64,000 nucleotides of DNA. It comes from Chondrilla cf. caribensis (Eukaryota > Porifera > Demospongiae > Chondrillida > Chondrillidae). Position numbers and translations under genes: made by a program. Where the stretch lies: NCBI GenBank assembly GCA_964020155.1, contig OZ026553.1, positions 5,309,009 through 5,373,008 on the forward strand, given 5' to 3'. Under the pieces are notes generated by a model. It searched no databases and was not told where the DNA came from. It saw only the letters and a program-made list of their open reading frames with translations. This document shows positions 1-64,000 of this stretch, piece by piece. Position 1 is the stretch's first letter; every line of letters starts with the position of its first letter.

Positions 1-921
1 ATGAAAGAACAATACCTATGTATGTTTGTATAATATAATAATGCATAGTATGTAGATGTATGACCTCCATGTGGATCTGAGCATGCTCAGACAGTAAAGG
101 TATGGATCTATTAATAGCTGCTGAGTCATATCTATTTGTGGTACAGATGGGCTGAACTGGGTGACCTTGTGACCTTCATATATAACCTCACTGTTTACAT
201 GACTTTGTCCTGTTTACACAACCCCCAACAAGCATGAAGAATAATGAGTTTGTTATTGTTTAGGAATGTAGCATGTACAGTAGGTATGTTCTAAACATGT
301 GTATACACTGCAATACATAATATTTCTGCACAATGACATCATATACAACATAATATATTTAATCATAACACTGTTCAGTTACTGGGCTTGCTTTCTTCCC
401 TCTTTTACTCAGGTTTCTCCCAAACTATATCCATCAATGGTTGAAATTATGTTTCAATAGGTCAGTACATTTGTATGTACCTATCTACACAGTACATACG
501 TAGCTCCATGCCATACATTGTATTTGTGTGTTTGGATGTGGAGGGAGTGGGGAAATTGATGCCTGTAGGCTATGTTTGCTGGTTCGTAGCATACTGACGC
601 TATACACACTGATACTGTCCCTAGGAAAGTATCTTATGTCTCATGCTGATGCATTACCCTATGCTCGGCTGTTATTTGCTTTTAGTGTTGCTACAATAGT
701 CTGAACACACGATTCATTGTGATACGTGTATATATAACCCAGGATATGATGTCATATATTGTGCTTCATATCCGGATACAGAGAATTTCCATAATGGGTG
801 TCCAATTAAACAAGTCATTCTCCACCTCACAGACTTAGCTTGTAAGTACTTGCATGCATGTACTTTGTATTCTCTATATATGAAAATGTAGGTATATACG
901 GATATGGAACCTTATAGTGTA

Positions 922-923
<2 letters not shown>
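1..923. other. Region without a recognised gene
   Basis: AT-rich sequence 3' of the kinase gene on the opposite strand. No open frame with recognisable protein content and no RNA gene was seen. It may hold that gene's 3' flank. Confidence 0.5.
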
Positions 924-1008
<85 letters not shown>

Positions 1009-1037
1009 ATGTGTGTGTGTGTGTGTGTGTGTGTGTG
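924..1037. repeat. (GT)n microsatellite
   Basis: A long GT tract with one short GCGCAT interruption near 1006. Open frames here made only of alternating Val/Cys or His/Thr are artefacts of the dinucleotide repeat. Confidence 0.97.
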
Positions 1038-1160
1038 GTGTTCATGTGTGTGCAAGCAGTAGTCTAAGAGCAAATGTACACAATTACAACCAGGTGCATG
1101 TACTAGTATGTTGACACAATACAAGGAACGAACACTTCATTGATATTATTATATTATTAA

Positions 1161-2454
1161 CTAGTGAAGGAAATTACTATGATCTGGAGGGAGTTTGAAA
1201 ATACTTGGTAATTTAAATGCTAACCAAGAAAACACAATGACAGCCATAATGAGTATTATGTATAATATGCAGGTTTTAATTTGAGAACTGTATGAGGGTT
1301 GCTGTTCAGGTTGAGGGTCACTTGGAATGTTGTTACTGGTCTCTTCAGTTCCTTGTTCATTTCGTTCACCATTTCCAAGTACATGAGCTTCAATAATTTT
1401 ACTGTAGTATTGATCGTCCTGGTATTTCTCATCATAGCATGGCATGCTAATTAACTGTTTGTGTATCCACTCAACATCTTTGCGCTTTTGAGGATCATCA
1501 TCTAGGCATGTTCTGAGTAGGTGTTCAAAGTATTCTTTTCCTGTGTCTCCTAGCATTTCTTTCATATGGTGCTCTCGTCTCTCAAACTCAGTCCTGGTAA
1601 AATCTACATTGCGTCCAGGCCCTTTGAATTTGTCTTTATTTTTAGGTCTTGGCCATTTGTGTACAAGCACAAACAGCATTAGACAACCAAAAGAGAATAC
1701 GTCAGTAGTGAAGCCACTTGGTGTATAATACCGGTCCTCCCCCAGTGCTTCGGGAGGCATGAAGTCTATTGTGCCACTCTGTTTCGTGTAGTTAACTCCA
1801 GCACTGTCTAGTCCAACATAAAATCTAGCAGTACCAAAATCTGTTACTTTAGCTCGCAAGGAACGAGTTAATAACACGTTTTTGGGAGTTAAATCTCGAT
1901 GTGCCATTTGAATGGAATGCATATACCTGCATGGCAGTTGGATGAGACGATTACAATGCAATCACTTACCGCTTGTGAACAAACAACACTATATGACGAC
2001 AAATAAGGATCGTTACGTATTGTAAAATGCTAATTTACCTGAGGGCTAAGGCCACATCCACGAGAATACTGCATTTGAAGCCAAGTAAGTTCTCGTCGGG
2101 CGATTTCGGAAATCTATCCTCCACAAACTCGTGAAGATTATAGGGAAGGTGCTCCAGTAAAATACACTTGCGCGTTTCCACTGCATCGCTTGCGTCCGAA
2201 TCTTTGCAAAGGCCGTAGAATTGCACAATATTCGGGTGTCGAAGCCTGAACCACTTTTCGGCTTCAGTAGAAAGGAGTTTATTGTATTTAGTCAAACTTT
2301 TAGCTATTTTATCCTTGAAGACCTTCACTGCACAAGGAGCACTATTCCAGGAACCTTCGTACACGTCCGAATAGGAGCCGCTACCGAGAGATTTATCCTT
2401 GTACGTTTGAACCCCTTTAACAACTTCTAAATCATGTTCATCAGCCATGTTCAC
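1161..2454 (-). CDS. Tail-anchored TKL-type protein kinase, two exons
   Basis: Predicted Ser/Thr (TKL-like) kinase. Exons are complement 2454-2039 and 1926-1161, joined by a 112-nt GT-AG intron that splits an Arg codon (AG|G). The product is 393 residues. The first in-frame ATG is at 2454. Visible motifs are a glycine-rich loop at residues 24-34 (GSGSYSDVYEG), the ATP-anchoring Lys 44 (AVKVF), HRDLTPKN at 148-155 (Thr where Lys is usual), DFG at 168-170 and PPEAL in place of APE. After the kinase domain comes a polar linker, then a 19-residue hydrophobic segment (about 358-376) and a short tail, which suggests a C-terminal membrane anchor. It resembles the kinase at 61-62.6 kb in length and design and is probably its paralogue. 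Substrate and pathway are unknown. The kinase call is firm; the tail anchor is an inference from hydrophobicity. Confidence 0.88.
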
Positions 2455-3369
2455 GAAGAGCGATCTACAGTAGGCCTATAGTAGCGCTGACCTTACGTAT
2501 AGTAGAGGTTACCTTCAAAGAGCCACGCCTTTGAAACGTCCACCTACCCCATATGCTTTTATAGATTATAATAACAGCAATAATATCTATTTTAGGCATT
2601 AGAACGTACACTGCGTCAGGGACTGCAGTTTCTTAATTCTTTTTGTGAGGAAGTTTGTGGTACTTCTAGTTATGGCCGGGTATTTTAAAGTGAGTGCGTT
2701 TAGCCTATTTTCTATTATTTGTGTCCGGGGGAGGGGGACGGGGCATAATAACGTATAATATGTACAGATTCTCTCTGTTTAGGGCCAAATATTATTCCTC
2801 GACTCGAATAATGATCGTTTTGTCTCTTTTTAGTCACTGTCTATAAGAGTCGAATCTTTCGAACACCTAGTATTGGCTATTTCTCGATAACTATAAAACC
2901 TACCGACTCCCAATAAACTTTGTTTTATAGGCCATTACATGTAGTAGCTCTACACGCAGTAAGATCCTCGTAGCTTTATCGCATCGCTCTGCTAGCGAAG
3001 GCGTCCGAAAATAATCGATATTCAGACAGAGGGATAAGCTTATGGACAGACTTCAGTGAAGAAGCGATGATGTACCGGAGAAACATCGGAAGCAATTGCT
3101 CTTCACGTCTACTTCAAATGTGAAAGATAGAGGTGGATGAATATTACGTTGAGGAAATCCAAACATGTCTAACCCTCTGTAAAAAACAAATGTCGGACGA
3201 GTAATGTCGGGTATTACGGGACACCTAAGGAAATGTCCTTCAATTTAATCGAATACAACGCCTCATCGGAAACTTACTAGCTAAGATGCATATAGTGGAT
3301 GTCCTCTATCCACAGAAGTAGCTAACTAGACGTCAGTCCGATTCTGCGTTGAGAAGTTACAAAGTGTTT
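2455..3369. other. Intergenic, no gene seen
   Basis: Upstream flank of the minus-strand kinase gene, so it presumably holds its promoter and 5' UTR. No conserved motif, ORF or repeat family could be assigned. Confidence 0.4.
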
Positions 3370-3620
3370 TGTGGAGACCGTCGAGTCGGCCATTTCTAGC
3401 TGGACACGTCGGCAGTTATGTGGAGACTATGGTGGCCCACAAGGACACTTACCACCACGGCCGAATCGCCCGATTCGATCTCTTCGGTCGATTCGATGAT
3501 ATCTTCGGAAGAATCGTCAATCGTGATCGTATTCTACAGTTGACCCGAATCGGCAATGCCATATTCTGGTCACCTGCATAACACGTGACTGTATCGACTG
3601 GAACTGCAAACAGATACTCT
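3370..3620. repeat. Arm of a diverged inverted repeat, partner at 4.6-4.8 kb
   Basis: Reading 3422-3617 on the minus strand gives a diverged match to 4610-4760; both contain GCAGTTCCAGTCGATACAGTCA. A flanking piece, GAGACCGTCGAGTCG, occurs in the same orientation at 3378 and 4752. This is probably a relic of a foldback or other terminal-repeat transposon. Family unknown. Confidence 0.6.
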
Positions 3621-3757
3621 ACCCACAAAGACCGCATATTCGTGCATTTCATTTCCCTTCAATTGATGACCTTAAAGGCCCGTTGGCGTTTATTCAGCTA
3701 GAAGTCCAAATGTATGACATTGTAGTGATGATACCGTGTTCGTGTAATTAATTCGAT

Positions 3758-4208
3758 ACAATCAATCAATCAATCAATTAATCAATCATTATTTATGTGC
3801 CACGTGCATAACATAACACTAGGACAGACAGTCCTATGAGGCACACATCATAGTATATCAACGAAGAAAAATTAGATCAACACATAACATTATAAGTCAT
3901 TATTCAGGCTGGAATCAGTTAAAACGTGCAATCCACATCTTTGAGATGATCTTGAGAATTGGAAGATGCCTACATCCTTCGTCTAAAATGAAAAATAACT
4001 TTTCATCATTGGTCAATAATTCAAAATTTGGATATACCCTTGTCAGTGACTTAAATAGGTCTACCCGTTCGTCTTTCCATCTCTCGCACTCCAGCAGCCA
4101 ATGTTGTACATCTTCCACCTTCCCTGTATCACATTCCCCACATGTTCTCTTCTCTCTCCATATATGGTAGAAGATAGTGTAATGAATATGTATAAGTGTG
4201 ACCTGCAC
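3758..4208 (-). pseudogene. LINE-type retrotransposon 3' end (zinc-knuckle C-terminus)
   Basis: The minus strand encodes 97 residues with a Cys-x2-Cys...His-x4-Cys pattern (CGECDTGKVEDVQHWLLEC), typical of the end of LINE reverse transcriptase ORFs. Downstream on the same strand the sequence ends in a TTGA-type short tandem repeat at about 3758-3788, as expected for a LINE 3' tail. The 5' part is absent here, although a related RT fragment lies at 5.4-6.4 kb. It is a dead fragment. Confidence 0.75.
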
Positions 4209-4600
4209 AGTGTGTCAGCATCCTGACATGGCTTATCAATTTCTTCTATGTATCCATTAATATTAATGTTGGTCAGTGTGAACTTTTATATTGAACTCTA
4301 TTTATAACAACAGTATATTTTTAATCAGTGTCGATGACTCCTGCTGCTGGATCGAAAGTATGACAACTATCTTAAAGTTTGTACAGATACACAAACGTCA
4401 ATCCTACCTGGACCTACCCTGTCTGCCATTCGGCTTATCCAGGCTATTTATAGATGAGGCCTTATTACTATATTAATTAGTTTAGTTATAGCATATCAAA
4501 TTTAACATCAAAGTCCACAATTTAGGAGCTAGAAGACCCCTTTTCTTGGACCAGCATATGAGTTTGGGTGGAATAGCAGGTTCCAGAGCCAGTGTAGAGT

Positions 4601-4797
4601 ACCTGGTAGCAGTTCCAGTCGATACAGTCATGTGATATGCAAGAGACCAGAATATGTCATTGGCGATTCATCCGAAGATGTTAGGGAATCAACTGAAGCG
4701 ATCGAATCGGGTGATTTGGCTGTGGTGAAAAGTGTTCTTATGGGCCACCATAGGAGACCGTCGAGTCGCCAATTTTTAGCTGGACACGTCAGCAACT
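4601..4797. repeat. Second arm of the diverged inverted repeat
   Basis: Partner of the 3370-3620 arm. The match runs from the GTTCCAGTCGATACAGTCA end to GGGCCACCATAG, followed by the directly repeated GAGACCGTCGAGTCG piece. The intervening 3.6-4.6 kb contains the LINE 3' fragment. Confidence 0.6.
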
Positions 4798-5384
4798 TCG
4801 GGACAGTAAGTTATACATAGGTAGTTATGGGACAGTCTCAAAACAAGAACTGAAAAAGTCCTATTTCAAAAATCCTTTCTACCTGAGATGAAGGTGCTAG
4901 TCTTCTATATAGCCATCATGTTCCAAAAGTAATCCGTCTCTTTGTTGTGGAGTTACGATGAATTGAGTATAGAGACGCCCAAGGCCGCAATTACTGGACG
5001 CGCATGCTATTTCTCGACAATGTATTAAAACCCCATAAACTATAGGTTTGTTTGGACTTTTATAAATATTCAAGTCTTTGTTTAATTCCAAATGTCTCAT
5101 GCTATAATTGTTTTTGATCGAATCAATGCACCAATTTTTCTATAAACAACAACTATATTATTATTATTAGATATTACAGTGCTTTGGTAGGGTTTCCCCA
5201 AAATAGCACTACACATAAGTAATTGTACATACCCAGATAACCTCTCAGACAAAAAATAAAATTAAATAACGAAGACAAACTCCAAGGGAGGGACAGAAGA
5301 AAATAACAGGTACATCAAAATCTACAATTAAATGTCAGCTAAACTACCAAATCTTCATGCAATCTCCACACAGCAACCACTCAC
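4798..5384. other. No gene recognised
   Basis: AT-rich stretch between two retroelement relics. Nothing supportable was seen beyond short random frames. Confidence 0.4.
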
Positions 5385-6362
5385 TTGATCACTTTATTAT
5401 CCTTGATTGAATTCAACACTTCGATAACAAAGTTTTCATTTGTGACATCCTTTAGGGTAGTTCTCAAATCCATTCTCTCCCCATCCAATGCCTCACTCAC
5501 TGAGGAAGTGACTAACGTCTCCTATTGCCTTGTGCATGGCATAATGAACACAACCTTTCCCCTCTCTCCTTCTTTTGCGATCTTCCTGTCTCCACCTCTA
5601 ACTTGGTGCAACTACTTCTAAATTCTGCCATCAATTACCTTTGGTTTTTATTTACAATATTAACAACTCCTCAATCCTGCCATTCCTTATTAACCAAATC
5701 ACCACACACCCCAGCCCAATACTGTAATTTAGATGACCTATTGCACCCTTCTACCCATTCCAATCTAAGCTTTCTTCATATACTATCATTAACATCTGCC
5801 TATCTGATGACCCCCTAAAGAATTCCCCACATCCTCTTCCCAATTTCTCTCACCCCAACATCTGGGTCACTTTTCTAATTCCGTCCTCCCGATCATTCCT
5901 ACCTTTTGCCCATACCAAAATCTTGGAGACTTTTCCCCTTAATCTATACACTTTCACCCAATATCTAATTGCCCGTCTTCTAGCCTCCCACCTCAAGGGG
6001 GTCAGGCCTGCCTCCAACTCAAGCCCAAGTAAAGGGAAACGGGAATGAACTCCTAAAAACTTCTTATTGCAGCCCTCTGCACTCTCTCCAATTTTGCATC
6101 GTTGCCACTCAAAACTCCCCATATTTCACAACCATATAATAGCGTGCTTCTTACCATTGAGACGTACAACTTTGAAAAGGTGCCCATCCTACATACTCCA
6201 GACTCCTTACCAGCCTCATGACCCCATATAAAGCTTTTCTACCGTTATCCATTAAAGCCTCTTTCATCTTCTCGCTATTCAAAAACTCATTCAATACGAT
6301 ACCCAAATATTTATACTCCAATACCATACTCAAAATCTCTTCCCCAATCCTCAATTCCACAC
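5385..6362 (-). pseudogene. LINE reverse-transcriptase C-terminal fragment, frameshifted
   Basis: Two minus-strand frames (6360-6151 and 6122-5850) together read like the thumb and C-terminal region of a LINE RT. Hallmarks are YKYLGIVLNEFL, a DNGRKALYGVMRLVRSL stretch, then FLGVHSRFPLLGLELEAG and LRWEARRRAIRYW. Weaker, stop-broken similarity seems to continue to about 5385 (RKLRLEWVEGCNRS). At least one frameshift lies near 6140. It probably belongs to the same LINE group as the 3758-4208 tail. Non-functional. Confidence 0.75.
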
Positions 6363-6990
6363 TAGATCTTCTTACGCTTTCCTTCTGAAAAAGTAAAAAA
6401 AAACTATGAAACTATTTTATTGTTTGCCCATATGTTATTCTTGTCTTTTACTATATCTTGTAATCCCTTATGGCTACTATGAAGTTGTAGGGAAGGTGGA
6501 AATGGATTTTTAAACTCCATGCATTCACCTAATTGTTAGCAGCACATGTATTGTTTGCTCCAAGCAGTGTCCGATAACTACCTAACGTGTGTTCAGAAAC
6601 TGCCTCCTTAGTATGTTGGAAACATGGCATGTTTGTCATCCACATGACAACATTGCCAGACCATCATGTTTCTACAACATTGATCACATGTTAAGCTTCA
6701 AAATATGCATTTTGATGATATAAGTAGAAGAATTATTCCATGAGTGGATTGACTATACAGGTAATTCTTAGCAGTAATACCAAAATAATGGTGGGAAGTT
6801 TGAATTGCCCTTCATGCATTTGATTTTTTGGATGTTCTGATAGAGCTAAAATAAGTGGACTTTGCTGCAGCTAAGAGCAAAATAATTTTTATTTTATTTT
6901 AAACAATTCGAAATTTGATTGAATCATGATGTAGAAAAATGGCCGCGTTAACGATTAGCTCAAATTTAGATGTGATTTAAAGGTTATCTT
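6363..6990. other. No gene recognised
   Basis: AT-rich spacer between the LINE fragment (-) and the non-LTR element (+). It may include 5' UTR of the latter. No boundary was visible. Confidence 0.35.
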
Positions 6991-7031
6991 GCCCTGTCTG
7001 CTTTTGTTCAGTCGCTGTCACTTCAGCAGGA

Positions 7032-9853
7032 TTGATCAGGCAGCACGGACCAGTACGAGCGCGTTGCCCGGGATCTCGTCAACCGCCTGTCAATCCCGTT
7101 TCGGGCCCATCTTCATCCACGACATCCATCGCTCCGGGGGTGGAAGTTCCATCCACAGTGCCCTCCACAACCACGCAGCCTACCCCCACAGTTGCCACCT
7201 TTTCCAGACCAACTGCAAAGATCCTGAGGAGGATTCCTAGGGCCTCGAGGCTTCCAGCGGGGAAGAAGTTAGCTACCATTCTCGAGTCCGCTGTCGCCAG
7301 GAATGATCACCCTTCATGGGAGCGCCTGTTCTATTTCAGTTCTCGATGTCTGAGGTTGCCACAGAGAGGAACTCAAGGGGGTTCTTTAGCTACACTCGTA
7401 AATAGGCAGATTCAGGCGGAGGCAGATTTACCAGATGCCACAACCAATCCCCATCACAAGAGAGGCCAGAACTTGTCCAGGGACCCCCTCAGGTCTTTAG
7501 CAGGTCGAGTCTCAGCTAAACTGGAGGAGGGGGATTTCAAGGGAGCCATCAGAATTGCTTGCTCAGAGGAGACATTGGCCCCTCCAGATGACACCACTTT
7601 TGTTGCCCTCCAGGACAAACATCCCCTGCCATACACCAACACAGCCATTCCCTCTTTGAAGGAGGATTTTAGGTCAGATTCTGTCTCAGTGACAGCTAAG
7701 GACATCCTAAAGGCCATTCGTTCCTTCCCAAATGGCTCTGCTGGAGGCCCCGACGGCCTTAAGCCTCAACACCTGAAGGACATGATCGGTCCCTCTGCCA
7801 ACAGTTGCAGCCTCCTCTCTGCCCTCAGCCGTTTTGTAGAGATGGTGCTGGAGGGCAGAACTCCTGCCTCTTGGAGGCCTTTCTTTTTTGGAGCTAACCT
7901 CACAGAAGAAGACCGGGGATATCAGACCAATTGCTGTTGGCTGCACTCTGCGTTGCCTAGCGGCCAAGGTGATAGGAAGTGATTTGATGGAAGAGATGGG
8001 GGAGCTCCTGGCTCCTTGGCAATTGGGATACGGCGTTAGGAGAGGATCTGAGGCAGCAGTACATGCCGCAAGGCTCTATCTGCATGATCTTGACACTTCC
8101 AAGGCCCTCCTCAAGCTAGATTTCAAGAATGCTTTGAACTCCATTCAGAGGGACCGGATGTTGAGCGCGGTGCTGGACCTTGCCCCCAGACTGTTCCGCT
8201 TTGCCCACTCTGCCTACTCCACTCCATCTATATTGTTTTGGGAAGACAAAACCATTCAGTCAGCAGAGGGGGTGCAGCAGGGCGATCCTTTGGGACCTTT
8301 GTTATTTTGTCTTACAATTCATCAATTGCGGCCCCAACTGATTTCAGAGTTTCAAATGTTTTATCTGGATGATGGCACCCTTGGGGGCAGTATGGAGGAC
8401 CTCAGACATGATTTAGAGGAGGTGGAGAGAGTAGGTGCGGAGATTGGGCTGCAATTGAATGAAGGGAAGACTGAGATCATTTGTCTTAATCGTGACACAA
8501 AAGAATCTCTGTTGCTCTCCCTGCTAGGGGCTCTGTTTGTGGAACCCCAAGAGGCCACCCTTTTGGGATCCCCCATTGGCGAGGTCTCTGCTATTTCCAG
8601 CACTCTCAAGGAAAAGACCAATGCCTTGAAGATCATGGGAGACAGGCTCACATATCTATCCACCCACGATGCCATCCTCCTTCTGAAGCATTCTTTTGCC
8701 CTTCCAAAGATGCTGCATTGCCTTAGGACAGCACCTTACTTTCTGTCACCAGGTCTCCAAGAATATGATGGTCTCCTAAAGTTCATTGTAAGTGAGATTA
8801 CTAACATTCATTTCCCTGAAGATAGTCCTAGCTGGAGCCAGGCCACACTTCCAGTGAGGTCAGGAGGGCTCGGCATTAGAAGCGCAGCACAAGTTGCACC
8901 ATCTGCCTTTTTGTCTTCAATGGCTGCCTCCACTGACCTTGTGCGCTGTATTGTACCACCTCATCTTCGGGATGCTTCCCTCCCCAACCGTGATGAAGCT
9001 ATGTCTCTGTGGTCAAAGGGTCACAGCCATCCACCTCCCGAAGGAGAAGCCCAGCATCAGAAGTCTTGGGACAGCATCATAGTGGCATCTGCAGTTGACA
9101 GCCTCCTGCAGTCTGCATCCAACCCCAGAGATCGTGCCCATCTGCTTGCCTGTGCAACGAGAGAATCTGGAGCTTGGTTGGAGGCGTTGCCAATTTCTTC
9201 CATTGGTCTCCGCATGGAGGACCAATCAGTTAGGGTAGCAGTTGGTTTGCGTCTGGGCACCCCTTTGTGCAGACCCAACACCTGCTGTCACTGTGGGTTG
9301 GACGTTGATGCTCTGGGCACGCATGGCCTCAGTTGTCGGCGAAGCCATGCAGGGTCGACACCACCGCCTCGCTGCATTGAACAGCATCATACACCGTTCA
9401 TTGGCCACAGCTAATGTTCCCTCCCGCCTGGAACCATCAGGTCTTGAGCGTGCGGATGGGAAACGGCCAGATGGGGTCACAGTTGTCCCTTGGAGGAGTG
9501 GCAGGCATCTGGTTTGGGATGCCACTAGCCCGGACACATTTGCTCCCTCTTACCTCCTGAGTGCCACCAGTGAGGCTGGTGCAGTGGCAGCCTTGGCGGA
9601 GAACAGGAAGAAGGCCAAGTACAGCTGCCTGGGCCCAGCCTATTCTTTTATCCCAATTGCCATCGAATCTTCAGGAGCTTGTGGTCCACTGACCCTGGAG
9701 TTTCTAAGGGACCTTGGCAATCGCCTCAGGCAAGCTACCGGTGAGGAGAACTCTTCCATGTATCTCCTCCAGAGACTGTCCGTTGCAGTCCAAAGAGGTA
9801 ATGCAGCAGCCATTCTGGGAACTAGCGCTCACTGTTCTCCCCCTGACTATTAA
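7032..9853 (+). pseudogene. Non-LTR retrotransposon with restriction-like endonuclease, two frameshifts
   Basis: Three successive plus-strand frames make one broken polyprotein. 7032-about 7905 holds a Pro/Ser/Thr-rich N-terminus and the start of RT (SAGGPDGLKPQHLKDM). About 7905-9350 holds the RT core, with IRPIAVGCTLRCLAAKVI, LGYGVRRGSEAAVHAAR, KLDFKNALNSI, GVQQGDPLGPLLF and the catalytic YLDDG box. About 9345-9853 holds a Cys/His cluster (CCHCGLDVDALGTHGLSC, just before the second shift) followed by KRPDGVTV and WDATSPDT, which fit the PD-(D/E)XK restriction-like endonuclease of R2-type non-LTR elements. Changes of frame near 7905 and 9350 mean it cannot make a full protein. No poly(A) or tandem 3' tail was identified, so the outer borders are uncertain. 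Catalytic residues survive, so decay looks fairly recent. Confidence 0.88.
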
Positions 9854-10008
9854 TTTTATTTTGCAATCCTTGAGCACATGCATGTGTGCTCTACATAATA
9901 TTATACAATAGATGTAACCCTAATTGTATTACTATAATAATTAAGATTAATTCGAAATTCATTTTTAATGATATGTGCATATTTATTTTCTGTGGTTATA
10001 GATAGATA

Positions 10009-10178
10009 CAGTGGAACCTCTCCATTACAAACCTCAGAAACCTCTGTAATAAGAACACCATTCTGTGTCCCAGTGTAGTACTGTAGTGTATTGAGTGACC
10101 TCTGAATTGAGGAAATCTCAGTCTGTAATAAGGACTAAAATCAGGGCCTGAAGTGTCCCTAATAGAGAGGTTCCAGTG
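10009..10178. mobile_element. pogo/Tigger-type MITE, copy 1
   Basis: A 170-bp element with inverted ends: CAGTGGAACCTCTCCATTA on the left and CACTGGAACCTCTCTATTA read inward from the right. It is flanked by TA on both sides. The same family recurs at 63187-63361. Ends starting CAGTGGAACCTC are typical of pogo-like MITEs. No coding content. Confidence 0.85.
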
Positions 10179-10261
10179 TAGATAGATTATTATTACAGTG
10201 CAACATGTCAAATGACAATAGGACATATCATCCAATGAAACACTGATATTGCCAGGACTGT

Positions 10262-10510
10262 TTAATCATAATCTGTATTATAATAAATCTTATTCAGAAT
10301 TGATGGAATTTGACATTGTGCTGTAAGAATCATAGCAACTTTTGCTTTATCATTCAACGCTGGAAAATCTACCAAATACTCCCTCATCTTCTGCATTAGA
10401 GGAAATCTATTAGCTTCCCATGCACTACACTGGAGTAGCCAATGTCTAATATCTTCTACATCACCTAAAGTACACTCCCTGCAATTCCATAGATCTTTTG
10501 ATATCTGCAT
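10262..10510 (-). pseudogene. LINE C-terminal zinc-knuckle fragment
   Basis: An 82-residue minus-strand frame contains CRECTLGDVEDIRHWLLQC, aligning with the Cys/His motif of the fragment at 3915-4208 (CGECDTGKVEDVQHWLLEC). It is therefore a second 3' remnant of the same LINE group. No upstream RT was found. Confidence 0.7.
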
Positions 10511-11059
10511 CCATCAGCCAGTTTCAATGAGGAATTGAGTTGCTCCTCCCCTCAATTACATCAACACATGCCTGTAGACATTCAATATATTCTGCAGTCT
10601 GTGGTTTTGAAGTGATCATCGGACACATCTGCACACATGGGGCTGATGCTGTCACCAAGTGTATGGATTGAATGCAAAACACTCAACTTTGGTTGCTCTG
10701 CCATCTTTCTCCAGCACTCTAAAACCTTTGTAAGGTGACTACCATAGGACTTCATGGATCTCTGTTGACAGGAGGGATCAAAAATATGTGTTCTTTGAAC
10801 TGATTGTGTTACTGAGAAGTAACAGACATCTGTGCTAATTACACAGTTTCATGCTACATTCATGCCCCATTTCCAGAGATAGAATGATCCACCGCTGACT
10901 GAAATGACTGTCATATGATTACGTCCAAAGAATATTGAAAGGACTTAAATTATAATATTGTCCCCTCAAGCAATTAAATGTGTGGGCAGGAACTTCTGTG
11001 TCCACTATGTTTTAAACCTCTCTAACACTCGGAATTATAATGTATACTGTATTGTGAAA
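10511..11059. other. No gene recognised
   Basis: Upstream flank of the giant gene, possibly with its promoter. No element, ORF or RNA gene could be supported. Confidence 0.35.
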
Positions 11060-11298
11060 CAAGTAATTCGAGTTCAAAAACTCGTGGGGCTAGCTACCGC
11101 CCCCCGCACTTGAATTACTTGGGCGTCTTTTGTAGGTTCAGAAGAACCTTCACTGATTTTTTACATTCGGCGGAACTTCTGCGCACGAATTCTAGCCCAA
11201 TTTCAAATTGTCGGTGTTTGAAATCGGCCATCTTTATTTCGCGCAATATAAATTATAATAGAAATTCATTGTTGAGGTTACGCGTAGGAACACATATT

Positions 11299-11336
<38 letters not shown>

Positions 11337-11544
11337 GACGAGCATTACATACCAGAAGTCGAAATGAAAACAATATAGGGGCTGCCTGTGGCAGCCCCTA
11401 AAAAGTGATGGTCAATTTTGAAATGCTGAGAATTTGAGTGAAATGAATATAACTTTCAGCGAAGATTCTTCTAAATCTTAAGAAAGAGATACCTGAGTGA
11501 TTCGAGTACGGGGGCAGCAGCAGGCTTGAATTGCTTGTTACTTG
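11060..11544. repeat. Foldback/MITE-like element with G-rich palindromic ends
   Basis: The left end (11060-11121) is itself a palindrome: CAAGTAATTCGAG...CTTGAATTACTTG enclosing GGGGC and GCCCC blocks. A diverged copy of this end lies at 11494-11544. The interior holds an (AT)n tract and a GGGGCTGCC/GGCAGCCCC hairpin near 11386. The same family recurs at 52328-52784 and 60322-60380. Confidence 0.6.
11303..11334. repeat. (AT)n microsatellite
   Basis: An uninterrupted AT run of about 32 bp inside the foldback element. Confidence 0.95.
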
Positions 11545-11728
11545 AAAACACTTGCCAAATTGTGGGCCTAGATATAGGAAACAAACATAAATCTCCACAC
11601 ACTCGAAACTTTGGTGGGCTGGGTACCCGCAAGTGTATGCATGTATGTATCCTTAAACATGTTTAAGTTAAAATTGAAAAAAATTGGAATCTAATGTAAT
11701 GTTGTACCTTTTGAAATAGGATTAGACC

Positions 11729-11749
11729 ATGTCTAAGTCAGAGTGTTTA
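11729..11749 (+). CDS. Possible tiny first coding exon of the giant gene
   Basis: The kinase exon opens at a splice acceptor (AG at 11802-11803), so the start codon must lie upstream. A candidate is ATG at 11729, giving MSKSECL, followed by GTATCT and a 54-nt intron that joins in phase 0 to RVKDYF. It is short, its donor is only fair, and it is unsupported by transcripts. A more distant 5' exon is equally possible. Confidence 0.25.
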
Positions 11750-11803
11750 GTATCTAGTTCTAGATCCATTTTTATATTAAAATTTTCATTTCCTCCACAA
11801 TAG

Positions 11804-12886
11804 AGAGTCAAAGATTACTTTTCATCTAGTGATTCGAAACAGACTACACCATCCACTGGACGACCTGGTGATCACTCAACCTACCTTGATCCTGAATCAG
11901 TTGAGGTACTTCGAAAAAATAGTAAGTTGGGAGAAGGTACCTTTGCCAAGGTTTATAAAGGGAAATACAGTGGACAACCTTGTGCAGTTAAGGTGTTCAA
12001 AGAGGATGCGTTGAAAAATAAACAAGTTGAGGAGCATGACTTGGCTTACCTTTGTGATTTACAAGCTCCCAACATTGTACAAATCCATGGCCTCTGGGTT
12101 GACCCCTACAAAGATAGGAAAGCCCTTTCTCTTGTGATGGAGCTTTGCGATACCTCACTGTACGAGTACATAAGAGTACATAAGGATGTAAAAACACATA
12201 AATCACATAAAGCAAGGGGAATACCAAAATGTGATAAGCTGAAAATCCTTCATGATCTCACCAATGCCATGTTATACCTTCACGATGAGCATATTGTGCA
12301 TGGTGATCTGAGATCACCCAATGTCCTCCTAGTCAACACTAGAGTGGAGTCCAGTGAAGATCAGCCGCTGATAACTGCTAAAGTTGCCGACTTTGATCTA
12401 GCACGACATGTTGATCCCAGCAGTCTCACTCATGACACTGCTCATTTTGCTGATGAGAACTACCTCCCACCAGAAGCTATTGATGAAGACAGGAAAAATG
12501 TACGTCTGACTTTCAGTGTTGACGTGTTCTGCTTTGGCCCATTAGCCATTGAGCTAGCCTGCATGGAATTCCCTAAACCTGCGGTGAAGGTAGAACGCAA
12601 GCAAGGGCAAGTGGTGAAAGTGCGAGATGAGATTGAACGACGAGAAAAGCACCTCAAGAAAATTGATTTCAGCGAGCGCATGTACACTGATCTGATTGTT
12701 AAGCAGTGTATGGCTGATAGACCTGAACTGAGAGGGAGCTTCCTGGATCTACAGGTCATCATTGAAGCCTTTCAGAAGAAGATGGAAGAGCGTCCTGACC
12801 AGGAGTTGCTTGAAGAAAAACAAGCTGAAATAAATGTAATGCGTAGAAAGATGGAAGAAGACAGCAAAACTCTGGATGGAACTGAG
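11804..12886 (+). CDS. Kinase-domain exon of the giant gene
   Basis: One 1083-nt exon (361 codons) carries the whole kinase domain. It is bounded by a pyrimidine-rich acceptor (...CCTCCACAATAG) and donor GAG|GTGAAT. Numbered from the exon start, it has a glycine loop at 43-48 (GEGTFA), Lys 63 in [13 protein letters not shown] at 166-173 (Gly replaces the Arg of HRD; the catalytic Asp stays), and DFD at 196-198 instead of DFG, then YLPPEAI. Conserved Lys and both Asp residues remain, so it may still bind ATP and Mg, but loss of HRD Arg and DFG Gly is unusual and activity could be altered. Residues after about 300 turn Glu/Lys-rich and lead into the coiled coil. TKL similarity ([16 protein letters not shown]) is shared with the flanking kinase genes. 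Reading on past 12886 hits a stop at once, so splicing is required. Confidence 0.87.
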
Positions 12887-13866
12887 GTGAATTAGTGATT
12901 CTTTCAATTGCATGGACCTTACTCAATGTAGACTTAGTGTACTGTTGTAGTTATAATGCACATGGCTCTGTCTAAACCATTATCTCTGCATTATGTTAGT
13001 CATATGTGATCTAATAGCATTTACATTGTTTCTCTACAATGTCATGGTCCTAATTAGACTCTGAAAGCAGATTTGGAGGCCTTGACTGAAGCCCATGAAG
13101 AATTGCTGGTATTGTGCAACATGAGATTTGCTCTATTTAAATAATTAAACTATCCATTCAATGATATCTTGTAACTGCAGAAGAAACTGCAAAAATCAGA
13201 GACAGACTTGCTTGGAATGAGGGCAGCGAGGGTAGCTACTTTTTATCCAACACAGTGTGAAGTTTAATTATGATACTCTCTGTCTTCCCCAACTCTCCTT
13301 TTTATAGGATGCTCAGAAAACAAATCTTCAGGAGTCAATCAAATCACTCACTGATAGTAATGTACGTGTATGTTTGTTGTATAGCATACAATGATCATTA
13401 TTGTTATGGTTTTAAAAATAAGTTAAAAGTTAAATAAATATGTTCAGCTAAATGAATATAGCTCATATCTATCATAATATGTATCACTAACAGGTCGAAC
13501 TTAGTAAAAAAGATGAGGAAATCAAAAGAATGAAAGAGGATAGGAATTCGGTGTGTTTAATGCTGATATAGACAGACATACATACGTATTAAAATTATTT
13601 TTACAGTTGTTGAGTGGTGATATTCTTAATTTAAAATAGATAATTGCTGACAAAGACAAATTCTGGAAACAAGCAATTGAAACCAAGGTGAAATATAATC
13701 TTATATATTAAATAACCTATTGTGATTTGTATGTGCATGTATGTGTGTGTGGGTGTATGTGGGTAGGTGTTTCTATCCCTCACTCTGTGTGTTCGTATGT
13801 GGGTGGGTGTGATGTGTGTCTTTCTCTCTGTGTGTAATTATCTCTTCTTGCTTCCACTCTGTGTGT

Positions 13867-13936
<70 letters not shown>

Positions 13937-16900
13937 CTACATCCATTATTTCATGGTGTTTTCACTTCCCATTCACTTGTTTGCTGTAGGAGTTATTTGT
14001 TTCCCACCAGTATATATGTATCATTAGTTTGAACACTTATGTGTAGGACAGGGTCAAAGACCTGGAGAATCAATTAGCCAAACAAGAGAAAGTGAACCAA
14101 GATGCTAATCGTGACAGGCTAAATATGAAGCAACAATTGAAAAAGACTGAAGAAGAGAGTGAAAACTTGAAAAGATACAGAGATCAGTGCAGGAAATTGG
14201 AAGTAAATACATGTGACACCTAGTACCTTGTACAATGTACATGTGACACCTAGTACCTTGTACAATGTACATGTGACACCTAGTACCTTGTACAATGTAC
14301 ATGTGACAGCTAGTAACTTGTACAATGTTCGTGTGACAGATGGCATCTTGTACAACGTACATGTGACACCTAGTACCTTGTACAATGTACACATGACACC
14401 TAGTATCTTGTACAATGTACATGTGATACCTAGTACCTTGTACAATGTGCATGTGACAACTGGTATCTTGTACAATGTACATGTGACACATATATTTCAT
14501 TTGGTAAGATGATTTACAGTGTGTGTACGAGTATGTTGATATAGGATCATTGAGTAGTTGACATGTGTCTCTCAATCTTGTGACAGGTTCAGTTGAAGGA
14601 AGAAGAGGAGAAGCTAAGAGCAGCAGAGGAAGAAAAGACCAAATTGAATGCCAAATTGTCAAAAGCAGCAGAATCACTGAAAGTAAGTACTAGTTACTAC
14701 ACACTCTCTGTGCCGTATTACGTTTACTGCTCGAGACCCTAGGGCGCGAAGTGCCCGAGGGCGAGTGCAGTAAACAAAGCAATATGGCAGAGAGAGCATG
14801 TAGTAAGTGGCTTATCGCAAAATAGCCGCCTAGACGTTTGAATTCAAATACTTTTCTTCCCCTCGTTTCGATATTTCCAGTAATTTTGTTTCTCTTTCAA
14901 GAAAATGGTCTATCATAAGCATTAGCAGCCTTCCAGCAGTGAGGGAAGCCAACCGCTATCTATTGTGTAAGCGATTTGATTTCGACGTGGAAGATGACAA
15001 GTCCCAAAAACGAATATGGTGTGGTGCCCCAATTCTGGACGCTTTCTACTTTGGAACATCACGTATGATAATCGGTTGAATTTATTCAAATTTTTCAAAC
15101 GTTGTTTCGTAGATTGAGGATCAGTTTGATACCAAACTTGATCCGAAAAATGGCCGATTCGCGAAGAGAACAGTTTCGCAACAATCCAAAGTGTCCGAAA
15201 TTAGGAAGCGTCAGGGGTTCAGGGCACCTCACCATGAAAGCAGAGCAAAACAAATCGAGCCAATGAAGAAAGTTGTACGTTGTACACCAGTACGAAACTG
15301 ATTGATTGATTGACAATGGTCTTTTAAAGTGTTGATTGATGTAATAATTGTGTGGTTGCGTTGCTAGGTTTCAGGGGGCGCTTGCAGGTTACTGCAGTGC
15401 TGGTAACCTGTATACCGGCATACCAGTCTCTTTGATGTATGACGTCATCGGGCGATAAGTATTAGTATTGTTATTGTTCAATGTACATACATTTGACACC
15501 TAGTACCTTGTACAATGTACACATGCAGCTAGTACCTTGTACTATGTACATGTGACAGCTAGTAACACGTACAATGTATGTGTGACAGGTGGTACCTTGT
15601 ACAAGGTACATGTGACACCTAGTACCTTGTACAATGTACACATGACACCCACATAGTACCTTGTACAATGTACATGTGACACATATAATTCATTAAGGTA
15701 AGATGGTTTACAGTGTGTGTATGTATGGTTAATACAGAATCATTGAGTAGTTGACATGTGTGTCTCTTAATCTTGTGACAGGCTCAGTTGAAGGAAGAAG
15801 AGGAGAAGCTAAGAGCAGCAGAAGAAGAAAAGACCAAATTGAATGCCAAATGGTCAGAAACTGAGAAATCACTTGAAGTAAGTAATGGAATTGTTATTGT
15901 CCAATGTACATACATGTGACACCTAGTACCTTGTACAATGTACATGTGACACGTAGTACCTTGTACAATGTACACATGACACCTAGTACCATGTACAATG
16001 TACATGTGACACCTAGTACCGTGTACAATGTACATAAACACATATTATGATACATTTGATGGGATGATTTACAGTGTGTATTATGATAGAAGTTAGTTGA
16101 CTTGCTGAGCCTTAATAGATTTATGTGTATTTATTTGGACAATTACGTACATCACTTGTTAGCAAATTAACCGGTTAACGGTTACCAGAAATCAGGTAAA
16201 CCTTTAACTGATAAGCGTTAACTGATATCGGATTAACAGGTATAATATTTGTACAATATTTATGTGACACCTAGTACCTTGTACAATGTGCATGTGACAC
16301 CTAGTACCTTGTACAATGTACACATGACACCTAGTATGTTGTACAAATATACTATAATTATTTTGGTAGGATGATTTACAGTGTGTGTATGTATGAGTAT
16401 GTTAATACAGAATCATTGAGTAGTTGACTTGTGTCTCTCAATCTTGTGACAGGCTCGGTTGAAGGAAGAAGAGGAGAAGCTAAGAGCAGCAGAGGAAGAA
16501 AAGACCGAATTGAATGCCAAATTGTCAGAAGCCGAGAAATCACTTGAAGTAAGTATTGGAATTGTTATTATTAAGTGTACATCCATGTGTCACCTAGTAC
16601 CTTGTACAATGTACATGTTACAGCTAGTACCTTGTACAATTTACACGTGACACCTAGTATGTTGTACAATGTACATGTGACACCTAGTATCTTGTACAAT
16701 ATTTATATGACAGCTGGTACCTTGTACAATGTACATGGGACACATAAATTTCATTTGGTAAGATGATTTACATTGTGTGTATATATGAGTATGTCAATAC
16801 AGAATCATTTAGTAGTTGACGTGTGTCTCTCAATCTTGTGACAGGCTCGGTTGAAGGAAGAAGAGGAGAAGCTAAGAGCAGCAGAGAAAGAAAAGACCGA

Positions 16901-19900
16901 ATTGAATGCCAAATTGTCAGAAGCCGAGAAATCACTTGAAGTAAGTATTGGAATTGTTATTATTAAATGTACATCCATGTGTCACCTAGTACCTTGTACA
17001 ATGTACATGTTACAGCTAGTACCTTGTACAATGTACATGTGACAAATATACTGTAATTCATTTGATAAGATGATTTACCGTGTGTGTATATATGAGTATG
17101 TTAATACAGAATCATTGAGTAGTTGACGTGTGTCTCTCAATCTTGTGACAGGCTCGGTTGAAGGAAGAAGAGGAGAAGCTAAGAGCAGCAGAGGAAGAAA
17201 AGACCGAATTGAATGCCAAATTGTCAGAAGCCGAGAAATCACTTGAAGTAAGTATTGGAATTGTTATTATTAAGTGTACATCCATGTGTCACCTAGTACC
17301 TTGTACAATGTACATGTTACAGCTAGTACCTTGTACAATTTACATGTGACACCTAGTATGTTGTACAATGTACATGTGACACCTAGTATCTTGTACAATA
17401 TTTATATGACAGCTGGTACCTTGTACAATGTACATGGGACACATAAATTTCATTTGGTAAGATGATTTACATTGTGTGTATATATGAGTATGTTAATACA
17501 GAATCATTGAGTAGTTGACGTGTGTCTCTCAATCTTGTGACAGGCTCGGTTGAAGGAAGAAGAGGAGAAGCTAAGAGCAGCAGAGGATGAAAAGACCGAA
17601 TTGAATGCCAAATTGTCAGAAGCCGAGAAATCACTTGAAGTAAGTATTGGAATTGTTATTATTAAATGTACATCCATGTGTCACCTAGTACCTTGTACAA
17701 TGTACATGTTACAGCTAGTACCTTGTACAATGTACATGTGACAAATATACTGTAATTCATTTGATAAGATGATTTACCGTGTGTGTATATATGAGTATGT
17801 TAATACAGAATCATTGAGTAGTTGACGTGTGTCTCTCAATCTTGTGACAGGCTCGGTTGAAGGAAGAAGAGGAGAAGCTAAGAGCAGCAGAGGAAGAAAA
17901 GACCGAATTGAATGCCAAATTGTCAGAAGCCGAGAAATCACTTGAAGTAAGTATTGGAATTGTTATTATTAAATGTACATCCATGTGTCACCTAGTACCT
18001 TGTACAATGTACATGTTACAGCTAGTACCTTGTACAATGTACATGTGACAAATATACTGTAATTCATTTGATAAGATGATTTACCGTGTGTGTATATATG
18101 AGTATGTTAATACAGAATCATTGAGTAGTTGACGTGTGTCTCTCAATCTTGTGACAGGCTCGGTTGAAGGAAGAAGAGGAGAAGCTAAGAGCAGCAGAGG
18201 AAGAAAAGACCGAATTGAATGCCAAATTGTCAGAAGCCGAGAAATCACTTGAAGTAAGTATTGGAATTGTTATTATTAAATGTACATCCATGTGTCACCT
18301 AGTACCTTGTACAATGTACATGTGACACCTAGTACCTTGTACAATTTACACGTGACACCTAGTATGTTGTACAATGTACATGTGACACCTAGTATCTTGT
18401 ACAATATTTATATGACAGCTGGTACCTTGTACAATGTACATGGGACACATAAATTTCATTTGGTAAGATGATTTACATTGTGTGTATATATGAGTATGTT
18501 AATACAGAATCATTGAGTAGTTGACGTGTGTCTCTCAATCTTGTGACAGGCTCGGTTGAAGGAAGAAGAGGAGAAGCTAAGAGCAGCAGAGGAAGAAAAG
18601 ACCGAATTGAATGCCAAATTGTCAGAAGCCGAGAAATCACTTGAAGTAAGTATTGGAATTGTTATTATTAAATGTACATCCATGTGTCACCTAGTACCTT
18701 GTACAATGTACATGTTACAGCTAGTACCTTGTACAATGTACATGTGACAAATATACTGTAATTCATTTGATAAGATGATTTACCGTGTGTGTATATATGA
18801 GTATGTTAATACAGAATCATTGAGTAGTTGACGTGTGTCTCTCAATCTTGTGACAGGCTCGGTTGAAGGAAGAAGAGGAGAAGCTAAGAGCAGCAGAGGA
18901 AGAAAAGACCGAATTGAATGCCAAATTGTCAGAAGCCGAGAAATCACTTGAAGTAAGTATTGGAATTGTTATTATTAAATGTACATCCATGTGTCACCTA
19001 GTACCTTGTACAATGTACATGTTACAGCTAGTACCTTGTACAATGTACATGTGACAAATATACTGTAATTCATTTGATAAGATGATTTACCGTGTGTGTA
19101 TATATGAGTATGTTAATACAGAATCATTGAGTAGTTGACGTGTGTCTCTCAATCTTGTGACAGGCTCGGTTGAAGGAAGAAGAGGAGAAGCTAAGAGCAG
19201 CAGAGGAAGAAAAGACCGAATTGAATGCCAAATTGTCAGAAGCCGAGAAATCACTTGAAGTAAGTATTGTAATTGTTATTATTAAATGTACATCCATGTG
19301 TCACCTAGTACCTTGTACAATGTACATGTGACACCTAGTACCTTGTACAATTTACACGTGACACCTAGTATGTTGTACAATGTACATGTGACACCTAGTA
19401 TCTTGTACAATATTTATATGACAGCTGGTACCTTGTACAATGTACATGGGACACATAAATTTCATTTGGTAAGATGATTTACATTGTGTGTATATATGAG
19501 TATGTTAATACAGAATCATTGAGTAGTTGACGTGTGTCTCTCAATCTTGTGACAGGCTCGGTTGAAGGAAGAAGAGGAGAAGCTAAGAGCAGCAGAGGAT
19601 GAAAAGACCGAATTGAATGCCAAATTGTCAGAAGCCGAGAAATCACTTGAAGTAAGTATTGGAATTGTTATTATTAAATGTACATCCATGTGTCACCTAG
19701 TACCTTGTACAATGTACATGTTACAGCTAGTACCTTGTACAATGTACATGTGACAAATATACTGTAATTCATTTGATAAGATGATTTACCGTGTGTGTAT
19801 ATATGAGTATGTTAATACAGAATCATTGAGTAGTTGACGTGTGTCTCTCAATCTTGTGACAGGCTCGGTTGAAGGAAGAAGAGGAGAAGCTAAGAGCAGC

Positions 19901-22900
19901 AGAGGAAGAAAAGACCGAATTGAATGCCAAATTGTCAGAAGCCGAGAAATCACTTGAAGTAAGTATTGGAATTGTTATTATTAAATGTACATCCATGTGT
20001 CACCTAGTACCTTGTACAATGTACATGTGACACCTAGTACCTTGTACAATTTACACGTGACACCTAGTATGTTGTACAATGTACATGTGACACCTAGTAT
20101 CTTGTACAATATTTATATGACAGCTGGTACCTTGTACAATGTACATGGGACACATAAATTTCATTTGGTAAGATGATTTACATTGTGTGTATATATGAGT
20201 ATGTTAATACAGAATCATTGAGTAGTTGACGTGTGTCTCTCAATCTTGTGACAGGCTCGGTTGAAGGAAGAAGAGGAGAAGCTAAGAGCAGCAGAGGATG
20301 AAAAGACCGAATTGAATGCCAAATTGTCAGAAGCCGAGAAATCACTTGAAGTAAGTATTGGAATTGTTATTATTAAATGTACATCCATGTGTCACCTAGT
20401 ACCTTGTACAATGTACATGTTACAGCTAGTACCTTGTACAATGTACATGTGACAAATATACTGTAATTCATTTGATAAGATGATTTACCGTGTGTGTATA
20501 TATGAGTATGTTAATACAGAATCATTGAGTAGTTGACGTGTGTCTCTCAATCTTGTGACAGGCTCGGTTGAAGGAAGAAGAGGAGAAGCTAAGAGCAGCA
20601 GAGGAAGAAAAGACCGAATTGAATGCCAAATTGTCAGAAGCCGAGAAATCACTTGAAGTAAGTATTGTAATTGTTATTATTAAATGTACATCCATGTGTC
20701 ACCTAGTACCTTGTACAATGTACATGTGACACCTAGTACCTTGTACAATTTACACGTGACACCTAGTATGTTGTACAATGTACATGTGACACCTAGTATC
20801 TTGTACAATATTTATATGACAGCTGGTACCTTGTACAATGTACATGGGACACATAAATTTCATTTGGTAAGATGATTTACATTGTGTGTATATATGAGTA
20901 TGTTAATACAGAATCATTGAGTAGTTGACGTGTGTCTCTCAATCTTGTGACAGGCTCGGTTGAAGGAAGAAGAGGAGAAGCTAAGAGCAGCAGAGGATGA
21001 AAAGACCGAATTGAATGCCAAATTGTCAGAAGCCGAGAAATCACTTGAAGTAAGTATTGGAATTGTTATTATTAAATGTACATCCATGTGTCACCTAGTA
21101 CCTTGTACAATGTACATGTTACAGCTAGTACCTTGTACAATGTACATGTGACAAATATACTGTAATTCATTTGATAAGATGATTTACCGTGTGTGTATAT
21201 ATGAGTATGTTAATACAGAATCATTGAGTAGTTGACGTGTGTCTCTCAATCTTGTGACAGGCTCGGTTGAAGGAAGAAGAGGAGAAGCTAAGAGCAGCAG
21301 AGGAAGAAAAGACCGAATTGAATGCCAAATTGTCAGAAGCCGAGAAATCACTTGAAGTAAGTATTGGAATTGTTATTATTAAATGTACATCCATGTGTCA
21401 CCTAGTACCTTGTACAATGTACATGTTACAGCTAGTACCTTGTGCAATGTACATGTGACAAATATACTGTAATTCATTTGATAAGATGATTTACCGTGTG
21501 TGTATATATGAGTATGTTAATACAGAATCATTGAGTAGTTGACGTGTGTCCCTCAATCTTGTGACAGGCTCGGTTGAAGGAAGAAGAGGAGAAGCTAAGA
21601 GCAGCAGAGGAAGAAAAGACCGAATTGAATGCCAAATTGTCAGAAGCCGAGAAATCACTCGAAGTAAGTATTGTAATTGTTATTATTAAATGTACATCCA
21701 TGTGTCACCTAGTACCTTGTACAATGTGCATGTTACAGCTAGTACCTTGTACAATGTACACATGACACCTAGTATGTTGTACAATGTACATGTGACACCT
21801 GGTATCTTGTACAATATTTATGTGACAGCTAGTACCTTGTACAATGTACATGGGACACATAAATTTCATTTGGTAAGATGATTTACAGTGTGTGTATGTA
21901 TGAGTATGTTATTACAGAATCATTGAGTAGTTGACGTGTGTCTCTCAATCTTGTGACAGGCTCGGTTGAAGGAAGAAGAGGAGAAGCTAAGAGCAGCAGA
22001 GGAAGAACAGACCAAATTGAATGCCAAATTGTCAGAAGCCAAGAAATCACTTGAAGTAAGTATTGGAATTGTTATTATTAAATGTACATCCATGTGTCAC
22101 CTAGTACCTTGTACAATGTACATGTGACACCTAGTACCTTGTACAATGTACATGTGACACCTAGTACCTTGTACAATGTGCATGTGACACCTAGTATGTT
22201 GTACAATGTACACATGACACCTAGTATGTTGTACAATGTACATGTGACACCTGGTATCTTGTACAATATTTATGTGACAGCTAGTACCTTGTACAATGTA
22301 CATGGGACACATAAATTTCATTTGGTAAGATGATTTACCATGTGTGTATGTATGAGTATGTTATTACAGAATCATTGAGTAGTTGACGTGTGTCTCTCAA
22401 TCTTGTCACAGGCTCGGTTGAAGGAAGAAGAGGAGAAGCTAAGAGCAGCAGAGGAAGAACAGACCAAATTGAATGCCAAATTGTCAGAAGCCAAGAAATC
22501 ACTTGAAGTAAGTATTGGAATTGTTATTATTAAATGTACATCCATGTGTCACCTAGTACCTTGTACAATGTACATGTGACAAATATACTGTAATTCATTT
22601 GGTAAGATGATTTACTGTGTGTGTATATATGAGTATGTTAATACAGGATCATTGAATAGTTGACTTGTGTCTCTCAATCTTGTAACAGGCTCGGTTGAAG
22701 GAAGAAGAGGAGAAGCTAAGAGCAGCAGAGGAAGAAAAGACCGAATTGAATGCCAAATTGTCAGAAGCCGAGAAATCACTTGAAGTAAGTATTGGAATTG
22801 TTATTATTAAATGTACATCCATGTGTCACCTAGTACCTTGTACAATGTACATGTTACAGCTAGTACCTTGTACAATGTACATGTGACAAATATACTGTAA

Positions 22901-25900
22901 TTCATTTGGTATGATGATTTACCGTGTGTGTATGTATGAGTATGTTAATACAGGATCATTGAGTAGTTGACTTGTGTCTCTCAATCTTGTGACAGGCTCG
23001 GTTGAAGGAAGATGAGGAGAAGCTAAGGGCAGCAGAGGAAGAACAGACCAAATTGAATGCCAAATTGTCAGAAGCCGAGAAATCACTTGAAGTAAGTATT
23101 GGAATTGTTATTATTAAGTGTACATCCATGTGTCACCTAGTACCTTGTACAATGTACATGTTACAGCTAGTACCTTGTACAATGTACATGTGACACCTAG
23201 TACCTTGTACAATGTACATGTGACAGCTAGTACCTTGTACAATGTACATGGGACAAATATACTGTAATTCATTTGGTAGGATGATTTACAGTGTGTGTAT
23301 ATATGAGTATGTTAATACAGAATCATTGAGTAGTTGACGTGTGTCTCTCAATCTTGTGACAGGCTCGGTTGAAGGAAGAAGAGGAGAAGCTAAGAGCAGC
23401 AGAGGAAGAAAAGACCGAATTGAATGCCAAATTGTCAGAAGCCGAGAAATCACTTGAAGTAAGTATTGGAATTGTTATTATTAAATGTACATCCATGTGT
23501 CACCTAGTACCTTGTACAATGTACATGTTACAGCTAGTACCTTGTGCAATGTACATGTGACAAATATACTGTAATTCATTTGATAAGATGATTTACCGTG
23601 TGTGTATATATGAGTATGTTAATACAGAATCATTGAGTAGTTGACTTGTGTCCCTCAATCTTGTGACAGGCTCGGTTGAAGGAAGAAGAGGAGAAGCTAA
23701 GAGCAGCAGAGGAAGAAAAGACCGAATTGAATGCCAAATTGTCAGAAGCCGAGAAATCACTCGAAGTAAGTATTGTAATTGTTATTATTAAATGTACATC
23801 CATGTGTCACCTAGTACCTTGTACAATGTGCATGTTACAGCTAGTACCTTGTACAATGTACACATGACACCTAGTATGTTGTACAATGTACATGTGACAC
23901 CTGGTATCTTGTACAATATTTATGTGACAGCTAGTACCTTGTACAATGTACATGGGACACATAAATTTCATTTGGTAAGATGATTTACAGTGTGTGTATG
24001 TATGAGTATGTTATTACAGAATCATTGAGTAGTTGACGTGTGTCTCTCAATCTTGTGACAGGCTCGGTTGAAGGAAGAAGAGGAGAAGCTAAGAGCAGCA
24101 GAGGAAGAACAGACCAAATTGAATGCCAAATTGTCAGAAGCCAAGAAATCACTTGAAGTAAGTATTGGAATTGTTATTATTAAATGTACATCCATGTGTC
24201 ACCTAGTACCTTGTACAATGTACATGTGACACCTAGTACCTTGTACAATGTACATGTGACACCTAGTACCTTGTACAATGTGCATGTGACACCTAGTATG
24301 TTGTACAATGTACACATGACACCTAGTATGTTGTACAATGTACATGTGACACCTGGTATCTTGTACAATATTTATGTGACAGCTAGTACCTTGTACAATG
24401 TACATGGGACACATAAATTTCATTTGGTAAGATGATTTACCATGTGTGTATGTATGAGTATGTTATTACAGAATCATTGAGTAGTTGACGTGTGTCTCTC
24501 AATCTTGTGACAGGCTCGGTTGAAGGAAGAAGAGGAGAAGCTAAGAGCAGCAGAGGAAGAAAAGACCAAATTGAATGCCAAATTGTCAGAAGCCGAGAAA
24601 TCACTTGAAGTAAGTATTGGAATTGTTATTATTAAATGTACATCCATGTGTCACCTAGTACCTTGTACAATGTACATGTTACAGCTAGTACCTTGTACAA
24701 TGTACATGTGACAAATATACTGTAATTCATTTGATAAGATGATTTACCATGTGTGTATGTATGAGTATGTTATTACAGAATCATTGAGTAGTTGACTTGT
24801 GTCTCTCAATCTTGTCACAGGCTCGGTTGAAGGAAGAAGAGGAGAAGCTAAGAGCAGCAGAGGAAGAACAGACCAAATTGAATGCCAAATTGTCAGAAGC
24901 CAAGAAATCACTTGAAGTAAGTATTGGAATTGTTATTATTAAATGTACATCCATGTGTCACCTAGTACCTTGTACAATGTACATGTGACAAATATACTGT
25001 AATTCATTTGGTAAGATGATTTACTGTGTGTGTATATATGAGTATGTTAATACAGAATCATTGAGTAGTTGACGTGTGTCTCTCAATCTTGTAACAGGCT
25101 CGGTTGAAGGAAGAAGAGGAGAAGCTAAGAGCAGCAGAGGAAGAAATGACCTCATTGAATGCCAAATTGTCAGAAGCCGAGAAATCACTTGAAGTAAGTA
25201 TTGGAATTGTTATTATTAAATGTACATCCATGTGTCACCTAGTACCTTGTACAATGTACATGTTACAGCTAGTACCTTGTACAATGTACATGTGACAAAT
25301 ATACTGTAATTCATTTGGTATGATGATTTACCGTGTGTGTATGTATGAGTATGTTAATACAGGATCATTGAGTAGTTGACTTGTGTCTCTCAATCTTGTG
25401 ACAGGCTCGGTTGAAGGAAGATGAGGAGAAGCTAAGAGCAGCAGAGGAAGAACAGACCAAATTGAATGCCAAATTGTCAGAAGCCGAGAAATCACTTGAA
25501 GTAAGTATTGGAATTGTTATTATTAAGTGTACATCCATGTGTCACCTAGTACCTTGTACAATGTACATGTTACAGCTAGTACCTTGTACAATGTACATGT
25601 GACACCTAGTACCTTGTACAATGTACATGTGACAGCTAGTACCTTGTACAATGTACATGTGACAAATATACTGTAATTCATTTGGTAGGATGATTTACAG
25701 TGTGTGTATATATGAGTATGTTAATACAGAATCATTGAGTAGTTGACGTGTGTCTCTCAATCTTGTGACAGGCTCGGTTGAAGGAAGAAGAGGAGAAGCT
25801 AAGAGCAGCAGAGGAAGAAAAGACCGAATTGAATACCAAATTGTCAGAAGCCGAGAAATCACTTGAAGTAAGTATTGGAATTGTTATTATTAAATGTACA

Positions 25901-28900
25901 TCCATGTGTCACCTAGTACCTTGTACAATGTGCATGTTACAGCTAGTACCTTGTACAATGTACATGTGACACCTAGTACCTTGTACAATGTACATGTGAC
26001 ACCTAGTATGTTGTACAATGTACACGTGACACCTAGTATCTTGTACAATGTACATGTGACACCTGGTATCTTGTACAATATTTATGTGACACCTAGTACC
26101 TTGTACAATGTACATGTGACACCTAGTACCTTGTACAATGTACACGTGACACCTAGTACCTTGTACAATGTACATGTGACACCTAGTACCTTGTACAATG
26201 TACATGTGACACCTAGTACCTTGTACAATGTACATGTGACACCTAGTACCTTGTACAATGTACATGTGACACCTAGTACCTTGTACAATGTACACGTGAC
26301 ACCTAGTATGTTGTACAATGTACACGTGACACCTAGTATGTTGTACAATGTACATGTGACACCTGGTATCTTGTACAATATTTATGTGACAGCTGGTACC
26401 TTGTACAATGTACATGGGACACATAAATTTCATTTGGTAAGATGATTTACAGTGTGTGTATGTATGAGTATGTTAATACAGAATCATTGAGTAGTTGATG
26501 TGTGTCTCTCAATCTTGTGACAGGCTCAGTTGAAGGAAGAAGAGGAGAAGCTAAGAGCAGCAGAAGAAGAAAAGACCAAATTGAATGCCAAATTGTCAGA
26601 AGCCAAGAAATCACTTGAAGTAAGTATTGGAATTGTTATTATTAAATGTACATCCATGTGTCACCTAGTACCTTGTACAATGTACATGTTACAGCTAGTA
26701 CCTTGTACAATGTACATGTGACAAATATACTGTAATTCATTTGGTAAGATGATTTTCCGTGTGTGTATGTATGAGTATGTTAATACAGAATCATTGAGTA
26801 GTTGACTTGTGTCTCTCAATCTTGTGACAGGCTCGGTTGAAGGAAGAAGAGGAGAAGCTAAGAGCAGCAGAGGAAGAAAAGACCAAATTGAATGCCAAAT
26901 TGTCAGAAGCCGAGAAATCACTCGAAGTAAGTATTGGAATTGTTATTGTCCAATGTACATACATGTGTCACCTAGTACCTTGTACAATGTACATGTTACA
27001 GCTAGTACCTTGTACAATGTACATGTGACACCTAGTACCTTGTACAATGTACATGTGACAAATATACTGTAATTCATTTGGTATGATGATTTACCGTGTG
27101 TGTATGTATGAGTATGTTAATACAGAATCATTGAGTAGTTGACGTGTGTCTCTCAATCTTGTGACAGGTTCAGTTGAAGGAAGAAGAGGAGGAGCAAGAT
27201 GAGAAGCTAAGGGCAGCAGAGGAAGAAAAGACCAAATTGAATGCCAAATTGTCAGAAGCTGAGAAATCACTTGAAGTAAGTATTGGAATTGTTATTATTA
27301 AATGTACATACATGTGACACCTAGTACCTTGTACAATGTACATGTTACAGCTAGTACCTTGTACAATGTATATGTGACACCTAGTATGTTGTACAATGTA
27401 CGGTACACGTCAAAGATTATGTACGCATTTCCGCGTATGCCTGCAGAATGCATTTACAGCTTTATGCGGAAGTCGTTACAGGTGTCCGCGGAAGTCATTA
27501 CGAGTGTCCGCGGATATCAGCGCGTACGAGTATTGTTGCAACTCTTCAAAATACTACATAATGAGTGAGAAAACTTTTATTCAGACAACAAGCTAAGATA
27601 TTAATAATAAGTTTTAATATTGTACACGGACGGAAGGTAAAGTAATAAATAATTTGGTAAAATAAGAAATTGTCAATAATTCGTCAAACGTACGTTTACA
27701 AATAAAAAAATACTTATTGTAACGGCTGTTTGGCTCTAATCTTGCGGCAAACTTCGTCCATTGCATGTCTAATTTCTCTATCAGCGTTAACTTTTGACTC
27801 CACTCGATCCAGAGGAAACTGCTTATAGCACGACTCTCTAATGGCGTCTACCTTTGCTTCATTCAGCGACTGTTTTCCCCCAACTCCTCGGACGTTAGAC
27901 AATTTCTTTTCTTCATCTGTGAAGAGTGCCTGAGTTAATCTGGCAGCCAAATTCCGGCGTGATCTGCACCCTGACATTGCTCGATCAATAATAACGTACG
28001 ATATAGTAAACTTCTGGATTCCAGTATCTCTAGAATTATTAGGGAGATTTCCTACATCCTGTAGTACACTGGTCGTCGCGGAAGGCAGTAGATTTTCGAT
28101 CTCGTGTAGTATCATCGTCTCGGCCTCTGGTTGTAGTGTTGAAGAAAGGGGTCCTGTTCCAGGCACATACTCATTTGGCGCTGGCTCTTGGTGGTAGGAG
28201 CTTCGTATAGACAATTCCAACGCTCTTATCTTGGCATTAATGCCAGAAATACAATCCATTAGGTCTTCGAACCGTTCCTTAAAGTCAGATAAGCCACTTT
28301 CACGTATCATTTGCACTATTTCGTCCAATCTCTTCGAAGTGGAATCCACAGCAACACTTGACTGCTCTGATGAACTGCTACCCGCGGTAATAATTGGAAT
28401 TTCTACGGTCTTTTCCAGCGGAAAGGTGCTATTGGGCTTTTCCGGCTGAGGATGTGGGGCAGGACTTCCTATTTCTAATAAAAATGGTTCGTCTTCTCTG
28501 CTTCGCTTTCTTTTGTTTCTCACTCTGCTAACTTCTTCTTGCATCGGAATTTCTGGAGAAGAAGCGTCAATCTTGGTCACTTTGCATGTATAGAGTCTTT
28601 TCGACTTCCCCCAAATCGCGTTGACAGTTTGGCCAACCATAATGTCGCCTTTCTTCACATTTGTTCGCTTTATCCAAGATCTTTTGCCTTGGGATCTTCC
28701 TGTATCCAGCCATTCTACTTCAATTTTATCGTTAGAAGACATTTTGAAACACACTTGGCACACTATTAATCGAATACGCACGTACGTAGATAGCCACTGA
28801 CACTCGGTCTGCTGGTAAAATGCAAGATTGTGAGTTTTTATAGCTTGTAAGTGGATATCCGTGGTTATCTGAGGATATCTGCGTCTACCAATGAGATTGC

Positions 28901-31900
28901 AGACGATTATACAACTGAGTCCGACATATAGGTGCTAATTTCCCTCTGTTAACAGGTATTTTTGTCACAGTATATCTGTAAACAAAGTGCAGGCTCTACA
29001 GTTATTGTATCTACTGGAAACTTAATAAGAGAATGGGACTAACAACTTACCAGCGAGAAAGAGTAATTACCTTATGGAGAATGTCTGGGACATATACTAC
29101 GTGTACTGAGATTCAGCGAGCTTTAGGGAGAGAAGGAATTACCACAACAAGACAAACTGTGCGGAGAACTATTGACAGATGGAAATTGCTTGGAGGTGTG
29201 TGTGACAGGGCTAGAAGTGGGCGTCCAAAAGCTATACCAGATGAACATTATAAATATATCGATCACCTTCTCTCGGAAAATGATGAATTAACAGCAAAGG
29301 ACCTCATTGAACACATGACAGCAAAATTTGGACCAGTAACATATTCTGAACGGACTATGGCACGAGCAAGGCAGGACTTAGGCTGGACGTATTCAACTGC
29401 TCGATACTGTCAGGCTATCAGAGAACAAAACAAACTGAAACGACTTGTATGGTGCCAAGATCGCTTAAAGGAGGATGAGAGATTTGACAATGTCATCTTT
29501 ACTGATGAGTCATCTATTGTGTTGGAGGTGCATAGAAGAAAGAGCTTTAGGAAGAGAGGTCAACCACGCAAGTTAAAGTATAAACACAAACATCCGTTGA
29601 AAATTCATGTATGGGCTGGCATATCGAAGCAGGGTGCTACAGGAATTGTCATGTTCAATGGTATTTTGACTGCAACCAGATATGCAGACATTTTGTCAGC
29701 TTCCTTGATTCCATTTATTCAGACAGCATACAGTGATGGCCATAGACTCTATCAAGATAATGACCCAAAGCATACTTCCAGGTACATTCAGCACTTTTTT
29801 GAGGAGCATGATATCACTTGGTGGAAGAGCCCGGCTGAAAGCCCGGATCTCAATCCAATCGAGAAAGTTTGGGGAAGCATGAAAACCTATCTCCGGGACA
29901 AACACAAGCCCAAGAATATGGCTGATCTTAAAGCTGGCATAAAACTTTACTGGAAGAAGATGACTCCAGACGTTTGTGCAAGGTACATTGCTCATTTATC
30001 AAAAGTTTTACCTGATGTAATCACAGAACAAGGAGGTCCTACAGGACATTAGCTATAGGTTTTTTATTGTTAGTATTATAAATTATTATTATAATTGTTG
30101 TACCGTATTCTTATTTATTACTAAAGTTCTGATTTCTCCTTCAGTGAATTATAAACGAAATGTACAGCATTATTCCCTTGTATAATAACTTCAGTGATTG
30201 CCGCATAGTAATTAAACTTCGACCTTTACCCTTTAATGTTTACTTACGTACGCAAACTAACATACGTACGTACGTACGTACGTAATACGTATACGAGAAT
30301 CATCTGTGGAAATTATGTCCGCATACTTTACCGCGGACTCGTACGGACAAATAACGCGGATAATCCGCAATTGGAAGCAACGATTTTTGCGGAAACGCGT
30401 ACATAATCTTTGGCATGTACCGTACATGTTACACCTAATATCTTGTACAATGTAGGTGTGACAGCTAGTAACTTATACAATGTACACATGACACCTAGTA
30501 TCTTTTAAAAAGTTCATGTTACAACTAGTACCTAGTACAATGTACATGTGACAAATATACTGTAATTCATTTGGTATGATGATTTACAGTGTGTGTATGT
30601 ATGAGTATGTTAATACAGAATCATTGAGTAGTTGACTTGTGTCTCTCAATCTTGTGACAGGCTCGGTTGAAGGAAGAAGAGGAGAAGCTAAGAGCAGCAG
30701 AGGAAGAACAGACCAAATTGAATGCCAAATTGTCAGAAGCCGAGAAATCACTTGAAGTAAGTATTGGAATTGTTATTATTAAATGTACATCCATATGTCA
30801 CCTCTCAAAGGAGAATTGTGGAGGCTGGCTTCTGTGGTGGCTTCGTGGCTCAGTGGTTTATTACGGCTTTAGTCAGACACCCTGGGTTCGAGTCCTGCAG
30901 TTGCCGGTTTTTCGCTTTTCTCCTTCCTCTCAGCAGGCTGAATTCCACTTAGCTTTCGTATCTGTCATACACCTGCTTACTGATATATACAATCATCTAT
31001 GATTTAAGATTAGATGAAATGATTACACCCACTAAAAACCAAGTAGACTAGGAGTAGTAGTGAAGATATCTAACGAAGTTAGTAAAAGAACTGTTATGTC
31101 ACCTAGTACCTTGTACAATGTACATGTTACAGCTAGTACCTTGTACAATGTACATGTGACAGCTAGAACCTTGTACAATGTACATGTGATAGCTAGAACC
31201 TTGTACAATGTACATGTGACAAATATACTGTAATTCATTTGGTAAGATGATTTACCGTGTGTGTATGTATGAGTATGTTAATACAGAATCATTGGGTATA
31301 TAGTTGACTTGTGTCTCTCCATCTTGTGACAGGCTCAGTTGAAGGAAGAAGAGGAGAAGCTAAGAGCAGCAGAGGAAGAAAAGACCAAATCTAATGCCAA
31401 ATTGTCAGAAGCCGAGAAATCACTTGAAGTAAGTATTGTAATTGTTATTGTCCAATGTACATACATGTGACACCTAGTACCTTGTACAATGTATGTGACA
31501 CCTAGTATCTTGTACAATATTTATGTGACAGCTGGTACCTTGTACAATGTACATGGGACACATAAATTTCATTTGGTAAGATGATTTACAGTGTGTGTAT
31601 GTATGAGTATGTTAATACAGAATCATTGAGTAGTTGACTTGTGTCTCTCAATCTTGTGACAGGCTCGATTGAAGGAAGAAGAGGAGAAGCTAAGAGCAGC
31701 AGAGGAAGAAAAGACCAAATTGAATGCCAAATTGTCAGAAGCCGAGAAATCACTTGAAGTAAGTATTGGAATTGTTATTATTAAATGTACATCCATGTGT
31801 CACCTAGTACCTTGTACAATGTTCATGTTACAGCTAGTACCTTGTACAATGTACATGTGACAAATATACTGTAATTCATTTGGTATGATGATTTACCGTG

Positions 31901-34900
31901 TGTGTATGTATGAGTATGTTAACACAGAATCATTGAGTAGTTGACTTGTGTGTCTCAATCTTGTGACAGGCTCGGTTGAAGGAAGAAGAGGAGAAGCTAA
32001 GAGCAGCAGAAGAAGAAAAGACCAAATTGGATGCCAAATTGTCAGAAGCTGAGAAATCACTTGCAGTAAGTATTGTAATTGTTATTATTAAATGTACATC
32101 CATGTGACACCTAGTACCTTGTACAATGTACATGTTACAGCTAGTACCTTGTACAATGTACATGTGACACCTAGTACCTTGTACAATGTACATGTTACAG
32201 CTAGTACCTTGTACAATGTACATGTGACACCTAGTACCTTGTACAATGTACATGTGACAGCTAGTACCTTGTATAATGTACATGTGACAAATATACTGTA
32301 ATTCATTTGGTAAGATGATTTACCGTGTGTGTATGTATGAGTATGTTAATACAGAATCATTGAGTAGTTGACTTGTGTCTCTCAATCTTGTGACAGGCTC
32401 GGTTGAAGGAAGAAGAGGAGAAGCTAAGGGCAGCAGAGGAAGAACAGACCAAATTGAATGCCAAATTGTCAGAAGCCGAGAAATCACTTGAAGTAAGTAT
32501 TGTAATTGTTATTGTTCAATGTACATACATGTGACACCTAGTACCTTGTACAATGTATGTGACACCTAGTACCTTGTACAATGTACACGTGACACCTAGT
32601 ATGTTGTACAATGTACATGTGACAAATATACTGTAATTCATTTGGTAGGATGATTTACCGTGTGTGTATGTATGAGTATGTTAATACAGAATCATTGAGT
32701 AGTTGACGTGTGTCTCTCAATCTTGTGACAGGCTCGGTTGAAGGAAGAAGAGGAGAAGCTAAGAGCAGCAGAGGAAGAACAGACCAAATTGAATGCCAAA
32801 TTGTCAGAAGCCGAGAAATCACTTGAAGTAAGTATTGGAATTGTTATTCTTAAATGTACATCCATGTGTCACCTAGTACCTTGTACAATGTACGTGTTAC
32901 AGCTAGTACCTTGTACAATGTACATGTGACACCTAGTACCTTGTACAATGTACATGTGACACCTAGTACCTTGTACAATGTACATGTGACAGCTAGTACC
33001 TTGTACAATGTATGTGACACCTAGTACCTTGTACAATGTATGTGACACCTAGTACCTTGTACAATGTACACGTGACACCTAGTATGTTGTACAATGTACA
33101 TGTGACACCTCGTACCTTGTACAATGTACATGTGACACCTAGTACCTTGTACAATGTACATGTGACAGCTAGTACCTTGTACAATGTACATGTGACAGCT
33201 AGTACCTTGTACAATGTACATGTGACACCTAGTATCTTGTACAATGTACATGTGACACCTAGTACCTTGTACAATGTACATGTGACAGCTAGTACCTTGT
33301 ACAATGTACATGTGACAAATATACTGTATTTCACTTGGTAAGATGATTTACCGTGTGTGTATGTATGAGTATGTTAATACAGAATCATTGGGTATATAGT
33401 TGACTTGTGTCTCTCAATCTTGTGACAGGCTCGGTTGAAGGAAGAAGAGGAGAAGCTAAGAGCAGTAGAGGAAGAAAAGACCAAATTGAATGCCAAATTG
33501 TCAGAAACCGAGAAATCACTGGAAGTAAGTATTGGAATTGTTATTATTAAATGTACATCCATGTGTCACCTAGTACCTTGTACAATGTACATGTTACAGC
33601 TACTACCTTGTACAATGTACATGTGACAGCTACTACCTTGTACAATGTACATGTGACACCTAGTACCTTGTACAATGTACATGTGACAGCTAGAACCTTG
33701 TACAATGTACATGTGACAAAAATACTGTAATTCATTTGGTAAGATGATTTACCGTGTGTGTATGTACGGTACGGTTCAAAAAAAACTAAACGTTACTGGA
33801 TAAAAGTTACCTGTTAATCCGATAACGGTTAGCGCTTTTCGGTTAAAAGTTAACTGATTTCTGGTAACCGTTAACCGATAACCATCAACGGATAACCGTC
33901 AATGGTACGTTATAAATTCTTAATCATTGAAGAAGAAGGACTTAATGTATTGAAGGCGAGTGTTTGAGTAACGATTCAAAAGCAAAAAGACATGGGAACA
34001 TCTCTCCGTCTTCCTGGATCTTGTCGACCGACTCTTCGACGGATTGTTCGTGAGTTACGCAATTCACAGCTGTTATTTAGTAATATACGCTTACGTATCA
34101 ATGATTACGCAATGAAAAAACTACCGGTAACGGTTAACTGAAAAAAGGTAAAGGAGATTACCATTTGGTTTTTTTTGAACTGTACTGTATGAGTATGTTA
34201 ATACAGAATCATTGAGTAGTTGACTTGTGTCTCTCAATCTTGTGACAGGCTCAGTTGAAGGAAGAAGAGGAGAAGCTAAGAGCAGCAGAGGAAGAAAAGA
34301 CCAAATTGAATGCCAAATTGTTAGAAATTGAGAAATCACTTGAAGTAAGTATTGGAATTGTTATTGTTCAATGTATATCCATGTGACACCTAACGTATAC
34401 AGGGAAATTTTTGTGTTACAAAAGTTTGCGAATTTTGCAAATGAGCTGTCCTTCGTGAAAAGTACGTGTTTGATCATTGAGTAGTTGACTCGTGTGTCTT
34501 TTAATCTTGTGACAGGCTGTTTTGAAGGAAGTAGAGAAGCAAAGAGCAGCAGAGGAAAAAATGACCAAATTGGATGCCAAATTGTCAGAAGCCGAGAAAT
34601 CATTGGAAGTAAGTATTGTAATTGTTATTGTTCAATGTACATACATATGACTCCTAGTACCTTGTACAATATACATGTGACACCTAGTGCCTTGTACGAT
34701 GTACATGTGACATCCGCATAGTACAGTACGGATGTGAAAAAAGTTAACAATCATAACGGTTAATTAGCCTTTATTGTTTCTGTTTCTTGTTTATTTTGAC
34801 GGATATGCTGCGCTTACATTTACCTTGCTGACGAATTTTATTCTCGAGCTCGTTTGATCTCAAAGTTCTTGGCCATGGATTGCATGTGCTTTAGTGACTT

Positions 34901-37900
34901 ATGTCAGTTATAATTCATCTTTCGGCGACGACAAAGGTTAGAGAAGATAAATAAAGACAAGATAACTAATTTTAAATGAAGTTAGACAATCTGTTGTTTC
35001 CAATACACGTTTAAAGGCCCCCTCTAGTGATCTTTTTCTTTTGTTCGCCAAAGGACTACCAAGTAGATTTAACAACATGCTGCCATGTACGGTACATTCT
35101 TTATAAGGTCTCCTTTTTGTTTCTCGATTGGGTCCTTCTCAGTTAGCCCTTTTTCTGTTTGTGGTTAGCACTGCATGTTTTTCTATTAGTGGTATTCTCG
35201 CCTTCTGAGTTTTGAACGAACTGTCGAAGAGTCTGTCAACCAGATCCAGGGAGAAAAGAGATGGTCCCATGTCTTTTGTACTTTTGAATCATTGCCTGAA
35301 CACTCACCTTCGATACTTTAAGTCATTTATCAATGATTAAGAATTTATAACATACCATTGACGGTTATCCAATAATGGTTACCAGAAATCAGTTAACTTT
35401 TAAATCGATAAACGTTAACTGTTATCAGATTAACAGGTAACTTTTAACCAGTAACATTCAGTTTTTTTCAAACCGTACCATAGTACCTTGTACAATGTAT
35501 GGTACGGTTTATGAAAAGGTAACGTTGAACCGGGGTTACCATGTAGCAACCAGTCTTCACAATTCTCCTTTAATACTCCCTGGTGTTTGCTTCTATTTAA
35601 TTGTCTGTAATTTGGGGATTAGATGATGTCATTGGAATGATTTGATTGGGTGAGGAATTAAGACAATTAAAAGTAATTTGTGCAAAAAAAGATTAAATCC
35701 ACGCAGTTGTGTGGTCTCTCTGGTGTGAGACAGCAGTTAGCTGTACCACCAGGGAGTATTAAAGGAGAACTGTGAAGACTGGTTGCTGTGGTGGCTCAGT
35801 GGCTCAGTGATTATGGTGGCTTCAGCCAGACACCCTGGTTCGAGTCCCTCTGCTGCCGGTTTTTCGCTTTTCTCCTTTCTTTGCCAGCAGGTTGATTTCC
35901 AAATAATTACATTCATCAGTGGACAGTTCAGTATATCAGGAAATTTTACGAACCCATTTTTTGCCTTTCCTTAATAACACACTACCTAATGGCCATCTTC
36001 AGTAAGATAACGCCCCATGCCATAAGTCATTGTCCAAAAGACAATTTCTAGAGGACAACAATAATAGACTGATGCCCACTCCACCAGAGAGCCCGGACCT
36101 CAATCCCATTGAGAATGTCTTGTATGAGTCATCAGAATCACACTCATTGAGCAAGAATTATAATGGTTATGGGTTAGAACATGTTGACTACATACGGTTA
36201 AAAAACGGGTATGGGTATGCCTGTAGTACATTATTTACTGACAATACTGTACTGTAGGTAGAATTAATGTACATGATCTAAATAAGAGTTTGGTTCTCGG
36301 AAACCATCTTCAATCTAATGTACTTGCACCTGTTTCCAATTGCAATTCTAATAGCCCCTCTGATAGATGCAAATTCCACCTCGCACAAATGAGGATGCTT
36401 CTGCTTGACTAAATTATAAGTAAGTGCATTTTGATGGGATCCAGGGGCTGCTTGGCACTGCCATGCCCTTTTCTTCAGTAAGGCTACTGGTTGCTAGCTC
36501 TTCATCTGTAAAGAGCACTTTAGATTATTCTGCTCTAAGCTGGATGGCATTTTTTTATTTTCAGATCCATCGATTCCTACAGAGTTATCTGATTCAGTTC
36601 AGACATAGTACATCTTTTAATAGATTGTCTGTTCGACATAATAGCATTAACAGTGGTGGAAGAGTTAATGTCTCCAAGTGGGATGCAGAGCCCTGAGACT
36701 ACCATGTGTGATTGTGCCTGCAACAAGTTTTCAATGTTTTCCAGTCAGGTGCTCACTTGCAACATGCAATGTTTGATACTTTCCATCTCCATCTTTATTT
36801 CTCTGACTTCCTTGCTTTGCCGGTTCACTCCTAACTCTGTAGGGTCAGGGTATATATCATTCAGTAATGAAAAATCTGGTATCATACCCAGGGTGGGTGC
36901 AGTGAGTGGGATGAGTGAATCAGAACTGTGTGATTCAGTAGTGGGTGCTGTACAAGAGGCAAGTGAGTGTGTAGCAGGTCTTGTGTGCAGGGGAAGTGAC
37001 TTAGTAGTAATTGATGTGTGAGTAGCGGGTGTTGTGTGAAGGGAGGGTGAGTCAGTATTATGTGATGTGCAAGAGGGAATTGAGTGAGTAACAGGTGTTG
37101 TGTGAAGGGGGAATGACTCAACAGTAGGTGGTGTGTAAGGGGTGAGCAAGTTAGTAGTAGGTACGGTACTCTGCTAGTGGTGGGTAGGTTTGTAGATGGT
37201 GCTGTGTAAGGGGTAAGTGAGTCTGTAATGGGTATCATGTGAGGGGTGAGTGAATCAGTTTTGTGATGGGTAACAAAACAGTCTGGAGTAGGTGGGGAGT
37301 GGGGGTTGAGTGGGTCAGAAGTGGATGTTGCATGGGGTGAGTCTGAAGATGGTGATTGAATGAAAGAGTTCAAAATTGCTTGATCTTGAGTGGTGGGAGT
37401 ACTATTTGTGGCAGGGGAAGACATCATTATGCTCTCTGTATGATAGAGAACATTGGAACTGGCTTTAGCTGTTGTTTGTTTCCTTTTTCTCTTTGCTGGA
37501 CTAGGTTTAGCTGGCTCCTCTGTGCTAACAACAATTACTTTCCATATTCTTGATTTGGTCTTCACTGCAATGTTTTCATCTATCTTCAATTCTTTAGATG
37601 CTCCAACAGTTCTTCTAATCTTTCATAAAGACTTCCAATAGTTCTTGCTGTCATATCTAGCTGATTTGTTGTCAATATATTTAACAAGAACTTTATCCAT
37701 TGCAGAGAAGCTGAAGTTTAACACTGAAGAATTTGTTAATACAAATTGACATGTTTCCACCTGTTATAGACATAACAAATGACTTCATAAGAATAACACA
37801 TTACCAGTTAATGGATTAACTGCTATCGTATATTGCATTACTTCTAACCGATATTCTGTTATTGCTAACAGTTAACTGATTACAGGGTAACCGACAAAAA

Positions 37901-40900
37901 GGTTACCTTTTCTGGAATTCTTATTGTACATACATGTCACACTAGTACCCAGTACGATGTACACATGACACTAGTATTTTCAATAAAACAACAATCATTA
38001 TTAAATATATAACTACACAATATATTGGACATGTACTTAGATTATATTCAATAAACAAGGATGCAAATAAAGTGTCATTAATACCGTGTACAATGTACAC
38101 ATGACACCTCGTATTTGTACAATGTACACATGACACGTAGTACCTTGTACAGTGTACACATGGCACCTAGTATTTGTACAATGCACACATGACACCTAGT
38201 ACCTTGTACAGTGTACACATGACACCTAGTACCTTGTACAGTGTACACATGACACCTAGTATCTTGTACAACGTACACATGACATTAATACCTTGTACAA
38301 TGTACACATGACATCTAGTATTTTCTACAATGTACACATGACACTAGTACCTTGTATAATGTACATGTGACACCTAGTACCTTGTACAATGTACACATGA
38401 CACTTAGTATCTTGTGTATACAATGTACACAACACTTGTACCTTAATAATAAACACATATGCAGCGGTTAACTACCTGAATACTGTAACACTTTCTTTTC
38501 AGGATGCTGTGAAAGAGTTGAATGAAAGATGGCGTAAATCACAACTTCTCCATTCTAGAGAAACGAAGACACTCAGGGTATTGATTGCATGTATTTGTAT
38601 TTTTTCTCTATTACAAGAATGTTTATCCAATCCACTTGCAGGAGAAGTGTGGTGAAATGGAGGAGAAATTACACATTAAGGTATTACACGTATTGCAATA
38701 GTATGGTATGGAGAGGTAATCGTAATTTGATTGTTGTTTGAAGGAATCAGAGAAGGAACAAACAGTTCGTGAACTGAAAGATGAACTAAAGGATCAGGTG
38801 ATTCTAGTCTGATTTACATTGTGTTGTAATAGTTTACTGCACCAAGAGATAACCTTTTTGTTTTGAAATTCTACATAAATATTATTCTTTTTATTATTTC
38901 AAGGAACAAAAGAAAGAACTTGCAATTCAAGATTTGGAGAAGATGAAATTGAAGGCTGATACCCTTGAGAGAGAGAAAGATACTCTGAAAGTAGACAGTT
39001 TCTCTGAATGTCAAATTCAACATTTCACAGTTAACATGTCCTTTGCAGGAATCTGAATTAAAATTAAAAGAAGAGCTTGAACAGAAGGAAATGGAGATCA
39101 GTCAGTATGAAGATACTGTAAAGGTTAATTACTTGTAGCTGTTATTAATATTTGGTAATGCAAGACATACTCATAGCTATTGGTTATTCACACAGAAACT
39201 GAGAGAAGAGGTTAAAGACACTGCCAAACTACAACAGAAGTTGCGAACAGAAGAGAAGGAATGCAAGGTGAGGATATTCTTCTGTCTGCATTGCTATAGT
39301 GATTGTTGCATGGTTATTGAGAGTATCACAGGAAAAACTGTGCATTTGCTTCTGTTACTGCACACTGACCGCAAGAGTGCAGTATCAACTAAACGCTCAT
39401 CACTGATCATAACATTTGACCACAATTTGAAAATTTTCACCCCATTGTCTGGCTTCATTACATCAATCATGGACACAATACTAATACGTAATTTTAAACA
39501 GTAAGTATAACATGTACATATTACGGTATGAGAAAGCTACAAGTGGGTTCTTAAAGTCATCAAAAATGTATAATGTGCTTTTCGGGTGCTAACACCCGCT
39601 TATGACACTGAAGACCACAAAGCGCCCACAACAAGACAGTTACAGTATGTCCAAGAGTGCATTGTTTTTATTACACTTACTCTTGGGTGCTTCACACACT
39701 CGTTGATAGCTTGACCAATAAATACACCAATGCACCCTAGGACGTACAGTAGCCATGTCATAACTTGTATACTGTGTATATGTATGAGTATGTTTACAGG
39801 ATCATTGAGTACTTGACTTGTGTGTCTCTCAATCTTGTGACAGGCTCGGCTGAGGAAAGAAGAGGAGAAACTAAGAGCAGCAGAAGAAGAAAAGACCAAA
39901 TTGAAGTCCAAATTGTTGAAAACTGAGAAAACGCTTGAGGTACATAAGTATTGTAATTGTTATTGTTCAATGTACAAACGTGTCACACTTAGTACCTTGT
40001 ACAAAGTACATGTAACACCTAATACCTTGTACAAAGTACATGTGACACCTAGTACTTGTACAATGTACATGTGACACCTAGTACTTGTACAATGTACATG
40101 TGATATCTAGTACCTTGTACAATGTACATGTGACACCTAGTACCTAGTCCAATGTACATGTAACACCTAGTACCTATATATATGTTTAGGAGGTGAAAGG
40201 TACCTTAGGGGAGACATTGAAACAGTTGCAGGACATGAAAAAGTCAAGCACACAGACTGATGTGAGTCATGCCATTATTCAAGTTGTTATGTGAAGTACT
40301 TTGTGACTGTACGGTACATGTCGCGAGAAACTAGAATTTTTCCGCAGATCTGCCGCGTAGGATATCCGCATATAGCCGTGCGGCAAGTTATCGATATCCG
40401 CGAACACTCTGCGGAATGGTCATCTGGCACCCGCGGCAAGAGAAACGTACGTACGTAGATAGGTACGGTAGTCCGAAATTTCTATGCGGTAGTTCGCAAT
40501 TGTCACGGTGTTCAGACTGAAATTTGTTCCTACAGGTTTGTCCGAATTGATTTTCTTAGCGCGACATTACGCTCTCGAAAGCCCAAATAGTGAGCAAAGA
40601 TATTGTCAGCGTCCGATCTCTAGTGCCGCCATATTTTCAACATCGTATAGCCAGCCCCTTTTCTGATCGCTTCCTCATTCGGAAGCTGGAGAAGGAAATA
40701 ATAAGGAAGCGATCAGTTCATTTGTATACACGTCGTCGTACGTTAGTAGATTCTTCTTCGGAAAACAAACAGATTACGCGTACTAGCCCGACTTCTACTA
40801 TGTTCCTTTAATTGTACATATGTTCGTAGCCACACCTCGCTCAAACAGTTTTTCGCCTTCTTCGGAAAGCCGTATACGTACCTCTATTCCCCTTCTGCGG

Positions 40901-43900
40901 AAAGCGTTCCACAAACGTTTCGAGGACATTCTGCAGACTGCTCACATACGTTCTGCGGAAATTTTCGCGGACATTCACCGATAACCGCGACGGCAAACCG
41001 CGGAAATCGGCGGAAAAATTCAAGTTTCTCGCGACATGTACCGTATATATTATCCACTCTAGCGCATGAATTGATATTGGGTTAATACCGCATTTTATTA
41101 CTCTCACAGGATGAGAAGAACGCTCAGATACGCTCCCTTGAAGGGGAGAAGCAACGTTTAACTAAGAAATTGCAGGACATGGAAGATACAACTAAACAGC
41201 AGAAAGTATATATCTATAATTATGAAAATTGCTTGTCAGTGATCCAAATTACATCTTATCTTGTGTACTGTTGATGTTAGGATCTAACGTTTACACATGA
41301 CACCTAGTACCTTGTATAATGCACACATGACACCTGATACCTTGTATAATATGCACATAAACCTAGTACCTTGTACAATGTACAAGTGGAACATGCCATG
41401 TATAATTTTGTTATACTGTATGACAACCACCGACAGACAATTGAAGGACAGTGTGTGCATGGGCATAGGCGTGTAGTAGAGGAGAAATGAGTAGTTGATG
41501 TGTGTGTATCAATTTTGTGACAGGCTCAGTTGAAGAAGGAAAAGGAGAAGCTAAGAGCAGCAGAGGAAGAAAAGACCTCATTGAGTATCAGGTTGATGAA
41601 AGTTGAGGAATCATTAAAAGATACCAAAGTGAGTTATTGTTGTACAATGTACATGTGATATCTAGCTCAAGGGCGCCCACAATGCATACACACAGTATGC
41701 CAGTGCGTACCAGATTCCAATAAGGTCTTTGAAAATAATCCCTTGTAAATAGCTAGCTCTGTGTCCAGAAGAATAGCAAGACAAGCCTTATTTAAGTCAA
41801 ATCCACCTGTAGCCGTGATATTTTTGTTATTAAATATTGCAGTGATTGAAAACTAACAATTTGCTCCTGAATCGATCACTACCACCAGACTAACACTGAG
41901 TACTTGGAAACCTCGGTACTATAGTGGCCATTTTGTGATTGCACAATGCTTGTGAATGTGTGCGTACCAACTGTAAACTTCCTGTGGCCACCCCTGTAAC
42001 TAGTATCTTTAGAGCTTACACATGACACCTAGTACCGTGTATGATTTCAATCTGATATTCAGTATCTTGTATAGTGTACTTGTGACACCTAGTACCTTGT
42101 ACAATGTACACAACACACTCAGTACACATAACAACCTTTAACTTGACAATTTGAAGACTCCCATTTTGTGTCTGGTGTTTAGGATTAGATGATTCGTTCC
42201 AGTGTGTGAAATTAGGTGTGTAGTAGAGGGCAACTTGTGTCTCTCAATCTTGTGACAGGCTCAGTTGAAGGAAGAAGAGGAGAAGCTAAGAGCAGCAGAA
42301 GAAGAAAAGACCAAATTGAATGCCAGGTCGATAAAAGCTGAGAAATCACTAAACGATACCAAAGTTAGTCATTGTTATACAATGACACCTAGTACCTTTT
42401 ACAATGTACACGTGACACCTAGTACCTTTTACAATGTACACGTGACACCTAGTACTTTGTATAATGTACATGTGACACCTAGTACCTTGTACAATGTACA
42501 TGTGACACCTAATACCTCGTATACAACACACTCAGTACACATAACAACTGCTAACGTGACAATTTGAAGACTCACAATTTTGTGTCTGGTGTTTAGGATT
42601 AGATGATTCGTTCCAGTGTGTGAAATTAGGTGTGTAGTGGAGGACAACTTGTGTCTCTCAATCTTGTGACAGGCTCAGTTGAAGGAAGAAGAGGAGAAGC
42701 TAAGAGCAGCAGAGGAAGAAAAGACCTCATTGAGTACCTGGTTGATGAAAGCTGAGGAATCACTAAAAGATACCAAAGTGAATTATTGTTGTACAATGTA
42801 CACATGACATCTAGTACATTGTACAATGTGTACATGAAACCTAGTACTTTGTACAGTGTACATGTGGAACAACATACCTCATATGACCCCTAACATGACA
42901 ATTGAAGACCCCCATTTCAAGTAGTGTTTAGAATTGGATGAGTTTTCACGGTGTATGGAGTAGGTGTGTAGTAGAGGACAATTGAGTATATAGTTGACTT
43001 GTGTGTCTCTCAATTTTGTGACAGGGTCAGTTGAAGGAAGAAGAGGAGAAGCTAAGAGCAGCAGAGGAAGAAAAGACCGAATTGAATACCAGGTTGATAA
43101 AAGCTGAGAAATCACTAAACGATACCAAAGTTAGTCATTATGTACAATGTACATGTGATGCCTGGATAGTGCCTTGTACAGTATACACAAGGCACCTCAT
43201 GCATTGTTACAGTACAATATTCATGCAATACCTAGTGACTTGTACAGTGTACACTTGACACCCAGTGTACAACAACCTCTAACATGACAATTGGAGGACT
43301 CACCATTTATGTAGTGTTTAGGGTTAGACAATTCTTTACAGATTGTGAAAGTAGGTGTGTAGTAGGGGACAATTGAGTCAAGGCCGTAGGAGCCAGTACA
43401 GCAGCCACGGCTTCAGCTATACCAGTCTTCAGACCATAGTTAAAGAGATGAAAAGGAAGACACAGTAGTTACTATTAATTTTAGCAAATAGTATTGATAT
43501 ACTTATAACCTACTGTAATGAAGAATATCTATTTGTATTAATTTTTACTTTCTAATCAAATCCAATCTAAAAATAGGCTCAAATAGTACAGAATTCAAGA
43601 TATATTGCGTTGCTTTGCTTTGTAACACCATGTTGCATTTCTTTCTCGTGACGAATTCGGATATTCAGGCCGGATTGGGAATATAAAAAGGCTGTTAACA
43701 CGTCCGCTTCTGGCCTTCTGGAGGATATTCCAGATGCACCTCATCAGCCCAAACGAGTTGTATTCCCTAAAGATCATTTGGTGCGACTAAAATTGAAAGT
43801 GTTTGTTCAAATCAAAGTGGTTGAAGATGTGGAAGTGTGAGGATTGATGTGTGCTGACATACGTACATGCAAAAGGGAAGAAACTACTAGCTTCTAATAA

Positions 43901-46004
43901 ATCTTTCTCCGAGTCATCGTTAGTTTAGGCAGATGACGTGTTTTACGAGACATGATGAGTCTGGTTTGCATTTAAAAAGGCTGCTGATCTCATGATCGTG
44001 ATTCCAATACCCCACAAAGACGTTAAAGAGATGCTTCCCCCCTTTTAACTGACTAAATGCGCGCAAACCACCTTTATGTTATATACCTGTCTGTTATGTT
44101 GCTCAAAACATAACAGACAGGTATTCCTTTGCATGGTGATAGAGATGACACGAATATAGTAACAGCATCCAGTTACTTGTCGATGATGTAATGATTTGTG
44201 GACTGGTGTATTTATTGGACTTTTAAAATTAGCTAGATACTGCAGAATTTTGCAGTATCTAGCTAATTTTAAAAGCCAGATAAATACACCAGTCTATAAA
44301 TCCGGAATGAAATTATTACATCAATAATGGGATTACATGGAATTGCATTTTCGGCCAATTAATGTATTCGCCGTATTGCCTCTGGAGACCTTCCTACGGG
44401 CCTGTGAGTAGTTGACTTGTGTGTCTCAATCTTGTGACAGGCTCGGTTGAAGGAAGAAGAGGAGAAGCTAAGAGCAGCAGAGGAAGAGAAGACCTCATTG
44501 AGTACCAGGTTGACAAAGGCTGAGGAATCACTAAAAGATACCAAAGTGAGTCATTGTTATACAATGACACCTAGTACCTTGTACAATGTACACATGACAC
44601 CTAGTACCTTGTACAATATGCACATGACACCTAGTACTTTGTACAGTGTACATGTGGAACAAAATTCCTCATATGACCCCTAACATGACAATTGGAGACC
44701 CCATTTCAAGTAGTGTTTAAAATTGGATGAGTTTACACAGTGTATGGAGTAGGTGTGTAGTATAGGACAATTGAGTAGTTGACTTGTGTGTCTTAATCTT
44801 GTGACAGGCTCGGTTGAAGGAAGAAGAGGAGAAGCTAAGAGCAGCAGAGAAAGAAAAGACCAAATTGAATGCTAGGTTGACGAAGGCTGAGGAATCACTA
44901 ATAGATACCAAAGTGAGTCATTGTTGTACCATGACACCTAGTACCTTGTACAATGTATACGTGACACCTAATACCTTGATAATGTATACGTGACACCTAG
45001 TACCTTGTACAATTTCAATCTGATATTCAGTACCTTGTACAGTGTACTTGTGACACCTAGTACCTCGTACACAACACACTCAGTACACTAACCCTAACAA
45101 CTTCTAACTTGACTATTTGAAGACTACCAATTTTGTGTCTGGTGTTTAGGATTAGATGATTCGTTCCAGTGTGTGAAAGTTGGTGTGTAGTGGAGGACAA
45201 CTTGTGTCTCTCAATCTTGTGACAGGCTCAGTTGAAGGAACAAGAGAAGAAGCTGAGAGCAGCAGAGGAAGAAAAGACCAAATTGAATGTCAGGATGATG
45301 AAAGCTGAGAAATCACTAAAAGATACCAAAGTTAGTCATTATGTACAATGTACATGTGATGCCTGGATAGTGCCTTGTACATTGTACACAAGGCACCTCA
45401 TGCATTGTTACAGTACAATATTCATGCAATACCTAGTGACTTGTTCAATGACATGTGACACCTAATATGGTGTATAATTAATACCTAACACCTAGTATAA
45501 TGTACACTTGACACTCAGTGCACGAAAACCTCTAAAATGACTATTGGAGGACTCACCATTTATGTAGTGTTTAGGCTTAGACAATTCTTCACAGTGTGTG
45601 AAAGTAGGTGTGTAGTAGAGGACAATTGAGTAGTTGACTTGTGTGTTTCAATCTTGTGACAGGCTCAGTTGAAGGAAGAAGAGGAGAAGCTAAGAGCATC
45701 AGAGGAAGAAAAGACCTCATTGAGTACCAGGTTGAGGAAGGCTGAGGAATCACTAAGAGATACCAAAGTGAGTCATTGTTGTACAATGTACATGTGATAC
45801 CTGGCTAGTACCTTGTACACTGTACACATGATACTTAGAACCTTGTACATACCTTGTGCAATGTACACATGACACCTAGTATCTTATACCTACAACGTAC
45901 ACGTAACATCTATTACCTTATGCAATGACCATACTGTAATTTGTATTGCATGAAGCTGAAGCCACATGTACTAAGTTGTAGTAATCTTCAGGTAAGTTTT
46001 TGTG

Positions 46005-46080
<76 letters not shown>

Positions 46081-46084
46081 ACAT

Positions 46085-46120
<36 letters not shown>

Positions 46121-49100
46121 ATTTTTGTATGCATATACGGTAGGCGCCAAAATAAACTTTGCGTTCCGTTCCGTCTAAACGCGACTTCGTACTTTTTGCC
46201 TACGGAAAAAAAACGAAAACGGAACGAAACGGAACGAAACGGAACTTGCCAAAAGACGGCGAGAACGAAATGTGTTGATTTGAACGTATTCTATCAAAGT
46301 ACAGAACGATTTGGCTAGATACTCAATTATGAAGATCTCGTCGCTTTAATACCGAATAAAAACAACTACCACAAATGGATTCGTCTAGGCAGTGGAGAGA
46401 TCTTCTGGAATGAACGATCGATCTAGTGAACTCACCTCTTGATATAATTATGACCCATCGCTATTGGAATACGAATTCCTTCTGCTCTCAAACGAACTTG
46501 GATAGTAGGTGATTTGGTACCATTTGAATAGCGAACTGAAATACTTTATGGCTATAGACTATGGTTGCTTCAGCACACGTCTTTCCGGAGTAAATCGGAC
46601 TTGAATGACACACGACGAAATGTACACACGTTTATAAAGTTATGTGTTAGTTAGCGTTGATCAACACCGTTCGTTTTCTAAGGAATAGAACGAAACAAAA
46701 CGCTACGGACGGACGGAAAAAAGACGAAAACGGAACGATCCGTTCGACCGTTTCGTATTCGTCCGTACGAAACGGAACGCAAAGTTTTTTTTGGCGCCTA
46801 CCGTATGTGAGTATGTGTATGACCGATTGTATGTATAGGTGTATATGTGTTAGCATATGCATATGGATATGAGTGTACATGGTTCAATGCGGTATACCAG
46901 TGTAGTAGTGTTTTTAAGTAACTACATTATGGATTTTATCCCACCAGAGAGAAGTTGACACCTTGAAGACACAGTTGAAGAATAAAGAACAAGAAGTGTA
47001 CTCACTAGGTGAACAGCTAACTCAGGCCACAACCAGGGCTAACACAGCTGAATGGAAATGGAGGCAGTTAGATGTGAGGTTGAAGCTAGGCTATGTGTGT
47101 GTGTCAGGTTCCTTAAGTCTCAACAATACCTTGTATGTACCTTGTGCAAAGTACATTTAATATATGTATTGATACCGTGTACAATGTACTAGTTTTGTGA
47201 CAACCCCCAACACGTTTATTAAAAGATTACCCCATTTATGTAGTGTTGAGGACTAGATAATACCTCACAGTGTGTACAAGTAGGTGTGTAGTAGAGGACA
47301 ATTGAGTAGTTGACTTGTGTGTCACAATCTTGTGACAGGCTCGGTTGAAGGAAGAAGAGGAGAAGCTAAGAGCAGCAGAGGAAGAAAAGACCTCATTGAG
47401 TACCAGGTTGACAAAAGCTGAGGAATCACTGGATAATGAAAAAGTGAGTTATTACTGTACAATGTACACGTGACACCTAGTACCTTGTACAATGTACACA
47501 TGACATTCCATACCTTGTACAATGTACATATGACACATCCACATGATTGTCAAGAGATTCCCCATGCCGAGTAGTATTCAAATGCACTTCACAGTGTGTG
47601 GATGTAGATGTTTAATCTTGTGACAGACTCTGTTGAGGGAAGAAGAGGAGAAGCTAAGAGCAGCAGAGGAAGAAAATACCAAATTGAATGCCAAATTATC
47701 AGAAGCCGAGAATTTACTGGAAGTAAGTATTGGAATTGATATTGTTCAGTGTATGTGTGACACCTAGTACCTTGTACAATGTACACATCACAGTTCCTAC
47801 CTTGTGCAATGTATACGGGAAACTTAGTACCTACATAGTACCTTGTACAGTGAGTACTCATTAACTTTTGCTTGAGAAATATGAGGATTAACAAGTTTGG
47901 GGATTAACTGGATATACATTACTAATTATAGATTACAGTGAATTCCCATTAAACTGCCAATTCCCATGTACCAACCTGTTTGTTATACTGCGTTGTAGTA
48001 CATTTAATGTACTTCCTGTTACAGTTTGTTTTGCATCGCTAGTCAGTATAGTTTCTGAGTTACGATTTGAATTATACCTTACAGAACTCTGCAATTAGGT
48101 ATATGCTGTTAAACATTCACTTCTGGTAAAAGTAAGTACTTTCTGCATACTAACCACGTTACGTATGACATACTTTACAATGAAACTGAAACTTGGCCAG
48201 ACTGCAGGGTGAACATTGTAGATACATATGATGCAATAATCAAGATTTGCCAGAAATAAAATTTAATACGTACTGTTCGCTGATTTTGCCATGATATATC
48301 GACTGCTTGATTAGTGTGCAAAAAGGGCCTTTTTCATATCCTGTCACATATACATGTGCTTATGAATATCCAGTTAATCTGCCAAACTCATTAATCCACT
48401 GTACTTTTGGAAATTGAATTGTGGTGGAGTAACGACAATTCACTCCATACTGGTACTGTAAAATTGTAACAAATAAGAAGATTCTGCAGATAAAGCAGTG
48501 GCTGAATAATGAGAAATCCCTGTATGTGTGATAGGATCTGAGTAATGGGTTAATTAAATGTGTGCATTTGCCTTTTGGATAGCATCATAACAGAGCTTAA
48601 AGATGCTTTTGTCTAATCTATTTCGTTTCTGATGTACAGCAGCTGAATTTATAACTTGCTTTTAGCAATAACAGTTTTGAGAATTATTTACCTTGTGTAC
48701 ATAAAGGAGGCGAATGAAACCTTGGAAGAAAAACACAAGCATTTGCAGGAAATGCAACAGTCACACTCCCGGACTGATGTGAGTGTATGCCACCTTCAAT
48801 GTTAGGTTATGCAATTAAATTTGAATTCAATGCAATTAAATTTGAATTCAATGCAATTTAGTCTCGAAGCAATCAATTTAATACATGCATAGTACTGATA
48901 ATAAATTATTGCTTTCTGTAATAATCATCTCTATCTTGTGCTGCTATCACAGGATGAGAAAAACAATCACATACAGAAACTTGAAGAGGCAAAGCAACAT
49001 TTTATTGACAATTTACAGGACATGGAAGATAGGATCAAAAGTCAGGAGGTAACTAATGTTGTTTGCTTAATTAATTTTCTGAGTTATATTTGCAGGTTGG

Positions 49101-52100
49101 TTCACTGTAGCTAAGTCTTCACAACAGAAATTGTATTCTCTCAATTGTTTATCTGCAGATGGAGATACATAGACTAGGCGAAGCAAATGCCAATTTGAAG
49201 GTATGGAAAAATTACTTAACTTGAAATTGTTTGCACAAGATATTTTTAACACAAACAAATAATATGAAAACCATGATTGGCCTATGTAGGTATATGCATA
49301 TTCCATTTTACCTCAGTATGTGCTTCAAATACGAAGTGAAGCACCTAATCAGTGTGTATTATGGTCTTCATGTGAGAATGCACCATCGATGGTATAGATG
49401 TAAAAGTGTATGTTATACTATCTCCCTCCACCTATAGTACAATTCATGGACTCTGTCTTGTTGAGAAATCCATTATTTTGCTTCCCTGTTGAATGACTTA
49501 TCATGTAATACCAAACTCGAGAAATGTTTTTTGACCATGCCTGTAAATAATACACTGCTCCCCAAAAGGTAGAACGAGGTTGTTTGGATTACGGTATAAT
49601 TCTTATCATTAGCTGCTGAGTAACCAGCAAGTGGTTGACTTCCCTGTCGGGTATGTTGTACGTAGCTAAAGGTTACCATTATCAGTGGAACACAGTAGTT
49701 GTCCTCGAAGGCTCAATATTTTAATGTAGTGAACTGTGTTTTCCCAAATCAACAGAATTCTACTGTGATCGGAACTACACCATTTGACCTTATGACCTTA
49801 TCTATAGTATAATTATTTCATTGGGGCCATATTTTTCTTCCAAAAATAATGTCCCCGGTAGATATTATTTTTCTTGCCACTGTATTTGTGTAAGAGTTTC
49901 CAGAAGCCCTGGAACCCTGTGCCAAGGCCATTGCATTATGAAATAAAACAGACAAAACCACACGACAGTATTGGGGGGGATACTATCAATTAGGGAATTG
50001 AACGTCATATTTCTGACCATTGGAAAATCATGCTGCTGGTAAGTGGGATGTCAGATGGTTATTTTGAGCTCATTCCAGCTTTTTACATGCATACATTTCC
50101 CAGTATTTCAAGGGCACCATATTTTTTGTACCAGTGTCCCATCAATGATGAAGTATATGACATCATCAGTAAAACATGTGCATGTTAAATTGTAATATGG
50201 GATGCCACCTATAACAGTTGTGTTGATAGTTATAAGAATAAATATAGTTAACAGGAACAAAAGGTGTTGTGCTTTGGTTTTTTCATTAAGGTGCTTTCAC
50301 TATATTTATAGTGTGTACTTATCATAATGGTCCAGGATACAATCCTACATACTTCAAATGTATTCTTATACTCCTTCCAATGTCCAGAGTTGTCATGCCA
50401 AAGACATGAAAGAAGCTGACTACAGAGCTAATGAGGAGCTGCAAAAGCTGAAGAGGAAACACAGTAATCTGGAGGACAAGCTCAGGGACAAGGCCAACAC
50501 TCTCCAACAAAAACGGGTTTGTTGTTTGTATTCTTGATTGAAATTATAGTATATGTGCAGTGAAACACATTCTCATACAGAGAGAGGTTAATGACATGTC
50601 AATGAAAGTCAAAAATTTTCAAGAGCTTCTTGAAAAGGAGAAGGAAGCTAAAAAACAAATGGAGGCTCAGTGTCGTAGACTTGAAAATAACCTTATGTCA
50701 GAAAAGGTATGTATCCCTAACCCTATGTTGTGCTACACATATCTACATAAATATTAAAATCATCATGAACACCTTCCATTTTGTAATGTACATTTCCATT
50801 ATAAAAGGAATCAGGCTTGGGTCCACAAATTTGTAAACCCAATGAGGGATCAGCTGCAACAGCTGCATGTTTATTGAACACAATTGATTTTTGTTATTTG
50901 TTTTGTGTTTTGAATGTGTAAACATTCTTTGATCTCCCTTTGATCTTTGTGGGTTTGCAAATTTGTGGACCCAAGCCTGATTCCTTTTATAATGAAAATG
51001 TGCATTACGAAATGGAAGGTGTTCATGATGGTGTTAAGGGAGTTTTTGTAGCATGAAGCATGCCCACTGAAGCAGTGCATGATTAATGCACAGATTAGCA
51101 CTATTTGAAGAGGGACCCAAACAAGCATTTTTAAACTTGGCTTATGTAAATGTTGAAAATTCAAATTTTGGCCATACAGACCATTGCCCTATTGGACATA
51201 TATGGACAAATACTATCTAGCAAGTAGCTTGTTTGCCATACGGTCTGCAAAATCTTTCGTCGAACATGGTGATAAGCATCTGATTTCCTACATCTGATAT
51301 ACAGAGGGTGTCCCTATTAATAGGTGTAAGGTGACAGATCTTACCAGTGCACATGCAGAATGGTTGCTGGAATGTCTACTGTACAACCTTTGGGAAGCCA
51401 CAATGATACATGGAAGCTCCATTGTGATATAGGGTGATTTCATATATCACTATGGATTTTGCTTTGATATAGACATGCCTGTACTTAATATTATATTATG
51501 CATACAAATGCTAACATTACCCCATGGTATGTTTTAGAAACATCACAAGGAAAAAAATGATGAATATCAGACCAAGATAGCTCATCTAGAAGATGAGAAG
51601 GGAAGACTGTTAACTGAGATGGCCAATCTAGCAGAAGCTGGAGACAGGCTTGTGCGAGAGAAAGAAGAGTTGGAAGAACAGCTGGTGAACATGGAAACTG
51701 CTATCAAAGCTCTGACAGTGAATAGAGATGAACTCGCTGACGAGAAGGATAGATTGCTAGGCACAGTAGTTGATCTGGAGGAGGAGAGAGCCAACCTCAG
51801 ATCTAGTATGGCAGATCTGGAGAGGTTGAAAGGTGAACTATTAGAGGAAAGAAAGTGTCTTGAGGAAAAGCTCACAGAAGCAGCCAGAAGGTGTGATGAT
51901 CTACAGGAAGAACGTTCAGATTTAGAAGAGAAGTTCAGCAACCTTGAGCAACAGCACGTCAGCAGTCTTCAAACTAATGTACGTAAACATACACTGTACA
52001 TATTATGTGAGGTGTACATGCTCATCTTAATTAATATAATAGGAGGAGATAATAAATTCTTTGAAAGAGAGGTTAAAGGAGACTCAGGTATGTACAAATA

Positions 52101-55100
52101 CACACATCCACACATTCATGGACATACATATCAATTTCACATGGCATTGTATACATATAACAGGAAAACCTGTAAACACATGACTTACATTATATGCTCA
52201 GCCAGAGACACACATACATCCCCAATGAATTCTCTTTAATCTGCCACAAGTTGTTTTCAAAACATGTGGTGGATTGACGAGTTTGGTGGATGAACTCAAT
52301 ATTCATCAGTATACTTGAATATTGACTTTGGGGGTGGCAGCCCCATGACTTTTTCAACTTGAATTACGTGTTTTTCTAGTTTCTTACTTTTGGTATGCAT
52401 AACATGTCTGGGTACTGTATACTGTAGGTGGGAAACACTTTTATGTTATATAATTTTTATGAAACAAGCAAATTTTTAGCCTTTTTGTGTGATTATAATA
52501 CGAACAATTAGTATTTATGGTATTACGATTTTCCTTGTTTCACACTTTGTGCCAAACTTGAAAGCGAACTCATACGAGATTGCTGGTCACGTGTGAGTAT
52601 TCTGTACTCACAATGTAAATGTACACACAACTTGAGCCTCATGCGTGAGGTTTGTGACAACCTGACACAGGACCTTTATTCACTACTGTAGGTTCCTTTG
52701 GTGCATAAAATTGTGTTAATCCATCAACAGGTAATTTGAGTTTAAAAATTCATAGGGCTGCCGCTCCCACACTCAAATTACTTGGATTGGATGAGCGTTA
52801 CATACTTTAAGTCAAAATAATATAGAACCCCTAAAAATTGGCTTTTCGATTATTCCATGTGTTTTACGCCATTTACAATTTTGTGACACCATTAATTGGC
52901 TGCCTATGTTAATCTTACCTGCCTACATTTCATTGACTAATTTTGTAGTGGTATACTGGTTTTCATTCATCAACACCACATGAAGTATCATATTTAGCAT
53001 GGTTCTGGACTATTTTTGTTTCCATATATTATTTGTTGAGCCACTTTGGCTGCAACATATGGGTGCGGATATTTTAGTGTCCCCGAAGTAACTTTCAGGG
53101 GTTGGCAACTATCTTTCACATATGTATATACAATGTAGCAGATATGTACATGTTTTTAACTAACACTGCATAATTCTATCTCTAAAATAGGCTGCCGAAG
53201 ATGCATTGAGTGTGACTGTGAATGAGAAAGATGGAAAACTAGATCATCTAACTGAAGAAATCACTGACTACAAAGGACAGCTTGAAGGTGCTCGAATGCA
53301 GCACCGAGAATTAATTGTGAGTTTTACAGTATGTTAACATGTCCATATTATATCATTAATGTTTATATGTCCTGTTCATACTCCCAGGAGAAGTTTGAAG
53401 CTCTTGTAACTGAGAACGAAGACTGCCAGAGAAGATATGAAGAATTAACTCATGCTGATGTGAGTGTTTGTGCTGCTTTCATATGCATACATAGTGTAAG
53501 TTATTCTTCACTTAACAGAAAAGGATTAAGGAAGAACTAAGCATTGTTAGAGATGAAAGAGACAATTTGAAGATACAGGTAGAAGAGTTGGAGGCTTCTC
53601 TAGTTGACTCCACTGTGAGTGTATGTGATTTTCATCATTGTAGTAGTGTGTGTATTTATCTGTCGGGCCGGGTATGAAACAAAGAGTAATTGTGTCCCTT
53701 GATTTGTATGTTGTGTTCACATACTAAGGAGAGGGTTAAAGCTCTTACAATCGAGAAGGAAAAATATGAGAATGTGAATAATTAGCCGATATTGTTTTTT
53801 AAGCCCCTTTTATTGTAGTGACGTGCTATTTATTAACACATGATTATACTTATTATTACTACAGGAAAAACTAAAACTCATTGGCAGTGAAAGAGATAAT
53901 TGTCAGCTAAAGTCTCTTAATTTGGAGGCCTCCCTAGATGAATCCAAAGTAAGTGCATATTGTCTTCATTGTCACATTGGTGTTTGTCACACTTGTTATG
54001 TGGTACTATCCCTTGATTGTATGTTGTGTTTATTTATTGATACACTGTCAGCTGTTCATTCCTTGACATACAATTATCCAGGAAAGACTAAAAAGCATTG
54101 TCAATGAAAGAGATAATTGTCAGAGAAAGTCTCAACGCTTGGAGGCTTCTCTAGCGGAATCCTCTGTGAGTGTGTGTTCTCAATACCATTGTAATGTATG
54201 TGAATACAATAGTATCCCCTTTAAGAAACCCACTGAATGCCCACTCCTCTTATAAAACCAGTTTTCTTACACCCTTTTCCTATAAATGTCGTAGAACCGG
54301 TTGAACCCAATTTCTAACCAGGTCAAACCCAAGTTAGCAGGTTCACATGCAGTAGCAAAAGTGGGTCAAACACGTGTTAATTAAACGGGTCGAACCATAA
54401 GGCTTGTAAATAGTAGGGTTTGATGCCAGTTCCATGCCAGTTGCAAGTGAGTTAAAAATGACAGAAGGACGGGGAATGTGGAGTGATGACAAAAATTAAT
54501 CAAAGCCTTGCTAAAGATTTAGGGAGAGGAATCAATTGATCGATCGATAGATTGACTAGGACTGCCGTACAGTGTTTTGTCTCAAAAGGCAACTGTGAAG
54601 TTTGCGACATGAAAAATAAGTTGCCCTGACAATCTTAAAATTCTACTTCCATTCTTGTACTGACTATGTCTGTTAGGAACCTATGGCCTCTGGGGTCATT
54701 CACAGCCATCATCTTGTTAGGCTGCAAGCAAATGATGGTGATTAGGAGCTGCAGAAGTGGGCCGCTTCTTTCAAATAGGAAATGGTGAAAACAAAGCATG
54801 ATAGCTCTTCTTGCCGCTGCACTGGAGATGACTAATTGCCTATGAACTTCAGATTTGAAATGATACCACACAAGGAAATGAAAAGAACCAATCTTATGCC
54901 CCTCCATCTTTAACTCTTACGTACTCCAAATTGGTTCAGGTGGGCAGAAAACCTGGTTTCATTCCCGGTTACTTTTACGCAGTTTTAACCCACTTCAATA
55001 CACATATATGAAAACAGTATTAGTCACCAATATTTTCTACATGGTCCCCCAATACCCCCTCACCAAAAACCAACCCTCATACATGACCAGTGACTGCATA

Positions 55101-55449
55101 TTGATCACTTAGAGGACTAGCTCAAGGGAAGTGGCAATTGCAAATTGTTATCTCAGAGTAATACAGTCATATTTCTGACAATATCCATATTTGTGACACT
55201 TTCGTGAGCTTTTTGTGGTTCTCAATCCATTTGAACCGTTTACCTAAATTTATTACTTGAAGAGTATCCTTGAGTACCAGGTAGTAGATTTTACCCTTGC
55301 AGATCAATTGCTAAAACATCTGTGTATCACCCGTGAGGATCATCTTTGTGCACAGAAGTGTCCACAATAATAAATTATAGTGATACATACAAAAATCTGC
55401 AGACTGAGTTCTGTATAGCACATGCATGTGTGTGTTTAAGTGTGTGTGT

Positions 55450-55513
<64 letters not shown>

Positions 55514-55528
55514 GTGTGTGCGTGTGTG

Positions 55529-55586
<58 letters not shown>

Positions 55587-55606
55587 CGCATGTGTGTGTG
55601 TGTGTG

Positions 55607-55644
<38 letters not shown>

Positions 55645-58600
55645 TGTATGTGTGTGTGTGCTTGTGTGTATTTATTTCCATTAGTATGATGAATTTACTT
55701 CACAAAACTGGCCACAGTGGCCTACAGCAAAGTTGCAAAATAGGGGAAGCATGATCTAATATTTTTAAGTTTCATGCAAAATAATACTTGTACGTACTTG
55801 AAGTATAAACATGTGAGATCATATGTAACATGTTGTGTAGGAAAAACTTGATGAAACTAGAAGCAAGTTGGCCAATGCTGAAAACGAATACAACCTACTC
55901 CAGGTATATTTATTCAACTGTCTATGTCAATTGATCCTGGTGGCCAATGACATCATTTTATGTCTGAACACAGGCCAGGTATGATCAAGTCTTGAGTGAA
56001 TATAAGCAGACACATGCAAAATTGCTGCGTAGTGGAAAGGTACGTAGCCATTCCTTTCAAGTCTATTGGTGTATTTGTGCTATCATTTTTTGTACTGGGT
56101 GTTGATTTCCTCTGTAGGTCGCAAATAGTAAAGAAGCAACTATTGTGAGACAGTGTGCAGAGTCTTTAGTGGGGGAGGTAAGATGCATACATATACAATG
56201 TTACATTACTGTAACAATCAATCACCGAACGAAAGTACTGCATGTGGTTATTTGCCATCCTAGGGGATCTTACTCGAGTAGGATATAACTATGGTTTTAA
56301 GGACTAGCTACCATATCCTTATTTTCTCTGGTGTACTTTTGTATTCACACAATGCTGTATTTTATTTGCAGTTGTATATGTACACACAATACACCTCGTA
56401 GATGGCTTTCAGTTTACAGCATTTTAGTACAATGTCATGTTTGCGTCCTCTACTTAATGTCTACTTCATGTCTATTATTTATGCACATTGTTCTTATTAG
56501 ATGATTGAACATGTGTTAGAAGAACAACTTGAGAAGGTTAAAACAAACCTGGAGGACACAAAGGTGCTTAGCTGTACCATCCGCCAGTGTGGCAATAAAG
56601 AGGAATGTGATTCATATTGATAACATATTTTACAGTTGGAGCTGACAACAGTAACAGCTAGGTTGGCTGAGGAAGAACAGAAATGTCAGCAGCTACAATA
56701 TCACGTGTCACATCTGTCTGAAGAGCTAGCCAACATCCAGGAAGACCTGAGACGGGAGAGAGAAAAATGTGCGAGATATCGAGATGAAGTTTCAGGACTG
56801 GAGGTACAACTCTTTTGTTCTTCTATTCTATTATGTATTCATTGACCCCATTTTCATATAGAATGCCCAAATGGATGTAGTTGTACAAAAAGATGCTATA
56901 GAGAGAGACCTTGCAGTGGTGAAGGGCAAAAATGAGCAATTTCAAAAGGAGCTCAGTCATCATAGGAGCAGGCTTTCAGTGGTGGAGAGAGACTTTCGAC
57001 AAGCTAAAGTATGTGTGCAGCCCATGTGTGCATGGGTGTGCATGTATGAGTTTGTTTGCATGTGTTAGCATCTATCACAATATATACATGCTACAGTAGT
57101 GATTGAAAGTAATAGCCCTACCAGCTCGCAAGTTTCTCGCGAGGCCTCACAACCTCATATCACATCAAAAATTATTCACACTAACGATGTCATACGACCA
57201 ATAGTGTATGAATGATCATAGATATGAACAATGCAGTCATAGCTGGGTTTGAACGTGTAAAAGATGCCTATACAAGCCAAAGAATCGTTTCTTGAATAGG
57301 AAGGCATAGCACCCAGCAAAATCCTTCGAATTTTGCGCGAAGAAAAGAAAGCTACAGCAGCTATACTGTGCGAAGTTGGCTGAAGCACTGGGAGGCTTAT
57401 CAAGATTCAGGGGAAATCTGTGTTTGTAAAGAACATCATAAATTATCGAAGTAAATAAAATATTCTTGGACCAATGCTCAAGAGAATGCCTAACCTATTT
57501 CTCAGGGAGCTATCATACCTGTATTGAGCTAGCCATTCAACCTTAATAATAATAAATTTGATTGAAAAAAAGTGATTTGCAATCTAAATTGTCCATTCAA
57601 GATTGGAAGAGTGGTCAATGTAATGCCATAGCACAGTTAAAGTCTGATACGAATCACCTCTACTACAATTAACATAGGCGGCGGAACAGGGGGGGCCAGG
57701 GGGGCCATGGCCCCCCCACTCATCACAAAGGTGGGGTCAAGAATGTCTATGTAGAGTATTGCATACATGGACACAAGTGCAATATTAATCATGAGTTCAG
57801 CACCAAGGCCCCCCCACTTGCCAAAACATTCCTCCGCCTATGATTAATGCATTTGAAAGCAAAGGTTAAAGTACACATAACAAGCACACGAGAGCACATG
57901 GGAGTGCATGCCCCTGCAAGTTTTGGTATCATTACTTTCAATCACCACTGTATATCCACAGGATACAGAAAACCAGCTTTGTTCACAGTATGAGGATTTA
58001 AAGGTGCTTAATAAAACAGTGGAGGAGGAGAATGCCGTTTATCGTAAAGCACTGGAAGCTAAAACAGCGAGCTGCTTGCAGTTACAGGAGGAGAACATGC
58101 AGCTAAGGGTATTGAAGAAGCAAGAAAAACAGATCAAATCTCAGAAGCAGACCCTCAGGCAGGGACACAAGGCTCTTCAGCAGGAAAGGGTGGACCTGGA
58201 GAAGAAAAAGGCTTCACTGGAGGTACTGCCCCTATGGTTGTGTGCCATTATAATAATTATTTTACATGTGTTTAACAAAGAAAATCTCACTTGAGGACTA
58301 CATTTGTTGTTGACAGGGCCAAGAAAAACAGCTACGAGAGACACACGAACTGACTCGACAGTCTTTGGAAGAGGAACGAAAACTTCAGATTAAACAGTTT
58401 AGGGTAGATCAACAGGTAATTCTGGATGAACTATCCAGTAAAATTGATGAGAGGTCTAAAGAACAGCAAAAAGAACAGAAACAACACTTCGAAGGAATTG
58501 TACAAAGGCAACAAGTAGCTGTAGATAAAATGTGCAGTGAAGTCAGTGAGACAACTAAAGAACAACAGAAAGAACAAAAGCAACACTTCGAAGGAATTGT

Positions 58601-59856
58601 ACAAAGGCAACAAGTAGCTGTAGATAAAATGTGCAGTGAAGTCAGTGAGACAACTAGAGAACAACAGAAAGAACAAAAGCAACACTTCGAAGGAATTGTG
58701 CAAAGGCAACAAGTAGCTGTAGATAAAATGTGCAGTGAAGTCAGTGAGACAACTAGAGAACAACAGAAAGAACAAAAGCAACACTGCGAAGGAATTGTGC
58801 AAAGGCAACAAGTAGCTGTAAATCAAATGTGCAGTAAAGTCAGTGAGACAACTAAAGAACAACGAAAAGAGCAAAAGCAACTGTTTGAAGATATGGAAGC
58901 ACAAAGCATTAAGCAAAGTGAAGAACACGAGTTAGCTATGAAGCTGCGTGAAAAAAGTGGAACGAGTGTAGTTCGAAGACTTGAATGTGAATTGTACAAT
59001 GTTAAAGGAAAGGTTAAATTGTTTGACTCTGAAGCCCAGAAAGTAAGCATCATAATATCTACTGATCAGTGTGTAAGGTTGGTTAAGTGATTTTCACTCT
59101 GTAAGGTTTGTAAACCAGAAATTGCAAGCGTGGATGTGAAAATGAGTCCTGAACAAATTGATCCATTGCAAAAATTTGAAGTGGGTGTTCTACGGTTATG
59201 TTAATATTCATCGTACTGCATGCCTACATATTCCTATACAGATGGTCTGTGAATTACTCAATTGTTTTGAAGCAAAAGTTCTCCATCATACTAATTCTGG
59301 ACTAACGGAACCACCAGAGAAAATGGGTTTGAAGTGTGATTTGGATGGCTTTGAAGTCTTTGATGTTTGTGATGTACAACACCTCAGCGACCAGTATAAG
59401 CTTCCTGTTGCGGTAAAGAAATTCGTTAAGTCTATTCAACACCTTGCTCCTGGACCAAGTTTTGTATGCAGCCTGCCATTTATTGTTTATGCACGGAATG
59501 TATACTTTCTTAACCTATTATTGGCCAGTTCGCCTTTCTTGGTTGTAGCAGATCCTAGCAACATGCTCCAAATGAAGCCTACTCTGGTCTGTGTACTGGC
59601 AAAGGCAACTCTTGCAGGAGATTTTGAAAAGGAATTTATAACATGCCATAAGGAATGGAAGAACAAAAGCAGTGGTGTTATCTTTCACCCAACCTGGGGT
59701 GGACATGAACCAGAGGAGCCCTTAACCTCTTCCACAGTTGACCTTCCTGACAAGTTGGAGACATTATTGGTGGAACTCAACCTGAGGTTAGCTAGGAAAC
59801 TTCATAAACTCAAGCCGGAGCTTGCAGGATCACTTTGTACAGGTATGCTATGTTAA
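11804..59856 (+). CDS. Giant kinase / long coiled-coil protein gene, about 92 exons (whole locus)
   Basis: The product is predicted to have an N-terminal TKL-like kinase domain, a coiled coil of about 3,000 residues, and a C-terminal globular domain. The exons defined here sum to about 3,690 residues. The evidence is a chain of open exons, each bounded by AG|...|GT and each a multiple of 3 nt, all joining in phase 0 from 11804 to the stop at 59856. The coiled coil is recognised from Glu/Lys-rich, Leu/Ala-spaced sequence. Within it, 53 exons are copies of one unit. No myosin, kinesin or golgin signature was recognised, so the role is open; a scaffold carrying a kinase or pseudokinase is a reasonable guess. 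The sub-blocks are listed separately. Not every array exon need be in every transcript, since all are frame-neutral cassettes. The 5' end is unresolved. Confidence 0.8.
13058..14202 (+). CDS. Six short coiled-coil exons after the kinase
   Basis: Exons are 13058-13108, 13181-13231, 13308-13361, 13494-13550, 13640-13687 and 14047-14202 (17, 17, 18, 19, 16 and 52 codons). Each is flanked by AG and GT and stays in phase 0. They read [87 protein letters not shown] and then a longer [18 protein letters not shown]... segment, all heptad-like. Their introns are short except the last, which contains a long GT tract. They form the non-repetitive neck between the kinase and the exon array. Confidence 0.8.
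13861..13933. repeat. (GT)n microsatellite in an intron
   Basis: A GT tract within the intron between the 13640-13687 and 14047-14202 exons. A looser GT-rich sequence starts from about 13725. Confidence 0.95.
14216..14494. repeat. 30-bp minisatellite array in intron, first block
   Basis: Roughly nine tandem 30-bp units containing CCTAGTACCTTGTACAATGT followed by ACATGTGACA. The core TTGTACAA is an exact palindrome, and the wider GTACCTTGTACAATGTAC is palindromic at 16 of 18 positions. Since 30 is divisible by 3, the array stays open on both strands ([10 protein letters not shown] on one, [10 protein letters not shown] on the other). These frames lie between a clear donor and acceptor and are not coding. 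Confidence 0.93.
14587..34608 (+). CDS. Array of 42 near-identical coiled-coil cassette exons
   Basis: Each exon follows CTTGTGACAG (rarely CTTGTCACAG or CTTGTAACAG), runs 96 nt and ends GAA|GTAAGTATT. The unit starts [18 protein letters not shown] and ends in EAEKSLE. Exon starts: 14587, 15782, 16453, 16845, 17152, 17544, 17851, 18158, 18550, 18857, 19164, 19556, 19863, 20255, 20562, 20954, 21261, 21568, 21960, 22412, 22689, 22996, 23363, 23670, 24062, 24514, 24821, 25098, 25405, 25772, 26524, 26831, 27168, 30661, 31333, 31663, 31970, 32397, 32732, 33429, 34249, 34516. All are 32 codons except 27168 (36 codons, EEQD inserted) and 34516 (31 codons). Together they give about 1,347 residues. 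Variation sits mainly at KTE/KTK/QTK and at E/D in AEEEK. I found no stop or broken splice site in any copy, so purifying selection or very recent origin is likely. Confidence 0.88.
14683..15781. other. Long intron of the first repeat exon, probable old insertion
   Basis: This intron is about 1.1 kb against about 200-300 bp for its sisters. Extra sequence spans roughly 14700-15470 and includes a short inverted repeat (GTTTACTGC...GCAGTAAAC, 14728-14775) near its left end. Minisatellite units resume at about 15478-15690. The inserted element could not be classified. Confidence 0.45.
16153..16250. mobile_element. Fragment of the TAACGGTTA-rich MITE family
   Basis: Contains AACCGGTTAACGGTTACCAG and AAATCAGGTAAACC...GATTAACAGGTA. 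On the minus strand this matches the interior of the elements at 33767-34187 and 34722-35480. No terminal repeats remain. Confidence 0.6.
16453..21567. repeat. Higher-order repeat of 307-bp and 392-bp exon+intron units
   Basis: Distances between successive exon starts are 392, 307, 392, 307, 307, 392, 307, 307, 392, 307, 392, 307, 392, 307 and 307 bp. Units thus form 699-bp (392+307) and 1006-bp (392+307+307) higher-order repeats. Diagnostic variants recur at fixed places: AEDEK exons at 17544, 19556, 20255 and 20954, each following a 392-bp unit, and GTATTGTAATT after the exons at 19164 and 20562. This pattern fits repeated unequal crossing-over of multi-exon blocks. Confidence 0.85.
21261..25771. 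repeat. Near-exact tandem duplication of a multi-exon block of about 2.1-2.4 kb
   Basis: Exons at 21261, 21568, 21960 and 22412 recur at 23363, 23670, 24062 and 24514, a constant offset of 2102 bp, with matching private variants (for example TTGTGCAATG at about 21441 and 23543, and the CCCTCAATC acceptor). Exons at 22412, 22689, 22996 and 23363 recur at 24821, 25098, 25405 and 25772, an offset of 2409 bp, sharing the unusual CTTGTCACAG and CTTGTAACAG acceptors. The second copy carries one extra 307-bp unit (24514-24820). The duplication spans about five complete exon+intron units. Confidence 0.88.
25903..26426. repeat. Largest intronic 30-bp minisatellite block
   Basis: About seventeen 30-bp units in one intron (after exon 25772), which raises the exon spacing to 752 bp. 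752 is 300 bp more than the 452-bp unit type, exactly ten extra 30-bp repeats. Frames of 183 and 174 residues on the two strands are artefacts. Confidence 0.93.
27714..28781 (-). CDS. Transposon accessory ORF with BEN-like C-terminal domain
   Basis: The frame is 355 residues. A second ATG at 28742 ([11 protein letters not shown], 342 residues) looks the better start, because the first 13 residues resemble untranslated sequence. The N-terminal 60 residues ([30 protein letters not shown]) look like a small beta-rich module. They are followed by a basic KRKRSRED cluster, a Pro/Ser linker and a short helical region. Residues from about 260 on read [20 protein letters not shown]...[20 protein letters not shown], the spacing of BEN domains, which bind DNA or protein. 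A role beside the transposase is inferred from position only. A decayed homologue on the minus strand at 36.3-37.7 kb supports a real, conserved second gene of this transposon type. Confidence 0.72.
   Translation of the reverse strand: MRIRLIVCQVCFKMSSNDKIEVEWLDTGRSQGKRSWIKRTNVKKGDIMVGQTVNAIWGKSKRLYTCKVTKIDASSPEIPMQEEVSRVRNKRKRSREDEPFLLEIGSPAPHPQPEKPNSTFPLEKTVEIPIITAGSSSSEQSSVAVDSTSKRLDEIVQMIRESGLSDFKERFEDLMDCISGINAKIRALELSIRSSYHQEPAPNEYVPGTGPLSSTLQPEAETMILHEIENLLPSATTSVLQDVGNLPNNSRDTGIQKFTISYVIIDRAMSGCRSRRNLAARLTQALFTDEEKKLSNVRGVGGKQSLNEAKVDAIRESCYKQFPLDRVESKVNADREIRHAMDEVCRKIRAKQPLQ
29033..30052 (+). CDS. Tc1/mariner (IS630-like) DDE transposase
   Basis: 339 residues, from ATG at 29033 to the stop at 30050-30052. 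The N-terminal half holds paired helix-turn-helix sequence ([16 protein letters not shown], then [15 protein letters not shown], and a GRPKAIPDE linker). The catalytic core shows IFTDESSI (first Asp), [10 protein letters not shown] (second Asp) and [12 protein letters not shown] (Glu). There are 34 residues between the second Asp and the Glu, so DD34E as in Tc1. [13 protein letters not shown] is also typical. It would cut and reinsert the element at TA sites. No internal stop or frameshift is visible. Confidence 0.93.
   Translation: MGLTTYQRERVITLWRMSGTYTTCTEIQRALGREGITTTRQTVRRTIDRWKLLGGVCDRARSGRPKAIPDEHYKYIDHLLSENDELTAKDLIEHMTAKFGPVTYSERTMARARQDLGWTYSTARYCQAIREQNKLKRLVWCQDRLKEDERFDNVIFTDESSIVLEVHRRKSFRKRGQPRKLKYKHKHPLKIHVWAGISKQGATGIVMFNGILTATRYADILSASLIPFIQTAYSDGHRLYQDNDPKHTSRYIQHFFEEHDITWWKSPAESPDLNPIEKVWGSMKTYLRDKHKPKNMADLKAGIKLYWKKMTPDVCARYIAHLSKVLPDVITEQGGPTGH
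30804..31094 (+). mobile_element. tRNA-derived SINE with 10-bp target-site duplication
   Basis: A 291-bp insertion flanked by TATGTCACCT at 30794-30803 and 31095-31104. The sister introns show the unoccupied site as ATGTGTCACCTAGTACC. An internal pol III promoter is visible: A box GTGGCTCAGTGG at 30845-30856 and B box GGTTCGAGTCC at 30885-30895. The body downstream (TTTTTCGCTTTTCTCCTT) is shared with a second copy near 35.8 kb. It is a retroposon and not a working tRNA gene, because the acceptor stem does not close. Confidence 0.86.
32095..33317. repeat. Minisatellite-rich introns, third block
   Basis: Tandem 30-bp units at 32095-32286 (alternating CACCTAGTACC and CAGCTAGTACC types) and at about 32866-33317 (some 15 units, including a few shortened to about 25 bp as TGTATGTGACACC). 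The repeat exons at 32397 and 32732 lie between them. Confidence 0.9.
33767..34187. mobile_element. MITE with CGGTACGGTTC ends
   Basis: A 421-bp insertion. Left end CGGTACGGTTCAAAAAAAAC; right end read inward CAGTACAGTTCAAAAAAAAC; TA on both sides. Sister introns read GTGTGTATGTATGAGTATG where this one has TATGTA|element|TATGAGTATG, so the insertion point and TA duplication are exact. The interior is full of AACCGTTA-like motifs. Its reverse-complement relative is 34722-35480. Confidence 0.88.
34722..35480. mobile_element. Second, longer copy of the same MITE family, inverted
   Basis: Read on the minus strand from 35480 it starts GGTACGGTTTGAAAAAAACTG and runs with clear similarity to 33767-34150 (TTACTGGTTAAAAGTTACCTG, TATAAATTCTTAATCATTGA, GACATGGGACCATCTC). 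It has extra interior sequence. Outer ends are approximate. Confidence 0.75.
35546..35786. repeat. 40-bp inverted repeat pair
   Basis: Arms 35546-35585 and 35747-35786 are reverse complements with about one mismatch (GCAACCAGTCTTCACAATTC and its partner), 161 bp apart. The right arm runs into the head of the SINE copy at 35.8 kb. Confidence 0.8.
35760..35970 (+). mobile_element. tRNA-derived SINE, second copy
   Basis: The head AAAGGAGAACTGTGAAGACTGG, the A-box-like TGGCTCAGTGA (about 35801-35811), the B box GGTTCGAGTCC (35837-35847) and the following GCCGGTTTTTCGCTTTTCTCC match the SINE at 30804. The 3' end and target duplication are not clear. Confidence 0.75.
35990..36260 (+). pseudogene. 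Tc1-like transposase C-terminal remnant
   Basis: Around 36007-36036 the sequence reads DNAPCHKS after a stop, and at 36075-36125 it reads [13 protein letters not shown]. These are the second-Asp and Glu motifs of a Tc1 transposase. Stops and missing upstream sequence show that it is dead. Confidence 0.7.
36300..37720 (-). pseudogene. Decayed BEN-domain transposon ORF
   Basis: Minus-strand reading from about 37720 gives [14 protein letters not shown]...KNYWKSL and then [20 protein letters not shown], parallel to the N-terminus of the 27714-28781 ORF. A basic KRKRKQ cluster follows, then a long Thr/Ser/Pro/His-rich repetitive linker, and near 36540-36330 [16 protein letters not shown]...[18 protein letters not shown], a BEN-like motif. 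Frameshifts and stops break it. The sizeable open frame at 37589-36882 is mainly the low-complexity linker. Confidence 0.65.
37929..38448. repeat. Diverged minisatellite block at the end of the array
   Basis: About fourteen degenerate units of the minisatellite (TGTACACATGACACCTAGTA type, several shortened). They are more variable than units inside the main array, as expected at the edge of a tandem array. Confidence 0.85.
38503..39267 (+). CDS. Six unique coiled-coil exons following the array
   Basis: Exons are 38503-38577, 38642-38680, 38744-38797, 38904-38990, 39049-39123 and 39196-39267 (25, 13, 18, 29, 25 and 24 codons), all phase 0 with AG and GT borders. Sequence is Glu/Lys-rich and heptad-like ([74 protein letters not shown]). 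Introns are only about 50-110 nt, in contrast to the minisatellite-loaded array introns, and probably reflect the ancestral structure of the gene. Confidence 0.8.
39844..41205 (+). CDS. Three-exon coiled-coil block, copy 1
   Basis: Exon 39844-39939 is a diverged 32-codon array unit ([18 protein letters not shown]...). Exon 40190-40261 (24 codons) reads [18 protein letters not shown]...TD. Exon 41110-41205 (32 codons) begins [17 protein letters not shown]. The same trio recurs at 47627-49048, so the block was duplicated as a unit. The intron before the third exon carries the MITE at 40312-41043. Confidence 0.8.
39960..40180. repeat. Minisatellite block in intron
   Basis: Seven or so degenerate units (TGTACAAAGTACATGTGACACC and shortened relatives) between exons 39844-39939 and 40190-40261. 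Confidence 0.85.
40312..41043. mobile_element. MITE with CGGTACATGTCGCGAG ends
   Basis: A 732-bp insertion flanked by TA. Terminal inverted repeats CGGTACATGTCGCGAGAAAC match at both ends for about 34 bp. The first nine bases (CGGTACATG) equal the ends of the 27401-30422 transposon, so it may be mobilised by a related transposase. It has no credible ORF. Confidence 0.86.
41524..45767 (+). CDS. Eight 35-codon variant cassette exons (class B)
   Basis: Exons start at 41524, 42259, 42673, 43025, 44441, 44808, 45226 and 45663. Each is 105 nt (35 codons), preceded by TTGTGACAG and followed by GTGAGT, GTGAAT or GTTAGT. They begin [18 protein letters not shown] like the main array but end in [10 protein letters not shown], three codons longer than the 32-codon form. 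The added DTK makes each unit exactly five heptads. Copies differ more from each other than those in the main array, so this subfamily is probably older or less homogenised. A ninth member is at 47339. Confidence 0.85.
41668..41996. mobile_element. Possible hAT-like MITE
   Basis: About 330 bp of non-minisatellite sequence. The left end CAAGGGCGCCCACA and the right end read inward CAGGGGTGGCCACA are similar, in the style of hAT ends. An 8-bp target duplication is not convincing. Confidence 0.45.
42380..42520. repeat. Minisatellite block in a class B intron
   Basis: Five tandem 30-bp units (TGACACCTAGTACCTTTTAC and CCTTGTAC forms), so the repeat also accompanies the 35-codon exons. Confidence 0.9.
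43379..44404. mobile_element. 1.0-kb hAT-like or foldback insertion
   Basis: Flanked by TGAGT at 43374-43378 and 44405-44409. Sister introns have an unbroken GACAATTGAGTAGTTGACTTG here, so the insertion is precise. The ends are similar inverted: CAAGGCCGTAGGAGCC at the left and CAGGCCCGTAGGAAGG read inward from the right. It contains two hairpins: 16-bp arms at 44085-44100 and 44107-44122, and the larger one at 44201-44294. No transposase was seen. Confidence 0.7.
44201..44294. repeat. 44-bp-arm hairpin
   Basis: Arms 44201-44244 and 44251-44294 are reverse complements with few mismatches around a 6-nt loop (centre ATACTGCA...TGCAGTAT). It lies inside the 43379-44404 insertion. Confidence 0.88.
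46006..46119. repeat. (GT)n microsatellite
   Basis: Two GT tracts separated by GTACATAC at about 46080, directly left of the MITE at 46138. Confidence 0.95.
46138..46803. mobile_element. MITE with CGGTAGGCGCC ends
   Basis: A 666-bp element flanked by TA. Left end CGGTAGGCGCCAAAATAAAC; right end read inward CGGTAGGCGCCAAAAAAAAC, extending through CTTTGCGTTCCGTT. Sub-terminal ACGGAACGAAACGGAACG motifs are repeated near both ends. Non-coding. Confidence 0.9.
46948..47073 (+). CDS. Unique 42-codon coiled-coil exon
   Basis: Begins [20 protein letters not shown] and ends in WKWRQLD, bordered by CCACCAG and GTGAGG, phase 0. It lies between the class B exons. Confidence 0.75.
47339..47443 (+). CDS. 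Ninth 35-codon cassette exon
   Basis: A class B unit beginning [20 protein letters not shown], with terminal EESLDNEK in place of SLKDTK. Acceptor TTGTGACAG, donor GTGAGT. Confidence 0.83.
47627..49048 (+). CDS. Three-exon coiled-coil block, copy 2
   Basis: Exons 47627-47722 (32 codons, [18 protein letters not shown]...), 48707-48778 (24 codons, [18 protein letters not shown]...TD) and 48953-49048 (32 codons, [17 protein letters not shown]...) match the trio at 39844-41205 in order, length and phase. The first intron (47723-48706) is about 1 kb; after a few minisatellite units near 47.76-47.85 kb it shows nothing recognisable. Confidence 0.8.
49159..52087 (+). CDS. Five non-array coiled-coil exons
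   Basis: Exons are 49159-49200 (14 codons, [14 protein letters not shown]), 50388-50516 (43, [20 protein letters not shown]...), 50581-50706 (42, [20 protein letters not shown]...), 51538-51978 (147 codons, a long unbroken coil [20 protein letters not shown]...[12 protein letters not shown]) and 52043-52087 (15, [15 protein letters not shown]). All are phase 0 with AG/GT borders. The 147-codon exon has continuous heptads with Leu, Ile and Val at core positions and no Pro. The 49201-50387 intron holds nothing I can classify. Confidence 0.8.
50756..51037. mobile_element. Foldback MITE with inverted repeats of about 85 bp
   Basis: TTAA is present at both ends. Arms starting near 50758 and ending near 51036 are reverse complements over about 85 bp (ATCATGAACACCTTCCATTT, then GGAATCAGGCTTGGGTCCAC). 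It could form a long hairpin in the pre-mRNA. The family is uncertain; TTAA sites are used by piggyBac-like elements, but the ends do not start CCC. Confidence 0.7.
52328..52784. repeat. Foldback element with G-rich palindromic ends, second copy
   Basis: The right part (52729-52784: GGTAATTTGAG...CTCAAATTACTTGG around GGGCTGCCGC) and the left part (52328-52371: GGGGGTGGCAGCCCCATGAC...) match the family at 11060-11544. The following GAGCGTTACATACTTTAAGT is also shared. It lies in the intron before exon 53191. Confidence 0.6.
53191..54165 (+). CDS. Six coiled-coil exons, including a second small exon family
   Basis: Exons are 53191-53316 (42 codons), 53388-53459 (24), 53519-53614 (32), 53729-53773 (15), 53865-53948 (28) and 54082-54165 (28). 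The exons at 53519, 53865 and 54082 are related to each other ([15 protein letters not shown]...[24 protein letters not shown]...[24 protein letters not shown]...LEASLAESS), so a separate local exon duplication happened here. The donor of 53729-53773 (AAT|GTGAAT) is the weakest; a stop follows closely if it is not used. Confidence 0.77.
54166..55840. other. Long intron with a GT microsatellite
   Basis: A 1.7-kb intron. An interrupted (GT)n tract fills 55441-55669. The rest (54200-55400) has no coding or repeat signature I can support. Confidence 0.6.
55441..55669. repeat. (GT)n microsatellite, about 230 bp
   Basis: The longest GT tract of the window, with GC, CG and TA interruptions. Open frames through it are artefacts. 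Confidence 0.96.
55841..57008 (+). CDS. Six coiled-coil exons near the C-terminal end
   Basis: Exons are 55841-55903 (21 codons), 55974-56039 (22), 56118-56177 (20), 56501-56563 (21), 56636-56803 (56) and 56862-57008 (49), all phase 0. They read [94 protein letters not shown] and [20 protein letters not shown] at their starts. A continuing coiled coil without array-type units. Confidence 0.8.
57094..57950. mobile_element. Tc1-like element relic with nested MITE
   Basis: TA-flanked inverted ends: CAGTAGTGATTGAAAGTAAT on the left and CAGTGGTGATTGAAAGTAAT read inward from the right. Inside, around 57305-57380, a frame [18 protein letters not shown] resembles the helix-turn-helix start of Tc1 transposases, followed by stops. 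An unrelated MITE is nested at 57673-57842. The right end stops 11 bp before the splice acceptor of the exon at 57962. Confidence 0.8.
57673..57842. mobile_element. Nested MITE with CATAGGCGG ends
   Basis: A 170-bp insertion with ends CATAGGCGGCGGAA and, read inward from the right, CATAGGCGGAGGAA. It has ATTAA duplicated at 57668-57672 and 57843-57847, plus G-run/C-run inner arms (GGGGGGCC, GGCCCCCCC). Confidence 0.85.
57962..58222 (+). CDS. 87-codon coiled-coil exon behind the Tc1 relic
   Basis: Begins [20 protein letters not shown] and ends in LEKKKASLE, with donor GTACTG. Its acceptor (TATATCCACAG) is only 11 bp from the transposon end, so upstream splicing signals now lie in transposon sequence. 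Phase 0. Confidence 0.8.
58317..59042 (+). CDS. 242-codon exon with internal 33-residue repeats
   Basis: Starts [20 protein letters not shown]. Four tandem 33-codon (99-nt) repeats follow from about 58456, plus a diverged fifth. Each begins [19 protein letters not shown] and ends MCSEVSETT. 33 residues equals three hendecads, which suits a nearly untwisted helix bundle. The nucleotide copies are almost identical, so the expansion is recent and, unlike the array, lies within one exon. The exon ends in LFDSEAQK at GTAAGC, phase 0. Confidence 0.85.
59106..59180 (+). CDS. Probable 25-codon linker exon
   Basis: Reads [20 protein letters not shown]... between acceptor CACTCTGTAAG and donor GAA|GTGGGT, in phase with both neighbours. 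Not coiled coil. An alternative acceptor at 59119 (CCAG) would hit a stop within seven codons. Confidence 0.6.
59242..59856 (+). CDS. C-terminal globular domain exon, function unknown
   Basis: 204 codons and stop TAA. It begins [20 protein letters not shown] at acceptor CCTATACAG. Mixed hydrophobic and polar sequence with Cys, Trp, Pro and Gly ([34 protein letters not shown]), so it is folded and not coiled coil. It ends in an amphipathic helix rich in Leu and Lys ([17 protein letters not shown]). I do not recognise the domain. The last codons may not be translated: a possible donor at ACAG|GTATGC (59843) could splice to an unseen exon, but none was found before the convergent gene. Confidence 0.7.
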   Translation: MVCELLNCFEAKVLHHTNSGLTEPPEKMGLKCDLDGFEVFDVCDVQHLSDQYKLPVAVKKFVKSIQHLAPGPSFVCSLPFIVYARNVYFLNLLLASSPFLVVADPSNMLQMKPTLVCVLAKATLAGDFEKEFITCHKEWKNKSSGVIFHPTWGGHEPEEPLTSSTVDLPDKLETLLVELNLRLARKLHKLKPELAGSLCTGMLC

Positions 59857-59924
59857 ATAGTGTGACCACATCTACACATACAGTTGCACATACACACAAT
59901 GTAATATTCAATTTATTACACGTA

Positions 59925-60250
59925 CAGTCGAAATTTGTTATAACAAGATCACTTTTAATAAATTTTGTTTTATGGTGAATTACATCCCAAGTCCCGGCCA
60001 AGCGCCTATACTGAAGTATGGGACTGACTTCGCTTATAACGAAAACGCATACAGTGAATTTCCGTGTATAGCGAAGTCTTGACATAAAGGCCGAAATCAT
60101 CAACCCTGTCTGATACTGAAAAATCGTGACAGCATTCTCAGCCATCAGCAACAACAAGTCATGGATCCTCAAAGTAAGCGATTTCGAACAGCGAAACACT
60201 TGGATGTCGAGGAGGCATTTTTCAGTTGGTTCAAGGTAGTGTGCGACTAA
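59925..60250 (+). pseudogene. pogo/Tigger-like transposon 5' fragment
   Basis: Starts near TA|CAGTCGAAATTTGTTATAAC and includes TTATAACGAAAAC and related TATAAC motifs usual in pogo-type ends. From ATG at 60161 a 29-residue frame reads MDPQSKRFRTAKHLDVEEAF FSWFK and stops at 60248. The RTAK...DVEEA..SWFK pattern matches the CENP-B-like helix-turn-helix of Tigger transposases. The rest of the element is missing. Confidence 0.65.
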
Positions 60251-60321
60251 AATATTCCTATTTCCGGACCTTATTGACTACAGAAGCGTAACACTGTACT
60301 CTTGCATGACATGAGAGATGT

Positions 60322-60380
60322 CCAAGTAATTTGAGTGCAGGGGCGGCAGCCCCACGAGTTTTTGAACTTGAATTACTTGT
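60322..60380. repeat. G-rich palindrome of the foldback family, solo copy
   Basis: CCAAGTAATTTGAGTGCAGG, GGGCGGCAGCCCC, then CTTGAATTACTTG. It is the same palindrome as at 11060-11121 and 52729-52784. Confidence 0.7.
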
Positions 60381-61220
60381 TTAATCCGGCCCGAGAGATT
60401 CCTTATGACAAGATTCAACTGTATCAATATCATTTTTATAGCATCATGCATTCGTACATGCATCACAATTTGTGTTGCTATCTACTGTACATATACTATA
60501 GTTCCCTCTCTATCCTAGCACAATTGCAAGTACAGGAATGTACAGAATGATCTATTCTATATTATAGATAATTAACCAGATGGACTAATATAGTGTATAC
60601 ATTATTGTACTTTACATTAAATTTTGACGTGTGAAAGTATAATGTGATTTGTAATAATGTATTTGACTATGCGTATTCATATTGTGCTTATGTAATTAAT
60701 AATAATAATATACTTCATTAATTATAAATGGTATATGTATTGACCACATACGCATCTGCAAAGTATGCAATTGCAGAACTGCATGCTTTATATAATATAT
60801 TGTTCTATTAACGTCTTAAGCTTATTGGAAACAGCACTACATTCTTATTATATATACATACAACCTTGTCTATATATTATGTACTATGAGGTTTGGCTAC
60901 TGCAGAGTAGGTAATGCATGATATAATATTATATACACCTGATAGTACTATAGTGTAATCCATTGCAATTATAGGGTTACACCCTTTTCCCATATAATTA
61001 TGCTAAGCCTATTATACTATTTTATCGCAACCACACATTCCAGCTGTCCAAAAATCCCCAATTCTTGGAACACCTAGCCATGGAATACAATGGCTATTAT
61101 AAATGTTAAACAAAATATACAGACAAAAGCAATCATGTATGAATTCTACGATGAGCCAGAGTCTAAGATCTGGAGTGAATCTCAACCTCAACCTACACTA
61201 TATATGTGCTAGTCAAAGGA
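60381..61220. other. Convergent intergenic region, no gene seen
   Basis: AT-rich, lies between the 3' ends of the giant gene (+) and the tail-anchored kinase gene (-). It should contain their 3' UTRs. No ORF of note. Confidence 0.5.
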
Positions 61221-62604
<1,384 letters not shown>

Positions 62605-63186
62605 CTACAATCATATCAAAAAGTACATAAATAAACTTACAAGCAGTATCTGATACATAATATAAGAGAATAGATTTCAGTCGAGAACAACATTACAGAG
62701 CGGTATTCCATAGCCATATCAATCTAATTCACTTAATTAATATAATTGATATAATAATAATAACAATAATCATCATCACTGGTCTTTATAAGCCAAAATG
62801 GCCCTTAGACTTCAGAATTTTTTTCCAATTAATAGCGAATTAGTGAATGATAAATTGGAAATTTAGATTAATGGCGGCTAAACAGGAGGTGACAACAGTG
62901 CAGAGCTGAGTTTCATAGCATTATGTGTGTACTTTGCTGAACACCAAATCAAGTTTTCATTAGAGAATGTTAATATGTAAATAGATTTATCTGTCAATGA
63001 TGGGTACTCGAAATAGGAGTTGGTTGCGTTTGCTCAAATGTGAAATCTGGTGCATGTGATTAAAAGTGTGACTCGTCTTCGACATCTTAGTGTACAAAGT
63101 CTCTCTTTGGGGGGAGTTGGAGGATGAGTGTGGTGACTGATTTCAATTAGGAGGGTATGGTTACTTATTCTCAATTCTATATAGTA
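62605..63186. other. Upstream flank of the kinase gene, nothing recognised
   Basis: Contains an imperfect (AAT)n stretch near 62750. The promoter is probably here, but no motif can be named. Confidence 0.4.
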
Positions 63187-63361
63187 CAGTGGAGCCTCTC
63201 TATTACAAACCTCTGAAATGTGGAAACCTCTGTAGTGAGGACACCATTCTGTGTCCCAGTGTAGTACTGAAGTGTGTGAGATGACCTCTGAATTGAGAAA
63301 ACCTCTGTGTTAAGGACTAAAAGTAAGGTTCCAAAGTGTCCTTAATAGAGAGGTTCCAGTG
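63187..63361. mobile_element. pogo/Tigger-type MITE, copy 2
   Basis: 175 bp, TA-flanked, ends CAGTGGAGCCTCTCTATTA and (inward) CACTGGAACCTCTCTATTA. It is clearly the same family as 10009-10178, with shared ACCATTCTGTGTCCCAGTG inside. Confidence 0.86.
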
Positions 63362-63690
63362 TATATTATATAGTTGCAGTCCATGCAGGATGCCATTTGA
63401 AGAAAAGGAAGGCTAGCATAGGTATGGCTAACATCCGAGTCTAGGGCAGCCAAGGCCCATTCTAAAATTGGGACTTCATCCAGGTGAGAAAACAGCCTGG
63501 CTACATCATGCACCTATTCCTGTACTGAGACACACAGATTTGTGCATCCAATCAAATTGCAGAATGCTTTTGATGCACAACTTTGAATGGTGTTATATTT
63601 CCAGTGCATAACTGTAGTTTGACTTTTATTTGGCATGCCTATGCATATAATTTCGGTGTTGTTGATACACAAGACCAACAGGACTCTTCC

Positions 63691-63747
63691 GTTCGCTGAA
63701 AGAATAGTATTATCTCTAGTAGAGATAATACTATTCTTTCAGCGAAC
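63691..63747. repeat. Perfect 28-bp palindrome with 1-nt centre
   Basis: Arms 63691-63718 and 63720-63747 (GTTCGCTGAAAGAATAGTAT and its exact complement) around a single G. No mismatch was seen. It could extrude as a cruciform or fold in RNA. Confidence 0.93.
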
Positions 63748-64000
63748 CATTGTATGTATGATTTTCCACCTTTAGAATATAAAAATAATATTCAACAATA
63801 CATGACATGTTTGTGATTTGTCATTGCTAACAACTCCACCTCACAGTACAGGAATAGGTATGCAATGAGACCAGAGTCACCAGACCCTTTGCTACTGGGA
63901 CAAAGTCCAATTTCAAGTTGGAGGCGAGAATGGTTCGATGCTAAGCAAAAACTAAAATTATAATATGGCTAGAGTGAGCAAAGTATAAGTGCTGTGACAG

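Follow-up and report, generated by a model that had tools for sequence, protein, structure and literature searches.

Arrays of exons of exactly 90 bp, numbering from 1 to 51 per gene in T. thermophila, have been described for the leucine-rich repeat (LRR) genes of Tetrahymena, together with recent clonal expansion of these arrays, for which unequal crossing over has been proposed (PMC6564038). In case of the kinase ROCK, the length of the coiled coil rather than its sequence mattered in cells, and this coil of 107 nm, its length conserved for more than 600 million years, is described as a molecular ruler that is thought to position the enzyme (Truebestein et al., PMC4686654). We compare these accounts, and that of Dscam, with W, a predicted gene in a window of 64,000 nucleotides from the sponge Chondrilla cf. 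caribensis. W shares with the Tetrahymena LRR genes the tandem arrangement of short exons of equal length and phase, but while the latter are described as thousands of LRR-encoding genes that have phase 2 introns and are associated with a LINE-like element, W is one kinase gene with coiled-coil units, phase 0 introns and an intronic minisatellite (PMC6564038). As in ROCK, a kinase at one end is joined by a long coiled coil to another domain at the far end; however, ROCK is an AGC kinase with a conserved coil length, whereas W is TKL-like and its coil length differs between neighbouring paralogs (PMC4686654). Dscam and W both carry large tandem exon arrays within one gene, but the exons of Dscam are mutually exclusive and those of W are near-identical and could all join in series (PMC1397879). 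Equal-length exon arrays and coil-tethered kinases are already known, and W combines the two; the array is its unusual part. Among the papers listed in literature searches on such exon arrays or their mechanism, none concerned a sponge kinase exon array. Length-setting proteins built from many repeated, phase-compatible exons include titin (PEVK region) and nebulin, although these are muscle filament proteins and W is a kinase-coil fusion. The MLK/DLK leucine-zipper kinases resemble W in that a TKL-type kinase is followed by a dimerising coiled coil, but their zippers are short, at a few tens of residues, and we know of no exon array in these genes.

W is predicted to comprise at least 89 exons encoding 3,642 residues, running on the forward strand from a kinase exon through a coiled coil to a C-terminal exon. 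The kinase exon (11804..12886; 361 residues, TKL-like) was delimited through Pfam matches, motifs, a donor conserved in paralog A and dN/dS; since it opens with an acceptor, an upstream start exon is expected, but this 5' exon was not found. Six short N-terminal coil exons follow (13058..14202: 13058-13108, 13181-13231, 13308-13361, 13494-13550, 13640-13687 and 14047-14202), placed by alignment with paralog A and a phase and splice check; five have a counterpart in these alignments and that at 13181 was placed by an exon scan. The main array of 42 unit exons (14587..34608) is separated from the later units by five diverged coil exons (38503..39267, from the exon scan only). Unit 43 (39844..39939), identified from the sequence as well as by nhmmer, is followed by two coil exons (40190..41205, recognised by reading translations), nine units of 105 nt or 35 residues (41524..47443; nhmmer, exon scan and splice check) with an extra coil exon among them (46948-47073, exon scan), and unit 53 (47627..47722, nhmmer). 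The C-terminal coil exons (48707..59180; alignment with A, exon scan and splice check) are colinear with those of paralog A and lead to the terminal exon (59242..59856), which encodes an orphan domain of 204 residues and ends with the stop codon TAA at 59854-59856, as compared with paralog A and P0111. Onward splicing of this exon at 59842 is less likely, since an in-frame stop follows immediately in both W and A, and P0111 ends there as well. Five exons, at 13058, 13640, 14047, 48707 and 59106, were positioned manually with the alignment to paralog A as guide.

The 53 units and the 34 other coil exons, 87 in total, all passed a script check for AG/GT borders, a length divisible by three and freedom from stops. 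The exon scan returned 82 exons on the forward strand, 53 of them starting at units, versus 1 when the same stretch was scanned in reverse orientation, a result that is not fully independent evidence, as the splice weights were set by hand and the residue weights derive from the coil exons of W itself, units included. The predicted coil amounts to approximately 3,080 residues, of which the 53 units encode 1,726, corresponding to a computed length of approximately 256 nm at full extension. Without the array, 1,351 residues of coil remain, similar to the 1,483 residues scanned in A, with hand-placed exons included in the total for W and none in that for A. Paralog A (G000:C8:5255314), the kinase of which lies 65 kb upstream of that of W, is colinear with W from kinase to C-terminal exon. 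Because A conserves the kinase, N-coil, C-coil and C-terminal exons, the prediction that one gene joins the kinase exon to a coil made by repeat exons, as the first-pass annotation had proposed, is supported, and separate genes for kinase and array were rejected.

Using the exon at 14587-14682 as nhmmer query, we recovered 53 copies between 14587 and 47722, all on the forward strand: 42 of 96 nt, nine of 105 nt, one of 108 nt and one of 93 nt. The number of copies given in the first-pass annotation is hence confirmed, as are its nine 105-nt copies and its outliers at 39844 and 47627, both of 96 nt (the former only with the unusual donor GTACAT). The 42 copies that it had placed between 14587 and 34608 are likewise present, but their uniform length of 96 nt requires correction: 40 have this length, copy 33 (27168) has 108 nt and copy 42 (34516) has 93 nt. 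Its statement that splice sites and frame are kept throughout agrees with our check, in which all 53 units have an AG acceptor and a GT donor (GTAAGT in 43, GTGAGT in 5, GTTAGT in 3, GTGAAT in 1 and GTACAT in 1, at 39844), all are in phase 0, and in-frame stops, frameshifts and lost AG/GT sites were found in none. The donor hexamer is invariant across the 40 copies of 96 nt in the main array, and the changes in unit length (9, 12 and 3 nt) are always multiples of three. Gaps occupy 0.12% of exon cells over all 53 copies versus 0.4-9.7% in intron bins; since only columns present in a 96-nt reference copy were counted, insertions do not enter these values. That the 40 copies show zero exon gaps is not in itself evidence, because the choice by length had already removed the 108- and 93-nt copies. 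Units 3-30 share a mean identity of 98%. In the genome, at least 40 matches to the 96-nt exon were seen, 39 inside the window and one approximately 160 kb past its end, with 40 of 63 candidates scored. A chance repeat is ruled out by the nhmmer copies and by the forward versus reverse exon scan. W thus has a tandem array of exons that share a phase and, for the most part, a length (all in phase 0, with 96 nt in 40 of the first 42 units), and a unit number that varies among paralogs. Since every exon is in phase 0 and retains its splice sites, the protein gains 32 in-frame residues with each duplication.

A 30-nt minisatellite (one rotation being TTGTACAATGTACATGTGACACCTAGTACC) was located by repeat search in the introns between 14208 and 47832, within the window on the forward strand only, and its core is present in 42 of the 52 intervals between successive units. 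A 210-base piece of it gave at least 92 matches in the genome, the site of the query itself not being among them, and 87 lie on C8 at 5.258-5.630 Mb, within the kinase cluster. As the minisatellite occurs in most intervals and is nearly confined to this cluster, unequal exchange is the likely engine of array growth. The explanation that we hold to be somewhat more probable than otherwise is a kinase whose helical spacer lengthens fast, the array having grown recently by unequal exchange: exchange from intron to intron, aided by the minisatellite, would have duplicated single exons as well as blocks of two and three exons. Exact repeats of up to 1,127 bp (the longest within 14587-34700) and near-identical blocks could instead suggest that the array owes its length to an assembly artefact, yet in units 3-32 we found 22 of 30 tested monomers to be distinct and arranged in an ordered pattern, mainly of 392- and 307-bp monomers, and the array is interrupted by diverged exons and by a transposon. 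Repeats on the scale of 1 kb, as seen here, should be resolvable with ordinary long reads, and we judge this explanation to be very improbable. The transposon (27390..30433; repeat and domain search) is a DNA element with 45-nt terminal inverted repeats in the intron that separates unit 33 from unit 34, and carries a DDE_3 reading frame (28982-30052, forward strand) and a BEN reading frame (27714-28934, reverse strand).

The hydrophobic period of the translated units is 3.555 residues (= 32/9) in the run of 42 and 3.50 for the nine units of 35 residues, and amongst 1,726 residues there is no proline and a single glycine, with 54% charged residues. This period, between 3.5 and 3.6 and free of helix breakers, is that of a coiled coil, and the units encode a charged, proline-free helix rather than leucine-rich repeats. 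From their composition and period, the 53 units would form a helical coiled-coil rod that is probably dimeric, provided that all are spliced into one mRNA. Their common phase would allow units to be skipped singly or in groups, and tandem exon arrays with mutually exclusive use are known from Dscam (PMC1397879), such that one or few units might enter each mRNA for isoform choice or regulated length. Near-identical units would, however, provide almost no protein diversity through such exclusive choice, and we consider this explanation improbable.

Selection on the gene was estimated as dN/dS (NG86 on short exons). Between W and A, values of 0.39 for the kinase, 0.42 for eight joined C-coil exons and 0.20 for the C-terminal exon were obtained, with 0.45 for the kinase of W versus B and 0.65 and 0.70 for two single C-coil exons; these alignments indicate that kinase, outer coil and C-terminal exon are under purifying selection. 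Within the array, the distinct changes among 41 copies of 96 nt comprise 9 synonymous ones, where 60 would be possible, and 30 non-synonymous ones, where 204 would be possible, and the 21 private changes in the 40 main-array copies of this length comprise 3 synonymous and 18 non-synonymous ones. Core positions, which make up 7 of 32, hold 5 of 23 residue variants in these 40 copies, as expected by chance. Residue changes within the array thus look neutral from these counts, while frame and splice sites stay intact, and the array residues show no sign of purifying selection, which counts against the spacer. This pattern is in keeping with a real gene in which a minisatellite-driven, in-frame helix has expanded harmlessly, unit number having no function. 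The strong variation of unit number among paralogs would fit such neutral expansion, as would two further length gains of other kinds in W that look like general permissiveness, a tandem exon triplet in the C-terminal coil (53519, 53865 and 54082) and a 99-nt in-exon repeat at 58456-58881. Against it stand the 53 copies free of stops, frameshifts and lost splice sites, and a long-term constraint on the unit, with dN/dS of 0.37 for the 35-mer unit of W versus A and 0.08-0.42 in four comparisons of W 105-nt units with B, albeit from single 35-codon pairs and with 2.80 (at dS 0.027) for a 96-nt unit of W versus B82260. We regard this explanation as unlikely, though as deserving serious weight. 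Pfam matches to Lambda_Bor and HrpF on 58314-59090, above or just above the cut-offs, fall within a 33-residue repeat and were rejected as low-complexity noise.

Returning to the spacer, the rod would act as a tether that keeps a dimeric kinase away from the binding partner of the C-terminal domain, and unit number would set the reach of the kinase. The reading frame 11804-12895 matches Pfam PF07714 (1.9e-34; 119.6 bits, cut-off 23.1) and PF00069 (1.6e-32; 113.4 bits, cut-off 31.7), above the curated cut-offs for a kinase domain. Its best solved relatives are CTR1 and IRAK4, which account for 22 of 22 PDB matches at E <= 1e-10; from Pfam and PDB matches rather than a tree of kinase groups, it appears TKL-like and not AGC-type. 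The motifs are HGD and DFD in place of the canonical HRD and DFG, which counts against the spacer reading. Catalytic Asp, Lys and metal-binding Asp are all retained, and the kinase is putatively active. Paralog B has DFV, and DFG occurs in 4 of 12 related proteins examined (P0014, P0017, P0018 and P0022) and in 3 of four distant paralogs. The C-terminal exon is 63% identical to P0111 and 57% to paralog A, all three ends coinciding to within a few residues. It has no match in Pfam or PDB, and an AlphaFold model from a two-sequence alignment reached a pLDDT of 33.8 and was set aside, both of which weigh against the spacer. The PH and C1 domains of ROCK/MRCK were not detected at the C-terminus by Pfam scans that covered this exon and, as single queries, few of the short coil exons. 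Likewise counted against the spacer is a protein search with the N-coil exon and units 1-4 spliced in silico, which gave no match at E <= 1e-6 among 8,000 candidates scored. A more specific version, which we deem rather unlikely, is a molecular ruler of evolvable length: exon number, driven by unequal exchange through the minisatellite, would set kinase reach in 4.7-nm steps and vary among individuals, the amplified form being a 35-residue heptad unit cut by 9 nt at its 3' end to 32 residues (three heptads and one hendecad), with the superhelix going from 3.5 residues per turn to 3.556. Support for a clade of 96-nt type copies is weak in the unit tree (0.38).

W is a member of a tandem cluster of kinase-plus-coil genes. 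In the exon scan, short coil exons of phase 0 come after each of the six other forward-strand kinases found in this cluster, and in three related JGI proteins, read by eye, the kinase runs directly into a coil. In the combination that the first-pass annotation did not recognise, the fusion of kinase and coil is thus not the odd part; it is the array that is unusual, with equal-length arrays of similar size in the Tetrahymena LRR genes. Unit number differs strongly between neighbouring paralogs: W has 53, A a single 105-nt unit and a diverged one, and B six units and a diverged one. Such differences would be expected if coil length evolves readily, a possibility raised in the first-pass annotation. 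The kinase of B lies approximately 64 kb ahead of its first (diverged) unit, and exons resembling the N-coil or C-terminal coil of W were not seen in the 96 kb examined, such that B may be rearranged or have a different tail. Coil length in the cluster has apparently varied in steps with both protein ends kept, which provides a natural test of ruler versus neutral filler; W also takes near-identical exon arrays past the LRR and muscle genes, and suggests that a minisatellite within introns may be what drives their growth. From translations read by eye rather than aligned, unit 43 and the two coil exons at 40190..41205 seem to repeat the block formed by unit 53 and the exons at 48707 and 48953.

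A profile search with the exon at 14587–14682 (nhmmer) recovered 53 copies of it within the window gene (W), all on the plus strand: each copy is preceded by AG and followed by GT (53/53 in both cases; the copy at 39844 requires a 96-nt reading with the donor GTACAT) and none of the 53 contains an in-frame stop, which bears out the first-pass annotation in its claim of 53 exon copies with intact splice sites and frame. Its description of 42 copies of 96 nt at 14587–34608 holds for the count and not for the uniform length, as 40 of these units measure 96 nt, one 108 nt and one 93 nt. They are followed by unit 43 (start 39844, 96 nt if the donor GTACAT is used), nine units of 105 nt each (41524–47443) and a last unit of 96 nt (start 47627). 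All 53 units, together with 34 other coil exons, passed a script check of AG/GT borders, phase 0 and an uninterrupted reading frame; an exon scan, with residue weights derived partly from exons of W itself, returned 82 exons on the plus strand (53 starting at units, 29 elsewhere) versus a single one on the reverse.

The resulting gene model runs from the kinase exon (11804–12886) through six short coil exons into the array, and from there through diverged coil exons (those at 38503–39267 placed by the exon scan alone) and a conserved C-terminal coil to the terminal exon (59242–59856, plus strand). It comprises no fewer than 89 exons, with 3,642 residues: 361 in the kinase, 1,726 in the units, 1,351 in other coil and 204 in the C-terminal part. 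Because no start codon ahead of the kinase domain is present within the kinase exon, the model is without its 5' exon. Just upstream of this exon lies a plus-strand retroelement reverse transcriptase ORF (6981–9853; RVT_1 with 67.9 bits in 7840–9414).

Of the 112 matches to the kinase exon in the genome (137 Mb, 37 contigs), the best seven share one contig and one strand and span no more than 0.38 Mb: W itself, the paralogues B (84%) and A (74%), and four others (38–41%). Paralogue A is colinear with W from the kinase through the C-terminal exon, and the exon scan assigns it 37 coil exons, of which one is a clear 105-nt unit and another a diverged one. In B, six units are clear and one further unit is diverged, alongside many other coil exons in apparently repeated blocks; some 64 kb separate the first unit of B from the kinase exon. 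Downstream of the four more distant kinases, the 1.5 kb examined in each case contains 2, 4, 5 and 6 coil exons. As the paralogue kinases also lead into coil exons, a kinase joined to a short-exon coil is the plan of the family, and the 53-copy array its extreme. In three related proteins from JGI records (P0017, P0018, P0020) the kinase passes directly into coil as judged by eye, with Pfam detecting the kinase part alone. The B kinase (G000:C8:5452469) carries DFV in place of DFG and may be inactive. Two minus-strand kinase ORFs flank W: that at 1161–2475 has a terminal hydrophobic stretch, by eye possibly membrane-spanning, whilst that at 61510–62604 has a counterpart at the same place after A.

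Most array monomers measure 307 or 392 bp, and they are repeated as pairs and triplets. Among 30 monomers tested there are 22 distinct ones, and exact repeats reach at most 1,127 bp. The core of a 30-nt intronic minisatellite occurs 100 times on the plus strand of the window and 0 times on the other, and 42 of the 52 intervals that separate neighbouring units contain it. In the genome, a 210-base segment of the minisatellite gave at least 92 matches (a lower bound, with very common words skipped and the query's own locus absent), 87 on the contig of W inside the kinase cluster and the others on two further contigs (2 on C6, 3 on C2). Growth of the array by unequal exchange would fit these patterns and is the likely mechanism. 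W gained coil in two further ways: through an in-exon repeat (58456–58881; 99 nt, i.e. 33 residues, in 4.3 tandem copies), the exon concerned measuring 726 nt in W versus 351 nt in A, and through a triplet of related coil exons (53519–54165, plus strand; 96, 84 and 84 nt), for which a single counterpart was seen in A. From the translations, a block consisting of a unit and the next two coil exons also seems duplicated (39844–41205 and 47627–49048). One intron of W houses a 3 kb transposon (27390–30433), which is bounded by 45-nt terminal inverted repeats of 89% complementarity and carries ORFs for a DDE_3 transposase and, in divergent orientation, for a BEN-domain protein (BEN 28.1, cut-off 23.2); possibly this is a Tc1/IS630-like element with two genes.

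The best-supported reading of W is that of a predicted kinase with a lengthening helical spacer, to which neutral expansion of the array is a serious rival. Between W and A, dN/dS is 0.39 for the kinase, 0.20 for the C-terminal exon, 0.37 for the unit and 0.42 for eight joined C-coil exons (0.15–0.70 singly). Among 41 copies of 96 nt, variable sites number 11, 13 and 12 at codon positions 1, 2 and 3, and of the distinct changes 9 are synonymous (60 possible) and 30 non-synonymous (204 possible); one more change would make a stop on the consensus codon, yet a stop is present in none of these copies. Variants do not avoid the core positions (5 of 23 fall there in the 40 96-nt copies of the main array), and the donor hexamer is identical across the same 40 copies. 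Unit lengths differ by 9, 12 and 3 nt, and gaps occupy 0.12% of exon cells versus 0.4–9.7% in intron bins (53 copies; insertions relative to a 96-nt copy uncounted). W is under constraint, which within the young array is visible in frame and splicing only. In two exons (51538–51978 and 56862–57008) dS between W and A is about 0.10, as opposed to 0.3–1.4 for the remaining C-terminal exons in the comparison, a pattern suggestive of gene conversion between the two genes.

With regard to the predicted spacer, the hydrophobic period is 3.500 in the nine 35-residue units and 3.555 (= 32/9) in the 42-unit run, and the 32-residue unit would be composed of three heptads plus a hendecad. With a rise of 0.1485 nm for each residue, the computed extent is ~200 nm for the 42-unit run (1,347 residues) and ~256 nm for all units. 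Since W, A and B all have 105-nt units and 96-nt units occur in W and B, the shorter type probably arose from the longer one; in the tree, a single 96-nt clade has weak support (0.38). Unit 43 (39844–39950) has the donor GTACAT, and its 3' end resembles an intermediate of the two types and could record the route of the 9-nt loss. W resembles ROCK in plan but does not belong to that family; for ROCK, PMC4686654 reports that what counted in cells was the length of the coil and not its sequence. Equal-length exon arrays of 1–51 copies are described for Tetrahymena LRR genes (PMC6564038), and a literature search of incomplete coverage returned no report of such an exon array in a kinase gene.

The 19,283 bp contig C37 of the same assembly is the mitochondrial genome: its COX1 contains 7 TGA codons, ARAGORN places 24 tRNA genes on one and the same strand, and a 78-residue ORF is atp9-like, as named from its sequence. 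According to two published accounts, atp9 occurs in every sponge mitochondrial genome then published, Amphimedon excepted (PMC2267718), and is one of the standard demosponge mitochondrial genes (PMC2800124). The source organism is a sponge and in all likelihood a demosponge.
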